DNA of 64,000 bases from Aporhodopirellula aestuarii (GTDB taxonomy: Bacteria > Planctomycetota > Planctomycetia > Pirellulales > Pirellulaceae): contig NZ_JAMQBK010000029.1 in the NCBI RefSeq assembly GCF_023701485.1, positions 124,001 through 188,000 on the forward strand, written 5' to 3'. Below the pieces are notes generated by a model. It had not been told where the DNA came from and did no database searches. It worked only from the letters and a program-made list of their open reading frames with translations. The position numbers were made by a program, and so were the translations under genes. This document shows, piece after piece, positions 1 through 64,000 of this stretch. The stretch's first letter is position 1, and each line of letters opens with the position of its first letter.

Positions 1-5
1 TCGGG

Positions 6-3000
6 GTGGATTACCGCACGGGAAAACGCGTGTGGCAGTACCCTTGGTTCGCCCCACCTGAAGCGATCCCGACTTCGGATGACGAGGATTCCCGTGGCCG
101 CCGGGGCGAAGAGGACCCGAAAGATATTTTGGTGCAGCGAGTTTGGAACGATGTTCCCTACGGCCAGATCTCCAGCGATGGGGAGCGGGTCTACATGATC
201 GATGATTTGCGATTGGTCGAGGTGGAGCGTTTCAATCCGTTTGGAATGCGCGGAATGCGATCGGTCAAAGCGAGCAAGAACACGCTCGTTGCGCTCGACT
301 TGGCGACTGAAGGCAAGTTGCTGTGGCGGCTCGGCTCCGATGAGACAACGCCTTCACGTTTTTCCGAGGCGTTCTTTTTGGGACCTCCGTTGCCATTTCG
401 CGGGCGGTTGTACGTGATGGCCGAGATGGCCGGTGAAATCGTGTTGGTCTGTTTGGATCCACAGGACGGTTCCGAGCTGTGGCGGCAAGTTTTGGTCTCG
501 ATCGAATCGAGTGGAATCACCACCGACCCGGTCAGACGCGTCGCTGGCGCGATGCCGACCTATCATGAAGGACTCCTGATTTGTCCGACCGGGGCGGGGG
601 TCACGATCGCGATTGATCTGATCGACCAGACATTGCGTTGGGTTAATCGTCATCCCCGCAATGCTAGCTTCACAAACAACGCGTTCCGACAGCCGGCGGA
701 CATGTCGATGAACCAGCTCAGCCAGCGATGGATGACGTCGGTCGCCATCGGTGATGGGACGAATGTCGCGCTCACGCCGGTCGAGTCCGACCGCATGATC
801 GTCGTGGATGCGGTTACCGGCGAGAATCGATTCCACCCCCAACCGCGAGGCAAGAATCTTTATCTCGCGGGGATCCGTTTCGACCAATACATCATCGTTC
901 GAGCGGATCGCGTGATGGCCTACGACGTGAATACTGGGACGGAAACGTGGGCGACGCCGGTCGATATGATGCGTCCCGGCCAAAGAGTCGCGGGACGTGG
1001 CGTGTTTGGCGAAACGAGTTATTTCTTGCCGACGACGAGCGACGAGTTGATCGAAATCGCACTGGCATCGGGACGTGTCCTGTCGCGAAGGAACGTGCGG
1101 TATCCGCTCGGGAACTTAGTCGCCGTGGAAGGCGATATTATTTCTCAGGCGACGACGACGACGTCGGTCGCATATGGTGAAGAGTCGTTGCGACCGCAGG
1201 TGGACCGCTTGCTCGAGGCGGATCCTGAGGACCTGTTTGCGATCGTTCACAAAGCTGAACTTTTGTTAGAAGACAACCGTCGAGCGGAAGCCCTCACGTT
1301 GCTCGGCAAGGCACGTGAACTCGATCCAGACAATGACGACGTGATCTCGCTATCCGTCGAGGCCATGCTCAGCAGCCTTCGTGAGCAACACGAAATCTCG
1401 CAAGCCGATTTGGACACGCTGCGGCAATTGATCGATCGCCCCGAACAACAGGCCGAGTTATTCGTGCTGCAGATTTTGCGTCAATTGCGGTCCGGAGAAG
1501 GGGGCAACGGCGTTTCTCAGGATGATTTGCTGGTCGGATTCGATTTATTGCTCGAGTTGTCTGCTCTGATGATTGAGCGGCCCACCATCGCAACTCAGCA
1601 GGCGTTGATTTTCCCAAACGAAGCACGGCAATTCACCTTGTCGGCCTGGGTCACCGCTCGCGTTGCGGAAATCTCAGACGCGGCGGATGAAGCAACTCGC
1701 GACGCGATTAGCGAGAAACTCCTATCGCATCTGTCCACTCGCATGCGACCCAACCGCATGACGCTGGATCAAATCGTGGAGCATTTTTCGCCGCTGGCAT
1801 CTGCGGTGGAACCGTTGCAGCAAAATCTGCTCAAGCAATATCAAAGCCTCGGCGATGCTCTGGCGACGGAGCGGTTGACGTGGGGAATCCGTTTGCCGTC
1901 GGATGAAGCGACAGAAATGCTCAACACATCTCGTCTGTTGTCGCTCGCTCAAGTTTACAGCTTGACCGGGTGGAGCGAGGATCGACGACATGTCGGTGAA
2001 GTTCTGCAGTCGCGGATCCAAGAACCGGACGCTACACCGGAGACGGTCGCGGAAATTGCCACGATACTTGACGAGTTTCATGTGCGAGGGGTCGGGCGGA
2101 TCCCACCTGAAATGTGGCCGCGTGAGGTGGATTTGCAATGGCAGTCGAGTCGACTACCGCAAACACAGCCACTCGTCTCGGACCGCCGCTACGCTCGCAC
2201 GACTCGGTTGATGGGGCGGCGAATGTTGGGGTGGCAGGCGATCAGTGACAATAATCCGCTCGCGCTTTTGGATCATGACGGAATCCCACGACCGGTGCCG
2301 GTGGAAGGACTGAGTAATCGCAATTCGAGTGATAAGGAAGTCACCATCAGCGGTGGGTTGATGCTCGTCTTGACGCCATCGGAATTGATCGCCATCGATC
2401 TATTCCGGGTGTCGGCCGGTGGTGTGAATGAAATTGTGCGGTGGAGACAAAGTCTGCATCCCGACGGGCAACCGGTGGCCAAACGACGCAGCGAAACATC
2501 CAAGTTTGGTGATCAAGTTTATCGCTACGTTTCCAATTCACCGACCGCGAATGCGGACGATGCCCAATTGCGTCTCGGCCCCGTGCTTGGTGACCGACTG
2601 TTTTTGCTGCAAGGCGAAGACCTGGTTTGTTACCACTGCGTTACCGGAGAACAACTATGGCGGAGTCGGACCGGATTGCCGGGCAGCGGAGTGGTCGTCG
2701 GTGATGGCCGGGTCGGCGTGCTCAGTGAGCGTGCCGATGCGGTCGCATACTTCGATTGGTTCGATGGCAGCCTGCTAGAGTCCAAGAAGATGCCGATCGA
2801 TTCGGTGATCGCGACGTTGGGGAGCCATGCGTTGTTGGTGTCGAAATATGACGACGCCGAAGGGGTGGTCGATTTGTACGATCCTCATATGGTCGAGATC
2901 GTCAATTGTGTGTCGATGGAGCGGGTGCAAAGCCGGGTCGCATCGCCCGTGAACCTGACCGATCAAGCCCGCAGCGCCGCATACGGGGAACTTGTGAACG

Positions 3001-3728
3001 GTCGGTATTTCGTGCTGCTCGACGACGTCGGTCGGACCACGATCTGGGACGTTTTGTCGGGCCGCGAACTCGCCGACGTTGCCGTGCCGATCCGTCCGAA
3101 TCTATTCGGATTGTCGGTTGTTCAGGTCAAGGATCGTTTCTTGCTGATGCCGCGATGTCGGTTGCCACAGCCAACCGTGAGTACGACGAGTACGGTGACG
3201 GTCGCCAGCGGTTTGTCGGTGCAGGGTGCGACCAGTGTGCACTGCATTGAGTGGCAGGACGCGAGCGAAGATGACTTTGTAGCCGAAGCTGAAGCCACCG
3301 CGTCTGACATGGAAGAAAGCGAGCAAGACGAGGGTGAGGGCGAGGGAGATGAAGCCGCAGCGACGCAGCAGGACACCGCGACAACCCAAGCCCGATTGGC
3401 TTGGTCGGTGCCGTTTGACGAGCCCCGCGGTGTGACCACTTACCAACCATGGTTGACCCCCATGCTACTGCTTGTGCGCGGACATTCACACTTCGAGAGT
3501 ACCGCATCACGCCGCCGCGAACTCGATGTTTGGGGGCTCGACATTGAAGACGGCCACGTGCTCTATGAATTGCTAGGAAAGAACATCGGCAGTCGTAACA
3601 ATCGCATCGAAACCCATGTGAAGTTATTGCCGCACCGAGATCAGATTATCGCAACGATTCAGAGCGAACTGTTGACGTTTACGTTTTCCGATGAAGCGGC
3701 TGCAGAAGATCCCGCGGAATCGCCGTGA
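6..3728 (+). CDS. PQQ-like beta-propeller / TPR protein (5' partial)
   Basis: The open frame runs from the window edge, so the GTG at position 6 is probably internal and the true start lies upstream. About 1,240 residues are visible. The first ~350 and last ~500 residues contain repeated strands of the PQQ/BamB propeller type (for example GSELWRQVL, NTGTETWATP and GEQLWRSRTG). Between them, near residues 395-445, is a TPR-like helical stretch (EALTLLGKARELDPDND). An acidic low-complexity patch (EQDEGEGEGDE) lies near residue 1110. Large proteins of this kind are common in planctomycetes and are thought to be exported or periplasmic scaffolds; no enzymatic residue is evident. The stop overlaps the next start by 4 nt, so the downstream gene is probably translationally coupled. 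Confidence 0.75.
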   Translation: MDYRTGKRVWQYPWFAPPEAIPTSDDEDSRGRRGEEDPKDILVQRVWNDVPYGQISSDGERVYMIDDLRLVEVERFNPFGMRGMRSVKASKNTLVALDLATEGKLLWRLGSDETTPSRFSEAFFLGPPLPFRGRLYVMAEMAGEIVLVCLDPQDGSELWRQVLVSIESSGITTDPVRRVAGAMPTYHEGLLICPTGAGVTIAIDLIDQTLRWVNRHPRNASFTNNAFRQPADMSMNQLSQRWMTSVAIGDGTNVALTPVESDRMIVVDAVTGENRFHPQPRGKNLYLAGIRFDQYIIVRADRVMAYDVNTGTETWATPVDMMRPGQRVAGRGVFGETSYFLPTTSDELIEIALASGRVLSRRNVRYPLGNLVAVEGDIISQATTTTSVAYGEESLRPQVDRLLEADPEDLFAIVHKAELLLEDNRRAEALTLLGKARELDPDNDDVISLSVEAMLSSLREQHEISQADLDTLRQLIDRPEQQAELFVLQILRQLRSGEGGNGVSQDDLLVGFDLLLELSALMIERPTIATQQALIFPNEARQFTLSAWVTARVAEISDAADEATRDAISEKLLSHLSTRMRPNRMTLDQIVEHFSPLASAVEPLQQNLLKQYQSLGDALATERLTWGIRLPSDEATEMLNTSRLLSLAQVYSLTGWSEDRRHVGEVLQSRIQEPDATPETVAEIATILDEFHVRGVGRIPPEMWPREVDLQWQSSRLPQTQPLVSDRRYARTTRLMGRRMLGWQAISDNNPLALLDHDGIPRPVPVEGLSNRNSSDKEVTISGGLMLVLTPSELIAIDLFRVSAGGVNEIVRWRQSLHPDGQPVAKRRSETSKFGDQVYRYVSNSPTANADDAQLRLGPVLGDRLFLLQGEDLVCYHCVTGEQLWRSRTGLPGSGVVVGDGRVGVLSERADAVAYFDWFDGSLLESKKMPIDSVIATLGSHALLVSKYDDAEGVVDLYDPHMVEIVNCVSMERVQSRVASPVNLTDQARSAAYGELVNGRYFVLLDDVGRTTIWDVLSGRELADVAVPIRPNLFGLSVVQVKDRFLLMPRCRLPQPTVSTTSTVTVASGLSVQGATSVHCIEWQDASEDDFVAEAEATASDMEESEQDEGEGEGDEAAATQQDTATTQARLAWSVPFDEPRGVTTYQPWLTPMLLLVRGHSHFESTASRRRELDVWGLDIEDGHVLYELLGKNIGSRNNRIETHVKLLPHRDQIIATIQSELLTFTFSDEAAAEDPAESP

Positions 3729-5101
3729 GCCGTTCGGTTCGATCGTTCCTTTTTGAAGAGCACGCAGCGGTCCTGCCGCATTGGTTTGGTCGCGGACTGC
3801 GAGGTCGAACGGTGATCTGTTTTGACGCTCATTTGGATGTGCAGGGCATTTCCGATGGGCGTCTCGCTCACTTGCTCTCGTGTGAGTCCGCAGATAATGT
3901 TCTTGCTCGGATGAAACCTCACCATCTCATCCCTGATCAGCCTGCCAGTGCGACTCGCCCATTTGGTTTTGGAATTGAAGATTTTCTCTTCGCTGCGTCT
4001 CGCTTGGGGATTATCGATCGATTGATATGGGTTGCGCCGCCGTACATTCCGATCTTTGACATGGAGTCTGCTGTTCAACAATTGCAGCAAACCGATGGCG
4101 TCACGTTGTCGGATCTCGCGAGTTTGACGGTGCGTCGTGACGTCAATAACAGCCTTTGCGCGGTCGAAGGGAGTCTGCTCGGTATCGATTTGACGGTGTG
4201 TCATCGTGAGGCGTTGCCGCTGTTGGAACTGCCTCGAGATTCTCTGGTAGATGTCGACATCGACTATTTTGTTGACCTGCCGAGCGAGGAAGTGGCTGTG
4301 TCGCCCGCGAGCGTGGTCGCTGATCTGATGAGCCTTGATTTGGATTTCACCGAGGTGACGATCTCGCGTTCGGTTCATAGCGGATATACCCCCGTGCAAC
4401 ATTCGGAGATCGCCGAACAGTTGGCTCGCCACTTTGCTGGCGTCGACGCGTGTCCTCTGGAAACGCAGTCGCATCCGGTAGACGATCGAGAAAATCTTGC
4501 GCCGGAGGCTAGAGAGCTGTTGCGGCGTGCGTGCGAATTTCCGGCACGTGGTTTGGAGATTGGTGCCCAACAAATTCACGCAATGGAGTGCGAGAAAGAA
4601 GCTCTCGGGGTCTTCGATGTGCAACGTGGATTGATCGAGGCGGCGATCGGAATTTTATGGGGTCATGTCGGAGAACTTGCTTCCGCCGTGCGTTGTTATC
4701 ACGCGGCCAGAGGCGTTTTTGACGGACACCCCGAATTGGCATTGGAGATTGCCCGATTGTGCTTGGAAACGGGGCAGTCGGAATCGGCGAGAGCTTTCTT
4801 GCTAGACGCACTTCGTGACGACAAAACGAGTGCGGCAGCTCATTTCTATTTGGGTGTGTTGGCGATCGCGGCAGCTCATTCAACAGGAAGCGTGGCATGC
4901 ATGGATGAGGCGGCAAAACATTTGCAAATCGCACATGATCGAACCCCGGCCTGGGACGAAGTGCTCGAACGTCTTGTGTACGTTCACACGCAGCGTGGCG
5001 ATCACCAATCCGCTGAGTTGTTTCATGCGCGTCGTGTGGCACTCGCCGAAGCGGTAACCGGTCATGCGATAGATCCAGTGAAAACAGGGAGCGGGCGTTG
5101 A
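3725..5101 (+). CDS. UPF0489-like protein with C-terminal TPR-type repeats
   Basis: This 458-residue protein starts at a GTG inside the stop of the upstream gene. The N-terminal ~260 residues carry Asp/His motifs (CFDAHLD near residue 33 and DVDIDYFVD near residue 178) that resemble the UPF0489 family, whose fold is related to arginase/deacetylase metal-binding folds. The C-terminal ~150 residues are helical with TPR-like spacing (AVRCYHAARGVFDGHPELALEIARL). The two Asp motifs could bind metal, but no substrate can be inferred. It overlaps nadD by 4 nt and lies behind a propeller protein, giving a three-gene transcription unit. The family assignment rests on motif recognition only. Confidence 0.6.
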   Translation: MSRSVRSFLFEEHAAVLPHWFGRGLRGRTVICFDAHLDVQGISDGRLAHLLSCESADNVLARMKPHHLIPDQPASATRPFGFGIEDFLFAASRLGIIDRLIWVAPPYIPIFDMESAVQQLQQTDGVTLSDLASLTVRRDVNNSLCAVEGSLLGIDLTVCHREALPLLELPRDSLVDVDIDYFVDLPSEEVAVSPASVVADLMSLDLDFTEVTISRSVHSGYTPVQHSEIAEQLARHFAGVDACPLETQSHPVDDRENLAPEARELLRRACEFPARGLEIGAQQIHAMECEKEALGVFDVQRGLIEAAIGILWGHVGELASAVRCYHAARGVFDGHPELALEIARLCLETGQSESARAFLLDALRDDKTSAAAHFYLGVLAIAAAHSTGSVACMDEAAKHLQIAHDRTPAWDEVLERLVYVHTQRGDHQSAELFHARRVALAEAVTGHAIDPVKTGSGR

Positions 5102-5709
5102 GTAATGCGATTGGGGTTTATGGCGGTTCATTCGATCCGGTGCACGTTGGACATTTGTGGATTGCCGAAGCTGCATTGGAGCAGCTGCCGATCGATGAAG
5201 TCCGCTGGGTTCCTGCGGCGACGAGCCCGCTAAAGCAGTCGGGGCCTGTCGCCAGCAACTCTCAGCGATTGGCCATGTTGCAATTGGCATTGTCGGGGCA
5301 GGGCGGGCACGTCATCGACACTCAAGAACTCGATCGAGACGGTGTGAGCTATACCGTTATGACGCTCGAGCATTTACGAGAGCTGTTTCCACAGCGACGA
5401 TTGTTTCTCATCATCGGCTCGGACTCGCTGGCGTCGTTTGATCGCTGGAAGGATCCGGATCGGATCTTGCAACTAGGCACCTTGGCGGTGGTCGCACGCG
5501 GAGGCATGCCTCCGCCGGACTACAGCATTTTGAAGGACTTCGCATCGCCGAAAAAGATTGACGAGTGCGTGGCGGCCGAGATCTCGATGCCGCAAATCGA
5601 GATCAGCTCTCGGGATTTAAGAGCGCGAGTGTTGAATTCTCGATCAATTCGGTTTCGAGTGCCTCACGCCGTCGAAGCCTACATTCATCAAGAAACTCTG
5701 TATCGATGA
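5098..5709 (+). CDS. nadD: Nicotinate-nucleotide adenylyltransferase
   Basis: It transfers AMP from ATP to nicotinate mononucleotide, the penultimate step of NAD synthesis, in the cytoplasm. The 203-residue length is normal for the family. The N-terminus has the nucleotidyltransferase signature GGSFDPVHVGH with its HxGH motif. The middle has IIGSDSLASFDRWKDP, and the C-terminal ISSRDLRARV matches the ISSTxIR element. The TTG start overlaps the stop of the upstream gene by 4 nt (TTGA), so it is probably expressed as the last gene of a coupled three-gene unit. It ends 42 bp before the convergent NRPS gene. Confidence 0.95.
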   Translation: MSNAIGVYGGSFDPVHVGHLWIAEAALEQLPIDEVRWVPAATSPLKQSGPVASNSQRLAMLQLALSGQGGHVIDTQELDRDGVSYTVMTLEHLRELFPQRRLFLIIGSDSLASFDRWKDPDRILQLGTLAVVARGGMPPPDYSILKDFASPKKIDECVAAEISMPQIEISSRDLRARVLNSRSIRFRVPHAVEAYIHQETLYR

Positions 5710-5751
5710 CCAGCCCAGCATGCTTTACGTGTGATGACTCTGGTCGCGTGT

Positions 5752-8700
5752 TCACGCGGTAACGGCAACTTTGCTTTGCATCAGCTCATCGAGCTGTTGT
5801 GCGATCGATTCGGCTGCGGGTGATTGCAGCATGTGGGCGTGATCTCCCGGCACTTCAAGGATATGAACGTCCTGGGTGACTTCTCGCCAACCTAGCACGG
5901 GATCATCGAACAATGAGTTCGTTTTCCCTTGATCGGCGGGACGGAAGAGATGCACTTCGCCGGCGAACGGTTCGGCGACATATTCGTGCACCGCTTTGAC
6001 ATTGGCCTGGAACACGCCGAAAACGTGCGCCGCGTTGGGTGTGTCTTTGGTTGCGACGATGTCATTCAATTCGTCGGGGACGATGCCGGCTTGCGCTGCT
6101 CGATCGACAAAAAACTGCAATTGTTCCGCGGGGCTCTTTTGCCGAATCTCTTCCAAATCAAGGTTCATCGCTCCGGGGAAGAGAGCGGACAACAGGGGCA
6201 AGAAATCCTCTTCGCGAAGTTCGGTATCGGGCGACATGAGCCCGGAGTCCAATAACGCGAGGATACCCACCCGGGTGCCTCGAGATTCCAGTTGCCGTGC
6301 GACTTCGAACGCGATGTTGCCACCGAGTGACCATCCGGCCAAATGCACCGTGCCTTCCGGATGAATTTCGCGAATCGCCCGCGCGTAGTGGGCAGCCATT
6401 TCGGCGAGTGTTTCGTGCGGCGGTTGCGTGCCATCGACTCCGTTGGCTTGAATACCGTAGACGGCCCGCCCCGCTTGCAGATGTGCCGCCATTTCCATGT
6501 AACAAAACACAGTGCCGCCGGCGGGATGGATGCAGAACAGCGGCGGAAGTGACTCCGACGAATCTTTGCTTCGTTCGACGGTTTTGAGCGGAACCAGCGT
6601 CGAGCCCATCGTGGCGAGTTCTCCCTGATCGATCAGGGTGGCGAGGTGCTCGATCGTGGCATTTTGAAACAAGGCGACCAATGGCAACCGTTTCCCTAAA
6701 CGACGTTCGATTTCGCTCGTCATGCGAACGGCCAACATTGAGTGACCTCCGAGTTCAAAGAAGTCGTCTCGAATGCCGATGGGACGCGTCTCGATCAGAT
6801 CTTCCCACACTTTGACGAGTGTTTCCTGTGTCGGCGTCGTCGGCGCTTCGAAATTTCCGGCCCAGGCGGGGCGTCCGGCAGGGCGTGGCAATTTCGCACG
6901 ATCAATCTTCCCGTTAATCGTTCTCGGCAATTCGTCGAGTACCACAAACGCGGATGGAATCATGTATGCGGGCAGGCGAGAGATGAGTTCGTCACGCAAA
7001 GTCTTGGTGAAGTCGCGAGAACGTTCCGTACCGATGGGGTCGTTGGCGAGCGTCGTGAAGTCGACCGGTTTCGACGGAGCGGTCGGCGCTGACTTGGCCG
7101 GAGTGCTGACGGGCGAATCAGCCGTGTCTGCATCGCCGAGCACGATATCAAATCGGCTCGGGTCGTGTTCGTTCCAAGTCGCGATCGCAGGCTTGGAAAT
7201 CTTCGCTAGGACATCGTTGGGTTCGATGAGTGTTAGCGACGATTCGATGCAAGCAAGTTTTCCCTGGAGATCGGCAACTGTATCGGAGTCCGCGAGCGAT
7301 TCCAACAAATCCGCGGCATGAACATCCATCGCGACTCGCGAATTAGGAATACCGGTGTAGGCGATCGGAGGTTTCTCTGCTTCGTTGAGATCCGATAGCG
7401 TTGTAAACTCGATTTCAGATGGGTTTGTATCTATTTGAGGGCCGTCCACGGTCAGAACGACGTCGTAGCGGAAGCGGCCCAGTTCGTTCTTCTCGGCGGT
7501 GTCCTTCAGTAGGACGCGGATGCCGCTGATTCGCGGATGAACTTCTTGCAGTCGCTTAAAAAGGCTCGGGTCAAGCAACAGTTCTTCTTCATGCTCGAGC
7601 CGTGCCGCAATACGATGTTTGATCTCCGCGATGGATAAATCACCGTTCGCATTGGCGAGTTCGATCGATGTCGCCATCGCTCTCTGAAGCCGCAGGTTAC
7701 GAACGTCGCCGATGAAAATGGATCCGCCCGGAGTGATGTGGTCGATCGCGCCTTCAAGAACCCGCAACAAATAATCGACGCCAGGGAAATACTGCACCAC
7801 AGAATTCAAAACGACGCAATCGAAGACGTCGTCCCCGAGGTGTTCAAACTGATCCGCATCGGCCTGGACGAGCGTGACGGTGTCTTTGAGTTCGGGGCGG
7901 CGTCGCAGTTCGCTGTGGATGTTTTGCAGAGACGACTCAAGTAAATCGGAGCCGACATATGCTTGGCAGTGTTCTGCGATCCGAAGAAGCAGTAATCCGG
8001 TACCGCAACCGATTTCCAATACTCGTTCGGGATTCAAGTTTAAGATTCGTCTGACCGCACCCTCCGTCCATTGACGCATCTCCTCCGCTGGAATCGGTTT
8101 GCCGGTGTAAGTGCTGATCCAACCGGTGATATTGAAAGAGGGATCCAGGACCGGTGGTGCGTGTCGGTGGGTCTGTTCGAAGAGATTCCGCCACTGGCTG
8201 ACATGAGCGGATTCGAGTTGCGTTGATTGAGTGCTCTGCAGCTCGCCAGTTTGTGGGACGACATACGCGACGAGTTGCGATGTGTTGTTTTCGGTGCGTT
8301 CGATCACGGTTGCTTGACGGACGCCGTCAAGTGTTTCGAGTGTGGCGGCGATTTCTCCGGGTTCGATTCGGAATCCACGCAGGCTTACTTGGTCGTCAAC
8401 ACGACCAATGAACTCAACCACGCCGTTGGCCAGCCATCGGCCGAGATCGCCAGTGCGATACATTCGCGGCGAAGAATCTTGTGCTGTCGAATCGATGCGA
8501 CCATTGGCGACAAATGGGTCCTCGACAAACACGGCATCAGTTTGTTCGGGTTGACCGAGATAACCTCGTCCGACACCACGGCCGCCGATGTAGATTTCGC
8601 CCGTCGCGCCGATCGGGAGTGGTTCGCGATGTTCGTCGAGAACGTACATCCGCATATTGTTCATCGGCGCACCGATAGGCGGCTTCTCTCCGGTCCACTT

Positions 8701-11064
8701 GTCGTCGAGAAGCATCATGCTGCAACCAACCGAAACCTCGGTAGGTCCATAGCCGTTGAACAAACGACGCCCACCGGTAATCCATCGACGCGCGAGTTCC
8801 CCTGTGAGTTTGTCGCCGGCTGACGCGACGGTTCGTAAATTTGGCAGTTGCGAAGGATCTAGCGTTGACAGCAAGGCGGGAGGGAATTTTCCGACCGTAA
8901 CACGGTGCTCGTTGAGCAGGCGTGTTAGTTCATCCGGAACCAACAGCGTCGGTTTGTCGACGACGACACAGGTACCACCGCAACTCAGTGAGTAGAAAAT
9001 TTCGGAAATCGCGCCGTCAAACGAAGGCGAGAAACTGAAACTGAACCGATCGTCCGATTGGACCTGCATCCGATCGATTTGAGCGCGAACGAAATTGACG
9101 ATTCCACGATGCTCGATTTCAACGCCCTTGGCGACGCCGGTGGAGCCGGAGGTGAAGATCACATATGCCCGGTCGCTTGGATCAATTGCTGGGAACGCCA
9201 CCCTCGGCGGTGTTTCGCTGAGTCCTTCGATCCAATTCGAATCGATGACGGTGTTCGCGCCGGTGTCAGCAACGATTCGATCGATTCGGGCGGTAGGGAG
9301 TTCAGGGTCGACCGGGACAAAAGAGCCGCCGGCTTTGAGCACGCCGAGAACCGTTGCGATCAAGTCCACCGACCGGGGCAGCTTGATCACGACGGCAGAT
9401 TCACGTCTTACACCAGCGGCGATCAGGTGGGCGGCGATGTCACGGGCCCGGTGCAGCAATTCTTGAAAGCTGACTTCGCAATCGCCATGCACGACAGCGA
9501 TCTTATTCGGGTTCTTCGCGGCTTGTTCTTCGACTAATTCATGCAGCAAATACGGTGGTGGATTGGCCGTTTCCGTTTGATTGAAAACATCGACCACCTG
9601 AGTTCTTTGTTGGTCTGAAAGAATCGGTAGTCGATCGATCGAACTCTCAGGCGACTTGGTTGCCGCTATCAGAAAAGTTCGGTAGGAGTCGATCAGTCGT
9701 TCGATCGTATCACGATTGAATAGCGTCGATCGGTACTCGACGTGCCCGATCAATCGCTGGGACTCTTCCCAAAGAAAGAACGTTAAGTCGTATTTCGCGG
9801 TGCCGTTGTCGACCAGGATCGGATCGACTTGGATGCTGCCTTTTTCGCTGATGTCTCGTGGCAAGTTTTGCATCACGAGTGCGGACTGGAAGATCGGTGA
9901 AAAACTGCGGTCACGGGTCGGCGCGAGATCTTCGACCAAACGTTCGAATGGAACGTCGGCATGTTCGTGAGCTTCGACCGTCGTTTGATGGACTTGGCGA
10001 ACGAGATCTTCAAATGAAAGATCTGCCTCCAAACGGACTCGCAACGCGAGTGTGTTGACGAAAAAACCGATCAGCGGCTCGATTTCGGGATGGACGCGTC
10101 CTGCCGATGCGGTGCCGAGAACGAAGTCGCGTTGTCGCGAGAACCTGCCCAATAAAACCGCTTCCGCCGCCATCAATACGGCAAACGGGGTCGTCCTCAG
10201 TTTTGCGGCGAGTTGGTTGATTGCCGCCGTCAGATCGGTGGGCAATTCAAGTTCGACGGTCGCGCCGATGAAGTCTTGGATCGCCGGTCGTGGTCGGTCG
10301 GTCGGTAAATCAAGTACGGCGGGGGCATCCTCAAGCGAACGTCGCCAATACTCCATTTGGGATTCGATTCGTTGATCGGACATTTGCTCGTTCTGCCAGT
10401 ACGCGAAATCGGCGTACTGGATCGGCAATTGCGGAAGAGCGTGGGTGTCCCCGTTGAGTTCGCGTCCCTGTGACCGGCTCATCTCGTACGCGAGCGTCAG
10501 CTCTCGCAGCATGACGATCATCGACCAGCCGTCGGAGATGATGTGATGCATGACGAGCAAGATCACGTGCTCATTATCATTGATGCGGTACACCGTGATT
10601 TGCAGCAGCGGGCCGTTTTCGAGATCAAACGGAGCGCGACTGGCAACCCGCATCCGTCGCCGCAGGTCGGAATCGAGGTTGCGACTCGCCGCGACATCGA
10701 TCCATGTGCACTGAATCGGCATGGATTCGTGTACGCGTCGGCGTGGTTCCCCGTCGACGAGATGGTAGGTTGTGCGTAGCGATTCGTGACGCTGAATGAG
10801 CTGATCGATCGCGACGTCGAGCGAGCGACGATCCAGCGGCCCGCGCAATCGCGCAGCCAGCGGCATGTTGTAGAACGGATCGTCTTTTGCGATCTGATCG
10901 ACGAACCACAGCCTTCGTTCGGCGTTCGACAGTGAATCGTCGCTGTCGGCGGGCCGGGGAGTGATGTTCGAACCTCGAGCTTCCGCACGTTCCAGCAACA
11001 TCCTTTCGAGGAGCGCGCGTTTCGCGGGCGAAAGGGAGGCTAGCCGTTTCTCGATATCGGACAT
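5752..11064 (-). CDS. NRPS module C-A-MT-PCP-TE (terminal module)
   Basis: This 1,770-residue protein is a complete termination module. The condensation domain (about residues 40-480) has an intact HHIISDG motif. The adenylation domain starts near 510, with YVIFTSGSTGVAKG near 650 and GYGPTE near 765. A methyltransferase (VLEIGCGTG near 1060) is inserted before the last adenylation motifs, the usual position of NRPS N-methyltransferases. INGKIDR closes the A domain, then comes a carrier protein (LGGHSML) and a type I thioesterase (GWSLGG nucleophile, GDHAHML). The specificity code I read is about D-G-S-K-A-A-G-V-G-K, which I cannot match to a known amino acid. The start overlaps the flavoprotein gene by 25 nt, implying coupling. 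It should accept the acyl-aminoacyl chain from the upstream FAAL-NRPS and release the product. Confidence 0.93.
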   Translation of the reverse strand: MSDIEKRLASLSPAKRALLERMLLERAEARGSNITPRPADSDDSLSNAERRLWFVDQIAKDDPFYNMPLAARLRGPLDRRSLDVAIDQLIQRHESLRTTYHLVDGEPRRRVHESMPIQCTWIDVAASRNLDSDLRRRMRVASRAPFDLENGPLLQITVYRINDNEHVILLVMHHIISDGWSMIVMLRELTLAYEMSRSQGRELNGDTHALPQLPIQYADFAYWQNEQMSDQRIESQMEYWRRSLEDAPAVLDLPTDRPRPAIQDFIGATVELELPTDLTAAINQLAAKLRTTPFAVLMAAEAVLLGRFSRQRDFVLGTASAGRVHPEIEPLIGFFVNTLALRVRLEADLSFEDLVRQVHQTTVEAHEHADVPFERLVEDLAPTRDRSFSPIFQSALVMQNLPRDISEKGSIQVDPILVDNGTAKYDLTFFLWEESQRLIGHVEYRSTLFNRDTIERLIDSYRTFLIAATKSPESSIDRLPILSDQQRTQVVDVFNQTETANPPPYLLHELVEEQAAKNPNKIAVVHGDCEVSFQELLHRARDIAAHLIAAGVRRESAVVIKLPRSVDLIATVLGVLKAGGSFVPVDPELPTARIDRIVADTGANTVIDSNWIEGLSETPPRVAFPAIDPSDRAYVIFTSGSTGVAKGVEIEHRGIVNFVRAQIDRMQVQSDDRFSFSFSPSFDGAISEIFYSLSCGGTCVVVDKPTLLVPDELTRLLNEHRVTVGKFPPALLSTLDPSQLPNLRTVASAGDKLTGELARRWITGGRRLFNGYGPTEVSVGCSMMLLDDKWTGEKPPIGAPMNNMRMYVLDEHREPLPIGATGEIYIGGRGVGRGYLGQPEQTDAVFVEDPFVANGRIDSTAQDSSPRMYRTGDLGRWLANGVVEFIGRVDDQVSLRGFRIEPGEIAATLETLDGVRQATVIERTENNTSQLVAYVVPQTGELQSTQSTQLESAHVSQWRNLFEQTHRHAPPVLDPSFNITGWISTYTGKPIPAEEMRQWTEGAVRRILNLNPERVLEIGCGTGLLLLRIAEHCQAYVGSDLLESSLQNIHSELRRRPELKDTVTLVQADADQFEHLGDDVFDCVVLNSVVQYFPGVDYLLRVLEGAIDHITPGGSIFIGDVRNLRLQRAMATSIELANANGDLSIAEIKHRIAARLEHEEELLLDPSLFKRLQEVHPRISGIRVLLKDTAEKNELGRFRYDVVLTVDGPQIDTNPSEIEFTTLSDLNEAEKPPIAYTGIPNSRVAMDVHAADLLESLADSDTVADLQGKLACIESSLTLIEPNDVLAKISKPAIATWNEHDPSRFDIVLGDADTADSPVSTPAKSAPTAPSKPVDFTTLANDPIGTERSRDFTKTLRDELISRLPAYMIPSAFVVLDELPRTINGKIDRAKLPRPAGRPAWAGNFEAPTTPTQETLVKVWEDLIETRPIGIRDDFFELGGHSMLAVRMTSEIERRLGKRLPLVALFQNATIEHLATLIDQGELATMGSTLVPLKTVERSKDSSESLPPLFCIHPAGGTVFCYMEMAAHLQAGRAVYGIQANGVDGTQPPHETLAEMAAHYARAIREIHPEGTVHLAGWSLGGNIAFEVARQLESRGTRVGILALLDSGLMSPDTELREEDFLPLLSALFPGAMNLDLEEIRQKSPAEQLQFFVDRAAQAGIVPDELNDIVATKDTPNAAHVFGVFQANVKAVHEYVAEPFAGEVHLFRPADQGKTNSLFDDPVLGWREVTQDVHILEVPGDHAHMLQSPAAESIAQQLDELMQSKVAVTA

Positions 11065-12797
11065 GAATTTCCTGTCGAATGGATGACCTTGGGGATCGAA
11101 GTCGGACCGACATCGGCTGCCGATACGCAGACGAGGTCAGGCAACTCGGATTCGGTCGGTGAGCCTATTGCGAGTTGTTTCGTTAAGAAACACAGCAACT
11201 GATCGCGGTGGGTTTGTTGATATCGGGTCGGGTCCGTTTGACCGATGAAATCGATCGCCCGGATCAAAGGTCGTTCACCGGGATGTTCGCCAACACGCCA
11301 ATCATTCTCGAGCGATTCGGAGATGTGATGTTCGGAAATGAGTTGGCCACGAGACATCCGTCGGATTCGTGGGTGCAGATAAGCGTCGTCGTATCCTTTG
11401 GCCGCATCTGGGACGCGTTCTTTGTTAAAGATGTCGCCATCGAACTCGCCGTACTCCATCGTGATGATGTAGTAGTGAGGGTGGTCGGCGAAATGGCTGT
11501 CCTGGATGTAATCCACCGCGAGGTTCTCGTGGTAGTGGGCCATGCCTGTTTCGTCGTCGACAACGAGGCAATCGCCGAGGAAGCCGGGTTGATGCATCAG
11601 TCCCGCCGCGGAGCTGACTTGGGCGGTGATCTTGTCAGCGATGTTTTCCGAGGTGGCCTCGAACGAATCGGCAGGCCAAGGTACATCCATGTATCGTTCG
11701 GCGAGCAGGTTGAACAGGGCTGCGGTGTTGAAGCGGAAACCGTGCAATACGCTGGACATCGTTTTCTTTAAGTCACGAATCTGCGTGATCGTTCCCGCGT
11801 AGAAAACACCCGGCAAGTTTGTCGATTCCCAGGCGCTCGTCATCGCCGGCAAGCGGTCTTCGCATGCCATGTCGGGACGACAATCATTGCTGAAGAACGA
11901 TGGATCCCAACGGAATCCGGTGCAGCACAAAATGCGATCGTAGGCGAGCGACGCGCGTTGACCTTCGGCGTGACTGAACGTGATCTCCACGTGATACTCG
12001 CCATCGACTTTCTTGATGCAATCCACATTGGCGTCGAGAACGGAGTTCTGACCTTTGAGAATGTAGGTGTCAAGGAAATCGTTGTTGACGGCGCGAAGGT
12101 GTCCAAAAAAGTGTGTTTGCCATGCCATCTTGATCGGGCTGGGGCTACACAAGTGCGTGACGCGAGTCGCCGCGATCAAATGATTGGCGGTTTCGAATGC
12201 CGAGTTTCCTTTGCCCAGAATCAGGACGCGTTGGCCCGCGAAGTCGTCGGGGTCAATCGACATGTCCATGTAGTTTTCGGCTAGTTCAATGCCCGGGATG
12301 TCCGGGATGTATGGTTTCTGCACACCGACCGCGACGACGAGACATCGAGCGTGGTACACCGTGCCATGATTGTCGCGAACGACATACCCTTCGCGGCCGT
12401 CCGCGAATTTTTCGACGGACTCGACCGTCGTGTTGAACTGAATGTCGAGATCAAACCGTTCGACGAAATCACGGGTGTAACGCGCGTAATCTTCGGTGCT
12501 GGGGAAGTATTCCTTGGAGTATTTCCCGAACGCCATTTCATCGTCGTCGCATAGCAACGAATTCCAGTCATAACGCAACTGCGAGGCGCGGTCGGTGTAG
12601 CCGGTGTGGATTTTGTTGATCGACAGCAGCTTGCCGTGTCGAGGGTATTTTTCGAGAAACGTCCCCGGCCGATCATGTGCCTCAAGAATCAAATGATCGT
12701 AGCCGGCTCGTTTCATGAAATAGCCCAACTGCACCCCGGCGGGGCCAGCGCCGATGATGAGGAAGTCGATTTCGCGTTCGTTGCAAGACGTGATCAT
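11040..12797 (-). CDS. FOXRED2-like FAD-dependent oxidoreductase/monooxygenase
   Basis: This is a two-Rossmann flavoprotein of about 585 residues. The FAD site is LIIGAGPAG near the N-terminus, and a second dinucleotide site is VLILGKGNSAFETANHL near residue 190. Several stretches (YPRHGKLLSINK, RYDWNSLL, NSAFETA) match what I recall of animal FOXRED2/ERFAD more closely than classical Baeyer-Villiger or ornithine hydroxylases. I chose the ATG at 12797; a TTG 12 nt upstream is the alternative. It lies between the two NRPS genes, 21 bp after one stop and overlapping the next start by 25 nt, so it is almost certainly a tailoring enzyme of the peptide. It could hydroxylate or oxidise the carrier-bound or released lipodipeptide. 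The reaction is inference. Confidence 0.85.
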   Translation of the reverse strand: MITSCNEREIDFLIIGAGPAGVQLGYFMKRAGYDHLILEAHDRPGTFLEKYPRHGKLLSINKIHTGYTDRASQLRYDWNSLLCDDDEMAFGKYSKEYFPSTEDYARYTRDFVERFDLDIQFNTTVESVEKFADGREGYVVRDNHGTVYHARCLVVAVGVQKPYIPDIPGIELAENYMDMSIDPDDFAGQRVLILGKGNSAFETANHLIAATRVTHLCSPSPIKMAWQTHFFGHLRAVNNDFLDTYILKGQNSVLDANVDCIKKVDGEYHVEITFSHAEGQRASLAYDRILCCTGFRWDPSFFSNDCRPDMACEDRLPAMTSAWESTNLPGVFYAGTITQIRDLKKTMSSVLHGFRFNTAALFNLLAERYMDVPWPADSFEATSENIADKITAQVSSAAGLMHQPGFLGDCLVVDDETGMAHYHENLAVDYIQDSHFADHPHYYIITMEYGEFDGDIFNKERVPDAAKGYDDAYLHPRIRRMSRGQLISEHHISESLENDWRVGEHPGERPLIRAIDFIGQTDPTRYQQTHRDQLLCFLTKQLAIGSPTESELPDLVCVSAADVGPTSIPKVIHSTGNSCPISRNG

Positions 12798-12818
12798 GAC
12801 AGGGGTCAAATTTAAAAA

Positions 12819-15800
12819 TCAGGGATAGTTGTTGCTGTCGAGTGCCCGCATCACTTCGTCATCCGAAAGTGAATCGATCGTTGCGAGCATGTCGGTCAGA
12901 TCATCAGCATCCGTTTCTGCTTGGTGCAAAACGATGGCACCGGCCAACATCGCAATCGTCGGTCGGGAATAAATTTCTCGCAGTGGTAATTTCACATCAA
13001 ACCGTTGACGGAGTCGTGCGAACAACTGGGCCGCCATCAGGGAGTTTCCTCCGAGGTCGAAAAAGTTGTCGTCACGGCCAATGCTGTCGCACTCGAGGAC
13101 CTCACACCACGCTTCGGCCAAGGCCGCTTCCAGCGGAGTTTGTGGTGGAGAGGTTGTGGTGCGTGGTACCAGCGATTCGGTCGGAAGCGATTGGTAGTCC
13201 GTTTTTCCGGCAGGCGTTTGTGGCAGTTCGTCGAGCCACTGGATTGTCGCCGGGATCATGTAGTCGGGGAGTCGATCTGCCAGCTGGGTCCGCGCGGTCT
13301 CGCAATCGCCCGAACCGGAGCAGAATGCGATCAGCCGGTCACCACCGGTAGAATCGTTACGATTGAGCACGACGGCGGCTCGATCGACGCCTCCACACTG
13401 TTGCAGTGCGGACTCAATCTCATCGAGTTCGACGCGGAACCCACGAAGTTTGACCTGGCGGTCATTCCTCGCGAGAAACTCTAGGTTACCGTCGTTCAAA
13501 CGTCGGACTTGATCCCCGGTTTTATAAAAACGGTTGCCTTGGCCGGTGATGAATCTCGATTGTGTTTGATCTTCATCGCGGAAATAGCCACGGGCGACGC
13601 CGAGGCCGCCGATTTGCAGTTCTCCCGGCACACCGATAGGACACAAATGACCGTTGCGATCGATCACGCGGCAGATGGTTCCCGCAATCGGGTGACCGAT
13701 CGTGATTCGTTCTGGGCTTTCGACACGGGTGATCGTCGACCAAACCGTGGTTTCGGTTGGTCCGTAAACGTTCCAAAGTTCACATCCTGACGCCGTCAAG
13801 TCGCGTGCCAGATCGGGCATCAATGGTTCACCGCCGCACAGTAGTCGTGTGCGGGGATCGGGACGCCAGTTGGCAGACAACAGCATCCGGAATGCGGAGG
13901 GCGTCGATTGAATGACCGTCGGCTGGGCGTTTTGGATGCGATCGACGACGGACTCAGGGTCGTCGCCAATTCGGTTTGCCGTCATGCATACTTCACCGCC
14001 ACACCAAAGCGGCAAGAACATCTCGAGCACTGAAATGTCGAACGACATCGTCGTGACCGCAAGCATCGAATCTTGATTCGTGAAGCCCGGTTGTTCGGCG
14101 AACGAGGCGAGCAGGTTGGAGACGTTGCCGTGTTCGATCGCAACGCCTTTGGGCGTGCCAGTCGAACCTGACGTGAATATCACGTAGGCCAAATCGGATT
14201 GTTCAGGACGACGTTGAGACAATTCCACCGGATCGGTCTTCGTGTCTTGGACGAGTTCTTCAAATTCGGCATCGTCGATAACGAATGTTAAACCGGCACC
14301 GGTTTTGATTTGATCTCGCCGATGGCTCGGCAATTTTGAATCTACCGGTACGTACGCGGCGCCCGCTTTCCAAATCCCAAGAATCGCGATGATGGCGTTG
14401 GCGGTTCGCGACATTTCCACCCCGACCAGCGTTTTCGATTCAACCTGACGGGCAATCAAAGAGGTGGCGACGCGATCACTCAGGAGGTCAATTTCTTGAT
14501 AGTTGAACGACGTCGTATCGTCTTGGATGGCGATGCGGGCGGGGGTTTGTTTGACGTGCGTTCGAAGCCGGCTGATCAGACATTGGGTCGCCGATGCGCC
14601 GATCTGTTTTCCCTGCGCGGCTGACTCCAGCGTTTGCCGTTCGGCACGGGAGGGAATGGCCAGATCCGCAATCATGCGGCTCGACATTGAAGAATCGGCA
14701 ATCTGCGTGAGTACCTCATGCATCGATGCCATCATTCGACGTGCGAGCGAGGGAGGAACTCGATCGCCGACGATCATCACCATCTCAGTTTCGGAGCCAG
14801 GATGAACGACGAGAGTGATGTCGTAGGCTGTCACCGCCGAATAACCCGGGCGAACGGAGGTCACGTTAGCGTCGCCGAGTTTGTTGATTTGTTCAAACGG
14901 CGGTTGGTACAGAAACATCACTTGTGACAACGGCATTCGTGAGATGTCTCGCGACTGATCCATTGCCGCGACGACGTCTTGGAAAGGCACGTCGGCGTGA
15001 TCGAGATCTGCTATCAGCTCATTTCGCGTGTGTTGCAACGCATCGGCGAGAGATTGCTTCTGATCCACGCGGGCGCGATAGATGATCGGATTGATGAAGC
15101 AGCCGACGACATCCTTCAGTTGTGACGATGGTCGATTTGACGTTGGGATGGTGATTCCGAAATCATCGCTGTCTCCGTACCGAGCGAGGACGGATTGGAA
15201 TGCGGTCAGGTAAACCATCGACGGAGTGAGTCCCCGTTCGACGGCGATTTGCGAGATTTGCTTGCAGACGGTTTGATCCACTCGCAACGAGACCGGTTCG
15301 ACCCAAGCACGCTGTTCGCGAGTGCTCGATTCGTCGTTGGAGTCCGCGTCATCGTACGGCAGGTTCAGTTCAGGAGGCATGCCTTCGAGGCGTTGTTGCC
15401 AATAGGCGACTCGCGTTTGGATACGCTGCCGATGCTCGTCTCCACGATCCCATCGCGCGAAATCCACATAACGGATGGGTTCTTCATCCGTGTCGATGCT
15501 TGGTTCGATTTCGGAGTCGAACGCTTGCGACAAATCGCCGATCAACGTTTGCAAGCTACCGGCGTCGCATACGAGGTGATGCAGCACAATGTCAATTCGG
15601 CTACCACCTTCGGCACGCGAAGATAACGCAACTCGCATCAACGGGGCGTTATTCAGATCCATCGGTTCGCGGACGAAACGCATTAAGGATTCGTTGAATG
15701 CCGTCGGATGTTCGTCGCCCGCAGCCGAGGCTTTGTTAGCGATCAGATCGAGAGATCGGATCTCAATCGTTGTGGGGCGGGTCGTGATTTGGTGGATGTC

Positions 15801-18143
15801 TTGATCGCTCTCCACGAATCGCGTTCGCAACATCGCATGTTTTTTGATGACGCGATTGCAAGCTGTCTCGAGACGGATTGCGTCGATCGGTTGGTCGAGG
15901 AAGATCGTCACGGGGACGTGCACAAACGCGTTGGTTTGGCCGAGCTGATCGAGCAGCCAGAAACGCTGCTGCGCAGACGAGAGTGGATGCGGCGCATCGA
16001 GTGATTCGGTTGCGCGATCGATCGTCAGTGGCGAACCGTTATTGTCTCGCTCCGTGTCCACAACGGCCGCAAATGCTTGTAGCGTGGGGTTGCGGAACAG
16101 AGTCGTCATTGGGATCGATACCGATAAACGTTCACCGAGCTCGACCAACATTTGAGCGATCAGGAGTGAGCTGCCACCGAGATAAAAGAAGTCATCGTTG
16201 CGGCCGACCGAACTGACCCGGAGGACATCCGACCAGAGCGCGGCGATTTCTTTTTCGGTGGCCGTTTGCGGCGGTTCAAATGCAGTCGTCTGCGGTGTCG
16301 TTGAGGCTGATGCCGGCCAACGCGCGATTTCAACCAGCTCACCGCGGAGGAGCATTTCTTTGGCGTCGGCTCGCTGTAGTTTGCCGCTGGAGGTTTTTGG
16401 CAACGATCCGCTGCGCACGAGGACGACCGCGTGGGGCGTGACTTGGGCCTTTTCCGCGATCGCAGCAACGACATCCTGTAGCAGCTTTTCCGGATCAAAC
16501 TTCTTGGGACGCCAGAGTTCTTGGATCACCACCATCTCTTCGCTGTCGTCGACATCGATACCGATCGCGGTGCCGGTATCGGGTTTGAACGCTTCGCTCG
16601 TCGACTGCACGATCTGTTCGATATCGTGCGGGTAAAAGTTGCGGCCTGCGACGATGATCAGTTCTTTGAGTCGACCGGTGACGATCAATTCGCCGTCAAC
16701 GCGAGCGGCTAGGTCACCGGTGCGGAGGTAGTACGCCTTTGGATCGGGCGATGGGCATCCGTTACTAGATGCCGTCGGCGCGAGTTGAGCACGAAATGTT
16801 GCCTCAGTTGCTTCGGGGTCATTCCAATAACCGGCCGCGACGGAACCGCCTCGTGCCCAGATCTCTCCGATTTGGCCATCAGGCAAGGCTTGGAATGTTT
16901 GCGGGTCGACGATCTCATACTGCATCCCTTCTACCGGAGTGCCGGAACTGACCAGTTCCTGGGTATTCGGTGTCGCATCGCTTGTGGGGCGAGTGCTTTT
17001 GGGGAGGGTGATGACGTGGCCGAGCCGCAACGCTTGGGAGTCAACTTGGAAGGTTTTGTATGGTTCCCCCAATCGCGAGCCCGTCATCATCACGGTCGTC
17101 TCTGCCATCCCGAAAGCGGGGCAGAACGTCGTGGATTCAAACCCGTAGCGGGCAAATTTCTCTTCAAAGCGACGCAGCGTCGAGGCGCGTACGGGTTCCG
17201 CCCCGGCGACGGCAACCTTCCAAGAACTCAGGTCCAGGCCTTCGCAATCGGCGTGGTCGATTCGACGTACACAGAGTTCATAGCCAAAGTTGGGCGCCCC
17301 GTTGCTCGATCCGTTGTAGTAGTCGATGCAGCGGAGCCAAAGCAGCGGGCTGCGGACAAAATCGGTGGGCGAGATGATTACGGTCTCGACGCCACGATAA
17401 ATGGGCAGCAAGATTCCGCCGATCAATCCCATGTCATGATACGGAGGAACCCACTGCACGCTGCGGGCGCCTTCAAAGTGGATGTGTTCGATAATTGCAT
17501 GCAGATTGCTGAGCAGAATCCGATGCGTCAGGACCACGCCGCGAGGGTTACCGGTTGAGCCGGAGGTGTATTGCAGGACCGCAATGTCATCGGGTTTGGG
17601 CAGTCGACCGTCCCAGCGGACCGCCGATTCCGACGTAATTTCATCGACGGCAATGGCGCCCTGCTCCGGCATCTGCCAAAGATTGCTGAGCGATGGCCCG
17701 ATCGTGGCCCGGTCGCTAAGCATCAATTGGGCACCCGTATTGGCGATCACCGCCTTGAGACGTGGCAGGGTGTGCTGCAGCCGGAGCATTTGCGGCGGGT
17801 AGATCGGGACGGCGATCGCGCGTGCGTACATGCATCCGAACAGCGCCGCAGCGTAATCGGCACCGGGATCGAGCACGATCAGGACCGGTTTTCCGACACC
17901 GCCGCGGGCTTGGATCTCGGCGGCGATCGCTCGGGCACGCGCATCCAATTGAGAGAAACTCAGTCGATCGTGGTCGCCGGGTGCGCCCAAAACATGCGTG
18001 AACGCCGGCGAATCAGCGAATTCACCGCAGGCGTGAAATCGGCAGAAATGAATCAACGTCGATGAATCCGCCGGTGGCGGACTACCGTGTGTCCATATTC
18101 CGGACACTTGGGGCGACGATTGGATTCCGGTTTCGTAGTCCAC
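12819..18143 (-). CDS. FAAL-ACP-C-A-PCP hybrid NRPS (lipoinitiation module)
   Basis: This 1,774-residue protein begins at a GTG. Residues ~30-600 form a fatty acyl-AMP ligase (YTSGSTGNPRG, VPPYHDMGLIGG, FGMAETT, ending SSGKLQR) that activates a free fatty acid and loads the following carrier protein (LGGSSLL near 665). A condensation domain follows (about 715-1150) with HHLVCDA in place of HHxxxDG. Next comes an adenylation domain (IFTSGSTGTPKG near 1310, VYGPTE, AGKTDY) and a carrier protein (LGGNSLM near 1725). The A-domain code reads about D-I-L-Q-L-G-V-V-W-K, very close to the published glycine code D-I-L-Q-L-G-L-I-W-K. It is first in a three-gene operon. The expected product is acyl-glycyl thioester handed to the second NRPS. 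Confidence 0.93.
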   Translation of the reverse strand: MDYETGIQSSPQVSGIWTHGSPPPADSSTLIHFCRFHACGEFADSPAFTHVLGAPGDHDRLSFSQLDARARAIAAEIQARGGVGKPVLIVLDPGADYAAALFGCMYARAIAVPIYPPQMLRLQHTLPRLKAVIANTGAQLMLSDRATIGPSLSNLWQMPEQGAIAVDEITSESAVRWDGRLPKPDDIAVLQYTSGSTGNPRGVVLTHRILLSNLHAIIEHIHFEGARSVQWVPPYHDMGLIGGILLPIYRGVETVIISPTDFVRSPLLWLRCIDYYNGSSNGAPNFGYELCVRRIDHADCEGLDLSSWKVAVAGAEPVRASTLRRFEEKFARYGFESTTFCPAFGMAETTVMMTGSRLGEPYKTFQVDSQALRLGHVITLPKSTRPTSDATPNTQELVSSGTPVEGMQYEIVDPQTFQALPDGQIGEIWARGGSVAAGYWNDPEATEATFRAQLAPTASSNGCPSPDPKAYYLRTGDLAARVDGELIVTGRLKELIIVAGRNFYPHDIEQIVQSTSEAFKPDTGTAIGIDVDDSEEMVVIQELWRPKKFDPEKLLQDVVAAIAEKAQVTPHAVVLVRSGSLPKTSSGKLQRADAKEMLLRGELVEIARWPASASTTPQTTAFEPPQTATEKEIAALWSDVLRVSSVGRNDDFFYLGGSSLLIAQMLVELGERLSVSIPMTTLFRNPTLQAFAAVVDTERDNNGSPLTIDRATESLDAPHPLSSAQQRFWLLDQLGQTNAFVHVPVTIFLDQPIDAIRLETACNRVIKKHAMLRTRFVESDQDIHQITTRPTTIEIRSLDLIANKASAAGDEHPTAFNESLMRFVREPMDLNNAPLMRVALSSRAEGGSRIDIVLHHLVCDAGSLQTLIGDLSQAFDSEIEPSIDTDEEPIRYVDFARWDRGDEHRQRIQTRVAYWQQRLEGMPPELNLPYDDADSNDESSTREQRAWVEPVSLRVDQTVCKQISQIAVERGLTPSMVYLTAFQSVLARYGDSDDFGITIPTSNRPSSQLKDVVGCFINPIIYRARVDQKQSLADALQHTRNELIADLDHADVPFQDVVAAMDQSRDISRMPLSQVMFLYQPPFEQINKLGDANVTSVRPGYSAVTAYDITLVVHPGSETEMVMIVGDRVPPSLARRMMASMHEVLTQIADSSMSSRMIADLAIPSRAERQTLESAAQGKQIGASATQCLISRLRTHVKQTPARIAIQDDTTSFNYQEIDLLSDRVATSLIARQVESKTLVGVEMSRTANAIIAILGIWKAGAAYVPVDSKLPSHRRDQIKTGAGLTFVIDDAEFEELVQDTKTDPVELSQRRPEQSDLAYVIFTSGSTGTPKGVAIEHGNVSNLLASFAEQPGFTNQDSMLAVTTMSFDISVLEMFLPLWCGGEVCMTANRIGDDPESVVDRIQNAQPTVIQSTPSAFRMLLSANWRPDPRTRLLCGGEPLMPDLARDLTASGCELWNVYGPTETTVWSTITRVESPERITIGHPIAGTICRVIDRNGHLCPIGVPGELQIGGLGVARGYFRDEDQTQSRFITGQGNRFYKTGDQVRRLNDGNLEFLARNDRQVKLRGFRVELDEIESALQQCGGVDRAAVVLNRNDSTGGDRLIAFCSGSGDCETARTQLADRLPDYMIPATIQWLDELPQTPAGKTDYQSLPTESLVPRTTTSPPQTPLEAALAEAWCEVLECDSIGRDDNFFDLGGNSLMAAQLFARLRQRFDVKLPLREIYSRPTIAMLAGAIVLHQAETDADDLTDMLATIDSLSDDEVMRALDSNNYP

Positions 18144-18504
18144 GAGACATTGTTATTTAAGGGCAATCTGGTGCGACCAAAAACGAGCTTCTTAGCCGCA
18201 AGCAACCAATTCGTCTAGGTATCAATTCCCCAGACCCCCTAGTGTAGCTCATCCAATTGGATTGACCGGAGGGCGAGATCGGGAGCCGCAACCGTGAATG
18301 CCGCACAGATGGCAGGGAATACGGTTTGTATGCATTTTTCGGTCCGATTGCGGACATCTTGGGATGCGGGGCCCGAAAAATCGATTCGATCAGACCGCCG
18401 TGCGGCAGCGAAAAATGGCGGATTGGCTTGATTTCCGTTGGGAATGGCGTCTGGAGGCAAATGGCTGACATTTTGTCACTGCCCGCCGTTGCCCACCGCG
18501 CACG
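18144..18504. other. Intergenic region upstream of the NRPS operon
   Basis: This stretch of about 360 bp lies between the first codon of the FAAL-NRPS gene and the porin terminator. It holds no convincing gene in either direction. It must contain the promoter of the NRPS operon, but I could not pick out a convincing -35/-10 pair. Confidence 0.5.
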
Positions 18505-18542
18505 AAAAAACCGCCCGATCGCTGGAAGCAACCGGACGGTTT
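18505..18542 (-). terminator. Rho-independent terminator of the porin gene
   Basis: On the minus strand, about 30 nt after the porin stop, a stem of about 14 pairs (AACCGTCCGGTTGC with GCGATCGGGCGGTT, including G-U pairs) encloses a short loop and is followed by six T residues. This is a classic intrinsic terminator. Confidence 0.85.
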
Positions 18543-18574
18543 GGCGGGTTCTAGAGAACGATTAAGTGTTCTGT

Positions 18575-19963
18575 TTAGAACAGGAAGATCGTGTCCATGC
18601 CGAAGGTGAACTGATTGTCGTCACGATCTTCGAGAGCGACGGTCGAGGCCGCCAGGGTGGCGGCGTCGGTATCGACCCAGTCCCAGCGGATTTCAGGACG
18701 CATGATGACGTTCGAGTGAGGCTTGTAGTTCAAACCGAAAGTCAAAGCGTAGACGTCAGCGTCAGTCGCTCCAGGAACTCCACCGAAACCTTGGCTTTCG
18801 CCGTCGACGTGCCACCACTCGAAGCGTGAACCAATGCCGAGGCAATCGTTGATCGAGTACAACAGGTACTGGTTGATGCCGGCAGTGCTACGCTGGGTGT
18901 TGCCCGCAACATCTTCCGTTTCGAGAATGTCGTTTTGGAAGATGTACTGAAGTCGGTCCGACAGGGTCACGTCGAAGACGAGCGAGTGCATGTAACCGTC
19001 TTCACGAGTTCCAGCACCGGCCTTGGTTTCGCCGAATCGACCCATGGTGGTTGCGTAGGTCATGTTGACGTTGTCCGTCAGACCGAGCGAGAATCCACCC
19101 AAGTATGCGTCGCCGTTGTCTTCGAAGCCGCTGTCCCAACCGAGGCTGTATCCACCCCAGACAGTCACATCGTCGCTAACGTTGTAGGTCGCCAACGCAC
19201 CGGTGTGCGTGAAAGGCTCGCTGAAGTTGAACGTGTAAGCGTGGCTGTAGAAGAAGTTGCCAGGAGCACCGACGACTTCCCATCCGATGATGGTGTAGAA
19301 GTGGCCCACTTTAACCGAGAGGTCACCGTAGCCGACTTCACCGTAAAGCTGCGGCAATGCGTGGCCGTAGTCGTTACCGTTGTCCCAGTCGTTATCCCAG
19401 TGTCCGTTATCTAAACCGAACGCTTGGGTATTGGGGCCGTCGGTACCGTAGATGTAGTCGATGCGTCCACCGAAATCGAAGCCGCTCGACGTGTCGAGAG
19501 CTTTTTCGGCGTACAACCAGCTTTGCTGAAGCTGAACTTCATCGGGGCGGTTGTTGAACGCTGGAAGAGCTGCGGAGTGATAACCGAGCGAAGCCCAGCC
19601 GCCGACGTTGATTCCGTGACCGATGTCGCCGAAGAGCGAGCAGGGGTCGCCGCAATCGCCCATAGGCAGGCATCCGCCGAGTTCACATCCGCCGATTGCA
19701 CATCCTGCCGAGTCACAGCCGCTGTCGCAGCAAGTGTCTTCGCAGCAAGCCACTTCGCAGCCGCACTCAGGCTCGCAGCACAAATTGTCGCCGCAAACTG
19801 GGTCGCAGCATGTTGGCTCGCAGCCACATACTGGTTCGCCGCAGTCGCAGCTGGTTTCGCAGAAGGAAACCATGTTGATATCGTTTGCTGTCGCAGTGGT
19901 GAGGTTGTGTGCGTTGATTCCGCATGCAACGGCTGCGATCAGGGCTAATTTACTAAGCTTCAT
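18575..19963 (-). CDS. Outer-membrane beta-barrel porin with Cys-rich N-terminal region
   Basis: I chose the ATG at 19963, which has GGAGAA just upstream and begins a clear signal peptide (MKLSKLALIAAVACG); the frame stays open further upstream. The mature ~460-residue protein opens with about 85 residues rich in Cys pairs (CCEPECGCEVACCEDTCC). The rest is a barrel-like sequence of alternating aromatic and Gly strands (INVGGWASLGYH, FDFGGRIDYIYG) ending in a C-terminal Phe (MDTIFLF), as expected for an outer-membrane barrel of the planctomycete porin/BBP2 type. It probably sits in the outer membrane, with the Cys-rich head possibly cross-linked to the cell envelope. A strong terminator follows. 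The transported substrate is unknown. Confidence 0.85.
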   Translation of the reverse strand: MKLSKLALIAAVACGINAHNLTTATANDINMVSFCETSCDCGEPVCGCEPTCCDPVCGDNLCCEPECGCEVACCEDTCCDSGCDSAGCAIGGCELGGCLPMGDCGDPCSLFGDIGHGINVGGWASLGYHSAALPAFNNRPDEVQLQQSWLYAEKALDTSSGFDFGGRIDYIYGTDGPNTQAFGLDNGHWDNDWDNGNDYGHALPQLYGEVGYGDLSVKVGHFYTIIGWEVVGAPGNFFYSHAYTFNFSEPFTHTGALATYNVSDDVTVWGGYSLGWDSGFEDNGDAYLGGFSLGLTDNVNMTYATTMGRFGETKAGAGTREDGYMHSLVFDVTLSDRLQYIFQNDILETEDVAGNTQRSTAGINQYLLYSINDCLGIGSRFEWWHVDGESQGFGGVPGATDADVYALTFGLNYKPHSNVIMRPEIRWDWVDTDAATLAASTVALEDRDDNQFTFGMDTIFLF

Positions 19964-20635
19964 TGCTTTCTCCGTGTTTATCCCAATCCAATGGGGTCGA
20001 TTTGTGGCACCAAGATAATTCGATGTGGCCAGACGATCGAAGCGACGCACTCGCGTGAGTGCATTACGTTTCGAACCTCCGCGACCGAAAACACATTTCG
20101 GTCCTGCCGGACTCTCCCACGACGCCAGCCGCCACTGACGATCGTGATTGAGACTAATGGCTGTTTCCGGTTCCACACCGGGTCGTCGCAAACTTCATCG
20201 GTGCGTGGAGGCTCCGTCCCGTTATGAAGCTGGTCGAAATGCGAGGGAACAGCCAATCGCAGGTCCTAACATTCACGTGAGAATAAGGCTGCGGGTTCAG
20301 GTGACATTGACGGCCAGGGAAAGTGTGGCGATTGAGGACGCGAAAGGCGGCTCGGTTGGGTGGGAGGAGGTTGTCTGCTGGGGGTCAACAGCCATTTTTG
20401 CCTCTGCGGGATGATCGATCCGGCCCCCTGGCCGCTCCCAGATTGCTGCGCAACCGCTCAAAATGGGGCCCTCATCCAAAGGAGTGGCGTCTGTCCGCCA
20501 AATCCTGCTTTCCATCAAGGGCGAAAGTCGCTATTCTACCGGGCTTCCAAAAAAGAAATCTTGCCTCGGTGCGTGTTTCGCACGGTGGTATACACGATCA
20601 ACTACACATTTAATTAACGGCGGCGGAGAATTTCG
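19964..20635. other. Divergent intergenic region between porin and rpmB
   Basis: This region of about 670 bp separates the divergent porin and rpmB genes and should hold both promoters. A small inverted repeat (GCACTC-GCGT-GAGTGC, 20047-20062) lies in the porin leader. Short open frames here lack any recognisable protein signature and I do not call them. Confidence 0.5.
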
Positions 20636-20905
20636 ATGGCACGACAATGCGAAGCGTGCGGCAAAAAAGTTCAAGTGGGCAATCGGATCGAAACACGCGG
20701 GAAAGCAAAATATCTCGGTGGTGTCGGTACCAAAGTCACCGGTTGTACTCGCCGCAAATTTGTCCCGAACCTGCAACGTGTGCACGTGACGTTGCCCAGC
20801 GGTGAGAACAAAACCGTCCGCGTTTGTGTGCAATGCATCCGCAGCGGAATTGTTCGTAAAACGGTCAAGACCAAGCCGTTTGACGTCAGCGGCGCGAAGA
20901 AATAG
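20636..20905 (+). CDS. rpmB: 50S ribosomal protein L28
   Basis: This 89-residue protein has the L28 signature (MARQCEACGKKVQVGN, then GTKVTGCTRRKFVPNLQ). Two CxxC pairs (CEAC near residue 5 and CVQC near residue 64) show it is the zinc-ribbon (C+) form. It is part of the large ribosomal subunit. The stop overlaps the GTG of gatC by one base, so the two are probably co-transcribed. Confidence 0.97.
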   Translation: MARQCEACGKKVQVGNRIETRGKAKYLGGVGTKVTGCTRRKFVPNLQRVHVTLPSGENKTVRVCVQCIRSGIVRKTVKTKPFDVSGAKK

Positions 20906-21213
20906 TGACTGACGGCGTCGACATCGACAAACTCGCCCGATTGGCCAAGCTCGATCTGACCGAACAGGAACGAGAGAGCTTTGGTCGCCAGGTGGGCGAA
21001 ATCTTGACTTTCGTCGAACAACTCTCGCAGCTCGATACCGAGGGTGTCGAGCCGATGACGAGTGCGCTGGACGTTCAAAACCGCTTTCGCGATGACGTCC
21101 CCGGTGAGAGTCTTTCCCCCGAAACCGCCACAGCATCTGCTCCCGCCTCGCAGGACGGTTTCTTCTTGGTCCCACCCGTCCTCGGTGCCGCCGCAACCGG
21201 GAAAGACAGCTAG
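20905..21213 (+). CDS. gatC: Asp-tRNA(Asn)/Glu-tRNA(Gln) amidotransferase subunit C
   Basis: This 102-residue protein matches GatC: DIDKLARLAKLDLTEQERESF at the N-terminus, then EILTFVEQLSQLDTEGVEP and a central FRDDVPGESLS. GatC stabilises the GatCAB complex, which amidates misacylated Glu-tRNA(Gln) or Asp-tRNA(Asn). It starts at a GTG overlapping the rpmB stop by one base. gatA and gatB are not adjacent: the next gene is a convergent sulfatase, so the complex is encoded at dispersed loci. Confidence 0.93.
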   Translation: MTDGVDIDKLARLAKLDLTEQERESFGRQVGEILTFVEQLSQLDTEGVEPMTSALDVQNRFRDDVPGESLSPETATASAPASQDGFFLVPPVLGAAATGKDS

Positions 21214-21295
21214 ACGGGCTCGTTACCTCAACTTGGTGGCATTAGACCGTTTTCTGACACTTTTGGGGCTCTGACGCGTTCGGAACTGCGGCACG

Positions 21296-22927
21296 CTAGT
21301 TGGCTGCGGTCGCAAGCTGTGCTTTCCAGCCTGCTCTGAACGTTGCGAGTAATTCTGCGACCAGCTCCGGGTGATCGTCGGCGATATTGACCGTTTCGGA
21401 CGGATCGGATTGATGGTCGTAAAGTTCGATGTCGATCGGATCGGCCAACGCGTTGCGGTAGTCTTGCCACACCACGAGACGGTACCGGTCGGTCCGCATT
21501 GTATAACCCATCAGATGCGTCTCGAATAAGTCACGATCCCACTTATCACCCTGTTGCTCGATGATGCGTTCTTCAACCTCTTGGATCAGCGGGCCGAAGA
21601 ACGTTTCACGCATCCCGGCGGACAACGGGTTGGCTGCCCATTCACGCAGCGCCGGGTTGGGGAACTGACTGAACGCGGCTGTTTTCCAAGGCAGGTTGGG
21701 ATCGCGAATGAGGGGATGGAAGCTGTGCCCTTCTAAGTGCTCGGGTTGAGCGATGCCGGCCAGCTCGCAAAGCGTTGGGTACATGTCAACCAACTCCACC
21801 AAGGCATCTGTCTTGGATCCGCGAACAGATTCGGGCATATCGGGCGTCCAGATCATGAGGGGAACCCGCGTGGCGATATCGTAATTGGTCGCCTTGCCCC
21901 AGATGCCCATGTCGCCGAGGTGCCAACCGTGGTCGCCCCACACGATGATGATCGTGTTCTCACGGACGCCCGCTTCGTCCAGTGCATCAATCATCCTCCC
22001 GAGCTGTGCGTCAACGTAGCTCACGCATGCCAGGTATGCGTGCTTGAGCGTGCGTGACATTTCCTCGTCGATTGGGCCATGTTTAGGGATGCCATCTCGG
22101 ACGCGTAGTTCAAACGATGGATGCAGCCCCATGGCGGCACCGTTCTCCGGAGGCGTGGTGTGTTCCGCCAGCGGGATGTCGTTGGGATCGTAGAGGTCCC
22201 AATAACGTTTCGGTGCAATGAATTCGAGGTGCGGCTTCTTCATGCCGAGCCCGAGAAAGAACGGTTTGTCCTGGTCAGACACCAGTTCTTTCAACGTCGC
22301 GATCGCGGAGTCGGTGTTGTATCCGTCTTCATAGGTGTTGTCGGGGACATCGGCGGCTTCGTACGCGGGACCATGGATCAGTCCGCTACCCGCGATCGCT
22401 GTGCCGTATTTAGCGTCGAGGACTTCTTTGTTCGTACGCCAGATCGCTTGGTTCTCTGGCAATGCGTAACCGCCTGCTGTGTTGATCCGTTTGACCTTGG
22501 GCCGGGTCGGTTTGCGGCTCCAAGACTTGTCTTGATCAGCAGTCGGATCGTTATGAAAAATCTTCCCGCTATAGACGGCTTCGTACCCGTTGGCGATGAA
22601 GTGTTGCGGGAGTGTGACGATGTCCGGGTTGAGTTCACGGAAGTAGGCATAGTTCTCGACCACGCCGATCGTGTCCGGTCGTGCTCCGGTCATCAGGCTG
22701 GCACGCGATGGGCTGCAGATCGCTTGTTGGCAATACGCTCGATTGAACAACAAACCTTGTGATGCCAACTTGTCGAGGTTGGGGGTGATCGCAATTTCGG
22801 AACCGTAGCACCCGAGTTCGGGGCGGAGGTCATCGATGGCGAGGAACAGAATATTGGGGCGATCGGCGGCTTGGCTAGTTGCCGAGAGAAGGGGCAGCAG
22901 CAGGCAGAGTGTGGGGATGATTTTCAT
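21296..22927 (-). CDS. Sulfatase, iduronate-2-sulfatase-like (secreted)
   Basis: A type I (formylglycine) sulfatase of about 543 residues. The ATG at 22927 starts a signal peptide (MKIIPTLCLLLPLLSATSQA) and has CCAGGA upstream; a TTG 36 nt earlier is less likely. Metal-binding Asp residues appear in LAIDDLRPELGCYG, and the modified Cys lies in CSPSRASLMTG near residue 71. GDHGWHLGDMGIWGK carries the second metal site. The DDLRPELGCYG opening is typical of the iduronate-2-sulfatase-like subgroup. It is the last gene of the minus-strand galactan run, so its likely substrate is a sulfate group on an algal galactan fragment in the periplasm. An anaerobic-type or FGE maturase is not in the window. 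Confidence 0.92.
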   Translation of the reverse strand: MKIIPTLCLLLPLLSATSQAADRPNILFLAIDDLRPELGCYGSEIAITPNLDKLASQGLLFNRAYCQQAICSPSRASLMTGARPDTIGVVENYAYFRELNPDIVTLPQHFIANGYEAVYSGKIFHNDPTADQDKSWSRKPTRPKVKRINTAGGYALPENQAIWRTNKEVLDAKYGTAIAGSGLIHGPAYEAADVPDNTYEDGYNTDSAIATLKELVSDQDKPFFLGLGMKKPHLEFIAPKRYWDLYDPNDIPLAEHTTPPENGAAMGLHPSFELRVRDGIPKHGPIDEEMSRTLKHAYLACVSYVDAQLGRMIDALDEAGVRENTIIIVWGDHGWHLGDMGIWGKATNYDIATRVPLMIWTPDMPESVRGSKTDALVELVDMYPTLCELAGIAQPEHLEGHSFHPLIRDPNLPWKTAAFSQFPNPALREWAANPLSAGMRETFFGPLIQEVEERIIEQQGDKWDRDLFETHLMGYTMRTDRYRLVVWQDYRNALADPIDIELYDHQSDPSETVNIADDHPELVAELLATFRAGWKAQLATAAN

Positions 22928-23032
22928 CAGCAGGAATCCTGGGAACGTCTTCGCGGATTTCAAAAGGAATCTGTCGGAGTGTGCAAACCACGTAGCCGAG
23001 AGACTGACCTACGTGGTGAGTTGTGTGTTGGG

Positions 23033-24766
23033 TTACTTTGCCCAGTACGCTTTCTTTTCCAAGCCCGATGCGATGCCGTCTTGGTTGGTGTCGATCTCCT
23101 GAAAAATCGCTTCCACCTTTTCCTGATTCCAGGTCCAGCCGTTCTTGTCCCACTTGGCTTTTTCCAAGCCGATGAAGTGTTCGAGTGTGCTGTCACCGCG
23201 TTTGAGTTTGATTCCCGACGACGTCACTTGAGGGGCTTCGACGACCGGCTCGGCGATGTCGCTGTCGGTTACGTGAGTGGCAGGGCGAAGCGGTGGTGCG
23301 CCGACTTTGACTTCAAATGTTTGGTCAAAGTGAGGCATTTCCGCTTCATGCCATTTGTCGCGAGCAACGGGTGAATCGAAGAACAAAGGCTCCGTGTGCG
23401 TTTGACTCCAATTCTCGGCGGCAGCGATCAACTCTTCGAGTCGTTCGGGATTGCTGGCAGCCAGGTCGTGCGTTTCTCCCAAGTCCTCGGTGATGTTGAA
23501 CAATCGCCAGGGGTGGTTGGCATAGCGGACCGCTTTCCAGTCACCGCGTCGTGCACTGACGTCGCTATAACCATCGCGATGCCGCATCGCAAAGATCACG
23601 TCGTTGGGTCGTGGGTTGGTGCCGCTGGTGATGTCCGCAAGGATGTTTTTTCCATCCAGCTTCTTGCCGCTTGGAATGTCGGCCCCGGCGAGTGCGGCGA
23701 AGGTGGGATAGAAGTCGAGCGCCGTAACGGGATAGTCGAACCTCTGGGCGGGGATCTTGTTCGGCCAGTGGAAGAACATCGGTACGCGAAAACCACCTTC
23801 CCAGGTGTCACCTTTCACTCCACGAAACGGCGCGTTGGAAGATCCGAAGACAGATTTACCGCCGTTGTCGCTCAGGAAAATCACCAAGGTGTTTTCGAAC
23901 TGGCCTTGTTCTTTCAACGTTTGCGTGATGAGACCGACGCCCCGGTCGACTGCCGTTACCATGCCAGCGACGACGCGTCGTTTGCGGTTTTTGATGTGCG
24001 AGTTTGCCGCCAGGTCCTCCTCTTTGGCTTCCATCGGCGAATGGGGCGCGTTGTATGCGAGGTACAGAAAGAACGGGCTGTCTTTCGTTGAGGCTTCGTT
24101 GATGAAACGGACTGCTTGTTTGGACAGCGCGTCGGTCAGGTATTCGTCTTCCGTGGTTTGTTTACCGTTATGCTCGAGCGGCAGTAGGTAGTCGTTGATG
24201 TTTGTCTTTCCTGAACGTTTCTGTCTTTCGTAAGCGGCGGAATACTGTTCGGGAAAATAGTTGTGGCCGCCGCCGAGAAACCCGTAGAAGTCATCAAAAC
24301 CACGGTGGTTGGGATGATAATCGGCTTCTTCCCCGAGGTGCCACTTGCCGATCGCCCCGGTGGTGTAGCCCGCAGTTTGAAGAACGGTGCTGATGATGGT
24401 TTCGTCTTTGGGGATACCGAGTTTGTTGTAGTCGTCCATGCCGGCATGCACTGGCGGCAAGTTGTATTGGCCGCCGAACGCATGCGGGTATCGTCCCGAC
24501 ATCATGCCCATGCGACTGGGGCCACAGAACGGGTGCGCCACGTAACCAGAGGTGCAAATCGTGCCCGCTTTGGCGAGCGAATCCAAATTTGGAGTGCGAA
24601 TGTCGGGGGCGCCGCTGAAGCCGACATCGGAATAACCCAAGTCGTCACACATGATGACCAAGATATTTGGGCACGATGATGTTTCAGCAGCGTCGCATGA
24701 AGCCGGCAGCGCCGACAAGCCAGCAAAAAGTATCAAGAGTAAGGTTGGAAGCCATGCGGTTTTCAT
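23033..24766 (-). CDS. Sulfatase with C-terminal EF-hand tail (secreted)
   Basis: This 577-residue protein has a signal peptide (MKTAWLPTLLLILFAGLSAL), the metal-binding VIMCDDLGYSDVGFSG, and the formylglycine site HPFCGPSRMGMMSGR near residue 80. LSDNGG gives the second metal site. It is therefore an arylsulfatase-type enzyme. The last ~52 residues form a distinct module ending in a canonical calcium loop (DTNQDGIASGLE). That module is nearly repeated at the C-terminus of the GH16 protein at 28592-29785. It lies 84 bp downstream of the GH127 gene and is probably co-transcribed. The context suggests it desulfates carrageenan-like oligosaccharides; subfamily and position specificity cannot be read by eye. 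Confidence 0.93.
   Translation of the reverse strand: MKTAWLPTLLLILFAGLSALPASCDAAETSSCPNILVIMCDDLGYSDVGFSGAPDIRTPNLDSLAKAGTICTSGYVAHPFCGPSRMGMMSGRYPHAFGGQYNLPPVHAGMDDYNKLGIPKDETIISTVLQTAGYTTGAIGKWHLGEEADYHPNHRGFDDFYGFLGGGHNYFPEQYSAAYERQKRSGKTNINDYLLPLEHNGKQTTEDEYLTDALSKQAVRFINEASTKDSPFFLYLAYNAPHSPMEAKEEDLAANSHIKNRKRRVVAGMVTAVDRGVGLITQTLKEQGQFENTLVIFLSDNGGKSVFGSSNAPFRGVKGDTWEGGFRVPMFFHWPNKIPAQRFDYPVTALDFYPTFAALAGADIPSGKKLDGKNILADITSGTNPRPNDVIFAMRHRDGYSDVSARRGDWKAVRYANHPWRLFNITEDLGETHDLAASNPERLEELIAAAENWSQTHTEPLFFDSPVARDKWHEAEMPHFDQTFEVKVGAPPLRPATHVTDSDIAEPVVEAPQVTSSGIKLKRGDSTLEHFIGLEKAKWDKNGWTWNQEKVEAIFQEIDTNQDGIASGLEKKAYWAK
23036..23191 (-). other. C-terminal EF-hand module, copy B (in sulfatase)
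   Basis: Encodes FIGLEKAKWDKNGWTWNQ followed by DTNQDGIASGLE. It is the second copy of the module found at the end of the GH16 enzyme; the catalytic domains in front of the two copies are unrelated. Confidence 0.85.
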
Positions 24767-24850
24767 TGGATGCGCCGTTCTTTCGTCGGATGGTATGGGG
24801 AATGCGGCAGTCCGCCGACGTGTTTCGGAGTGGATGCGATGTTCGGTTCG

Positions 24851-26803
24851 CTACTTCCAAACGACTGGCAGCCAGACTGTCATTTCGGCGTTGCCTCGGT
24901 TGGACCACGCGTAATAAGGGACGAACCGAACCGAGGTGTTCTTCCATTCAGGTTTGCCGATCGGTTCGTACATCGACGTTCGTTCGTCTGACTTGACGTG
25001 AACGTTCCCGGTCAGCGTCGTGATGCCGCCCAAGACATCGGGGTCGTTTTGTTTTTCGAGTTCAATGTCACTGGGGACATAAACATCCAGCGTGCGGGTG
25101 CCCTCGGGCAAGTCGGGTGACTCGAGGCAGTACACCAGCGGGCCGACTTTGATCGCGGTCTGGTTTCGAGTTTCTTCGATGAAGGGATGGCCTTTCATCA
25201 GTTTGACGTCCATCGGCAATTTGAGATCGATGGTGTCGCCAGGCTTCCACGCACGATGGATCCTTGCGAAGGTTCCCGGACTGATTTCCTCGCCCGAGGC
25301 GTCGCCGTTGACGAGCAGTGTGCATTGGTCGGCCCATCCCGGGATTCGGATCAAGATTTCAAACGGTTCTTGCTTGCACGCATCGATCGTGATCTTGACG
25401 TTACCCTCCCATGGGTAGCCGGAATCCTGGTGGAGTTTGATTTCGGAGCCATCGGTAAGCTTTGTCGCTAGTCGATTGCCGCCAAATAAGTTCACTGCCA
25501 CCCCGTTGCTGGTCAGGCTATAGGCCCAGTTGGATATTTTGGCGATGGTGCGAACCAGGTTGGGCGGGCAACAGAAACACTCGATGTACGGTTCGCGGTT
25601 GGCTGATTCGGTGCAGTCGCGGTTGTCCTGGTACTCACGTTGTCCATGGTTATAACGCAGCGGATTGGCGTAGAAGTAGTGTTTGCCATCCGCACTGATG
25701 CCGACCAGTGCGCTGTTGTATGCGACCAGTTCCATGATGTCGGCATGTCGCGAATCGCCTTTGATGCCGAGCATTCGGAAATTGAACATCGCGTTGGCGA
25801 TGTTGGCACAGGTCTCGTTGTATGCCGTCGCATTGGGCATCAGGTACGCGTCCAGGAACCCCTCTTCGATCTTGTCGCGGCGAGTTGACGCCCCGAAGTG
25901 AGCCTGCCCGACCGCGCCGGTGACATACATTTTTTTGTTGGCGACGTTGTCCCACAACCGATCGAGTGCATCGATCAGTGCCTGCTCGCCGGTTTCGGCA
26001 TACACGTCTGCGGCGCCGGCGTAGTAATACAATGCCAACACGGCGTGGCCGACCGCTTCGGTTTCTTCACGGAGCGGCACCCTTTCTTGGACCATGTCGC
26101 CGATCGGGTAACCTTCGGTGCTGGAATCTTCGACGACTGGGGACTTGCCCCGGTTGTTAATGAAGATCTCCGCAAGCTCTAAATAGCGTTTGTCCTTAGT
26201 GGTGCGGTAAAGTTCGGTCAGACCCATGATTTGAGACTGATTGAAACCGAATCGCGACAGCTCCTTGGGTTGTGGTTGGAATAGCTTGTAAAGCAGATTT
26301 GCGTTCTTAATCGCGGTATCTAAGAAGTTCGTCTTCCCCGTGACGCGGTGATGCACGCACGCGGTGGTGTACAGGTGACCGCAGTTGTACATCTCGTGGT
26401 ACTTGCGGTTGGAAAAGTGGGCGGTGCCATCAATTTGGATGTTGGTATGCAGGTAGCCGTCGTCTTCTTGTGCTTTGGCAATGACCTCAATGATCTCGTC
26501 GAGTTCATCGATGATCTTGGCGTCTTGATTGACAGCGTAGATGTAGACGGCGGCTTCCATCCATTTGAAAAAGTCGCCATCGTGCCAGGCAAAACCTTGG
26601 TGTTTGCCTTTTTTGAGGCCGGCGGCGATCTTGAAATTATTGTAACCATGGCCGATGTCGCCTTTGAGTAACGTGCCCATGTGGGGCACCATCACTTCTT
26701 CGCACTGTTTGAATTTCTCGGCCCAGAAGCCATCTGTCCATCGGCAATCGCCGATGCCGATGCTTTTGAGTTTGACGTGTGGGCTATTGGTTGTGTCGAT
26801 CAT
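24851..26803 (-). CDS. GH127-family glycosidase (candidate 3,6-anhydro-D-galactosidase)
   Basis: This 650-residue protein of the DUF1680/GH127 family opens with DCRWTDGFWAEKF and has KYHEMYNCGHLYTTA. Near residue 410, ECFCCPPN carries the paired Cys residues, one the catalytic nucleophile and one a zinc ligand with the nearby Glu in characterised GH127 enzymes. There is no signal peptide, so it should act in the cytoplasm on imported fragments. GH127 is best known for beta-L-arabinofuranosidase. However, in marine carrageenan loci GH127/GH129 members release 3,6-anhydro-D-galactose from desulfated oligosaccharides. Its position between a sugar porter and sulfatases, with the anhydrogalactose pathway nearby, favours that role (inference). 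Confidence 0.88.
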   Translation of the reverse strand: MIDTTNSPHVKLKSIGIGDCRWTDGFWAEKFKQCEEVMVPHMGTLLKGDIGHGYNNFKIAAGLKKGKHQGFAWHDGDFFKWMEAAVYIYAVNQDAKIIDELDEIIEVIAKAQEDDGYLHTNIQIDGTAHFSNRKYHEMYNCGHLYTTACVHHRVTGKTNFLDTAIKNANLLYKLFQPQPKELSRFGFNQSQIMGLTELYRTTKDKRYLELAEIFINNRGKSPVVEDSSTEGYPIGDMVQERVPLREETEAVGHAVLALYYYAGAADVYAETGEQALIDALDRLWDNVANKKMYVTGAVGQAHFGASTRRDKIEEGFLDAYLMPNATAYNETCANIANAMFNFRMLGIKGDSRHADIMELVAYNSALVGISADGKHYFYANPLRYNHGQREYQDNRDCTESANREPYIECFCCPPNLVRTIAKISNWAYSLTSNGVAVNLFGGNRLATKLTDGSEIKLHQDSGYPWEGNVKITIDACKQEPFEILIRIPGWADQCTLLVNGDASGEEISPGTFARIHRAWKPGDTIDLKLPMDVKLMKGHPFIEETRNQTAIKVGPLVYCLESPDLPEGTRTLDVYVPSDIELEKQNDPDVLGGITTLTGNVHVKSDERTSMYEPIGKPEWKNTSVRFVPYYAWSNRGNAEMTVWLPVVWK

Positions 26804-26899
26804 GGTTGTTAATTGGACGTGATAGATGAGATCATGAAAGTGCTGCTTTCAGATAACTGGGCAGCGGACTCATTTGCGAACCCGTGACGTCTAAGCCGC

Positions 26900-28513
26900 T
26901 TAAGTTTTCGCCTGTAGTGCTGTTTGAATTTCCTCGATGCTCATGTTTTTGGTTTCTTTCAGTGTGAAGAACAGGATTACCAATCCGACAAAAACGGTAC
27001 CGGCATAGAACAGGAAAACCGCGGTCATTCCCATGCTTTCGAGTTGTCGCGGGAAGAAAAACTGAACCAGCCAACTGGTTAAGCTGGTGACGATCGTGAA
27101 AAACGGGATCGCGATCCCGCGCACCGAGACCGGGAAAATTTCCGAGAACAGAACCCACATCACGGGGCCGACCGAAAAGTGAAATGCGGCGATGAAACTC
27201 AGGATCCCGATCAACACGAGCTTGGCGTTAATCTGGATGGAGGCATCCAAAATGGTGCCCATGTGTTTGTTGGCATCTTCTATCCCCAATGCTCCACGAA
27301 TCGCCTGTTTGAATTCAATGTCGCTGGTGTGCTCGACGCCGGCCAGGGAATTCAGGCGGTCGACGTTGTTTAGAGCGGTTCGCTCTGATTCCTCGAGTGA
27401 AGCGTCTTTGATTTCCGCGGCTTCCATGGCGGCGATCGTTTGTTCGCTGACGACGTAGCGAGCGTTCTTGAACGCGTACGAGCAAATGCCCAAGCTCGCG
27501 ATGATCCAAACCATCCCCCAAATGATTAGCGGTCGACGGCCGAGTCGATCCACCAGCAGCAATCCCATCACGGTGAAGACGATGCTGGTCAAGCCAACCC
27601 ATATGGCCTGCACGAAGGCGGCGTCGGACCCGATTCCGAGTTGTTTGAAAATGGTTTGGGCGTAGAACAGGACGGCGTTGATCCCTGTCGATTGCTGGGC
27701 GATGGCGATGGTCATGGCGATCACAAACGTCAATCGCATCGGCTTGCCAAAGATCACTCGTAGCTGGGCGACGATCGAATGGTCTTCGGTGCTCTTGTGG
27801 ATGCTCTCGCGAACTTCGTCCACGTGGGCTTCGATCTCGTCTTCGGGCATCAGTTTCCGCAATGTGTTCTTGGCGTCTTCATCACGATGTTGGAAAACGA
27901 ACCACGAGGGGCTTTCTGGAATGGTCAGCAGCAAGCCAAACCAGATGACGGCAAACGGAATTTCGGAACCCAACATCCAACGCCACGTGCTCGTGTCGAG
28001 TCCCATGTTGACTACCCACGGAGCACCGGAGGTGGCCCAGTGATTAATCAGATAGTTGACGAAGTAGGCTCCTGAGAGCCCGATCACGATGTTGATTTGT
28101 GTCATCGAAACCAGTTTGCCACGTAGTTTGGGTGGCGCGATCTCGCCGATGTACATCGATGCTAACGAGATCGAACTGAACGCGAGTCCGCCCAGGAATC
28201 GAGCCGCAACGAGGGTCCAGTAACTGGGAGCCAGTGCCGAACAAATTGCCGAAATCAAATAGAGCACTGCGATCAATAGGATCGCTTTTTTGCGACCGAA
28301 CTGGTTGCAGATATATCCTGCAAACGGCAACGCGACCAACACGCCTAACGCCGGAGCACTGACGGCGGTTCCGAGCTGTTCAGGCGTCAGCGAGAATTCC
28401 GCGGTGATGTAGTCAATCGTTCCCGAGATGAGTGCCGCATCCAATCCAAACAGAAACCCTCCCATGGCGACGATCGTCGAATAGATCAAGGCGTTCGTCT
28501 TGTAAGATTTCAT
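26900..28513 (-). CDS. MFS sugar transporter (sugar porter family)
   Basis: This 537-residue membrane protein has about 12 hydrophobic segments. Sugar porter signatures include GFLFGLDAALISGTIDYI in helix 1, GRKKAILL after helix 2, R-G motifs (APPKLRGKL), IPESPSWFV before the central loop, QQSTGINAVLFYAQ in helix 7 and DRLGRRPLI. The long soluble insertion after helix 10 (about residues 360-420) is unusual for the family. It sits between GH127 and GH16 genes in the same run, so it probably imports galactan-derived mono- or disaccharides across the inner membrane. No SusC/SusD pair is present, as expected for a planctomycete. Confidence 0.93.
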   Translation of the reverse strand: MKSYKTNALIYSTIVAMGGFLFGLDAALISGTIDYITAEFSLTPEQLGTAVSAPALGVLVALPFAGYICNQFGRKKAILLIAVLYLISAICSALAPSYWTLVAARFLGGLAFSSISLASMYIGEIAPPKLRGKLVSMTQINIVIGLSGAYFVNYLINHWATSGAPWVVNMGLDTSTWRWMLGSEIPFAVIWFGLLLTIPESPSWFVFQHRDEDAKNTLRKLMPEDEIEAHVDEVRESIHKSTEDHSIVAQLRVIFGKPMRLTFVIAMTIAIAQQSTGINAVLFYAQTIFKQLGIGSDAAFVQAIWVGLTSIVFTVMGLLLVDRLGRRPLIIWGMVWIIASLGICSYAFKNARYVVSEQTIAAMEAAEIKDASLEESERTALNNVDRLNSLAGVEHTSDIEFKQAIRGALGIEDANKHMGTILDASIQINAKLVLIGILSFIAAFHFSVGPVMWVLFSEIFPVSVRGIAIPFFTIVTSLTSWLVQFFFPRQLESMGMTAVFLFYAGTVFVGLVILFFTLKETKNMSIEEIQTALQAKT

Positions 28514-28591
28514 GTTTGATTCGTCGAACAGTGGGGGTGTTGCAATCGGAAAATCAATGAGACCAATTTAGCTTTTTGGAAAGCTCCTGGG

Positions 28592-29785
28592 TTACTTCGC
28601 CGAGGCCTTTTTATTGGTAAACCATTGTTGGCGTTCGATGCCTGACGCGATGCCGTCGTTGTTGGTATCCATTTCCGCGAAGTTGGCTTCTACCTTGGCT
28701 TGATTCCATGGCCAGCCATTTTTTTCCCACTTGGCTTTTTCCATGGCGATGAATTGGTCTCGGTTCATTCCGTTACCTGTAGCTGTCTGTTTCGGCTTAT
28801 TGCCCATCGCAGGTTTCGCATTGGTGACCGGCCCTTTGGATTGCTTTGCCGGCGTGGATGATTCTGCGACGACGTCGTTGTTCCGCCAAACCCGGACGTA
28901 GTCGACCAACATCTCGGTCGGGAATCCTTCTTGAGTGGTCTTTTCAAGAACAGCGACACGTTGCCCATTCTTGTAAGCCTCAAAAGGATGACGCAGCCCC
29001 AGCGATAACGTCACGTGCATCGGGAGATGCCAGTACAGATTGGGTTTACGGGCTACCTCTTTTCCATCGATGTACCAGATGACGAAGTCTTTATTGTTTT
29101 CCACGCCGTAGACATGAAAGTCTTCACGTGGATCAAACGGGGCGTGGTACTCGTTCTTGTTCGTTTCTGGGTGGGTGCCAGGACGGATCCACTGTCGTTG
29201 GCCGTCACGGATCAAGACCGCGTGCAGGTTACAGTCAATCACGTCGACACCGTTATATTGTTTGGTTTCTTTGTCGAACTCGCACTGTTGAAGTTCGATG
29301 ATGTCGATTTCGGAATAGGCTACGGTCTCGCCATCACGTGCTAGATAGCGGTTTTCAGGGCCTTTGCTGTGCAGCCAGAACGCCGGTGATGCACCAGGAA
29401 ACAAGTCGCAGCCTTTGACGCGGGCTTCAAAGTAACCGTAGACCGCCGTGGAGTACTGACGGGCGATGCCGGACTTGTAGGCGAGTTTCGTGCTTCCGCG
29501 TTGGTGATCTTCTTGCACCATTTGCAAGTGCAGCGATCCGTCTTGCTGAAACGCATTTTCGGGTTCCCAGCTCCACGTTCCCCAATCTTCGGTGTCGATG
29601 TTCCACTTCTTCGTGTCGATCTGACCGCTATCAAATTCGTCGGATTGATCCGCAACGAATTCCCAGTCACCGGGGCTCGTTTGAAAGATTGCTCCTACCG
29701 GAGACGGTTCAGTCGCGTTGGATGGCAACGTCATTGACAACAACAGGGCTGGCAAGATTGCCAAATAGGAAGCGACCAGTTTCAT
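28592..29785 (-). CDS. GH16 kappa-carrageenase-like enzyme with EF-hand tail
   Basis: This 397-residue secreted protein (signal peptide MKLVASYLAILPALLLSM) has the GH16 beta-bulge catalytic motif YSEIDIIELQQ near residues 158-168, whose two Glu residues act as nucleophile and acid/base. Several blocks (WGTWSWEPENA, FPGASPAFWLHS, YHAPFDPREDFHVYGV, NLYWHLPMHVTLSLGLR, FPTEMLVDYVRVW) line up closely with the Pseudoalteromonas kappa-carrageenase as I remember it. Hydrolysis of beta-1,4 linkages in kappa-carrageenan is therefore the best prediction. The last ~57 residues (341-397) form the EF-hand module shared with the sulfatase at 23033-24766. The spacing to the upstream GH16 gene is 35 bp, consistent with one operon. 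Confidence 0.9.
   Translation of the reverse strand: MKLVASYLAILPALLLSMTLPSNATEPSPVGAIFQTSPGDWEFVADQSDEFDSGQIDTKKWNIDTEDWGTWSWEPENAFQQDGSLHLQMVQEDHQRGSTKLAYKSGIARQYSTAVYGYFEARVKGCDLFPGASPAFWLHSKGPENRYLARDGETVAYSEIDIIELQQCEFDKETKQYNGVDVIDCNLHAVLIRDGQRQWIRPGTHPETNKNEYHAPFDPREDFHVYGVENNKDFVIWYIDGKEVARKPNLYWHLPMHVTLSLGLRHPFEAYKNGQRVAVLEKTTQEGFPTEMLVDYVRVWRNNDVVAESSTPAKQSKGPVTNAKPAMGNKPKQTATGNGMNRDQFIAMEKAKWEKNGWPWNQAKVEANFAEMDTNNDGIASGIERQQWFTNKKASAK
28595..28765 (-). other. C-terminal EF-hand module, copy A (in GH16)
   Basis: Encodes FIAMEKAKWEKNGWPWNQ followed by the calcium loop DTNNDGIASGIE. It shares most positions with the module at 23036-23191, at both the protein and DNA levels. The loop has Asp1, Asn3, Asp5, Ser9 and Glu12 of a canonical EF-hand. 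Confidence 0.85.
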
Positions 29786-29820
29786 TTTGTTTGACTACAG
29801 CGTGGGGAAAAAAGAGGAAT

Positions 29821-31278
29821 TCAGAGCGACGTTTCGAAACGCTCGATCGTGATGTCATCGAGGTAGATGAGGTTACTGCCGCTTGGGACATCCCTGCGGT
29901 TCAAAGAGATTTTCATTCGGTCTGAATCGGTGGAGCCCCTTTCCAACGAGAAGCGATGTGTCACAGTGACCCACTCGCCTTTTTCGCACGCGGCTAGGTC
30001 GATCGTGAGAAGTTCGACCGCCGGCGCGGTAAACGAAATCTGTAGCTTTTTAGCAGTGCTCTTTGGATCGATCCAAACTTGGGTTGTGAGTTCATAATCG
30101 CCTGCCGGGAGATCGACGCTTCCTTCGGGGCCGACCACCGACGCGACTTCGGATTGCATCTCACCGTCCGTTGTGAATCGGAGGCTCCGTGTTCCTGATG
30201 CAAACGTCTCATGACGAACGATCTCAAAGTGTTTTGAGGACTCTTGGTCGATACGCCAGAATTGTTGGTAGCGGTTGTTAGCAGAACTTTCAGGAACGAG
30301 GTCAAGCGGTCGTTCGTTCTCTTGGAACAGATAGGGACCTTCGAATCCGAAGAAGGCGCGATCGAGGAGATTGGTTTGTGGTTTCTGCCAGACTCGTACG
30401 TATTCAATTTCGAAATCGGAAGGTAGTTCTTCTTGGGTCGGTAAACCGAGCCAGACGAAAATTTCGGAATCTAGCCAAATTTCCAGCGGGTTGGTCAGCA
30501 CCCAGTGCTTGCCTTCTTTTTCTTGCGTCGTTTCGTAAACCAGTTCGCCATCAATAAAGCACTTCAAGTAATCTTCGCCCCACTCACAACCAAAGACGTG
30601 AAAGTCATCGGCCAAGCGATACGGGAGCTTTTTCTTGTAGCCGAATTTGCGAGTCGGTCGTTCGGCGGGCGGTTGCCAATCATGCACGCTCATTTTGGTG
30701 CTGTCTTCCTCGATGTCATTCCCTGCGTTGGGGTTGCCCATTTGTTCGTAGACATCGAGTTCGGACTCGTAGCCGATTGCCCAAAACGCGGCGGTCATCG
30801 CAGAATCACCTGGCTTGGATTTGACTTCCATGTAGCCGTTTAGAAAACGTTTGCGGCTGATCACGCCGCCGGTGGTGACCGGGACGTCTTTGCCCTCGTG
30901 GGTGCGGTAGGTGTTTCCTTCATGTCCTTCGTCCTTGGCGAAATCAAAGTCGGGTTCCCATTGCGACCGGATTTTGAGTTTGCCGTCTTCGACGAAAACG
31001 TTGTGAGGAGCGAATTGGGAGGGGGCGCGACCTTTCCAAATGTAATACTCGCCATTCTGGCCTTCAACAAACCATTTGGATTGGTCGATCTCGTCGCCTT
31101 CAAACTCGTCACTGATGTCTTCGCGAAGGATCCAGTTGCCTGAGTTGGTTGGGTCCGAGGCGGGGTACACCGTAGTCGAACGAGTGTCTTGAGCCTGCGT
31201 GTTGGAGGAGGCGATCAACAAGAGACTGATGCCGAGGATGCTCCGCACTGCAGAAATTTCTGAGCTGGCGATGCTCAT
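29821..31278 (-). CDS. GH16-family galactanase with C-terminal carbohydrate-binding-like domain
   Basis: This 485-residue secreted protein has AAGGAAA seven bases before its ATG and a signal-like segment (SILGISLLLIASSNTQAQ). The GH16 catalytic motif is SELDVYEQMG near residue 173. The N-terminal ~320 residues (WILREDISDEFEG to EYVRVWQKP) resemble beta-agarases, porphyranases and the furcellaran-active group. The C-terminal ~140 residues form a beta-rich domain (GTRSLRFTTDGE to NLIYLDDITIERFE) like CBM4/22-type modules. It should cut algal galactan outside the cytoplasm. Exact specificity (agar, porphyran, furcellaran or carrageenan) is not readable; the surrounding genes favour a carrageenan/furcellaran substrate. 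Confidence 0.88.
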   Translation of the reverse strand: MSIASSEISAVRSILGISLLLIASSNTQAQDTRSTTVYPASDPTNSGNWILREDISDEFEGDEIDQSKWFVEGQNGEYYIWKGRAPSQFAPHNVFVEDGKLKIRSQWEPDFDFAKDEGHEGNTYRTHEGKDVPVTTGGVISRKRFLNGYMEVKSKPGDSAMTAAFWAIGYESELDVYEQMGNPNAGNDIEEDSTKMSVHDWQPPAERPTRKFGYKKKLPYRLADDFHVFGCEWGEDYLKCFIDGELVYETTQEKEGKHWVLTNPLEIWLDSEIFVWLGLPTQEELPSDFEIEYVRVWQKPQTNLLDRAFFGFEGPYLFQENERPLDLVPESSANNRYQQFWRIDQESSKHFEIVRHETFASGTRSLRFTTDGEMQSEVASVVGPEGSVDLPAGDYELTTQVWIDPKSTAKKLQISFTAPAVELLTIDLAACEKGEWVTVTHRFSLERGSTDSDRMKISLNRRDVPSGSNLIYLDDITIERFETSL

Positions 31279-31353
31279 GGTGATTTCCTTGACTGGATAG
31301 ACAGGAGGTGTGGGAAAGGCGATCGAGAGGAAGAGGACCTCTGTAAGATCGCA

Positions 31354-32754
31354 TCAATATTCTTTTGCGGGTGGTGAGCGGAATTGATCCGTGCGCCGCG
31401 ATGACCATCCTTCTTCAGCTCGCCGGAGCATGAACAGGGGGCGTTCGAGTTCGAGTTCCCAAGCAAACATATCGCGGAAGAGCCGTTTCACGATTTCGGG
31501 ATGCTGGCGAGCGAGGTCATTTTGCTCGGCGGGATCTTTGGCGAGATCGAACAGTTCCGCCGGGCGATCTGGGTAACGCAGTAGCTTCCAATCGCCCTCG
31601 CGTATGGCACCGCGTGTTTCCATTTTCCAGTGCAGTGTTTCGTGTGGCCTGCCGTCTGTTTTGCCCTGTAGGAAGGGCAACATGTTGACTCCGTCGAGTC
31701 CTTCGATGGCCTCCGGATCGCCGCCACCTGCGGCAACGAATGTGGGGAGCAGATCGAGCGTGATCAGCGGTGATTCATAAACCGAGTTGCCTTTTAACTT
31801 GCTCGGCCAAGAGATGATTCCGGGAACGCGAATGCCGCCTTCGAGTTGGGTGCCCTTGATTCCGCTCAAGGGATAATTGCTCGATCCGTTGGTATCCATT
31901 GGACCGCCGTTGTCATTCGTGAACACGACAATGGTGTTTTCGCTGAGACCGAGATCGCTGAGCTTGTCGATGATTTTTCCGCACGCGCGGTCCAAGGCCA
32001 GCATCATTTGGGCTGCGGTTCGGCGAGTCCCTTCGAGTTGAGGGAACGTGTCTTTGTCGTTGGGGTCCGCTTGCATCGGGGTGTGTACCGCGGTGAAGGA
32101 CACGTAGGCGAAGAAGGGAGCGTCATCGCTGCGTTGGATGAAGTCGCAGGCTTCGTCCGCGATGACGTTGGTCAGGTAACCCTCGTGCTCCTGATAGTTT
32201 TCAAAGTCTCGCTCGATCCAATTTTCATGAGCGACCTGATCGAGGTTTTCATACGCAAAGAAGCTGCGAGCGCCACCTCGCATCCCGTAGAACTCATCGA
32301 AGCCACGACGGAGCGGGTGATATCGATCGGCGACTCCCATATGCCATTTTCCGAACACCGCCGTGCGATAACCGAGGTCTTGCAGATGGTTGCCCATGGT
32401 CTTGAGATGAGTCGGCAAACCCATCTCGTCGCCGAGCAGTTTGCTGTGGGGGCTCATGATCCCGGGAACGTTGATTTCCTCGTAACCGAACCGCTGTTGG
32501 TAGCGACCCGAGAGCAAGCCGGCGCGAGACGGTCCGCACGTTTCACCAGACACATAGAACTGGGTTAAGCGGACTCCCGATTTGGCGAGGCGGTCGAGGT
32601 GGGGTGTTTTGAAATGTTGGCTGCCTTGAAAACCAAAGTCGCCATAGCCTGCATCGTCAGCAAACAGCAGCACGATATTGGGTTGGTCCGCAGCCATGCA
32701 CCCTATCGGCAGGCACCCAAGGACCGCGAGCAACAGGAACCGGATGAATCGCAA
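31354..32754 (-). CDS. Sulfatase (secreted, arylsulfatase-type)
   Basis: This 466-residue protein starts at a TTG preceded by AGAGG at seven bases, with a signal peptide (MRFIRFLLLAVLGCLPIGC). Metal-binding residues lie in LLFADDAGYGDFGFQG, and the formylglycine Cys in GETCGPSRAGLLSGR near residue 73. FTNDNGG supplies the other metal ligands. It is the first gene of the seven-gene minus-strand run, and a perfect 15-bp palindrome lies about 95 bp upstream, so this is probably the regulated start of the operon. It should remove sulfate from galactan chains in the periplasm or outside the cell. Confidence 0.92.
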   Translation of the reverse strand: MRFIRFLLLAVLGCLPIGCMAADQPNIVLLFADDAGYGDFGFQGSQHFKTPHLDRLAKSGVRLTQFYVSGETCGPSRAGLLSGRYQQRFGYEEINVPGIMSPHSKLLGDEMGLPTHLKTMGNHLQDLGYRTAVFGKWHMGVADRYHPLRRGFDEFYGMRGGARSFFAYENLDQVAHENWIERDFENYQEHEGYLTNVIADEACDFIQRSDDAPFFAYVSFTAVHTPMQADPNDKDTFPQLEGTRRTAAQMMLALDRACGKIIDKLSDLGLSENTIVVFTNDNGGPMDTNGSSNYPLSGIKGTQLEGGIRVPGIISWPSKLKGNSVYESPLITLDLLPTFVAAGGGDPEAIEGLDGVNMLPFLQGKTDGRPHETLHWKMETRGAIREGDWKLLRYPDRPAELFDLAKDPAEQNDLARQHPEIVKRLFRDMFAWELELERPLFMLRRAEEGWSSRRTDQFRSPPAKEY

Positions 32755-33079
32755 TTTAGAACCTCTGAGTACTGATTACGTGTTTCGCCTCGATCGCAGA
32801 GGCTGCGTGATGTGGGAACCGGGCGGAATTACCCAGCTCATCACATCCTATTGTAATACAATATAGAAATCGCAGAGTCAATGGGCTGGAAGTCGCTGAT
32901 AAGCGATTTCTTATGAAATGTCTGGCACCGTTAAGCGGATGATGGATTGGATCGTATCCGGCATGGGTGCCTTTTTGGGCAACGGCGTTGTTGCTTGCCG
33001 ATTTCGACGCCGCCCGTTCTCACGTCGCGGCCGACGTGGACGGAGGCATTTCGCCGGGCATAAACACGCCGAGACCTCG
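32755..33079. other. Intergenic region with operon operator
   Basis: This 325-bp region contains the 15-bp palindrome at 32849-32863 and presumably the promoter of the galactan operon. I see no gene in it; an 87-residue plus-strand open frame overlapping the kinase gene has no protein-like features. Confidence 0.5.
32849..32863. promoter_or_regulatory. FadR/GntR-type operator, perfect palindrome
   Basis: TATTGTAATACAATA is a perfect 7+1+7 inverted repeat. Its core TTGTAATACAA fits the FadR-subfamily consensus TNGTNNNACNA. It lies about 95 bp upstream of the first sulfatase of the galactan operon and is AT-rich enough to overlap a promoter. Confidence 0.65.
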
Positions 33080-34168
33080 CTATCGAATGACGCGTCCCGA
33101 GGCGGATCCGCCCATCAGCGATTCCACTTCACCACGCGTCGAATAGTTGAAGTCACCTTTGATGGAATGCTTCAAGCATGACGCGGCCACCGCAAAGCTG
33201 ACTGCCGTTTGCGGCTCGCTCAGTTCTTCCGTGATAAGGCTGAAAATGAGCCCACCGGCAAATGCATCTCCGCCGCCGACTCGATCGACAATGTTCTTGA
33301 TCTGATAAGGCTGGTAGTTGCCGTTGGGGTCCAGCGGCGCGAAGACGGGTTGGTCCGCAGCGACGTCGTAGAGCATGGCGCCCCAATTGTTGTGGGTCGC
33401 CGAAAGGCTTTCGCGTAACGTGATCGCGACTTTACTGATATTGGGAAACTGCTTAATGACCTGGCGCGCTACCTCGGGATAGCGGGACGTGTCTAGGGAT
33501 CCTGAGTGCACGTCAGTGTCGCCGGCTTGGATTCCGAGCACATCATGGCAGTCTTCTTCATTCGCGATGACCACGTCGACGAAGGGTAGGATTTCCTTCA
33601 TGGTTTCTTGAGCAAGTTCTCGTGATGATTTCGGCGGCGCCCATTTCCACAGCTTACCCCGGAAGTTGAGGTCGATTGAAACGGTCGCGCCGGCGTATTT
33701 GGCTTTCTGGGCCGCGATGCGGGTGGCTTCCGCGGCATTCTTGGACAGGGCAGGGGTGATGCCACTGAGATGCAGCCACTGGGCACCCTTCAAGATTGAG
33801 GCCCAGTCGTACCGGTCCGCTGGAGTGATCGAGATCGCTGAGTCGTCGCGATCATAAATCACGTTACTGGGACGCTGGTTCGCACCCGTTTCAAGAAAAT
33901 AGAGCCCGAGACGGCCCTCGTCGGTTCGCAGCACATACTGTGTGTCGATCCCAACGGCGCGAACCGCATCCATCGTCGCGTCAGCCAACGCGTGCTTGGG
34001 AAGCGCCGTTACGTAGCGAGCGGTCCCGCCGAAGTTACAGATCGATGCCGCCACGCTGGCTTCGGCCCCGGCATAGGTGACTTCCAAGTCGCGGGTCTGG
34101 CGAAGACGAAGGTTTCCGGGGGCGGCCAGGCGTCCCATGATTTCGCCAAAAGTCACTACCGTTTTCAT
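33080..34168 (-). CDS. kdgK: PfkB-family 2-keto-3-deoxy-sugar-acid kinase
   Basis: This 362-residue ribokinase-fold enzyme has the N-terminal FGEIMGRLAAPGNLRL, the KDG-kinase-like YAGAEASVAASICNFG, and the catalytic anion-hole motif GGGDAFAGG near residue 295 with the base Asp. It phosphorylates 2-keto-3-deoxygluconate or its galacto epimer at O6, feeding the aldolase encoded upstream. In characterised carrageenan and agar pathways the kinase acts on 2-keto-3-deoxygalactonate (DauC-like role), which the context favours. It is cytoplasmic. It lies about 280 bp after the aldolase gene, separated by a 60-bp inverted-repeat element. Confidence 0.9.
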   Translation of the reverse strand: MKTVVTFGEIMGRLAAPGNLRLRQTRDLEVTYAGAEASVAASICNFGGTARYVTALPKHALADATMDAVRAVGIDTQYVLRTDEGRLGLYFLETGANQRPSNVIYDRDDSAISITPADRYDWASILKGAQWLHLSGITPALSKNAAEATRIAAQKAKYAGATVSIDLNFRGKLWKWAPPKSSRELAQETMKEILPFVDVVIANEEDCHDVLGIQAGDTDVHSGSLDTSRYPEVARQVIKQFPNISKVAITLRESLSATHNNWGAMLYDVAADQPVFAPLDPNGNYQPYQIKNIVDRVGGGDAFAGGLIFSLITEELSEPQTAVSFAVAASCLKHSIKGDFNYSTRGEVESLMGGSASGRVIR

Positions 34169-34321
34169 ACTCTCATTCCACTCGCGGGTCAGAAATTAAA
34201 TGGGGACAACAAAGAACTAAGGAGATTGTTCCGCGTTCTCTTCAGGTTGTTTGTGTAGAAACCGGGGCCCCGAAATCGCACTCAGCAACGTTATGGGACG
34301 TGGATTGTTTTAGTACTTCTA

Positions 34322-34381
34322 TAGCGGAACAGCGCAAGCTGTCCGGTCCCGAGTCACCGGACGGTTCGCGCCGTTTTGCTA
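34322..34381. repeat. 60-bp REP-like palindromic element, copy 1
   Basis: It begins TAGCGGAACAGCGCAAGC and ends GCGCCGTTTTGCTA, with inner arms GTCCGGT and ACCGGAC around CCCGAGTC. The whole element can fold into a long hairpin. It matches copy 2 (35236-35295) at 53 of 60 positions when one is reverse-complemented. Confidence 0.8.
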
Positions 34382-34446
34382 CAGTTGAAATGCCGCAGTC
34401 ATTCAATCAATGTCCCTGAACGATTTCGTAGCCGCAGCTTGATGGG

Positions 34447-35088
34447 TTATCGGTTTTGACTGGTGACGGCAGCGGCTCGCGCGGTGATCCCGGCCCAGTC
34501 TTCGCGGTCGACCAGTTCTTTTTTGACGATCCAAGATCCACCGACGGTGGGCACGTAGGGTTCACTCAGATACGTCGACATGTTCTCCGCGTTGATTCCG
34601 CCAAGCGGGAAGTATTCGATGCCCAGGTGCTGATAGGGCGCCGCCATGCTGCGCAGGTATGCGATTCCCCCTGCAGGTTCGGCTGGGAAAAATTTGACGA
34701 ATCGACAACCCAGTTCGATCGCGGCCTCGAGGTCCGATGGGGTGGCGATGCCGGGGGCAAAAGGCAGCCCGGCTTCTTGTGCGGCGCGAACCACACGTGG
34801 ATTCATCCCCGGGGCGACGCCGAAATCGGCTCCTGCCGCTTTCACCTCGACGGCGGTTTCCGGAGTCAAGATGGTACCGACGCCGACCAGCATTTCGGGA
34901 ACGCCCGCACAGATTGCTTGGACGGACTGCATGCCAGCGGCGGTTCGCAGCGTCAACTCGATCGCATCGATGCCACCGGCGAGTAACGCCTTGGCCAGCG
35001 GGACGGCATGTTCAACCTTGTCTACCGAAAAGCCCGCTACGACGCCGGACTTTTTGAGTCGATCTAATATTTCGGTGGGGAAGCTCAT
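34447..35088 (-). CDS. eda: KDPG/KDPGal aldolase (Eda/DgoA family)
   Basis: A class I aldolase of about 213 residues. The ATG at 35088 was chosen because the family begins about here and a candidate operator lies just upstream. GIDAIELTLRT carries the conserved Glu near residue 43, and FVKFFPAEP carries the Schiff-base Lys near residue 131. GGINAENM closes the phosphate site. It splits 2-keto-3-deoxy-6-phosphogluconate or its galacto epimer into pyruvate and glyceraldehyde-3-phosphate. Next to a cycloisomerase and a KDG kinase, the galacto substrate (DauD-like role) is likely. Two inverted copies of a 60-bp repeat flank the gene. Confidence 0.9.
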   Translation of the reverse strand: MSFPTEILDRLKKSGVVAGFSVDKVEHAVPLAKALLAGGIDAIELTLRTAAGMQSVQAICAGVPEMLVGVGTILTPETAVEVKAAGADFGVAPGMNPRVVRAAQEAGLPFAPGIATPSDLEAAIELGCRFVKFFPAEPAGGIAYLRSMAAPYQHLGIEYFPLGGINAENMSTYLSEPYVPTVGGSWIVKKELVDREDWAGITARAAAVTSQNR

Positions 35089-35210
35089 GAGCGGGCGACA
35101 AGAGTCGTTATGGATTGTGGAGATTCTGTTGAGAGGCTGTGACGTTATGAGTGTGGCCGTTCGCTCCGCGAACGAGCGTTCCCGTAAGCTTTGTTTGTGG
35201 GGGACGTCGA

Positions 35211-35221
35211 TTGTATTACTG
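35211..35221. promoter_or_regulatory. Candidate FadR-type half-degenerate operator
   Basis: TTGTATTACTG differs at one fixed position from TNGTNNNACNA and sits about 120 bp upstream of the aldolase start. It resembles the sites at 32849-32863 and 38306-38316. On its own it could occur by chance. Confidence 0.4.
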
Positions 35222-35235
35222 AAGGATTTCAAATG

Positions 35236-35295
35236 TAGCGGAACGGCGCGAGTCGTCCGGTGACTTGGGACCGGACGGCTTGCGCCGTTCCGCTA
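35236..35295. repeat. 60-bp REP-like palindromic element, copy 2 (inverted)
   Basis: It begins TAGCGGAACGGCGCGAG and ends GCGCCGTTCCGCTA, followed by seven A residues. The outer 14-base arms are perfectly complementary. It is the reverse complement of copy 1 apart from 7 mismatches. It could also act as a transcription terminator for the aldehyde dehydrogenase gene. Confidence 0.8.
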
Positions 35296-35402
35296 AAAAA
35301 AGCACTTAAACGATCAACGTCCCGAGCAAACGGCCACATTGCTTCGTCTCCGGCGAATAGATTCACACCCTCTTGAGTGAGATCAATTCAACCGGAGCGT
35401 GT

Positions 35403-36842
35403 TCACGGTCTGACCAGAACAGAAACGCGTTTGAGCGTGAGATATTCTTGCAAGCTATACCGTGAACAGTCTTTGCCGACACCGCTTTGCTTTAACCCGC
35501 CGTGGGGCAAGTGAACCGCATAGTGAACTTCATTGACGCAGACGCTGCCGGCATCAATTTCGGCCGCGGCGCGTAGGCCACGTGTGATGTTCGTCGTGTA
35601 AACATATGCGGCCAAACCGTATTCGGTGTCATTGGCCAGTGCGATTTCGTCGTCGTCATCATTGAACGGGATCACCGGCAAAATCGGTCCGAAGATCTCG
35701 TCACAGGAGAGCTCCATGTCGCGGCGAACATCGCGGAGGATTGTCGGTTCGAGGTAGAAACCCCGCATTTTCGGTTCGGGAGCTTTGCCTCCACATACGA
35801 CGGACGCGCCGTTCTCTTGAGCGGATTTAATAAGCGACAGCATGCGGTCGCGTGCCCGTGCGGTGAGGACTGGCCCCATCCGGCGTCCTTCGCCACGCCC
35901 GGCACCGAGCGTGATTCCGGCGGTGCGATTCGCGGCAGCGGTGATGAAATCTTCGTAGACGGATTCGTGGACAAAGCAACGATTAGGGGACACGCACACT
36001 TGTCCCGAATTGGCGAATTTGAGATCAACGATGCTGTTGGCGGCCGCGACCACATCGGCGTCGTCGTAGACGAGCACGGGTGCATTGCCTCCCAGTTCGA
36101 CCGAAAAATGTTTGACGTTCGTGCAGGCGGATTTCATCGCTCCAACACCGGCGCGGGTTGATCCGATCATCGTAAACATCGCCGGGATGTCGCTCTCCAG
36201 AAGCGGCGTGGTCACGTCGTAATCGGTGCCACTGATGACATTGATCACGCCCTTGGGGATGCCTGCGTCGACAAGCAATTCGGCGCAACGCAAGGACGCC
36301 AGGGGAGTCAGTTGGGACGGTTTGATGATCGCGGTGCATCCCGATGCCAATACCGGGCCTAACTTGTATCCGAGATTGAGCAGCGGGAAATTCCAAGCCA
36401 GATATCCGACGACCACACCCAGCGGTTGACGCAGCGTGTAGTTCAAAAATCGACCATCGGGGTCGGTGATCACCTGTTGGTCGATCCGCGCCGCTTCCTC
36501 GCAAAAGAAACGCAGGCACGTCGTTAACATGCCGAAATCGTATTCGGCGTTATCGATCGGTTTGCCCGTTTCGGTGATCAGTAAATCGATGATCTCGTCC
36601 CGGTTCTGCTCAAGCAGTTCGGCATATCTTGAGATGATCGGTTGACGCTCAGACAAGGGCATCCGCGACCAAGTTTGGAAAGCGTCGCGAGCGGATGTGA
36701 GGGCGAGTTGGACGGAAGCGTCGTCAGCCTCCGGTACCTCGGCAGTCACTTCGCCGGTTGCCGGATTCGTGACTGAAAATGTCTTGTCGGTTGTGACCAA
36801 TTCGCCATTGATCAACATTGAAAAATTTTTGTCCGGCACCAC
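35403..36842 (-). CDS. Aldehyde dehydrogenase (candidate 3,6-anhydrogalactose dehydrogenase)
   Basis: This 479-residue NAD(P)-dependent aldehyde dehydrogenase has the general base in FSVELGGNAP near residue 250 and the catalytic Cys in NSGQVCVSPNR near 283. The cofactor loop is MIGSTRAGVGA. The family covers succinate-semialdehyde, lactaldehyde and 2-oxoglutarate-semialdehyde dehydrogenases. It directly abuts the cycloisomerase stop (no gap). In carrageenan and agar degradation an enzyme of this family oxidises 3,6-anhydrogalactose to 3,6-anhydrogalactonate, which the adjacent cycloisomerase uses. I therefore infer that role (DauA-like). It is cytoplasmic. Confidence 0.9.
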   Translation of the reverse strand: MVPDKNFSMLINGELVTTDKTFSVTNPATGEVTAEVPEADDASVQLALTSARDAFQTWSRMPLSERQPIISRYAELLEQNRDEIIDLLITETGKPIDNAEYDFGMLTTCLRFFCEEAARIDQQVITDPDGRFLNYTLRQPLGVVVGYLAWNFPLLNLGYKLGPVLASGCTAIIKPSQLTPLASLRCAELLVDAGIPKGVINVISGTDYDVTTPLLESDIPAMFTMIGSTRAGVGAMKSACTNVKHFSVELGGNAPVLVYDDADVVAAANSIVDLKFANSGQVCVSPNRCFVHESVYEDFITAAANRTAGITLGAGRGEGRRMGPVLTARARDRMLSLIKSAQENGASVVCGGKAPEPKMRGFYLEPTILRDVRRDMELSCDEIFGPILPVIPFNDDDDEIALANDTEYGLAAYVYTTNITRGLRAAAEIDAGSVCVNEVHYAVHLPHGGLKQSGVGKDCSRYSLQEYLTLKRVSVLVRP

Positions 36843-37997
36843 TCACGCCTTGAGTTCGGTTTGTTGAACGGTAAATGATTTCATCTTCTCTTGGTTGACG
36901 ACCACGCCGAGTCCGGGACCGGTCGGTACTTGAGCGATTCCGTTCTGGACAACCACGGGGATGTCGAACAACTCGTCACGCAGTGCGTTGGGTGTGCGGT
37001 CAAATTCGAGCAGAGGCGAGGCCACTTCTTTGCGGCCCGGTTCCCGATATCCAGAGGCGATGAAGTGAGTCGCGGCGGCTAAGTTGAGCATGGTACCCCA
37101 GCAGTGAGGCACAACGTTGATTCCCATCGACGAGGCCAGGTTGCGGATCTTGAGGGCTTCGGAAGGTCCTCCGCAGTAGGCCAGGTCTGGTTGCGCGATC
37201 TGAACGCCGCCGGTCGAGAGCAGACGTTGAAACCCATAACGCGTTTGTTCGCATTCACCGGTCGCGATCGGAATATCGAGTTTGTCTTGCAGTTGTCGAA
37301 ATTGTCCTTCGAACTCGGGTGACAATGGTTCTTCGAACCAACTGAAGTCATTCTCTTCGAGCACTCGACCGATCTGAATCGCCTCGGGCAAATCGAAGGC
37401 GTGATTGGAGTCCGCCATCATTTGCATATTTGGCAGCGCATCGCGAATCGATTCGATTTGACGAATATCAAACGGCAGATTCTTGCCGACTTTGATTTTA
37501 AGGGCTTGGAAGCCTTGCTGTTGGTAGCTGCGAGCCTCGTCGACGATCGATGCGATCAAATCAGACTCAGGCATGTCTTTGAAATACATGCCCGTGGCAT
37601 AGCATGGGATTTGATCGACGTACCGACCGCCCATCAATTCAGAAACCGACTGCCCCAACGCTTTGCCGCGAAGGTCCCATAAGGCCATGTCGATCCCCGA
37701 CATCGCGCCCATCATCACACCGCCTCGTGCGAAGTCGAGCGAAGAACGCCACATCAGGTGCCAGAGGACGTCCGTCGCCATTGCGTTTTGGCCGAGCAAT
37801 CGCGGTGCATAAAAACTGTTGATCGCCGCTTGATAAACTTCCGAAGGCCCGTAGCTCTCGCCCCAGCCCGTCGTTCCGTCTTCGGCAATGATCTCGACCC
37901 ACAACGTGTTGCGAGTGTTGTAGTACCACTGAGAGAACCCGAAGGGGACATCCAGGTGGTCTCGAAGGTGGTGGGTTCGGATGCAGCGAATATTCAT
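36843..37997 (-). CDS. Enolase-superfamily cycloisomerase (candidate 3,6-anhydrogalactonate cycloisomerase)
   Basis: This 384-residue mandelate racemase/muconate lactonizing-type enzyme was started at the ATG at 37997, where MNIRCIRTHHLRDHLDVPF matches the usual start; a longer frame begins at 38117. Catalytic landmarks are ALKIKVG (KxK lysines), MADSNHAFD, FEEP and GECEQTRYG (three metal ligands), and PHCWGT (His). The overall sequence, including WGESYGP and LLEFDRTPN, resembles galactarolactone cycloisomerase rather than galactonate dehydratase. In 3,6-anhydrogalactose catabolism a member of this superfamily opens anhydrogalactonate to 2-keto-3-deoxygalactonate. The neighbouring dehydrogenase, kinase and aldolase fit that step (DauB-like role). 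Confidence 0.88.
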   Translation of the reverse strand: MNIRCIRTHHLRDHLDVPFGFSQWYYNTRNTLWVEIIAEDGTTGWGESYGPSEVYQAAINSFYAPRLLGQNAMATDVLWHLMWRSSLDFARGGVMMGAMSGIDMALWDLRGKALGQSVSELMGGRYVDQIPCYATGMYFKDMPESDLIASIVDEARSYQQQGFQALKIKVGKNLPFDIRQIESIRDALPNMQMMADSNHAFDLPEAIQIGRVLEENDFSWFEEPLSPEFEGQFRQLQDKLDIPIATGECEQTRYGFQRLLSTGGVQIAQPDLAYCGGPSEALKIRNLASSMGINVVPHCWGTMLNLAAATHFIASGYREPGRKEVASPLLEFDRTPNALRDELFDIPVVVQNGIAQVPTGPGLGVVVNQEKMKSFTVQQTELKA

Positions 37998-38305
37998 GCG
38001 TGGCGACTCGTTGATGCTGGGACTTTTCGTCTGCGTTTCGCCACGTGGGAGAACACGTCTAGACGGTGTCGCCATCGGCAGCGGCGATGTCGCGGGGTAC
38101 CATTCGTGATTTTCCATGGTCTGAATCGTCTACCTCGAGGGGTGTTGTCCGTTTTTACTGCGTCACGATTGAACCACTCTGCAAGGACCGAAGCGAATCG
38201 GGGATGAGCGGACGAACGCTTATTTCATTTGGTCTGGCAGCGAGGTGAAGCTGCGTCCGAGCGTCTCGCGAGCATCCGTACCCCATTCTTGCAGGGCTTG
38301 TGGTA

Positions 38306-38316
38306 TTGTAATATAA
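38306..38316. promoter_or_regulatory. Candidate FadR/GntR-type operator in divergent promoter
   Basis: TTGTAATATAA, within TATTGTAATATAAATA, differs by one base from the perfect core at 32851-32861. It lies 35 bp before the regulator ATG and upstream of the divergent cycloisomerase operon, a position suited to both autoregulation and pathway control. Confidence 0.6.
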
Positions 38317-38350
38317 ATAGACTTCGTTAATCAATAGGGTGAGATAGAAA

Positions 38351-39112
38351 ATGGCTCGAACTCGTCGCAATCTGTGTGAGCAGGTGGTTCACGATCTGGG
38401 ATTTCGCATCGTGATGGGAGAAATCCGCGTTGGGGATGCGATCCCTCAGGAATGGACGCTGTGCGAGCAGATGGGGGTCAGTCGCACCGTGATTCGAGAA
38501 GCGATCAAGTCGCTCGCGGCTAAGGGGTTGGTGGAGTCACGGGCCAAGCGAGGCACGATTGTGCGTCCGACCAGCGACTGGAATCATCTCGATCCGGCGA
38601 TCATTCAGTGGCAAGCGGGGACGGATGATGACGGGCGGAATCTGGTTCGGTTGACGGAATTTCGCCAAGCGGTGGAACCTCGAGCGGCGGCAATGGCGGC
38701 CGAGCGGGCATCGGAGCAGGAGATGCAGCAGATTCGGGAAGCGTGGGAAGAAATGGACCGAACGGCAGGAAATGATGTGGAAGGTTTTCTCGCGGCAGAT
38801 ATCCGTTTTCACAGCGAGATCATGCAGGCAACTGGCAACCCGTTTTTCGCCCCCGTGGCGAATGTCATCGGCGCGTCGCTCGAATCGAGTCTGCGGGTGA
38901 CCAATTGTCTGCCGTCAGACAACCTTTCTTCGGTTCCGCTGCATGAGACGGTGCTCAAGGCGATTTGCGATCGCCAACCGCAGGTGGCAGAGGGCGCCAT
39001 GTTGTCGATGCTGCAGGATGCGGGGAAACGGATCCAGCGTGCGATTGCTACGACCGCCAAGGCGAAATCGCAGGCACCAATGAAATCGCAGACACCGAAG
39101 AATAGGAAATAG
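38351..39112 (+). CDS. FadR-subfamily GntR regulator 1 (FCD domain)
   Basis: This 253-residue protein has an N-terminal winged helix (LCEQMGVSRTVIREAIKSLAAKGLVESRAKRG split by the recognition helix near residues 40-60) and a C-terminal all-helical FCD ligand domain. Candidate metal ligands are in AADIRFHSEIM and PLHETVL. FadR-type FCD proteins usually bind sugar acids or other small acids and repress catabolic genes; DgoR, the galactonate regulator, belongs here. It is divergent from the cycloisomerase gene, with a matching operator between them. It probably senses an intermediate such as 2-keto-3-deoxygalactonate or anhydrogalactonate (inference). The second regulator downstream is a close paralogue. 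Confidence 0.92.
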   Translation: MARTRRNLCEQVVHDLGFRIVMGEIRVGDAIPQEWTLCEQMGVSRTVIREAIKSLAAKGLVESRAKRGTIVRPTSDWNHLDPAIIQWQAGTDDDGRNLVRLTEFRQAVEPRAAAMAAERASEQEMQQIREAWEEMDRTAGNDVEGFLAADIRFHSEIMQATGNPFFAPVANVIGASLESSLRVTNCLPSDNLSSVPLHETVLKAICDRQPQVAEGAMLSMLQDAGKRIQRAIATTAKAKSQAPMKSQTPKNRK

Positions 39113-39580
39113 CGGGCAGTCCAGCGGCTCGCTGCGGTTCGTGATGGCGTATCAAGGCACGTGAAAAAGCCGATTCACGGGGTGACCGATGAGAAATTGC
39201 CAGCCATTCTGTTTGGCTGCTCGGTTCTTGTCTGCGTGGCGTGACGAGCGAGAATCAACTCTGGTTAGCGAATGTTGAGATCGATTCGGGGCCTGTGGTC
39301 GGTTACTTTTGTTTTATGTCTATAGATTGAGCCGCTGGCTACTACTATGATGGGGGGCAAGTGGTGCTGAATGAAAACTATGTTGGGCAGCTCCCGAAGG
39401 CGGGTTCTTCGCTGTTGAATGAGAATGATCGCAAATCCAGGTAATTGCCTATCGATTGTGCGTTCGATCTGCCCGATGTCGGAAATCCTTTCACTGGCAG
39501 AGTGGGACCGAATTCACATGATCGGCCTCCTCAGGGTTCCTTAACTGTTAAACATGCTCGCGTTTTGATAGCCTAGCTTT
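39113..39580. other. Intergenic region between the two GntR regulators
   Basis: This 468-bp stretch has no intact gene. Around 39340-39442 a short frame reads YYYDGGQVVLNENYVGQL and ends at a stop. It looks like the tail of an RHS/YD-repeat protein and may be a gene remnant. Confidence 0.4.
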
Positions 39581-40294
39581 ATGGTACACCTACGATCTCG
39601 CCGGAATCTTTGTGGCCAAGTCGTTCACGATTTGGGATGTCAAATATTGGCGGGAGCGGTGAAGCCGGGGGATCCGTTACCCCAAGAGGCTGTGCTTTGT
39701 GACACCATGGGCGTCAGCCGCACGGTCATTCGCGAAGCGATTAAGTCGTTAGCGGCCAAGGGGTTGGTCGATTCGCGAGCGAAGCGCGGGACGATCGTTT
39801 TGCCCACGCGGTCATGGAATTACCTCGACCCCGAGGTGCTCGATTGGCAGTCGCAAGCCGACACGGGCGGTTCACAGCTTTTCCATCTGACGGAGTTTCG
39901 CCAAACGATCGAACCTGCTGCCGCGGCACTGGCGGCCGAGCGGGCCAGTGAGGAGCAGTTGCAGGCGATTCGAAACGCGTTTGAACGCATGGAGAGTAAC
40001 ACTGACAGCGTTGAAGAGTTCTTGGACGCTGACCTTCAGTTCCACACGGAAATTTTGCATGCGACCGGGAATCTGTTTTTCTCTCCGGTTGCGAATGTGA
40101 TCCACGTTTCACTGGCGTCGAGTTTGCGGGTGACCAACCGCCAAGCTTCCGACAACCGCACCTCGATACCGCCACACCGCATCGTCATGGAAGCGATTTG
40201 TGCCCGCGATCCCGATGCGGCTCGAGAAGCGATGCGTTCACTTCTCGACGATGCGACTGCTCGTATCAAAAAGGCGACTCAAGTTTCGTCGTGA
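39581..40294 (+). CDS. FadR-subfamily GntR regulator 2 (FCD domain)
   Basis: This 237-residue paralogue of the regulator at 38351 shares runs such as MGVSRTVIREAIKSLAAKG and SRAKRGTIV, including the recognition helix, so both may bind the same operator type. The FCD domain (LDADLQFHTEILHATGN, PPHRIVMEAI) is more diverged, which could mean a different effector. It appears to be a tandem duplicate that was separated by later insertion of sequence. No close match to the TTGTAATACAA site is visible in front of this gene. Confidence 0.9.
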   Translation: MVHLRSRRNLCGQVVHDLGCQILAGAVKPGDPLPQEAVLCDTMGVSRTVIREAIKSLAAKGLVDSRAKRGTIVLPTRSWNYLDPEVLDWQSQADTGGSQLFHLTEFRQTIEPAAAALAAERASEEQLQAIRNAFERMESNTDSVEEFLDADLQFHTEILHATGNLFFSPVANVIHVSLASSLRVTNRQASDNRTSIPPHRIVMEAICARDPDAAREAMRSLLDDATARIKKATQVSS

Positions 40295-40438
40295 TCTCGC
40301 TAAGATGAGCCGCCTGCCAGTGGCGATGGGTGACGGTTGTGCGGGTTAGCGTGACTGTGACGAGGTGGACAGTGATGGCCGGCGGCTTTTTGTGTTTGAA
40401 GACCGCCTCCACCGCAAACGCGAACTATTTTGGGAGTC

Positions 40439-41113
40439 ATGAGATGTGTCACCCGATTCCTACCGTTTGCGTTCGCCTGCGTCATGTTCGTGGGGTACGG
40501 CGTCGTTCCGGCCTCGGCTGATTGGCTGACGCTGCCGGGGCGATTCACGCACGATGTTCTTTCGGGCGAACGGGTGGCCCAATTTGCTCCCGTCGAGATT
40601 CCGTCGACCGCAGCGATGCCGCCGCTCCGCACGAGCGGCTACACCCATTACCGCAGCTCACTCGCGTACGGCCAATCGGCCGACAATTACCACCAAGTCG
40701 AGCAATGGGGAGATCCCGTGCGTCCGTATGGTGAATGGCGTTTTCCATATCGCCCCTACAGCACTCCGTATCCCAATTGGGGCGCACCGTTCGCTGGTCT
40801 CAGTTTCAACAATGTCTATCCAGGCTACGGATACGGCTATGGCGGCGGTGGCGGTCAGATGCTCCCGGGGACAGGCGGTGCGGGAGCAGGGGCGGCATCG
40901 GGACCAGGTGGTGGTGGGGCTCCTTATGGGCCAAATCAGCCAGGACACGGACACGGACACGGACACGGACACGGACACGGACAAGGGCATCAATGGCAAC
41001 GTCCGAACCCGGCGGCGGGGACAAGCGGTTTAGCTCCTTACCCGGCCGGTCGCGGGACACCTTACCCGGTTGCGCCGTATTACGACGGATACCGTCCGAA
41101 CTACCGCGACTAA
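40439..41113 (+). CDS. Secreted Gly/Pro/His-rich protein of unknown function
   Basis: I chose the ATG at 40439, which starts a signal peptide (MRCVTRFLPFAFACVMFVG to ASADW). The ~224-residue protein then has Tyr/Pro-rich stretches (GEWRFPYRPYSTPYPNWG), Gly-rich runs and a His-Gly tract (HGHGHGHGHGHGQGH) encoded by a six-base tandem repeat. It ends with Tyr/Pro motifs (APYYDGYRPNYRD). The tract could bind metal ions, but this is a guess. No family was recognised; low-complexity secreted proteins like this are common in planctomycetes. Confidence 0.7.
   Translation: MRCVTRFLPFAFACVMFVGYGVVPASADWLTLPGRFTHDVLSGERVAQFAPVEIPSTAAMPPLRTSGYTHYRSSLAYGQSADNYHQVEQWGDPVRPYGEWRFPYRPYSTPYPNWGAPFAGLSFNNVYPGYGYGYGGGGGQMLPGTGGAGAGAASGPGGGGAPYGPNQPGHGHGHGHGHGHGQGHQWQRPNPAAGTSGLAPYPAGRGTPYPVAPYYDGYRPNYRD
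40943..40984 (+). repeat. Six-base tandem repeat GGACAC
   Basis: Six perfect GGACAC units plus a seventh, GGACAA, encode the His-Gly tract of the surrounding gene. Its length is likely to vary by slippage in steps that keep the frame. Confidence 0.9.
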
Positions 41114-41153
41114 CGCCACCACGGTGGAGGACATCCAAAAGGTCCACGATCGG

Positions 41154-41378
41154 TTAGTAGTGCGGAGGTTTTTCGTCTTCGAGTGAGACGCCGCCCCCGG
41201 CATCGAGCTTGTTCTTAAAGTCTTTGACTTGGTCGAGCAGGCGTTGCAGCATCCGGTCTCTCGATTGGGCATCGAGTGATAGCTTGGTGACGATTTCGTT
41301 GAGTTGTTCGCACGTGCGTTGGGTGTGTGCGAGCTGGATTTCAAGCTGGGTGATACGCTCGTTGGGTGAGTCCGGCAT
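41154..41378 (-). CDS. slyX: SlyX-family protein
   Basis: This 74-residue protein matches SlyX: an N-terminal coiled coil (ERITQLEIQLAHTQRTCEQL, then LNEIVTKL), a second helix (RMLQRLLDQVKDFKNKL) and the diagnostic C-terminal PPHY. SlyX proteins are small and poorly understood. The gene is convergent with the secreted protein upstream and is followed on the same strand order by the FliL-like gene 90 bp away. Confidence 0.85.
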   Translation of the reverse strand: MPDSPNERITQLEIQLAHTQRTCEQLNEIVTKLSLDAQSRDRMLQRLLDQVKDFKNKLDAGGGVSLEDEKPPHY

Positions 41379-41468
41379 GAGTTCAACAGGTCAGGGGGGC
41401 GAGGCCGTCGTCGATCGGTCGACGGGAACGAGTTCCGTCGTGGGGTTCACGGCGGAAGCACGCCCGTT

Positions 41469-41933
41469 TTAGAGCAACGGAGGCGCCGCGCCGATGGCTG
41501 AAGAAGTCGCCGAGCTGGGGACCCGGAGCCAATCGGTGATCAGGACTCGTTGGACGAGCGGTTCGTCGAGGTGTTGCAGGACGACGTCCATCAACCGTTC
41601 GCGAATTTCCTTTTGGGAAGGATCGGCCAACCACGCCGGCTCGACTTGGCGGAGCATTTGTTCGGAGGACTCGACAATTTCCATTTGAGTCTGCGTCAAT
41701 CGCTGTTCACCTCGGAAGTGACGCGTCGGGTCGACGACCGCGTGGAGGTGCAGCTGATAAATCATGTCGGGATCGTTGACGTTTTGAAATCGGAGTCGTC
41801 CGATCTCGATCGCCGAGCTTTCCAGATTGCTGAGTCGTGCGACGCGGCTGCGCACGTATCCGATCACGGCTGCGTGTATCGCAACCATGAGAAGGATGAC
41901 GGCGGGAGCCCAAAAGCGTCGAAGCAGTGCCAC
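41469..41933 (-). CDS. Single-span membrane protein, possibly FliL-like
   Basis: This 154-residue protein starts at a GTG. One N-terminal membrane segment (FWAPAVILLMVAIHAAVIGYV) is followed by a soluble domain. The end of that domain (KEIRERLMDVVLQHLDEPLVQRVLITDWLRV) resembles the C-terminal half of the flagellar stator-associated FliL family. No other flagellar gene is nearby, so the assignment is tentative. It lies just upstream of slyX on the same strand. Confidence 0.55.
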   Translation of the reverse strand: MALLRRFWAPAVILLMVAIHAAVIGYVRSRVARLSNLESSAIEIGRLRFQNVNDPDMIYQLHLHAVVDPTRHFRGEQRLTQTQMEIVESSEQMLRQVEPAWLADPSQKEIRERLMDVVLQHLDEPLVQRVLITDWLRVPSSATSSAIGAAPPLL

Positions 41934-42174
41934 AACACAACCATTTTGTATACGAGGAAGCCGAATCGGCAGTGTCGAAAGTCCGCCCTGGTGGACGGTC
42001 GCTCAATGAATAGGTTGCGATTCGAAACCACGCAAACGAAAAGAGGATTCAATCAGTCAGGTTGTAACGATTGGCGTCAGTCGCTTCAGACGCACGGCTG
42101 GTTTTTCCGACAATACCAGTAATGCCACCTTTGTTAGGAGTGACCTCGTTGCAGATGCCTGAGTCCGAGTCGAC

Positions 42175-43716
42175 ATGAATGAAACTAACAGCCGGATCGT
42201 CGCACGCGTGCGCCGGCGGTGTTCGTGGCTCGGAGGGGTGGCACGCCGAGTCGGTTGGGCGTGGATGTGTCTGCAAGCGGCTGCGATTCCGGCGTGGGCG
42301 GATGGCCCGGTGCCAGCGGGGGCAACGCAGGATCACGAAGTCATCCATGCCGAAGTAGCGGGGATTAACCCAGAGATCTCAATCAACCCAGAGATCTCAA
42401 TCGAAGCGGGGCTGGCTCCCTCCGAATTGGAGTCGATGGCGTCGGAACTGGTTCGCATGCGGCGTGAGCTCGACGAACTTTGGATGTTGCGATCTCTCGA
42501 CGAGTCTACGCAGTTTTGCCGAGACGAAACAGGAACGCCGTCCGGGAATGCCAATCCCAAGAGTGTCGCGGAGTCCAAACCGTCGTTTCCGACCGTGCGG
42601 TTGTCAGGGATGATGCAAGCCGATGCGGCGTGGTTTAGTCAGGATGCAGCCAACTTGGCGTTGGTGGGCGACGTGCAGGACGGTGCCGATTTCCGCCGAA
42701 CCCGTTTGTCGGCAGTCGGCAAGGCGTGGGACAATGTTGGTTATTGCATTGACATGGATTTCGGCTTCGGGGGGCGACCGAGTTTCGCGGACGTGCGATT
42801 GGATGTGGAGGATGTGCTCGGTCGGAACGACTTGAGGGTCGGGTATTACCGTCAACCGATCGGGATGGATGTGATGACCAGCGCCCGTGAGATGACGTTC
42901 CTTGAGCGGGCGTTGCCGGCGACGTTTCTGCCGTTTCGCCAAACCGGTGCGATGTTGTCGGGTAGCCGCGAAGATGAACTCGCGACGTGGGCGCTGTCTG
43001 TGTATCGATTCCCGTCCGATTTCTACGGCGGAAACGTTGGTGACAACGGCGGTTATGCAGTAGCCAGTCGGCTTACCGCGGTCGTCATGCAGCAGGGTGA
43101 TGGTCCGGGGTTGCTGCATATTGGTGGCGCCTACAGTTTGATTGATCCGGCAAATGACTTGCTGCGTTATCGCAGCACGCCAGAAATCTTCATCGGCGAA
43201 ACCGGCGGCGGCGTTCCGGTAGGCGTTCCGAGCGATCTGCCGCCTTTCATCGATACCGGGAACATCGACACCGAATACACGCAGCTATTTGGTGCGGAAC
43301 TCGCCGCAGTTTGCGGATCGTTTTACGCGCAGTCCGAAGCCGTCTACAGCGTTGTCGATCAGCGTGGTGGTCCCACCCTCTTCCTGCCCGGGGCATACAT
43401 TCACGCCGGTTATTTCTTGACCGGTGAGACACGCGTTTACAAAGGCAAAGAGGGCGTGTTCGGTCGGGTGACGCCCCAAAAAAGCGTTGGTAGCGAAGGC
43501 GGCATCGGCGCGTGGGAGATTGCCGCTCGATGGTCGTACATGGACTTGAGTGACGAAAACATCCAGGGCGGGCGGATGGCCAACTTCACCGCCGGATTGA
43601 ACTGGTATCTCAACCCACGAACGAAGTTCCAGCTCAATTACATTCATGCCGACGTGTGGCGCGCCGGTGAGAGTGAAGCCGGTATTTTGGGGATGCGTGC
43701 GCAGGTTGATTTCTAG
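42175..43716 (+). CDS. OprP/OprO-like outer-membrane porin
   Basis: This 513-residue protein has a signal peptide (MNETNSRIVARVRRRC to PAWADGP) and a short coiled-coil region (LESMASELVRMRRELDELW), as in many O/P-type porins. The barrel then begins at VRLSGMMQADAAWFSQD. Characteristic strands include DFRRTRLSAVGKAWDNVGY, LRVGYYRQPIGMD and LNWYLNPRTKFQLNYIHAD, and it ends in a C-terminal Phe (AQVDF). Members of this family pass phosphate or polyphosphate in Pseudomonas, but selectivity here cannot be inferred. An 18-bp in-frame duplication occurs near residue 65. Confidence 0.88.
   Translation: MNETNSRIVARVRRRCSWLGGVARRVGWAWMCLQAAAIPAWADGPVPAGATQDHEVIHAEVAGINPEISINPEISIEAGLAPSELESMASELVRMRRELDELWMLRSLDESTQFCRDETGTPSGNANPKSVAESKPSFPTVRLSGMMQADAAWFSQDAANLALVGDVQDGADFRRTRLSAVGKAWDNVGYCIDMDFGFGGRPSFADVRLDVEDVLGRNDLRVGYYRQPIGMDVMTSAREMTFLERALPATFLPFRQTGAMLSGSREDELATWALSVYRFPSDFYGGNVGDNGGYAVASRLTAVVMQQGDGPGLLHIGGAYSLIDPANDLLRYRSTPEIFIGETGGGVPVGVPSDLPPFIDTGNIDTEYTQLFGAELAAVCGSFYAQSEAVYSVVDQRGGPTLFLPGAYIHAGYFLTGETRVYKGKEGVFGRVTPQKSVGSEGGIGAWEIAARWSYMDLSDENIQGGRMANFTAGLNWYLNPRTKFQLNYIHADVWRAGESEAGILGMRAQVDF
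42367..42402 (+). repeat. 18-bp perfect tandem duplication
   Basis: AACCCAGAGATCTCAATC is present twice in a row inside the porin gene, duplicating NPEISI in the linker before the coiled coil. It is in frame. Confidence 0.9.
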
Positions 43717-43723
43717 GCAATGG

Positions 43724-43763
43724 GCATCATCGCCCGATTATTCATTTGATCGGACGATGATGC
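43724..43763. terminator. Hairpin between convergent genes (candidate bidirectional terminator)
   Basis: GCATCATCGCCCGAT pairs with ATCGGACGATGATGC across a 10-base loop, giving 15-base arms with one mismatch. It lies between the porin stop and the convergent prfB stop. There is no strong T-run on either side, so it may be a Rho-aided or two-way terminator. Confidence 0.65.
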
Positions 43764-43813
43764 GTGAACCGATTGCCGCCGTCACGCTAAAGAATCTTTC
43801 CGTCGTGAGACGA

Positions 43814-44942
43814 TTACTCGTCGTCATCGCCGGTGACGGCTTCCATCTTTCCAGCTTTGAGGCGTAGGAATGCGTCGAAGAATCCTTGCAGTTCGCTGCC
43901 GTTGAGGACGCTTTCGAAGTTGCCGACGTAGTGCCCCGTGCGTGAGTCTTTGACTCGCTGGTCGGGGTGCAGGAAGTAGTTGCGGATCTGGCTACCGAAT
44001 CCGGTTTTGGCCTGGGTCGCGTACTTGGATGCTTCCTCGGCCTCACGTCTCTCTTCTTCGATTCGCGCCATTTTCGCGCGAAGCATCTTCCACGCCGTTT
44101 CACGGTTTTGGTGTTGGCTGCGTTCGTTCTGGCACTGCACGACGGTGTTGGTCGGGAGGTGCGTCAGCCGCACGGCGCTGTCCGTTTTGTTAACGTGTTG
44201 CCCGCCCGCGCCACCGGCCCGATAGGTGTCTTCCCGCACGTCTTTCTTTTCAATGTCGATCTTGATCGAATCGTCGATTTCGGGAGCGACGTTAACGGCG
44301 GCGAAGCTGGTTTGGCGTTTGCCTTCGCTATTGAACGGGCTGATCCGGACGAGCCGGTGCATGCCCTGTTCCCCTTTGAGGTAACCGTACGCCATCGGCC
44401 CGCGGATCGCGATGGAAGCGTTGTTGATCCCCGCTTCCTCGTTTTCCTGACGGTCGAGCAATTCGATTTTGTAACCCTGACCGACGGCCCAAGCGGAGTA
44501 CATCCGCAACATCATGTCCGCCCAGTCGTTGGCATCGGTACCCCCGTCGCGGGCATTAATCGTGAGGATCGCACCCGCCGAATCGTGCGGACCGTTGAGC
44601 AAGGCTTTGAGTTCGAGATCGTCGAGCACTTCTTCGAGGCGATCGATTTCGGCACGAAGTTCCTCTTCGATGGAAGAGTCTTCCTCGGCCATTTCGAACA
44701 GCGTTTCAAGGTCGCCTGCCGACTCAGTCAGATCGTCGAGCGGTCCGACAACCCCTTTGAGAGACTTGAGTTGCATGACGACTTTTTGAGCCGCCTCGCT
44801 GTTGTCCCAGAAATCGGGGGCGGACATTTTGGCCTCGATGGACTTAATTTTTTCGTTTTTGCCAGCGTGGTCAAAGAGAGTCCTGTAGTTGTGTCAGGCG
44901 AGCTCGGATCGATTTGCTGCGTGAGGTGAGTTCAGCGTCCAT
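43814..44942 (-). CDS. prfB: Peptide chain release factor 2 (programmed +1 frameshift)
   Basis: RF2 reads UAA and UGA stop codons in translation termination. The main frame (337 residues from 44827) contains SPF in RISPFNSEG, the stop-codon recognition motif of RF2, and GGQ in AGGAGGQHVNKTDSAV, the peptide-release motif. Upstream, an ATG at 44942 opens a 23-codon frame ending CTT-TGA. A +1 shift at that point joins it to the main frame (DHAGKNEKIKSIEAKMSAP), giving about 375 residues, the normal RF2 length. An annotation without the shift would start at 44827 and lose the N-terminus. Confidence 0.95.
44870..44885 (-). promoter_or_regulatory. prfB programmed frameshift site (CTTTGAC)
   Basis: The minus strand reads CAGGACTCTCTTTGAC. 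CTT-TGA-C is the conserved slip site, with AGGA a few bases upstream acting as the internal Shine-Dalgarno-like stimulator. Low RF2 favours the shift, giving autoregulation. The in-frame UGA occupies 44873-44871. Confidence 0.93.
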
Positions 44943-45017
44943 GACGGATTGGACTCCATAGGTATGATAAAGGGGAATGTTTTTGTAGCTCTAAGCTTTT
45001 AACCAAGTTGTTTATAC

Positions 45018-46196
45018 ATGTCACGTGTCGTTCTCGCGATGAGTGGTGGAGTTGATTCCAGCGTCGCGGCCCACCTGCTCAAACAAGCCGGCCATGAAGT
45101 CATCGGCGTATTCATGCGCCATGGCGAAGCGTCCGCCTCGGCGTGTCGGATTCAATCCGACGATGCGACGGACACCAATCCGCTGGGTTTGCCGGTCTTA
45201 GGCGGCATTTCGCCGTCCGCATCCACCGGCAAACGGGCCGACCACAAACAGGGCTGCTGCAGCGCCACCGATGCCGCGGACGCACGACGGGTGGCGATGT
45301 CGATGGACATCCCGTTTTATTCACTCGATTTGCAGGAAGACTTTCGCAAAATCGTGGACTATTTCGTCGACGATTATCTGAACGCTCGGACACCGAACCC
45401 GTGTGTGAAATGCAATCACTGGATCAAATTCGGCAAACTTTTTGATTACGCCGATGGCGTCGACGCGGATTACGTCGCGACGGGGCACTATGCCCGCATT
45501 AGCGAAACAGCATCGGGCCGGCAACTGCACCGCGGCCTCGACGATTCGAAGGATCAGTCGTACGCATTGTTCGGCATCGGTCGCGAGCGATTATCGCGGA
45601 TGATGCTGCCGGTGGGCGATTATGAAAAGTCCCGGATTCGCGAAATCGCGGCATCTCTCGGCCTAGGTGTCTCGGAAAAGAAAGATAGCCAAGAGATTTG
45701 TTTTGTGACCGACGGGCATCACAGCGATTTCGTGAAATCACGTCGGCCCGAAATGGTCGGTGCCACCGCGGGGGAAATTGTCACCATCGATGGCCGCGTC
45801 GTGGGGGAACATGATGGTTTTGAGGCGTTTACCGTTGGCCAACGAAAAGGGTTGGGCGTGGCACTCGGGAAGCCGCATTTTGTGGTGCGGATCGAGCCCG
45901 AAACTCGGCGGGTCGTGCTCGGTGACGCTGCCGATTTATTGGCCCCGGGACTGCAAGCTGACCAAGCGAACTGGCTGATCGATCCGAGTGACCTGCCTGA
46001 GCAGGTAAGCGTGCAGATTCGCTACAACGGACGTCCCCATGCCGCTCAGGTCGAACTCGACGCCGCCGACGCGAGTCGGTTTGAGGTGAAATTTACCGAG
46101 CCGCAAAAGGCGGTCGCCCCGGGTCAGGCCGCGGTCGTCTACGATGGAGATCGTGTTTTGGGCGGGGGATGGATCGTCTGCCCCACCGTTGATTGA
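45018..46196 (+). CDS. mnmA: tRNA-specific 2-thiouridylase
   Basis: MnmA thiolates U34 of tRNAs for Lys, Glu and Gln. The 392-residue protein has the PP-loop SGGVDSS near residue 10, the first catalytic Cys in TPNPCVKCN near 125, and the second in SQEICFV near 225, plus GHYARI. Compared with usual MnmA it carries an extra insertion of roughly 40 residues (near positions 36-77, rich in Ser, Ala and Gly) between GVFMRHGE and GCCSATDAADARRVA. It is divergent from prfB, with only about 75 bp between the two starts. Confidence 0.95.
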   Translation: MSRVVLAMSGGVDSSVAAHLLKQAGHEVIGVFMRHGEASASACRIQSDDATDTNPLGLPVLGGISPSASTGKRADHKQGCCSATDAADARRVAMSMDIPFYSLDLQEDFRKIVDYFVDDYLNARTPNPCVKCNHWIKFGKLFDYADGVDADYVATGHYARISETASGRQLHRGLDDSKDQSYALFGIGRERLSRMMLPVGDYEKSRIREIAASLGLGVSEKKDSQEICFVTDGHHSDFVKSRRPEMVGATAGEIVTIDGRVVGEHDGFEAFTVGQRKGLGVALGKPHFVVRIEPETRRVVLGDAADLLAPGLQADQANWLIDPSDLPEQVSVQIRYNGRPHAAQVELDAADASRFEVKFTEPQKAVAPGQAAVVYDGDRVLGGGWIVCPTVD

Positions 46197-46330
46197 TCCG
46201 GATCAATCGCCTTCCAACAGCTATCTCGTCGTCATTTTTCGTGGATGGTCTTGTGGGACGAATCCGCGACCGAGGATTGGTCTCTGTCGAGGGTGGTTGG
46301 TTGAGTGCATTGAAAACCCCAAAGGCCAGC

Positions 46331-47248
46331 ATGGGTCAGCGTGACAGCAGCGATAGGCGTGAGAGCAGCGGCCAGCGTGAGAGCAAGGCGCAGCGTGAAA
46401 GCAAGGTGCAGCGTGGCAGAAGACGGGGGCGGTTTCGCGAGTTCGCGATGGGACGCAATTGGTGGGTGATGCCGACGGTGTACCTAGTCGGCCAGTTCAT
46501 CGCGTTTTTCGCGATTGAGCGAATGACGGGTTTTGACGGCGAGAGTCCGTGGGACTGGGTGTTGTTTATTAGCCTCATGATCGGATCGCCCACACTTGCC
46601 GCGATTTTGCTATCGCCGGGATTCAGGATTTCTCATCTGGCGATGGCGGCTGCGGCGATTCTGATTGGCGGCGTCGTTTTTTCGATTCAAAGCGATAGCC
46701 TTGTCGAGTTGACCGTGGTCAGCGCCGTTGTCGCAATGATCCAGGTTTTTGTGTTGCGAATGACACGCATCCCACCCTGGGTTGTCAGGCCAGCGAATTC
46801 GGAACGCCACCAAAAGGCCTCGATCGGGTGGCTGATGGTGATGACCGTCATCGTCGCCCTGTTGATTACTGTCATGCGGGTTTCCCAAGACGGCGGTCAA
46901 TATTTGGTTGCGTTTGGGTATCTCGGCTTGGCGATGTTGACCGCGTTGTTGGGAAACGTGATCGCCGGATTGTGCTCACGAAAGACGCGATGGCTGATCC
47001 TGCTCGTCGTCGCAGGATTGGGGTGGGCGAGCATGTTGGCAGCGGAGGCGGGGATCCTCTCGCTAGAACCCTGGGAACGCCTGATTGAATTGCAGGCGAA
47101 TTATGCCGCAAAAATTGTTTGTTTGTCTCCCGCGGTGGCACTGATCAATGTGGTGTTGGTGCATCGGATGATGACGCTTGCCGGTGCGATTCAGGCGGTA
47201 CCGAGTACTCCACGCGTAGAGCTTGGTTCGGCGCAGGATCTTGGCTAA
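46331..47248 (+). CDS. Multi-span membrane protein of unknown function
   Basis: The open frame starts at 46193 and overlaps the mnmA stop; I chose the ATG at 46331, and an ATG near 46448 just before the first membrane segment is also possible. The visible protein begins with a basic six-residue repeat (QRESKA-like) and then has about seven or eight hydrophobic segments (MPTVYLVGQFIAFFAI, LAAILLSPG, IGWLMVMTVIVALLITV, WLILLVVAGLGWASML). No catalytic or transport motif was recognised. It may be co-transcribed with mnmA. Confidence 0.6.
   Translation: MGQRDSSDRRESSGQRESKAQRESKVQRGRRRGRFREFAMGRNWWVMPTVYLVGQFIAFFAIERMTGFDGESPWDWVLFISLMIGSPTLAAILLSPGFRISHLAMAAAAILIGGVVFSIQSDSLVELTVVSAVVAMIQVFVLRMTRIPPWVVRPANSERHQKASIGWLMVMTVIVALLITVMRVSQDGGQYLVAFGYLGLAMLTALLGNVIAGLCSRKTRWLILLVVAGLGWASMLAAEAGILSLEPWERLIELQANYAAKIVCLSPAVALINVVLVHRMMTLAGAIQAVPSTPRVELGSAQDLG
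46337..46417 (+). repeat. 18-bp tandem repeat, about 4.5 units
   Basis: Degenerate copies of CAGCGTGAGAGCAAGGCG encode QRDSSD, RRESSG, QRESKA and QRESKV followed by QRG. The repeat lies at the N-terminus of the membrane protein and keeps the reading frame. Confidence 0.85.
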
Positions 47249-47485
47249 TACGATTGATCCCGGCCGTGCCATTGGGGGCAGTGTCGTGACGCCCCGGATG
47301 CGGGTATGAGGTCGGTGGCGGTCAGGGGGCGTTCGGCCGCCGAATGTCACGATGGGTGGAGGTTGGTCGTTAAAGCGGAGGCAAGCCTCTTTTTCTGTGC
47401 AATCCGAACACCGGGGGGCGTCACTAGCGTGGCCCGGGTAGGGTTTGCGATTGTCCAGAGAGTCTCATTCGTTACATTCAATCTC

Positions 47486-49666
47486 ATGAGCGCTACCACC
47501 ACCCCCGCATCGTCCAGCACCGTCTCCGCCGATTCATCGGGATCCCCGGCCCAGCCACCAGCGGGCCCGCGGATTATCCGCCAATTGCCACCCCAATTGG
47601 TCAACCAGATCGCTGCCGGTGAAGTGATCGAGCGGCCCGCTTCGGTGGTCAAAGAATTACTCGAAAACAGCATTGATGCAGGTGCCTCGCGGGTCGAACT
47701 GACGATCGCCGGTGGCGGCGTCGAGATGATTCGGATTAGCGATGATGGTTGTGGCATGACGGCCGAGCAATTGCCGCTCGCGGTGACCAGCCACGCGACG
47801 AGCAAACTGCCCGAGGACGATTCGCTGTTTCATGTCGGCACGCTCGGGTTTCGGGGCGAGGCGCTGGCGTCGATCGCGAGCGTTTCGCAGATGACGATTC
47901 GCAGCCGTGCGGAGGGCACGTCGAGTGGTAGCCAGATCGACATTCGCGGTGGCGTGATTGAATCACCCGGTCCATGCGGGTGTCCGGTCGGGACGACCAT
48001 CGAAGTCCGCAATCTGTTTTTTAATACGCCGGTTCGACGCAAGTTTTTGAAAACGCCGCAGACCGAACGTGGGCACATTGTTGAGGCGTTTACACGTTTG
48101 GCGTTAGCCAACCCGAAGGTTCATTTCGTTTTGCGCAACGGTGACAAAGAAATGTTCGACTTGTTGCCGACGCCGCGTTGGGCCGATCGCATCGAAGCGT
48201 TCTTTGGGACCGAAATTTCTGAATCGTTGATCTTGATCGAGAGTGATGACGCGCAAGTCAAAATTTTCGGCTTTGCCTGTGACCCGTCCGTTAATCGCGG
48301 CAACAACCGGATGCAGTACCTGTTCCTCAACGGGCGGCATATTCGCGACCGTGCATTGCAACATGCCCTCGGCGAAGCCTACCGCGGGTTGTTGATGGTG
48401 GGGCGTCATCCGGTGTGTTTCCTAAGGATGACGATGCCACCGGAAATGATCGACGTCAACGTTCATCCGGCGAAACTCGAGGTGCGATTCACCGACAGCG
48501 GCCGGGTTTACAGTCGTCTGTTGCAGACACTGCGACAACGATTTCTTTCGACCGACATGACGCACCGAGTGGGTTCGGCGCCGGCGCCTGAGCCTGTCGA
48601 AGGGGATGCGTTGCGGACGCAGAGTGAGTCGGTGATGGGGATGCCGGCCCGTGAAGTCGATCAACAACGCCAATCCGTTATCGAATGGGCTCGCACCGGC
48701 CAGGAGTCTTCGAATCGATCTGACGCCGGCATCGGCTCGTCCGCCTCGAGTGTGAATCGCATCGATGGATCGCCGGTCTATTCGTCGCCGATTCATCCAA
48801 CTCAGCAGCCTTCCAACGCGACCGGTCTGGGGGGCGTTGCCGATTTTAGGCCGTTTCCGGATGGAGCCTCCTCACCGCTTGGAATATCCGGTCGTGGACC
48901 CGTCGGTGAAGTCGGCTCGCCGTCGAGCGGAAGCGTCGGAGATCGCGCGGCTGCCGATGACAGGGCTCCGTGGGATCAAGAGACTGTTTCGGTGTCCGGT
49001 GCGGGTGTCGGAGCTGCGGGTGAAAACTCTGGTGCATCGGATGGTTCTCGTCCGTCGCCGAGTGTTTGTTATCTCGGTTTCCAAGTTCACAATCGGTACT
49101 TGGTCACGCAAGACGAAAAGGGCATGGTCGTGATCGACCAACACGCTCTGCATGAACGCGTCCTGTATGAGAGGGTGTGCAAGAAAGTGCTCGGGGAAAA
49201 CGCGTCTCTCGAAGCACAGCGTTTGCTCGTCCCGGAACCGGTTTCCTTGACTCCTGCGGAGCGGGCGACGGCGCTTGAAGTCAAAGACACGCTGGCACGG
49301 ATCGGGTTGGAAATCGAAGACTTCGGCGGTGAGACAATTTTGATTCAGTCGTATCCGGCAATCATGCCGAGCAAAGATCCGGCGGAGATGTTACGTACGA
49401 TTCTGGAATCGGTGATGGGGGCGGGACGCGATCCCAATCCGAAAGATCTCCTCAATCATCTGCTCAGTACCGTGGCATGCAAAGCGGCGGTGAAAGCCGG
49501 GGATCCGTTGTCGCCTGAAGAGATCACGAGTCTGCTCGAACAGAAAGATCTGTACCAAGACACTCATCACTGTCCCCATGGTCGTCCGACTGCGTTGTTC
49601 TTCAGCCGTGATGAGCTTGATCGCATGTTCGGCCGTCTCGGCCCACGCGGACGCGTGACTTCGTAG
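47486..49666 (+). CDS. mutL: DNA mismatch repair protein MutL (endonuclease type)
   Basis: The ATG at 47486 gives about 726 residues; the frame is open further upstream but without family-like sequence. The N-terminal GHKL ATPase has INQIAAGEVIERPASVVKELLENS-type motifs, DDGCGM and LGFRGEALASI. A Pro/Ser/Gly-rich linker spans about residues 360-520. The C-terminal dimerisation domain has the metal-binding endonuclease motif DQHALHERVLYE near 550 and CPHGRP near 695. It should therefore nick DNA itself, as in organisms lacking MutH. No mutS is in the window. Confidence 0.96.
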   Translation: MSATTTPASSSTVSADSSGSPAQPPAGPRIIRQLPPQLVNQIAAGEVIERPASVVKELLENSIDAGASRVELTIAGGGVEMIRISDDGCGMTAEQLPLAVTSHATSKLPEDDSLFHVGTLGFRGEALASIASVSQMTIRSRAEGTSSGSQIDIRGGVIESPGPCGCPVGTTIEVRNLFFNTPVRRKFLKTPQTERGHIVEAFTRLALANPKVHFVLRNGDKEMFDLLPTPRWADRIEAFFGTEISESLILIESDDAQVKIFGFACDPSVNRGNNRMQYLFLNGRHIRDRALQHALGEAYRGLLMVGRHPVCFLRMTMPPEMIDVNVHPAKLEVRFTDSGRVYSRLLQTLRQRFLSTDMTHRVGSAPAPEPVEGDALRTQSESVMGMPAREVDQQRQSVIEWARTGQESSNRSDAGIGSSASSVNRIDGSPVYSSPIHPTQQPSNATGLGGVADFRPFPDGASSPLGISGRGPVGEVGSPSSGSVGDRAAADDRAPWDQETVSVSGAGVGAAGENSGASDGSRPSPSVCYLGFQVHNRYLVTQDEKGMVVIDQHALHERVLYERVCKKVLGENASLEAQRLLVPEPVSLTPAERATALEVKDTLARIGLEIEDFGGETILIQSYPAIMPSKDPAEMLRTILESVMGAGRDPNPKDLLNHLLSTVACKAAVKAGDPLSPEEITSLLEQKDLYQDTHHCPHGRPTALFFSRDELDRMFGRLGPRGRVTS

Positions 49667-49731
49667 GACGCTTTGCTCTCAAGCGTTTCGCTGGACATAT
49701 TCAGTCTGCCGTCGTCGTGGCGGCAGTTGCA

Positions 49732-51102
49732 TCATCCGGCGTCGGTGAGTGACCGGCCCCAAACGGTTTCGCGAAACAGCGGCTGCATCCCGATACCGCG
49801 ATAGGCCGCGATAGCGGGGTGATTATTTCGGTCGACGGCAAGGATTAAACGTTCCGCGTTTTGTTGTTGGCAGACGTCCTCGATCATTTGCATGATTTGT
49901 TGACCGGAACCACGCCCACGATATTCAGGGGCGATTCCCATGTAGACCAGTTCGATGACCGAAGCCGGGTTGGTTTGTTCGTTGTTGCGTGACGACGAGC
50001 CACTGTGTCGGGCTAAAATCACGCATCCGATGATGCTTTCGACGTTTTCCTCGGTTTGACGTTCACCATCATCTGCACCGGTGCTTGCTTGGCCAGGGTG
50101 GTCGAGACGAACGGTGTACCAAAGATCGGGCGCGTAAGCATCCACGATCCGGTATCCGGTGATGATTTCGCTGACAGTACGAAACCGTTCCAGCGGTGGG
50201 CAATCCAGCGAATCGACATACGTCCGCTGGACGAGCTTTTCGAATTCGACTTTTTGGTCCGAATCGTCTTGATCGAGCGGATGCAGCTTCAGCGAAAAGG
50301 GGTCACGCGCCGGAGCGTTGGTCGTTTTTTGACTGCTTGTCTTGCGAGTCTCGCCCCGCGTGGAGCTCCACCGCCCCTCTCCATCACAGTCCAGTGCGAG
50401 ATACTCGAGAGTTCCGATTTGGGCGAAGTGCAAGATCTGCGGCCACTCGTTGGCGGAGGCCCGCGGTAACTCGCCGGTTGAATCAGACGGTGGCGATGCC
50501 GGGTCGGTTGCCCACTGCAAAAAACGGATACCACGTTCGGCGAGAATGCCGCTGAGACGTTGCCATAGTGATTCGCCGAGTTGGTTTTTGGTCGATTCAG
50601 AACCGGTGGCCAAACCGGTGTCCCCAACTGTCGAATCGGTTTTGCTGCGGTCTTGGGATGTATTCCCAACGGTCTGGTGAGACTCCCTCTCGGTCCGATT
50701 CGGCTCGACCCAATCGACATGCAGGATCGTTGCGGTGTCGCCTGATTCCGGGAGCATCGCGATGGCGAGGAGGCTTTGCTGGAGTTGTGGCGGATCGGTT
50801 GACGCTGCGAGCACGACCAACCGGTCCGTGGCTTGGGCCTTCAGGATCCCGCGGAGCTGATCGGTGACGATACCGGCGCGGGCGGGGGAAATGCGATCGA
50901 AGGTGTGCGTCAGCGCGGTCGCCAGCTCGGCGGTCGAGAGTTTCCAAACGGTGATGGACGCGTTTGCGGGCTTCGAACCATCTGCCGTGGTGGACGCCGG
51001 CACGGGTTGGGCGAGGGACTCGTGAGGCATGGTGGCGAATCGACTGACCGACGCGGATTGACACATCGTTGAAGGAGGACGGACCAATTTTGAATGGATC
51101 AC
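49732..51102 (-). CDS. GNAT-family N-acetyltransferase with long N-terminal region
   Basis: The 456-residue frame begins at a GTG; an ATG at 51066 is an alternative start. The C-terminal ~110 residues hold the GNAT fold: VYMGIAPEYRGRGSGQQIM is the acetyl-CoA-binding motif, and AERLILAVDRNNHPAIAAYRGIGM is typical of motif B. The ~330-residue N-terminal part has a second, degenerate acetyltransferase-like or regulatory region and an insertion rich in Ser and Thr. The acceptor is unknown. It is convergent with mutL. Confidence 0.8.
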   Translation of the reverse strand: MIHSKLVRPPSTMCQSASVSRFATMPHESLAQPVPASTTADGSKPANASITVWKLSTAELATALTHTFDRISPARAGIVTDQLRGILKAQATDRLVVLAASTDPPQLQQSLLAIAMLPESGDTATILHVDWVEPNRTERESHQTVGNTSQDRSKTDSTVGDTGLATGSESTKNQLGESLWQRLSGILAERGIRFLQWATDPASPPSDSTGELPRASANEWPQILHFAQIGTLEYLALDCDGEGRWSSTRGETRKTSSQKTTNAPARDPFSLKLHPLDQDDSDQKVEFEKLVQRTYVDSLDCPPLERFRTVSEIITGYRIVDAYAPDLWYTVRLDHPGQASTGADDGERQTEENVESIIGCVILARHSGSSSRNNEQTNPASVIELVYMGIAPEYRGRGSGQQIMQMIEDVCQQQNAERLILAVDRNNHPAIAAYRGIGMQPLFRETVWGRSLTDAG

Positions 51103-51300
51103 ATAACGACAACTTACCGTCTTTGCTCGAAATCGTCTGGATCGGATGGACTGTGCAGATGATCCCTCTATGATTGGGGGGGGCTCAGCCGAATCTTCAA
51201 TTGACGGTCCTTCGTCGACTGGTTCTTATCTGGCCTGTGGTTTTCGTTCTCGAGAATCAAAATTTGTGGCGGTGGTCCGTTAATTCCTTAGGTTTTACGA

Positions 51301-52620
51301 ATGTTTGTGTCGGTTTCCTCGAAAAAGTCACGATCCGTTGTATTGACGTTCGTCGGCGTGGTGTTGTTGGTGGTTGTCCAAGGCGCCTTCTGCCAGCCAG
51401 CATCGGCACAACGCTTGATGGAAAGATTGCGGGCGCGGATCGAAGCACGGCGAGTGCCTCAGCCGCCTGCTGAGCAGCCCCAAACACCCGCAAGTTCTGA
51501 AGGCAATCGAGTGCTCGCGACCCCTGTTCCGAGACAGGGTAACGGGAAACAGAACGCTGCGGACGCGAAATCTTCCGCGGATGCGAAACGCGATCAGGAC
51601 GCCGCACCCACATTCGGGATCGAGGTGTCACCGGTGGCAGCGGGCACGTACCGCGGATTGCAAGTGCTCGGTTTCACTCCCGATTCCAAAGCTCCGTCGG
51701 TGGGCATTCGTCCCGGGGACGTGATTGTCTCGATCGACGGAATTCGTACCGATTCGGTGGAAGCGGTCGCGGCGGCTCAGCGCCGGGTGGAGGCGGGGGC
51801 TCAGGCGGTGGTGCATATTCTCCGCAACGGACGGCTCTACCAAACGAAACTGGCTACCATCGCGGGACCGGTTTCCGTTTTGACCGATGACTTGGCCGGT
51901 GATACCGAGCGACGGCCAGATGATTCGTCTTCGGGTGAGGCTCGATCCGCCGCCAAGCCACCCCTGGATCGATCGAAACAAGGTCCGACGCTCGCTCAAC
52001 CACGGGCGTCCCTCGGTGTCGAGGCTCGCGATGCGAGTCCTCTTCGAGGTGTTTTGGTTGCGATCGTTAATGCGGGGATGGCGGGCGAGATCGCCGGTCT
52101 CAAACCCAACGATCGGATCGTTTCTGTCTCGGGACGATTGATCCGTGACACGAACGGGTTGCTCCGTGAAATCGCGCTGTTGAACCCTGGCGACTCGGTA
52201 ACGCTCGGTGTCGTGCGGGGTGATTCGATACGAGAGATTGAGGTCGAAATGGGCGGCCCCGGGGGAGTGCCCGCCAGAGCAGCGACGGGCCCTGTGGATG
52301 AGTCCGCGGGCGGATCCGTTTTAGAACGCGCCGAAACCGTTGCTCCTTCGCAGCCTGCGTCCGAGACAGATCCGAAGCCTGCGACGGGTGAAAGCCTGCT
52401 CGGTGGATTAGGTTCCACGCTCGGTAGTCTGTTTTCGGGTGGACAATCGGGAGCAAACGAAGACGCCAAGGGCAAAGAAACGTCCGGAGCCAAGCCAGGC
52501 GAAAGTGAATTGCCTCCACCTCAACAGAATGATGAAACAGACGCTTCACCGCTGGATCCACTGGCCTTGCCCGAGGACGGATTTGGCATCGACATCCTGC
52601 CTCCACCTGTTGAAAACTAG
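51301..52620 (+). CDS. Secreted protein with two PDZ domains
   Basis: This 439-residue protein has a signal peptide (VVLTFVGVVLLVVVQGAFC, then QPASAQ). PDZ 1 lies at about residues 105-180 (FTPDSKAPSVGIRPGDVIVS, then IDGIRTDSVEAV), and PDZ 2 at about 235-320 (NAGMAGEIAGLKPNDRIVSV). Low-complexity linkers follow. No protease domain is present, so unlike DegP/HtrA it probably works as a periplasmic binding or adaptor protein. Its partner is unknown. It is divergent from the GNAT gene. Confidence 0.82.
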   Translation: MFVSVSSKKSRSVVLTFVGVVLLVVVQGAFCQPASAQRLMERLRARIEARRVPQPPAEQPQTPASSEGNRVLATPVPRQGNGKQNAADAKSSADAKRDQDAAPTFGIEVSPVAAGTYRGLQVLGFTPDSKAPSVGIRPGDVIVSIDGIRTDSVEAVAAAQRRVEAGAQAVVHILRNGRLYQTKLATIAGPVSVLTDDLAGDTERRPDDSSSGEARSAAKPPLDRSKQGPTLAQPRASLGVEARDASPLRGVLVAIVNAGMAGEIAGLKPNDRIVSVSGRLIRDTNGLLREIALLNPGDSVTLGVVRGDSIREIEVEMGGPGGVPARAATGPVDESAGGSVLERAETVAPSQPASETDPKPATGESLLGGLGSTLGSLFSGGQSGANEDAKGKETSGAKPGESELPPPQQNDETDASPLDPLALPEDGFGIDILPPPVEN

Positions 52621-52764
52621 ACGCCTTTGCATCGCAGTTGAGTGCTGCCAGCGAGCGGCGGTGGGGCGGGACGACTTGACACTTGCGATGTGACGGGTCG
52701 ACAATAAACCGTTCTCTGATTCTTTGTTCGATTTGTGCTGAGCTTGCATCGACAAGCTCCCAGA

Positions 52765-53877
52765 ATGTCTTCGAAAAAATTGCGTCGCCAAATCGCTTGG
52801 GAGGCGGCACGTCTGATGTACTCGCGAGAAGTCAGCGAGTACTACACCGCCAAACAAAAAGCAGCGCGGCGTATCTACAAAGGCTGGATCAAGCCCGCCG
52901 ATCTTCCCACGAATGCGGAAATCCGTGAGCAGGTTTTGCAGCTCACTCGGCTCAGCGAAGGTGCTGAGGGCTCGGCGAGTCGATTGCTCGATATGCGATT
53001 GCGGGCGGCTTGGTGGTTGCGCAAGCTCGCACCGTTTCATCCCAAATTGATCGGTAGTGTGCTCAAGGGGAGTGTGCGGGAAGGCTCCGACATTGACGTG
53101 CATGTTTTCGCCGCGAATGTCCATTCGATCACGATCATGCTCGATGATTTAGGGGTGCACTATGAAGTCGAACGCAAACGTCTGCAAAAAGACGGTGAAT
53201 TGAGAGTGTTCACACACGTCCATGTCAAAGACGCCTTTCCGATTGAGATCACGGTCTATGCTCCCGCACTCATGGGATATCGTTTTCGATGTTCGATCAC
53301 CGGCAAGCCGATCGAACGGGCTGGCTCGGGTGATCTCGAGCGGCTGATCGCGATCGAGCACGGCCTCAAAGCGAACGAGCAGATCAGCCGGTTTTCTGAG
53401 ATGGATGCGTGTCCCGATCGAGCCAATGTGTTCTTGTCTTTGCTGATGCCGTTAGAAAAGGTCAAGCAAAACCCTCGCTGGCATCCCGAAGGTGACGCGC
53501 TTTATCACAGCATGCAGGTGTACGCGTTGGCAAAAGACGCGATGCCTTATGACGAAGAGTTCTTGTTGGCGGCGCTATTGCATGACGTCGGTAAAGCGAT
53601 CGATAGGGATGATCATGTTGCCGCCGGACTCGAGGCTCTCGAAGGCTTTATCTCACCGCGGACGGCTTGGTTGATCGCTCGTCACATGGATGTGCATAAG
53701 ATCATGGATCGGACGATCGGTGCACGGCATCGCAAGCGATTGGTCGCCCATCCGTTGTACGAAGATCTGTTGGTTCTCGGTGACTGTGATCGACATGGGC
53801 GGGTTCCCGGTATCGAAGTGGAAGAGCCCGAGGAGGCGCTCGACTACATTGAACAGATCGAAGAAATGTTTTCGTGA
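52765..53877 (+). CDS. Fusion of minimal nucleotidyltransferase and HD domains
   Basis: I chose the ATG at 52765 (MSSKKLRRQIAWEAARLMY). Near residues 96-112, GSVLKGSVREGSDIDVHVF has the GS and DxD signatures of the pol-beta nucleotidyltransferase superfamily. From about residue 245 an HD domain follows: HSMQVYALA, ALLHDVGKAIDRDDH and ARHMDVH carry the metal-binding His and Asp. The HD region resembles that of bacterial CCA-adding enzymes, but the NTase part is short and not CCA-like. It could be a tRNA- or nucleotide-modifying/hydrolysing enzyme; no specific function can be given. Confidence 0.8.
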   Translation: MSSKKLRRQIAWEAARLMYSREVSEYYTAKQKAARRIYKGWIKPADLPTNAEIREQVLQLTRLSEGAEGSASRLLDMRLRAAWWLRKLAPFHPKLIGSVLKGSVREGSDIDVHVFAANVHSITIMLDDLGVHYEVERKRLQKDGELRVFTHVHVKDAFPIEITVYAPALMGYRFRCSITGKPIERAGSGDLERLIAIEHGLKANEQISRFSEMDACPDRANVFLSLLMPLEKVKQNPRWHPEGDALYHSMQVYALAKDAMPYDEEFLLAALLHDVGKAIDRDDHVAAGLEALEGFISPRTAWLIARHMDVHKIMDRTIGARHRKRLVAHPLYEDLLVLGDCDRHGRVPGIEVEEPEEALDYIEQIEEMFS

Positions 53878-53958
53878 GCGATCGGGCGGCTGGGATAACG
53901 ACGAGGCCGGTTGAATCGTTTTGATTTTATTGCTTTCACACTCGCATGACGTGATCGA

Positions 53959-54741
53959 ATGACTCGAGCCAGGCGAATTGAACTTTTCAGGCCTCGTCAC
54001 GCCCAGCGGCTTTCGATTACCGATTTATTTGCATTCGTGACCGGCTTTGGCGTTTGGTTCGGTGGGATGCGGATTGCCGGAATCTATGGCTTCGTGATCG
54101 GCTGTTTTGCTTTGCAAGCCGCCTCGGGGCGTCTGCTGAGGCGAAATGACTGGCAATGGGGAGCGTTCAGCGGCGCCGCCACGATGTTCGGTTCACTCTG
54201 TCTCGCGTGGGTCCTGTTCGGCACTTTCGGGGAGACTCATCCACGGGTCGCTGAGCTCATCGAGGAAAGACTGCGTGCGGCCGAGAAAAGCCTGGACGCG
54301 TATCATGCCGACCACGAGCGTTGGCCCAGTGATTTATCGAAGATTCGCATCACGCGGTTGGGCCGGGGCGATCTCAACGCCTACGACCAGGAGTTGTTTG
54401 ACTATCGGGTGGACGGAGATCGCTTTCACCTTGTTTATTCAGGAGGAGACCACCAGTCGGCCGGTGTCGGCGTCAGTACCGAGGTGAGTTTGGATCAGGT
54501 CAATGAGTTTCAGGATTGGCGGATCTCACCGGTCACGTTTTTGATGAAGTCGCCCGGAGCGGGCTGCATGATGATGGCGCTGATGTTTTCCGCGGTCGTG
54601 GCGGTGGGGGCCGCGATGCTTTTCTGTCGAGACTCCGGGCAAACGCGAATCGACTTCATGGCTGCAGTTTTAGTGGCAATCGCCGGCAGCGTGATTGGTG
54701 CGATGCTCGTGGATCTGAGCATGATCGCGAGTCGTTGGTGA
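53959..54741 (+). CDS. Membrane protein of unknown function
   Basis: This 260-residue protein has membrane segments near residues 20-60 (ITDLFAFVTGFGVWFGGM, IAGIYGFVIGCFALQAA) and 68-90, and two more near the C-terminus (MMMALMFSAVVAVGAAMLF, FMAAVLVAIAGSVIGAML). A soluble stretch between them (EERLRAAEKSLDAYHADHER, then WPSDLSKI) has a helix-and-strand pattern reminiscent of type II secretion pseudopilin-like planctomycete proteins. No family was recognised. It follows the NTase-HD gene by about 80 bp on the same strand. Confidence 0.6.
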   Translation: MTRARRIELFRPRHAQRLSITDLFAFVTGFGVWFGGMRIAGIYGFVIGCFALQAASGRLLRRNDWQWGAFSGAATMFGSLCLAWVLFGTFGETHPRVAELIEERLRAAEKSLDAYHADHERWPSDLSKIRITRLGRGDLNAYDQELFDYRVDGDRFHLVYSGGDHQSAGVGVSTEVSLDQVNEFQDWRISPVTFLMKSPGAGCMMMALMFSAVVAVGAAMLFCRDSGQTRIDFMAAVLVAIAGSVIGAMLVDLSMIASRW

Positions 54742-54863
54742 CGTCGGTCGAGAGCATTCAAAGCGGATCGCGCTGCCGCTCATGGAAATGCCGGCCGGTG
54801 AGTTGCCGCGGGTCCGCAGTGATGGGATCGGTCCGCGAGGCGTGCCGTTGCTCGCGGAGTCGC

Positions 54864-55319
54864 TTATTCGGTGTCGCGGATTTGCTTGAGCAAGGCAGAG
54901 AACACCATTTCATTTTCGTCGAAATCGCGACTCTCGGCTTGGAATTGAATCAACAGGCGACCCGCGATCGGCATTTGTCTGCGAGTGGAATCGGGGGCAT
55001 CGAGCAGGACGACGCGAGAAAAGACCACCAAATCCAGGTGGTAGAAGCTCAGGTCCACCGCGCGTTCGCCGTCGCTTGCGCCAGTTAGCTTGACCTCTTG
55101 GCTTTCGACGTTGCCATATTGCTCTCGCAGCATTTCGTCGATCTCGGCGAGTATCTCATCGTCGCTACGGGTGATTGGAAGAGTTTCAATCGAAAGGAAC
55201 CCGCCACTGGGCAGGTCCAGCGTCAAGCCTTGGTCTCCCTCGTCATCGCCGCGGGGTGCGAGTGTCCAGTTCTCTGGATAGAGGAGTTTGAGTCCGAATC
55301 CTTCAAAGGTTGCAGGCAT
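54864..55319 (-). CDS. Small hypothetical protein, PsbP/DUF1795-like
   Basis: This 151-residue protein has no signal peptide. It opens with FEGFGLKLLYPENWTLA, a pattern typical of PsbP/Mog1-fold domains, and continues with alternating strands and helices (GGFLSIETLPITRSDDEIL, YHLDLVVFSRVVLLD, GRLLIQFQAESRDFDENE). Function is unknown. It lies 44 bp downstream of the thioesterase gene on the same strand, so the rpsR-thioesterase-this gene set may form one transcription unit. Confidence 0.6.
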   Translation of the reverse strand: MPATFEGFGLKLLYPENWTLAPRGDDEGDQGLTLDLPSGGFLSIETLPITRSDDEILAEIDEMLREQYGNVESQEVKLTGASDGERAVDLSFYHLDLVVFSRVVLLDAPDSTRRQMPIAGRLLIQFQAESRDFDENEMVFSALLKQIRDTE

Positions 55320-55363
55320 GGTGTGGATGCAAAAGAGGCGAGAGGTTCAGGGGCGAATGTTGC

Positions 55364-55792
55364 TCAATCGCTCGCCAGGAGGGCGGATCGGATTGAATCC
55401 GGCACGGGCATCTTGCTGAGTTTTCCGCCCGGTCCGAGTCGGCAGCAAACGACCGAAATGCGACCGATGGCGACCGGTCTGTCGACGCAGTCGATCTGGT
55501 AGCGGTAGTGCACGCTGCTTGTGCCGACACGCTCGACGATCAGAGAAATGTCGAGGACATCTTCGAATCGGGCGGGGCCGAGATACTCACAGGCGGCCGA
55601 AACTCGCGGCCACGTGAGTGAATCGGGGCTGTCGTGCGAAGGCAGGACAACGACCCCGATGGATCGCAAGAATTGGTGCTCGACCGACTCCATGATGGGG
55701 AAGAAGGCCGAGAAATGCACAATTCCTGCCGCGTCGGTGTCTCGAAATTCGACACGACGCTGCGTCCGGTAGCGAGCAGGTGAATCGCTCAC
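55364..55792 (-). CDS. Hotdog-fold acyl-CoA thioesterase (YbgC/FadM-like)
   Basis: This 142-residue protein has the 4-hydroxybenzoyl-CoA thioesterase signature VEFRDTDAAGIVHFSAFF near residue 15, whose second Asp is catalytic, followed by the long helix PIMESVEHQFLRSIG. The rest fits the single hotdog fold (VSAACEYLGPARFEDVLDI). It should hydrolyse short or aromatic acyl-CoA esters in the cytoplasm. It starts 9 bp after the rpsR stop on the same strand. Confidence 0.88.
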   Translation of the reverse strand: MSDSPARYRTQRRVEFRDTDAAGIVHFSAFFPIMESVEHQFLRSIGVVVLPSHDSPDSLTWPRVSAACEYLGPARFEDVLDISLIVERVGTSSVHYRYQIDCVDRPVAIGRISVVCCRLGPGGKLSKMPVPDSIRSALLASD

Positions 55793-55801
55793 TGGGCGAA
55801 A

Positions 55802-56080
55802 TTACTCGCCGACATATGGCAAGAGGGCCATGAAACGGGCACGTTTGACCGCTGAAGTCACGGCGTGCTGGCTCGCTGCCGTGCAACCGCTCTTGCGACG
55901 TCCCATGATGCGTCCTTGACGATTGACCATTTTGGACAGCAAATCGATGTCCTTGTAGTCAACGTACATCGGACGTGGGCGATGGCCATCGACGAAAATG
56001 GGGTCTTTCTTGCGGGTACGGCTGCGGACGCGTGAACGTTTGCGGGCACGGCTACGCGTGCTCATGGGACGTGGGGGCAT
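55802..56080 (-). CDS. rpsR: 30S ribosomal protein S18
   Basis: This 92-residue protein is S18: a basic N-terminal extension (RSRARKRSRVRSRTRKKDP) is followed by the core (YVDYKDIDLLSKMVNRQGRI, then MGRRKSGCTAASQHAV) and the terminal KRARFMALLPYV. A start five codons in (MSTRSRA) is also possible. It is a small-subunit protein that pairs with S6; rpsF is not adjacent. Confidence 0.95.
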   Translation of the reverse strand: MPPRPMSTRSRARKRSRVRSRTRKKDPIFVDGHRPRPMYVDYKDIDLLSKMVNRQGRIMGRRKSGCTAASQHAVTSAVKRARFMALLPYVGE

Positions 56081-56586
56081 GTTTTTCCTATAACAGAAAA
56101 GGCGAATGGTCTATGTCGGTCGGCCCGAATGTTGCGATACACGCATGCATCAGCCGACTCGCCGAAGGGCCGCACAGTGTGACGATCAGGTTCCGGCTTT
56201 GCAATGCGTCTTTGCAGCAAAAAGCGTGATTTCAAGCGGTCTACGACAGGCGGTCGGGCGTTTTGACCGGCGCCGCCGATGAACCGAAGATCACCTGTCG
56301 GGTCTGCCGTCACCGCAACCGGGGCCGACGCCGCAACCGGGTGGCCGGCGTTGCGCGGGCGGGGTGACGCTCGGGCGAGGCCCATGCGGAAGCCGACGTG
56401 GGGAATTGGGCCCAAAAGGCCGTCCCGACGTCATGCCCTATCGTCTCACGAGGGCCAGCTGGGATAGCGAAACTGCCCGATTCGGCGAGAGCGGCAAAGA
56501 AAGACGCACACTCTCTTCGTCGCGACGGGCGTGATTGCAAAAACGGGCGTGATTCGAAAAATCAGCCCGGGGTCAAACGATCCAGA
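56081..56586. other. Intergenic region upstream of rpsR
   Basis: This 506-bp region shows no supported gene. It must carry the rpsR promoter. Short open frames on both strands have skewed composition and no recognisable motif. Confidence 0.5.
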
Positions 56587-57297
56587 CTACCACGCGGCAG
56601 TGTCTTCGGAGGATTCATCTTCGACGCCAAGGCGTGTTTGTAGTTGCAGAAAACGATCGTACATCCGCTCGCTGCTGCTGTGCACATGCTCGGCTTCGGT
56701 GATGAACCGGATCTTGTTATCGGGATAAACGTCCGCGCCAATCAACGTTTCGCGGAACGGATCCAGAGGAGCGCCGTAGGCGATCAACAGTTTGTGTTCG
56801 TCGAGCTGCACTTCCTGCTTTTTCATCGGATTGATGACCGCAATTCCGGTGCATCCGTCGTTGATGAGGACATCTTCGAATTCCATCAAGATGCTCTTTA
56901 AGACGGGTACGTCGATGTGCTCACGATACAGATCCTCGTGGTGCGAGTTGCTGTGATGGCTCGTTTCGAGCACCACGTCGACAACGTTGCCGAGGTGATC
57001 GATCAGATCGAGGAAAGTGTCCAATAGGATCGGCCGCGTCGCCGCCGCCATGATGACGGGCGTCGTCGCACCGGAGGCTTCGTCGACGTACTTGTCGTAG
57101 CGAAAACCTTGGCGAGGTGCGATCTGCACGTCGTAGGAAGGACGGATCGCGTCGGTAAGTTCGAAGGTGCCATAGGTTTTGATTCCCATGTGAACCTGGA
57201 GTTCTTCGTCGCTCAGACGCTCGAAACTGCCAGGTGCTACCGGCATATCAGTCGCGTCTTGTGGGGTCGGACGAAGGATGCGTTTTAGGAAGCCCAT
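56587..57297 (-). CDS. Conserved-looking protein of unknown function
   Basis: I chose the ATG at 57297 (MGFLKRILRP), about 236 residues; the frame can extend four codons. There is no signal peptide or membrane segment. The sequence is a well-formed mixed alpha/beta protein (TTPVIMAAATRPILLDTFLD, VVDVVLETSHHSNSHHEDLY, HKLLIAYGAPLDPFRETLIG) with a His-rich loop that might bind metal. I do not recognise a family; it has the look of a planctomycete-wide hypothetical. The end (EDESSEDTAAW) is acidic. Confidence 0.65.
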   Translation of the reverse strand: MGFLKRILRPTPQDATDMPVAPGSFERLSDEELQVHMGIKTYGTFELTDAIRPSYDVQIAPRQGFRYDKYVDEASGATTPVIMAAATRPILLDTFLDLIDHLGNVVDVVLETSHHSNSHHEDLYREHIDVPVLKSILMEFEDVLINDGCTGIAVINPMKKQEVQLDEHKLLIAYGAPLDPFRETLIGADVYPDNKIRFITEAEHVHSSSERMYDRFLQLQTRLGVEDESSEDTAAW

Positions 57298-57778
57298 CTT
57301 GTTGATCAAATCTTGAAACGCGGTAGTGAGATCGTTTCAAAAAGCGAGCGAGCAAGCTTTGAGAGACGGTTCACCGGTGCGTCGGGTGAACACCCAAAAT
57401 TAGGTTACGCAGGGGATGAGGCGTCCGGAGGCTGTTCGAACCACAAAAAACGTGCAGAATGAACATAGTGCGGTGTTATGTCTTTGTTACAAACGGAAGG
57501 ATCGTTTCAAAGCATTCAACCGGCCCCTCAAATGCGATCAAATTGATCGGCATTTATGTTGTAAAAAGAACACATGTGTGTTGAATCAGACACGGTCCTT
57601 GCACAAAAACACCATCACTTGCGTGCTCAAATTGACGTGGTGGCGGGTGTCGCACCAAACAGAAATCCAGTGGCACTCATTGGAAATCAGAAAAACAGGC
57701 GGACCGGTGTGATCGAGACGTCGGAACGCCCGAGACCGAACACGGCCAGGATTGCCAGGTAATCAAAGGAATCTGAGA
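57298..57778. other. Intergenic region with palindrome
   Basis: This stretch of about 480 bp, somewhat AT-rich, lies between divergent genes. It holds the inverted repeat at 57530-57555 and a perfect ACACATGTGT palindrome near 57572. No gene was supported. Confidence 0.5.
57530..57555. promoter_or_regulatory. Inverted repeat, possible regulator site
   Basis: AAATGCGATCAA and TTGATCGGCATTT are complementary arms (one bulged base) around a single A. The repeat lies about 225 bp upstream of the lipoprotein gene. It could be a DNA-binding site or a small hairpin. Confidence 0.4.
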
Positions 57779-59587
57779 ATGAAAGACGGATCGATGATGA
57801 CCGAGAAGATACGCCTGTCGTTGCCGCGTTGCTTTGTCGGGAAAGCCGTTTGGGGGCTGGTCGCCGGATTGCTGTTGGTCGGCTGTGATGTTCCCGACCG
57901 ACACGATATTGAGATGTTTCGCAAACCGGCGGTGTGGGAAGTGGCTGCGCCGCAAGAACGGTCGGACGAGGTGCGGATCGAGAAGACGAGTCTCTTGCCT
58001 CCGTCCGCTGAACCGTCGCCAGCTAGAGAGAATTGGCAGTTCTGGTATCTGCACCATGTCGAACCCGATGGCGTCATCGGTGGCGGAATGATGCAGTCAC
58101 AGCGAACCACCTCGGATCAAATCAAGCTCACGTTGAATGAGCGAACTTTGATCAAGATGCGTGGCGGCAAGGATACCTCTCCCGATGCTCCGTGGCGTCC
58201 AAACGCCCACGCTTGTCTCAACGCGAACGAGCAGACCTTTTGGCATTCCTCTGAAGGGCAGTTGTTGAGAACCGAATGTCGCGTTCGTCGAGGCCCGCTG
58301 CAAACGACGAAATTCATCGAATTGTCTGGAGACACCATCCGCTTTGATGTCGATCATCTGACCTCTCGTGCAAAGAAAAACGTTCCCCATCAGGGCCCAT
58401 TGGGAGGTCCGCTCGCGGTCTACCAATCGCTGCTGGGCAATCCCCTGCGTTCGCGAGAAAGACGCGAAGCCACCGTCTTGTTGCCGATCCAAGAAACGCT
58501 CGCGGCGCTTCTTATCCGCGGCCGTAGCGATGCGTTGGCGAAACGAATGACGGATCAGGGGTTGGTTCTTGATTCGCTTCATGAAGCGGTCGCGGTCGTT
58601 TCGATTGCCGACGGCCGGCAACGTGAACGATATTACTGGTACGACGATGAAGGTGTCGTTCAGGCAACCAACATCACGGGTGAGAGTCGTTTTACCTACC
58701 GTTGTGATGAGGCTCAGTATGCGGAGCTGGGGGAAGCGTTTTTGGAGAATGTGTATCCCATCACGATTCAACTGCCCGGTAAGCCGATTCCGCCGGGGAA
58801 CGTCAAACAGCTTGCTATCAATGTTGATTTGTCGCCGCAGCCCGACGACGTTGGCGGTAATGCGGAACCCGCCTCTGCGCCGGAGAGGCTGCGTTTGCCG
58901 GTGGCACCGCGGCAATATGTCCAGTCTCTCGACGCAGGTCATCAACGCGTCATCACTGCGGCGCAGCCGGTGTCGGCGAAGAAACTCGCGGGGCGATTTG
59001 AAATCTTCGAATCACCCTCTCGGGCCGCAGACACCGCCGCGACGCCGATCGTGGACTATCGTTCGGCGGGTGTTCGCAAGATGCTCGCCGTTGCCACGTC
59101 CATGACCGGCATGAGTAATCAGGAAAAGGCGATCGAACTCAATCGTACGGTTCACTCGCTATTGTCGTTTGAGCCATTGTCGGTTGGGATTCGGCCCGCC
59201 GGTGCGGTAGCCGAAGCAAATATTGCGGACAGTACCGAGCATGCGATTCTGCTCATCGCGATGCTTCGTGCTCGGGGGGTTCCGGCCCGGATGGCACTTG
59301 GGATGCGGCACTTGTCTGGGCAGGCCGCTTCCGAAACCGATTCCGCTGAAACGGACGCCGAGGCGGAACAACCGTCGAGCCGGTTTGTGTATCACGCGTG
59401 GGTGATCGCGAAAACAGAAGACGATTGGATTTCGTTGGACCCCACGACCGGGTCGGAAACGTCCGCGGATTGCATCGCATTGAAGATCGATGATCTGTCG
59501 GATCTGGATGCGAAGACCTTCGTCGATCAGTATTTGGCGATCCTCGCATCGCTGAGGATGACGGTATCGGCGGCTTTGGTTCAGTGA
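57779..59587 (+). CDS. Transglutaminase-like lipoprotein with Ser at the catalytic Cys position
   Basis: The ATG at 57779 gives about 602 residues. A lipoprotein signal (VWGLVAGLLLVGC) places it on a membrane facing the periplasm. The C-terminal ~170 residues form a transglutaminase-like domain: DSTEHAILLIAMLRARGVPA near residue 486, YHAWV near 538 and SLDPTTG near 553. These line up with the Cys, His and Asp triad, but the Cys of the usual DCTEHA motif is Ser (AGT codon). The protein may therefore be inactive, or may use Ser. The N-terminal ~400 residues contain beta-rich sequence of unknown function. Confidence 0.8.
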   Translation: MKDGSMMTEKIRLSLPRCFVGKAVWGLVAGLLLVGCDVPDRHDIEMFRKPAVWEVAAPQERSDEVRIEKTSLLPPSAEPSPARENWQFWYLHHVEPDGVIGGGMMQSQRTTSDQIKLTLNERTLIKMRGGKDTSPDAPWRPNAHACLNANEQTFWHSSEGQLLRTECRVRRGPLQTTKFIELSGDTIRFDVDHLTSRAKKNVPHQGPLGGPLAVYQSLLGNPLRSRERREATVLLPIQETLAALLIRGRSDALAKRMTDQGLVLDSLHEAVAVVSIADGRQRERYYWYDDEGVVQATNITGESRFTYRCDEAQYAELGEAFLENVYPITIQLPGKPIPPGNVKQLAINVDLSPQPDDVGGNAEPASAPERLRLPVAPRQYVQSLDAGHQRVITAAQPVSAKKLAGRFEIFESPSRAADTAATPIVDYRSAGVRKMLAVATSMTGMSNQEKAIELNRTVHSLLSFEPLSVGIRPAGAVAEANIADSTEHAILLIAMLRARGVPARMALGMRHLSGQAASETDSAETDAEAEQPSSRFVYHAWVIAKTEDDWISLDPTTGSETSADCIALKIDDLSDLDAKTFVDQYLAILASLRMTVSAALVQ

Positions 59588-59761
59588 CGCGGTGATCTGG
59601 CGGATCGAATCGGATTCCCTTGATCACGCGAGCCGACCGAAGCGATCGGCTCGAGGTAGAGGCTACCGTGAAGACACCCCAGTCAAGCGGCAGCATCAGT
59701 CAAGCAACGGGGCCAGTCAAACGGCACGGCCGCAGTGAAACGAATGAGATGCTGACAAACG

Positions 59762-59801
59762 AAAAAACGCCCCAGGAGAAGTTTCCTTCCACTGGGGCGT
59801 T
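59762..59801 (-). terminator. Rho-independent terminator of the Cys-rich gene
   Basis: On the minus strand, AACGCCCCAG pairs perfectly with CTGGGGCGTT around a 20-base loop, followed by a T-run. It lies about 57 nt beyond the stop of the Cys-rich protein gene. Confidence 0.88.
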
Positions 59802-59857
59802 GTCGTGTCGCGTCTGTTTGACGCAGTGCTACTCGTGCAAGTTAGCGAACGAATTCA

Positions 59858-60772
59858 CTAGCGAGCGTAGCTGGCACTGGCCTGAATGACGCGACGATTG
59901 CGGGAAATGCTGGCACTTGGATCGACGATCGGTGCTGGTGGCATTGGTGCGGCTTGCTCGTAGGCAGGAGCAGCGACTGGAGCGGCGACAGGTGCGGCAC
60001 ATCCGCAGCCGGTGCTGCAAGTGTCACAGCCCATGTCGCAGCAGTTGCTCTTCTTGCCGCAGGACAGGTTGCCGAACAATTTGGTCAGCAGGCCGCCCTT
60101 TTTGCTTCCGCAGCAGCTGTCGCAGCTAGGAGCTTCGCAGCAGGTAGGAGCTTCGCAGCAAGTTGGCTCGCAGCAGGTGCTTTCGCATCCGCAAGCTGGT
60201 TCGCAGCAAGCAGGAGCTTCGCAGCATGCAGGTGCTTCGCAGCAAGCTGGGGCTTCGCAGCAAGAGCTGCTCTTCTTGCCGAACAGTTTGCTCAGCAAAC
60301 CACCGCAAGCTGGCTTCTTGCTTCCGCAGCAGCTGTCGCAGCTAGGAGCTTCGCAGCATGCAGGTGCTTCGCAGCAAGTCGGCTCGCAGCAGGTGCTTTC
60401 GCAACCGCAAGCTGGCTCGCAGCAAGCAGGAGCTTCGCAGCAGGTTGGCTCGCAGCAGGTGCTTTCGCATCCGCAAGCTGGTTCGCAGCAAGCAGGCTCG
60501 CAGCATGCAGGAGCTTCGCAGCACGAAGCAACTTCGCAGCAGGTCGACTCAGCGCCGCAGGCCGGTTCGCAGCAGGTCGGTTCGCAGCAAGTTGACTCGC
60601 AACCACAGGCTGGTTCGCAACAAGGATCGTCACAGCATGGGGCTTCGCAGCAAGAACTCGAGCTGCCACAGCCTTTCATGCCAAGCATTCGGTCGAGCAG
60701 GTCAAAGCCAAAACTTTGGCTACAAACTGAACTCGCCAAAACCATCGTTAATGTTAGGATTGTCCGCTTCAT
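59858..60772 (-). CDS. Secreted cysteine-rich CCEP-repeat protein
   Basis: The ATG at 60772 starts a signal peptide (MKRTILTLTMVLASSVCSQS). Of ~304 residues roughly a quarter are Cys, arranged in repeats such as CCEPACGCESTCCEPTCCEA and CCEAPSCDSCCGSKK. Two short basic hydrophobic inserts (LLSKLFGKKSS and LLTKLFGNLSC) interrupt the repeats. The tail is Ala/Pro-rich (AAPVAAPVAAPAYEQAA). It probably forms a heavily disulfide-bonded or metal-loaded envelope component. The same Cys-pair style occurs at the head of the porin at 18575-19963. A strong terminator follows. The function is unknown. Confidence 0.85.
   Translation of the reverse strand: MKRTILTLTMVLASSVCSQSFGFDLLDRMLGMKGCGSSSSCCEAPCCDDPCCEPACGCESTCCEPTCCEPACGAESTCCEVASCCEAPACCEPACCEPACGCESTCCEPTCCEAPACCEPACGCESTCCEPTCCEAPACCEAPSCDSCCGSKKPACGGLLSKLFGKKSSSCCEAPACCEAPACCEAPACCEPACGCESTCCEPTCCEAPTCCEAPSCDSCCGSKKGGLLTKLFGNLSCGKKSNCCDMGCDTCSTGCGCAAPVAAPVAAPAYEQAAPMPPAPIVDPSASISRNRRVIQASASYAR
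60080..60670 (-). repeat. Internal repeats of the Cys-rich gene
   Basis: Multiple near-identical blocks of about 15-60 bp encode CCEPACGCESTCCEP and CCEAPACCEA units. Their high identity suggests recent expansion or gene conversion. Confidence 0.85.
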
Positions 60773-61387
60773 GGAGATCAATCTCCCTCTCTAGAATTTT
60801 GCGGGATTGGAAAGACAGGTTTCCAATTAAGGCGGTGGAGCCACTCGATCAAACCGTTTGGAGACTGGGGACGCGGTCGTCGGACGAAGTCGCCGACGAT
60901 CATTTCCCGGAGTCATTTTTGCGAACACTTACGAACCAGGTGCGGACACCCGGCCCGCTGACTTCGTTCAGTTCACATTTGCCAATCAGTCCCAGAGACA
61001 GTTGTCTCTGAGTTAACATCGCAGTTTCTCAATCGTCTTAGTGGAAGACCGTCTGATACCGACATCCGCTGTCGATATTTCTGGGTCTGTCGTAGGGTCG
61101 TTTCGGCTCATCCCGCCAACTTGGTGAAGTTGGGCGAGGTGAGGAGTCAACCCCGGACACAGAGAGATATCGGCGACCTTGGCTTGCAGGAATAGTGGAA
61201 GGATTGGTTTTTTGAGGCTTGTTAAGGTTTTAGGTTTGTGCGCTTTTATCTTGAATTGCCGGTGTTTTGCGTTGCATCGAACAAAGTGCCCGCACAAGAT
61301 GCCTAACCGGTGTAAACTGACGTTTTGCCTGTTTCACGCTCTGTGAAACCAAGCTTCCCGCCTGTTTTCCTACCTGCTTCCTTTGCC
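60773..61387. other. Intergenic region with perfect inverted repeat
   Basis: About 615 bp between divergent genes. It contains the perfect inverted repeat at 60993-61010. A 94-residue minus-strand open frame (61013-61297) has no recognisable features and I leave it uncalled. Confidence 0.5.
60993..61010. promoter_or_regulatory. Perfect 8+2+8 inverted repeat
   Basis: CAGAGACA-GT-TGTCTCTG lies about 220 bp upstream of the divergent Cys-rich protein gene. The size and symmetry suit a dimeric regulator site, though no regulator is nearby. Confidence 0.45.
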
Positions 61388-61741
61388 ATGGCTGAGCCCC
61401 GAATCGTTGATTTGACGGCGATTGAGCCCGTCGCATGCCCCTGCGGTTTGGCTCGTCGGGCGTTTGGCGACTTTCCTGAGTTCCCCGGCACCGTGCATTT
61501 GACTGAGATTGAGTCGACGGCGCGTGCCCATTCGCACAGTGATCACACCGAGATCTACGTCATCTTGGCGTGTGGCCCCGATGCGGCGATTGAGCTCGAT
61601 GGCGTTCGAACACCGGTTACCCCAATGACTGCGATCGCGATCCCTCCCGGAGTCGTGCACCGAGCGATCGGAAAGATGCAAACTCTGATCATTTGTCACC
61701 CGGAGTTCGATCCGCGTGATGAGCGACTCGTGGATTGTTGA
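61388..61741 (+). CDS. Small cupin-domain protein
   Basis: I chose the ATG at 61388 (MAEPRIVDLTAIEPVACPCG); the frame is open 63 nt further upstream. The ~117-residue protein is a single cupin barrel: HSHSDHTEIYVIL supplies the first metal-binding motif and IPPGVVHRAIG the second. Metal-dependent sugar isomerases, dioxygenases and small binding proteins share this fold, so no function is assigned. A CxC pair (CPCG) near residue 18 is unusual. Confidence 0.8.
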   Translation: MAEPRIVDLTAIEPVACPCGLARRAFGDFPEFPGTVHLTEIESTARAHSHSDHTEIYVILACGPDAAIELDGVRTPVTPMTAIAIPPGVVHRAIGKMQTLIICHPEFDPRDERLVDC

Positions 61742-61959
61742 TCTGCGTCTGATGAAACGTCCGCCACGGCGTGCTCGATGCGCTGCCCCAATAAACACGA
61801 CGACCCGTCCAATCGATTACGCACCGAATTCGTCAAATCGATATACTGCGACAACTCGGCTCCTCCCGAATTTTTTGACTGACTGTTAAAGTGTCAAGCG
61901 CCTCACGGCACATCTCCATCCGTCTTCCCGCCGCCCTCCCTTCCAATCCGGTTTGCTAG

Positions 61960-64000
61960 ATGTCCCCCACGACCTCAACGACTCGCCTCGCTGAAAGTGT
62001 TGACTCGTTCTTCTCCTGCTCAAGGTTCCGATCGGTGCTAACCGCATCGGCCTTTGCTTTTTCCATGTTTGTCACGTTTTCTGCTTCTGCGGATGACAAG
62101 GCGGATTGGACTTACTGGCGCGGCCCCCTATTTAATGGAACCGCCGAGGCAGAAGGCTTGGTCGACGACTGGGACGCCGAAGGCGGGGAAGGCAGCAATG
62201 TGTTGTGGAAACGCGATGACCTGGGTGCACGCAGCACGCCGGTTGTCATGGATGGCCGACTGTACACCATCACTCGCGCCGATCCCGGAACCCCGATCGA
62301 AGGCGAGAAAATCGTCTGTGTCGACGCCGAAACAGGGGAAACGCTCTGGGAGAACCGTTTCAACGTCTGGATGTCGGACGTGCCTGATACCCGCGTGGGT
62401 TGGAGCAGCGTGGTCGCCGACCCCGAAACCGGCAATGTTTATGCACTCGGTGTATGCGGCCTTTTCCTAGGCATCAACGGAAAAACGGGCGAGACGATAT
62501 GGAGCAAGCCGTTGCATGAGCAGTTCGGATTGCTCAGCACGTACGGGGGCCGGACCAATTTCCCCGTCGTCCATGAAGATTTGGTGATCATCAGTGGGGT
62601 CATCATCAATTGGGGAGATGCTGCCAAACCGAACCACCGCCTGATCGCGATGGACAAACACACTGGCGAGGTGGTCTGGTTCTCCGGCACGCGAGACCTG
62701 CCCGATGATACGACTTATTCCGCACCGACACTGACGACGATCGATGGCCAGCGGCAAATCATCCTGGGTGCCGGCGATGGGTCCGTTTGGGGATTCCAGC
62801 CTCGCACCGGCAAGCCGCTATGGCACTACGACCTTTCACGCCGCGGCCTGTTCGCGACGCCCCTGATTGATGGCAATCGCGTTTACTGCAGCCACAGCGA
62901 AGAAAATGTGACCGGCAGCGCGATGGGCGCCGTCGCCGCACTCGAGATTTCCGGTACCGGTGATGACACGACGGTCAAAGAACTCTGGAAACTCGATGAG
63001 CTCGTCATCGGACGCAGTGCCCCGATCGTGGTCGACGGTCGTCTGTATATCGTCGACGACCGCTGCAAGTTGTGGGTGATCGATGCCGACAGCGGAGACA
63101 TGATCGCTGAGCGAATCGCGATCGGTGACCGCAAGCAATGGCCGAGCCTGCTGTATGCGGATGAAAAAATTTACGTTTTGACGGAAAACGGCCGTTGGGC
63201 GATTCTCGAAATTACCGAAGACGGCGTCGACTTCATCAACAAAGGTCGCCTGCGCGACGAAGCCTTCTACGGTTCCCCGATCCTCGCGGGCGGGAAACTG
63301 TATTTCCAAGGTACTTCGGCGCTTTACTGTGTCGGAAACGAAACCGCGACGCAAAAACCGGTTAGCTTGGCCGAACAACTCGTCGGTGAAACCCCCGTCG
63401 ACGAAAACCCCGCCATCGCACAGCTGCTCATCGTCCCCGGTGAACTGTTGCTTGAGCCCGGTGAGTCGGTTGATCTGTCGGTTCGAGTGTTCAACGCATT
63501 GGGCCAACAACTCGCCACACCGTCGGCCGACCAAGTGACCTACACGGTAACCGGCCCCGGAGAAATCAGTAACGCGACCTTCACCGCAAACCAAGACGCG
63601 TCTCACGACGCAGCCACGATCACGGCGACTATCGGCGATGTGTTCGGAACGACACGTGTTCGAATCGTGCCACCGCTGCCTTGGAAGTTCACCTTCGATG
63701 ACCTGAGCGATCCACCGGTGTCTTGGGTGGGTGCTCGTTATCGCCACCAAATCCGTCCGGTCGATGGATCGCCCGCCTTGGTGAAGGTCAGCACGATCCC
63801 CAAAGGTGCACGAAGCCGTGCCTGGATGGGGTCGAGCGATCTGAAAAACTACACCATCGCCGCCGACGTTCTTGGAAAACGGTCCAACGGTCAGATGCCA
63901 GACATCGGACTGACCGCCCACGGTTATGTCCTCGACCTGATGGGCAACAGCCAGCAGGTTCAGATCCGAACTTGGTCACCGCAACTCCGGATGGCCCGGA
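61960..64000 (+). CDS. Secreted PQQ-like beta-propeller protein (3' partial)
   Basis: The frame from the ATG at 61960 stays open to the window end (680 complete codons). A signal peptide (VLTASAFAFSMFVTFSASA) is followed by WTYWRGPLFNGTAEAEGL, the typical opening of planctomycete WRGP propeller proteins. PQQ-like blades follow (DAETGETLWENRF, DKHTGEVVWFSG, QPRTGKPLWHYDL). From about residue 560 a beta-sandwich region begins (FTFDDLSDPPVSWVGARYRH), possibly a laminin-G or sugar-binding-like domain. It should be periplasmic. No enzymatic residues are visible. The family resembles that of the gene at the left edge. Confidence 0.88.
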   Translation, partial: MSPTTSTTRLAESVDSFFSCSRFRSVLTASAFAFSMFVTFSASADDKADWTYWRGPLFNGTAEAEGLVDDWDAEGGEGSNVLWKRDDLGARSTPVVMDGRLYTITRADPGTPIEGEKIVCVDAETGETLWENRFNVWMSDVPDTRVGWSSVVADPETGNVYALGVCGLFLGINGKTGETIWSKPLHEQFGLLSTYGGRTNFPVVHEDLVIISGVIINWGDAAKPNHRLIAMDKHTGEVVWFSGTRDLPDDTTYSAPTLTTIDGQRQIILGAGDGSVWGFQPRTGKPLWHYDLSRRGLFATPLIDGNRVYCSHSEENVTGSAMGAVAALEISGTGDDTTVKELWKLDELVIGRSAPIVVDGRLYIVDDRCKLWVIDADSGDMIAERIAIGDRKQWPSLLYADEKIYVLTENGRWAILEITEDGVDFINKGRLRDEAFYGSPILAGGKLYFQGTSALYCVGNETATQKPVSLAEQLVGETPVDENPAIAQLLIVPGELLLEPGESVDLSVRVFNALGQQLATPSADQVTYTVTGPGEISNATFTANQDASHDAATITATIGDVFGTTRVRIVPPLPWKFTFDDLSDPPVSWVGARYRHQIRPVDGSPALVKVSTIPKGARSRAWMGSSDLKNYTIAADVLGKRSNGQMPDIGLTAHGYVLDLMGNSQQVQIRTWSPQLRMAR

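Follow-up and report, generated by a model that had tools for sequence, protein, structure and literature searches.

A putative carrageenan utilisation locus with a PfkB-family kinase and a predicted regulator-operator pair in a Rhodopirellula-type planctomycete

Gene content and proposed function of the locus

We asked which substrate is served by a group of sulfatase, glycoside hydrolase and sugar-metabolism genes in a Rhodopirellula-type planctomycete, and how far a full route, including its regulation, can be traced in them. The genes lie in the window, by which we mean the whole stretch of 64,000 nucleotides that was analysed. Families, gene order, conservation and motif positions were computed, giving the following features.

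21296-22963, minus strand: S1 sulfatase S1a, S1_7-like (6HHM closest solved relative; CSPSR motif)
23033-24766, minus strand: S1 sulfatase S1b, S1_19-type, endo-4S kappa/iota-carrageenan sulfatase type (9HH3, 6B0J; CGPSR motif)
23036-23191, minus strand: EF-hand-like module, C-terminal on S1b
24851-26803, minus strand: GH127 (PF07944)
26900-28513, minus strand: MFS sugar porter (TIGR00879, 299.9 bits, cut-off 237.8)
28592-29785, minus strand: GH16_17 kappa-carrageenase (NF041449, 1DYP; EIDIIE catalytic motif)
28595-28768, minus strand: EF-hand-like module, C-terminal on the kappa-carrageenase
29821-31278, minus strand: GH16_13-like beta/kappa-carrageenase (furcellaranase type) with an unassigned C-terminal part (9IJC)
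31354-32754, minus strand: S1 sulfatase S1c, S1_19B-type, exo-4S-kappa-carrageenan (6PRM; CGPSR motif)
32851-32861, no strand: predicted FCD-regulator operator TTGTATTACAA, 97 bp upstream of S1c
33080-34168, minus strand: putative PfkB-family KDG/KDGal kinase (PF00294)
34447-35232, minus strand: KDPG/KDPGal aldolase, Eda superfamily, DauD function (PF01081, 194 bits)
35403-36842, minus strand: aldehyde dehydrogenase, DauA (3,6-anhydro-D-galactose dehydrogenase; PF00171)
36843-38117, minus strand: MR/MLE cycloisomerase, DauB (3,6-anhydro-D-galactonate cycloisomerase; 5OLC)
38306-38316, no strand: second predicted operator, with one mismatch, in the DauB/FCD1 gap, 35 bp before FCD1
38351-39112, plus strand: GntR/FCD (FadR subfamily) regulator 1, FCD1 (PF07729, PF00392)
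39581-40294, plus strand: GntR/FCD regulator 2, FCD2 (62% identity to regulator 1)

The locus is flanked by two porins recognised by Pfam, BBP2 (18575-20191) and Porin_O_P (42175-43716). Several of the first in-frame start codons are probably set too far upstream, judging from sequence comparison. The true start of S1a is likely 12 codons downstream of the ORF start; alignment of the cycloisomerase to solved relatives starts at Met41, with a likely start at 37997, and family similarity in the aldolase starts at residue 57, near the internal Met49, with a likely start at 35088.

An earlier sequence-only reading had listed three sulfatases, a GH127, two GH16 enzymes, an MFS porter, two FadR-type regulators, an aldehyde dehydrogenase, a cycloisomerase, a KDG-type kinase and a KDPG/KDPGal-type aldolase, and ORFs and domain matches bore out the whole list. 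The absence of SusC/SusD beside an MFS porter, also claimed there, held as well: a Pfam scan of all 35 window ORFs of at least 250 aa found neither SusC/SusD nor a TonB-dependent receptor.

Gene order proved to be conserved in relatives. It is identical in Rhodopirellula rubra from BBP2 and S1a to prfB (L041, L080), and few genomes of the phylum have the kappa-carrageenase family (2 of 392); for these two reasons, the grouping of the genes of this carrageenan locus exceeds chance. A kappa-carrageenase over the curated cut-off is present in 17 of 241 family genomes, and dauB was missing, at the threshold used, from 9 of these 17. The set dauB-dauA-aldolase-kinase was found in 9 of the 11 dauB-bearing family genomes, contiguous in one locus in eight of the nine and pieced together from two contigs in R. 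sallentina.

These data suggest, with a probability of about 0.86, that the genes form a carrageenan utilisation locus whose target is kappa- and beta/kappa- (furcellaran-type) carrageenan and which holds the full route, including regulation. Substrates, the place and order of the steps, the extent of the operons and their regulation, as given next, are inferred. The exported GH16_17 enzyme would cleave the polymer of kappa-carrageenan. Galactose 4-sulfate would be removed by the S1_7-like sulfatase and by the two S1_19 sulfatases, of endo and exo type, and the GH16_13-like enzyme would cut the partly desulfated stretches. The MFS porter would carry short neutral oligosaccharides across the inner membrane, and GH127, which lacks a visible export signal, would free 3,6-anhydro-D-galactose in the cytoplasm. 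DauA would oxidise this sugar and DauB would open the product to 2-keto-3-deoxygalactonate, which the PfkB-family kinase, in place of a DgoK-type DauC, would phosphorylate for cleavage by the Eda-superfamily aldolase to pyruvate and glyceraldehyde-3-phosphate. The two FadR-type regulators would act through the palindrome TTGTATTACAA on two head-to-tail operons, dauB-dauA-aldolase-kinase and S1_19B to S1_7, with S1c as the inferred first gene of the second.

The anhydrogalactose route and its regulation

The sequence-only reading had called the cycloisomerase GCI-like. Among solved relatives the protein scored highest with Zobellia DauB (5OLC, 349 bits); AtGCI (4GGB) gave 294 bits and the L-anhydrogalactonate enzyme 5XD7 gave 127 bits. 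Seven active-site positions of DauB named in PMC5698469 are kept in all 14 aligned sequences and are non-discriminating, because AtGCI has them too; the FSQW lid motif is present in 13 of the 14 and missing only from AtGCI. DauA shows 62-65% identity to the gene after dauB in three of five Alteromonadaceae loci, and 38% to Flammeovirga dauA.

The aldolase is over the TIGR01182 cut-off (203.4 bits against 156.05). Flammeovirga dauD is likewise a PF01081 protein, yet has just 27% identity to it. T161 of E. coli KDPG aldolase is equivalent to V154 of KDPGal aldolase (PMC4915726), and the locus aldolase has Leu at the position of E. coli Eda T161. We rejected this Leu as proof of KDPGal specificity: it is found, whether or not dauA or dauB lies close by, in all 30 Pirellulaceae loci examined (L085-L114, the best-scoring of a longer match list, the window's own among them). 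The second PF01081 enzyme of the genome has Thr there.

A DauA-D candidate for every step had also been claimed. This held for DauA, DauB and the aldolase; a kinase is present, but it is not of the usual DauC family. PF05035, the DgoK-type family of DauC, gave no match in the genome, with E. coli and Caulobacter positive as control genomes, and was found in Flammeovirga and in both Alteromonadaceae loci tested. The kinase of the locus is below the cut-offs of two related models, NF041332 (bifunctional KDG/KDGal kinase, 212 bits against 440) and NF041633 (448 against 700). PfkB kinases are catalytically diverse, and the enzyme might have another role while 2-keto-3-deoxygalactonate is cleaved unphosphorylated. 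DgoK-type DauC is reported missing in some species, and a non-phosphorylative route was raised for species without dauC in 2017 (PMC5698469). We regard this as unlikely here, because in 9 of 11 genomes the dauB locus has the kinase next to the aldolase, the match of the kinase to NF041332, a haloarchaeal model, is to a KDG/KDGal kinase even if below the cut-off, and the aldolase belongs to the Eda type that acts on phospho-sugars. We propose instead that the PfkB kinase beside the aldolase may stand in for DgoK-type DauC, an assignment that is new here. The aldolase-kinase pair is also present in Pirellulaceae without dauB, and the pair alone is therefore no proof of an anhydrogalactose role.

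GH127 is probably a DagA-like alpha-1,3-(3,6-anhydro)-D-galactosidase, and no signal peptide was seen by eye in its sequence. Its best solved relative is 5MQO (548 bits), which we take to be BT1003, an aceric acid hydrolase. A still less probable explanation is that GH127 and the kinase and aldolase act on a different sugar, for example aceric acid or L-arabinofuranose, and have carrageenan neighbours by accident. The sole NCBIfam match of GH127 at E 0.001 is the aceric acid hydrolase model NF049879, but its 733.7 bits are under the curated cut-off of 950. In two family genomes, G591 and G594, a GH127 of 67-68% identity adjoins the aldolase-kinase pair but dauB is absent, and the G591 gene also adjoins an alpha-L-fucosidase; nevertheless, of the 11 family genomes that have a GH127 of at least 64% identity, 9 also have dauB, and the locus enzyme is 61-62% identical to GH127 of the Flammeovirga and Persicobacter dau loci (61% for Flammeovirga). 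These counts argue for the carrageenan assignment of GH127.

The palindrome TTGTATTACAA stands at the heads of both operons, in the window and in relatives. Boxes of the FadR subfamily read TKGT/ACMA, GT and AC being 3 nt apart (PMC4494728), and TTGTATTACAA fits such FadR-type operators and is a predicted operator. In stretches that we chose ourselves, exact sites numbered 12 in 231 kb (13 stretches from dauB genomes) against 1 in 360 kb (19 control stretches). Five stretches (L073, L074, L080, L081 and L082) are in neither set; three of the five have a single exact site apiece, located upstream of a further GH127 gene in dauB genomes, and counting all five as controls would bring the control total to 4 exact sites over 24 stretches. 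The second GH127 gene (L068) has a weaker site, TTGTCGTACAA, 158 bp upstream of its ORF. Across the genome, exact TTGTANTACAA shows no enrichment: it occurs at 4 sites, equal to the reversed control, and a genome-wide regulon based on the operator was rejected. Only the window site among these four is at a promoter. Of the others, one falls within an ORF on C91 and one in the gap between two converging ORFs of C109, and nothing near either of them matched proteins of the window or of Flammeovirga; the third is within a GH43-like gene of the second kappa-carrageenase locus on C10. Control of the locus by this regulator-operator pair is a prediction, new here, and the pair is a possible sensor of the anhydrogalactose pathway.

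The polymer-acting enzymes

The GH16 enzyme that had been read as kappa-carrageenase-like was confirmed as GH16_17 (NF041449, 526.7 bits against a curated cut-off of 350), with 231 bits to 1DYP. In the 1DYP alignment it has the glycine that we take to be equivalent to CgkA G258, the residue offset being hand-counted from the number of a catalytic Glu. In CgkA this glycine is described as leaving room for galactose-4-sulfate (PMC13168452). The second GH16 has 9IJC as best solved relative (196 bits), identical in sequence to 9INT, a GH16_13 beta/kappa-carrageenase (PMC13168452), and it is a putative member of that subfamily.

All three sulfatases carry the C-x-P-S-R active-site motif, and their nearest characterised members are S1_19 and S1_7 enzymes. 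S1a matched best the S1_7 enzyme 6HHM (317 bits; PMC9096561), is 60% identical to the Flammeovirga dau-locus sulfatase and is a probable CgsB-like kappa-carrabiose 4-sulfatase. It was rejected as a constant partner of kappa-carrageenase, since a homologue of at least 62% identity is present in just 12 of the 22 kappa-carrageenase stretches examined, the window included, some of which stop at contig ends. The top solved matches of S1b are the S1_19 sulfatases 9HH3 (628 bits) and 6B0J (an iota-carrageenan sulfatase, 558 bits), and that of S1c is the exo-4S-kappa-carrageenan sulfatase 6PRM (600 bits). Use of iota-carrageenan by this locus is uncertain. Among the locus proteins there is no close relative (best 29%) of the Alteromonadaceae sulfatase L049:6764-8323, which adjoins an S1_19A relative and is called a 2-O-sulfatase by position only. 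Over the whole genome, a match to one or other of the locus sulfatases was found at 233 places, with several of these places belonging to a single gene.

At the subfamily level, NCBIfam models and solved relatives favour carrageenan for GH16, S1b, S1c and the cycloisomerase and point to kappa/beta-carrageenan, in support of the interpretation given by the sequence-only reading. A locus for agar or porphyran, that is, for galactans of L-anhydrogalactose or L-galactose-6-sulfate, is highly improbable. The relatives of the second GH16 do include the GH16_14 porphyranase 8EP4 (119 bits; PMC12316285), but this GH16 scores higher with the beta/kappa-carrageenase, the first GH16 is over the kappa-carrageenase cut-off, S1c is closest to a kappa-carrageenan sulfatase and the cycloisomerase is DauB-like rather than like the L-enzyme.

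The EF-hand-like module occurs in 20 of 241 family genomes, and 25 of its 26 copies are on three carrageenan-enzyme families. Its positions 28-56 matched a PDB EF-hand at E 1.9e-5, and a structure model showed a helix-loop-helix (pLDDT 87), where a single-sequence fold gave one long helix instead. Pfam gave no match at E 0.001 and Foldseek none at E <= 0.001, with EF-hand proteins making up most of the first 50 Foldseek matches. The predicted EF-hand-like module on polymer-acting enzymes is new here: a small module, outside the Pfam models, tied to carrageenan enzymes in planctomycetes, which have many uncharacterised sulfatases. A doubtful but conceivable role is that of an assembly or docking domain moving among GH16_17, GH16_13 and S1_19 and dedicated to carrageenan, which with calcium would keep endo-carrageenase and endo-sulfatase together or at one cell site. 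If this were true, planctomycetes would have a small enzyme complex that needs no scaffold.

Comparison with known systems

The locus is of a known kind, as the literature has described carrageenan loci in planctomycetes from 2017 on (PMC5698469). In that paper (Ficko-Blean 2017) the core of the carrageenan system over 30 species is given as dagA, dauA, dauB and dauD, and all four have candidates here: GH127, dauA beside dauB, a dauB-type active site and a PF01081 dauD. Members of the Bacteroidota clade 1/2 core that we did not find are a PF05035 dauC, SusC/SusD (among the window ORFs) and an AraC-family cgrA (among the locus regulators).

Zobellia galactanivorans ZGAL_3145-3159 with its distal genes (PMC5698469) shares GH127, S1_19 and S1_7 sulfatases, an MFS permease, dauA, dauB and the aldolase. 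As described there, its main cluster likewise has an MFS permease and no SusCD inside, so the layout of the window is not unusual. By the same description, the window differs in having a PfkB kinase where ZGAL_3154 is annotated as 2-dehydro-3-deoxygalactonokinase, two GntR/FCD regulators in place of AraC-type CgrA, and the kappa-carrageenase inside the cluster, and in having neither a GH129-like gene nor a sulfatase assigned to S1_17.

A search of a plasmid collection with DauB gave 77 records, all below 60% identity, of which two Bacteroidota records were useful. An independent locus on Flammeovirga kamogawensis plasmid p1 (NZ_CP076130.1, 475926-511872) has two GH127, S1_7-like and S1_19B-like sulfatases, GH2, dauB, dauA, DgoK and an aldolase beside SusC/SusD. 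Identities to the window are 60-61% for GH127, 60% for the S1_7-like and 62% for the S1_19B-like sulfatase, 43% for dauB, 38% for dauA and 27% for the distant aldolase. Unlike the window, it contains SusC/SusD, a RhaT-type transporter, a DgoK-type kinase and GH2.

Among planctomycetes, RsCgk of Rhodopirellula sallentina SM41 is a characterised kappa-carrageenase (Mar Drugs 2022, PMC9783963). That paper treats a single enzyme, and its text does not contain the words EF-hand or dockerin; RsCgk is one of more than one kappa-carrageenase of SM41, which carries the corresponding locus (L042, L051). Rhodopirellula sp. SWK7 (Gobet et al. 2018, PMC6262041) has carrageenan genes including dauA and dauB, as here. 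For SWK7, dauAB only was described and gene loss was suggested, whereas in the window the aldolase and kinase directly follow dauA. The dauC reported missing in some species and the loss of dauCD suggested for this Rhodopirellula could be explained by a non-homologous kinase and a distant aldolase beside dauBA.

Predicted carrageenan-degrading enzymes of the locus

The sequence-only reading had proposed a carrageenan-type gene set with a complete anhydrogalactose route at 21296-40294, and ORF calling with domain scans bore out this gene set, giving thirteen genes, of which eleven lie on the minus strand while the other two, divergent from them, encode regulators. The assembly comprises 9.07 Mb in 165 contigs. 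The genes discussed here are:

21296-22963, minus: sulfatase S1a
23033-24766, minus: sulfatase S1b
24851-26803, minus: GH127
28592-29785, minus: kappa-carrageenase GH16a
29821-31278, minus: second GH16 enzyme, GH16b
31354-32754, minus: sulfatase S1c
33080-34168: PfkB kinase
34447-35232: Eda-type aldolase
35403-36842: aldehyde dehydrogenase, dauA
36843-38117: cycloisomerase, dauB
38351-39112, plus: GntR/FCD regulator FCD1

GH16a scored 526.7 bits with the kappa-carrageenase model, above the curated cut-off of 350, and in an alignment with 1DYP it retains the glycine associated with galactose-4-sulfate, the residue offset having been hand-counted from a catalytic Glu. That this glycine makes space for galactose-4-sulfate is a rule given in PMC13168452. 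Among solved structures, GH16b was closest to 9IJC, whose sister entry 9INT is described there as a GH16_13 beta/kappa-carrageenase. In the same comparison the best match of S1c was the exo-4S-kappa-carrageenan sulfatase 6PRM. S1b matched S1_19 sulfatases best, among them the iota-carrageenan sulfatase 6B0J, and S1a matched 6HHM, which PMC9096561 places in S1_7. All three sulfatases carry the C-x-P-S-R motif. Jointly, these predicted GH16 and sulfatase assignments fit kappa- and beta/kappa-carrageenan as substrate. A close relative of a putative 2-O-sulfatase was looked for and not found, which makes the use of iota-carrageenan less certain. The C-terminal part of GH16b (29824-30366, about 180 residues beyond the GH16 domain) had no Pfam match and is possibly a carbohydrate-binding domain.

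The window GH127 is 61% identical to a GH127 in the Flammeovirga dau locus and 62% to one in Persicobacter, and falls below the cut-off of the aceric acid hydrolase model. Among 241 Pirellulaceae genomes, 11 have a GH127 at least 64% identical to it, nine of them with dauB. Because GH127 adjoins the aldolase-kinase pair in the remaining two, in which dauB was not found (G591, G594), an exclusive carrageenan role of GH127 is weakened. A second GH127 gene of this genome (contig C57, 7254-9269 of L068; 65% identical) lies beside genes for an FlhB-family protein and a short-chain dehydrogenase, and is preceded at 158 bp by a weak site resembling the operator.

Another locus of this genome (L067, contig C10) encodes a further kappa-carrageenase, a GH2 enzyme 56% identical to its counterpart in the Flammeovirga locus, a GntR/FCD regulator and a pair of weakly GH43-like proteins; a comparable locus (L066) is present in Rhodopirellula rubra. 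L067 may supply the beta-galactosidase that the window is missing, and its two GH43-like proteins may represent a further type of anhydrogalactosidase.

The predicted anhydrogalactose route and its kinase

Zobellia DauB (5OLC, 349 bits) was the closest match of the dauB product, which scored 294 with AtGCI and 127 with the L-anhydrogalactonate enzyme. All 14 aligned cycloisomerases, AtGCI included, share the seven positions that PMC5698469 singles out, and AtGCI is the sole exception to the lid motif FSQW (13/14). A single GTDB scan with a single query, by which close relatives only were detectable, found dauB, among named genomes, in R. rubra, R. sallentina SM41, strain CA13 and a Pirellulaceae MAG (73-90% identity) and in five Alteromonadaceae (61-64%). 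A tree of 18 DauB sequences placed planctomycetes and Alteromonadaceae together and Bacteroidota apart (support 96/97 and 100/99), with weak support for the planctomycete group (54/29) and a very long AtGCI branch. This grouping suggests that dauB may have been transferred between planctomycetes and Alteromonadaceae, in either direction.

The dau-locus kinase belongs to PF05035 in Flammeovirga and both Alteromonadaceae loci tested. A PF05035 search of this genome found none, the E. coli and Caulobacter controls being positive; here dauBA is directly followed by the Eda-type aldolase and then the PfkB kinase. At E <= 1e-130, dauB occurred in 11 of the 241 genomes, and nine have the dauB-dauA-aldolase-kinase set (eight contiguously, R. 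sallentina over two contigs). G448 has the aldolase, with dauA and the kinase unmatched on its 12.6-kb contig, and G575 has dauB alone, the other three being unmatched within 20 kb. Since the aldolase matched in 107 of the 241 genomes (E 1e-25) and the kinase adjoins it in 28 of the best 30 of these aldolase loci, we read the pair, from its distribution, as a native KDG/KDGal unit that would have been recruited to dauBA. For Rhodopirellula SWK7, PMC6262041 reports dauAB only and proposes gene loss; an aldolase and a PfkB kinase after dauBA offer an alternative to that proposal.

Predicted operator and EF-hand-like module

A predicted operator, TTGTATTACAA, lies 97 bp upstream of S1c, and a one-mismatch form lies between dauB and FCD1. 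Four matches with at most one mismatch were listed against 0.21 expected, representing three places, since the S1c site appeared once per strand; the third place lies inside GH127. The operator's form agrees with the FadR-subfamily boxes of PMC4494728. In author-chosen stretches, exact TTGTANTACAA occurred at 12 sites in 13 stretches from 11 dauB genomes (231,082 bp) and at one site in 19 control stretches (360,276 bp) that surround other kappa-carrageenase or GH127 genes; with at most one mismatch, 13/13 and 5/19 stretches had a site. In five further stretches outside both sets there were three exact sites, all in the upstream region of another GH127 gene. Genome-wide, the operator 11-mer was not enriched (4 sites versus 4 for the reversed control).

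GH16a and S1b end in stretches of 58 and 52 residues, respectively, that share 58% identity, and this module was found in only these two places in this genome. A module profile gave 26 matches in 20 of the 241 genomes: 18 on GH16_17 (one truncated by a contig end), five on S1_19, two on GH16_13-type enzymes and one remnant. The GH16_13-type carriers are from G433 and G434, in which GH16_17 above the cut-off was not found; in G545 the module is a decayed remnant with stops. Of 23 kappa-carrageenase places above the cut-off, 17 carry the module, and one of the six without it lies at a contig end (G544, C473). The module is absent from the L067 enzyme. In G307, from another family of the same class, the kappa-carrageenase carries the module and an internal TGA. 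No Pfam model matched the module at E 0.001, and its positions 28-56 matched EF-hands (E 1.9e-5). A model from four sequences gave a helix and then a helix-loop-helix (pLDDT 87), and a single-sequence model gave one long helix in place of the helix-loop-helix. Foldseek returned mostly EF-hand proteins, none reaching E 0.001.

Neighbouring genes and relation to known systems

Porins flank the locus (BBP2, 18575-20191; Porin_O_P, 42175-43716), as both do in R. rubra; no SusC/SusD being found among the window's ORFs of at least 250 aa, they are candidates for outer-membrane passage. A possible natural-product cluster lies at 5752-18143:

5752-18143: two large genes of NRPS type with condensation and AMP-binding domains, one of them also encoding methyltransferase and thioesterase domains
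11040-12809: pyridine-nucleotide-disulphide-type oxidoreductase, between the two

The locus is an already known kind of system, here in a planctomycete form with three testable additions: the PfkB kinase proposed to replace the PF05035-type DauC, the predicted operator palindrome and the C-terminal EF-hand-like module.
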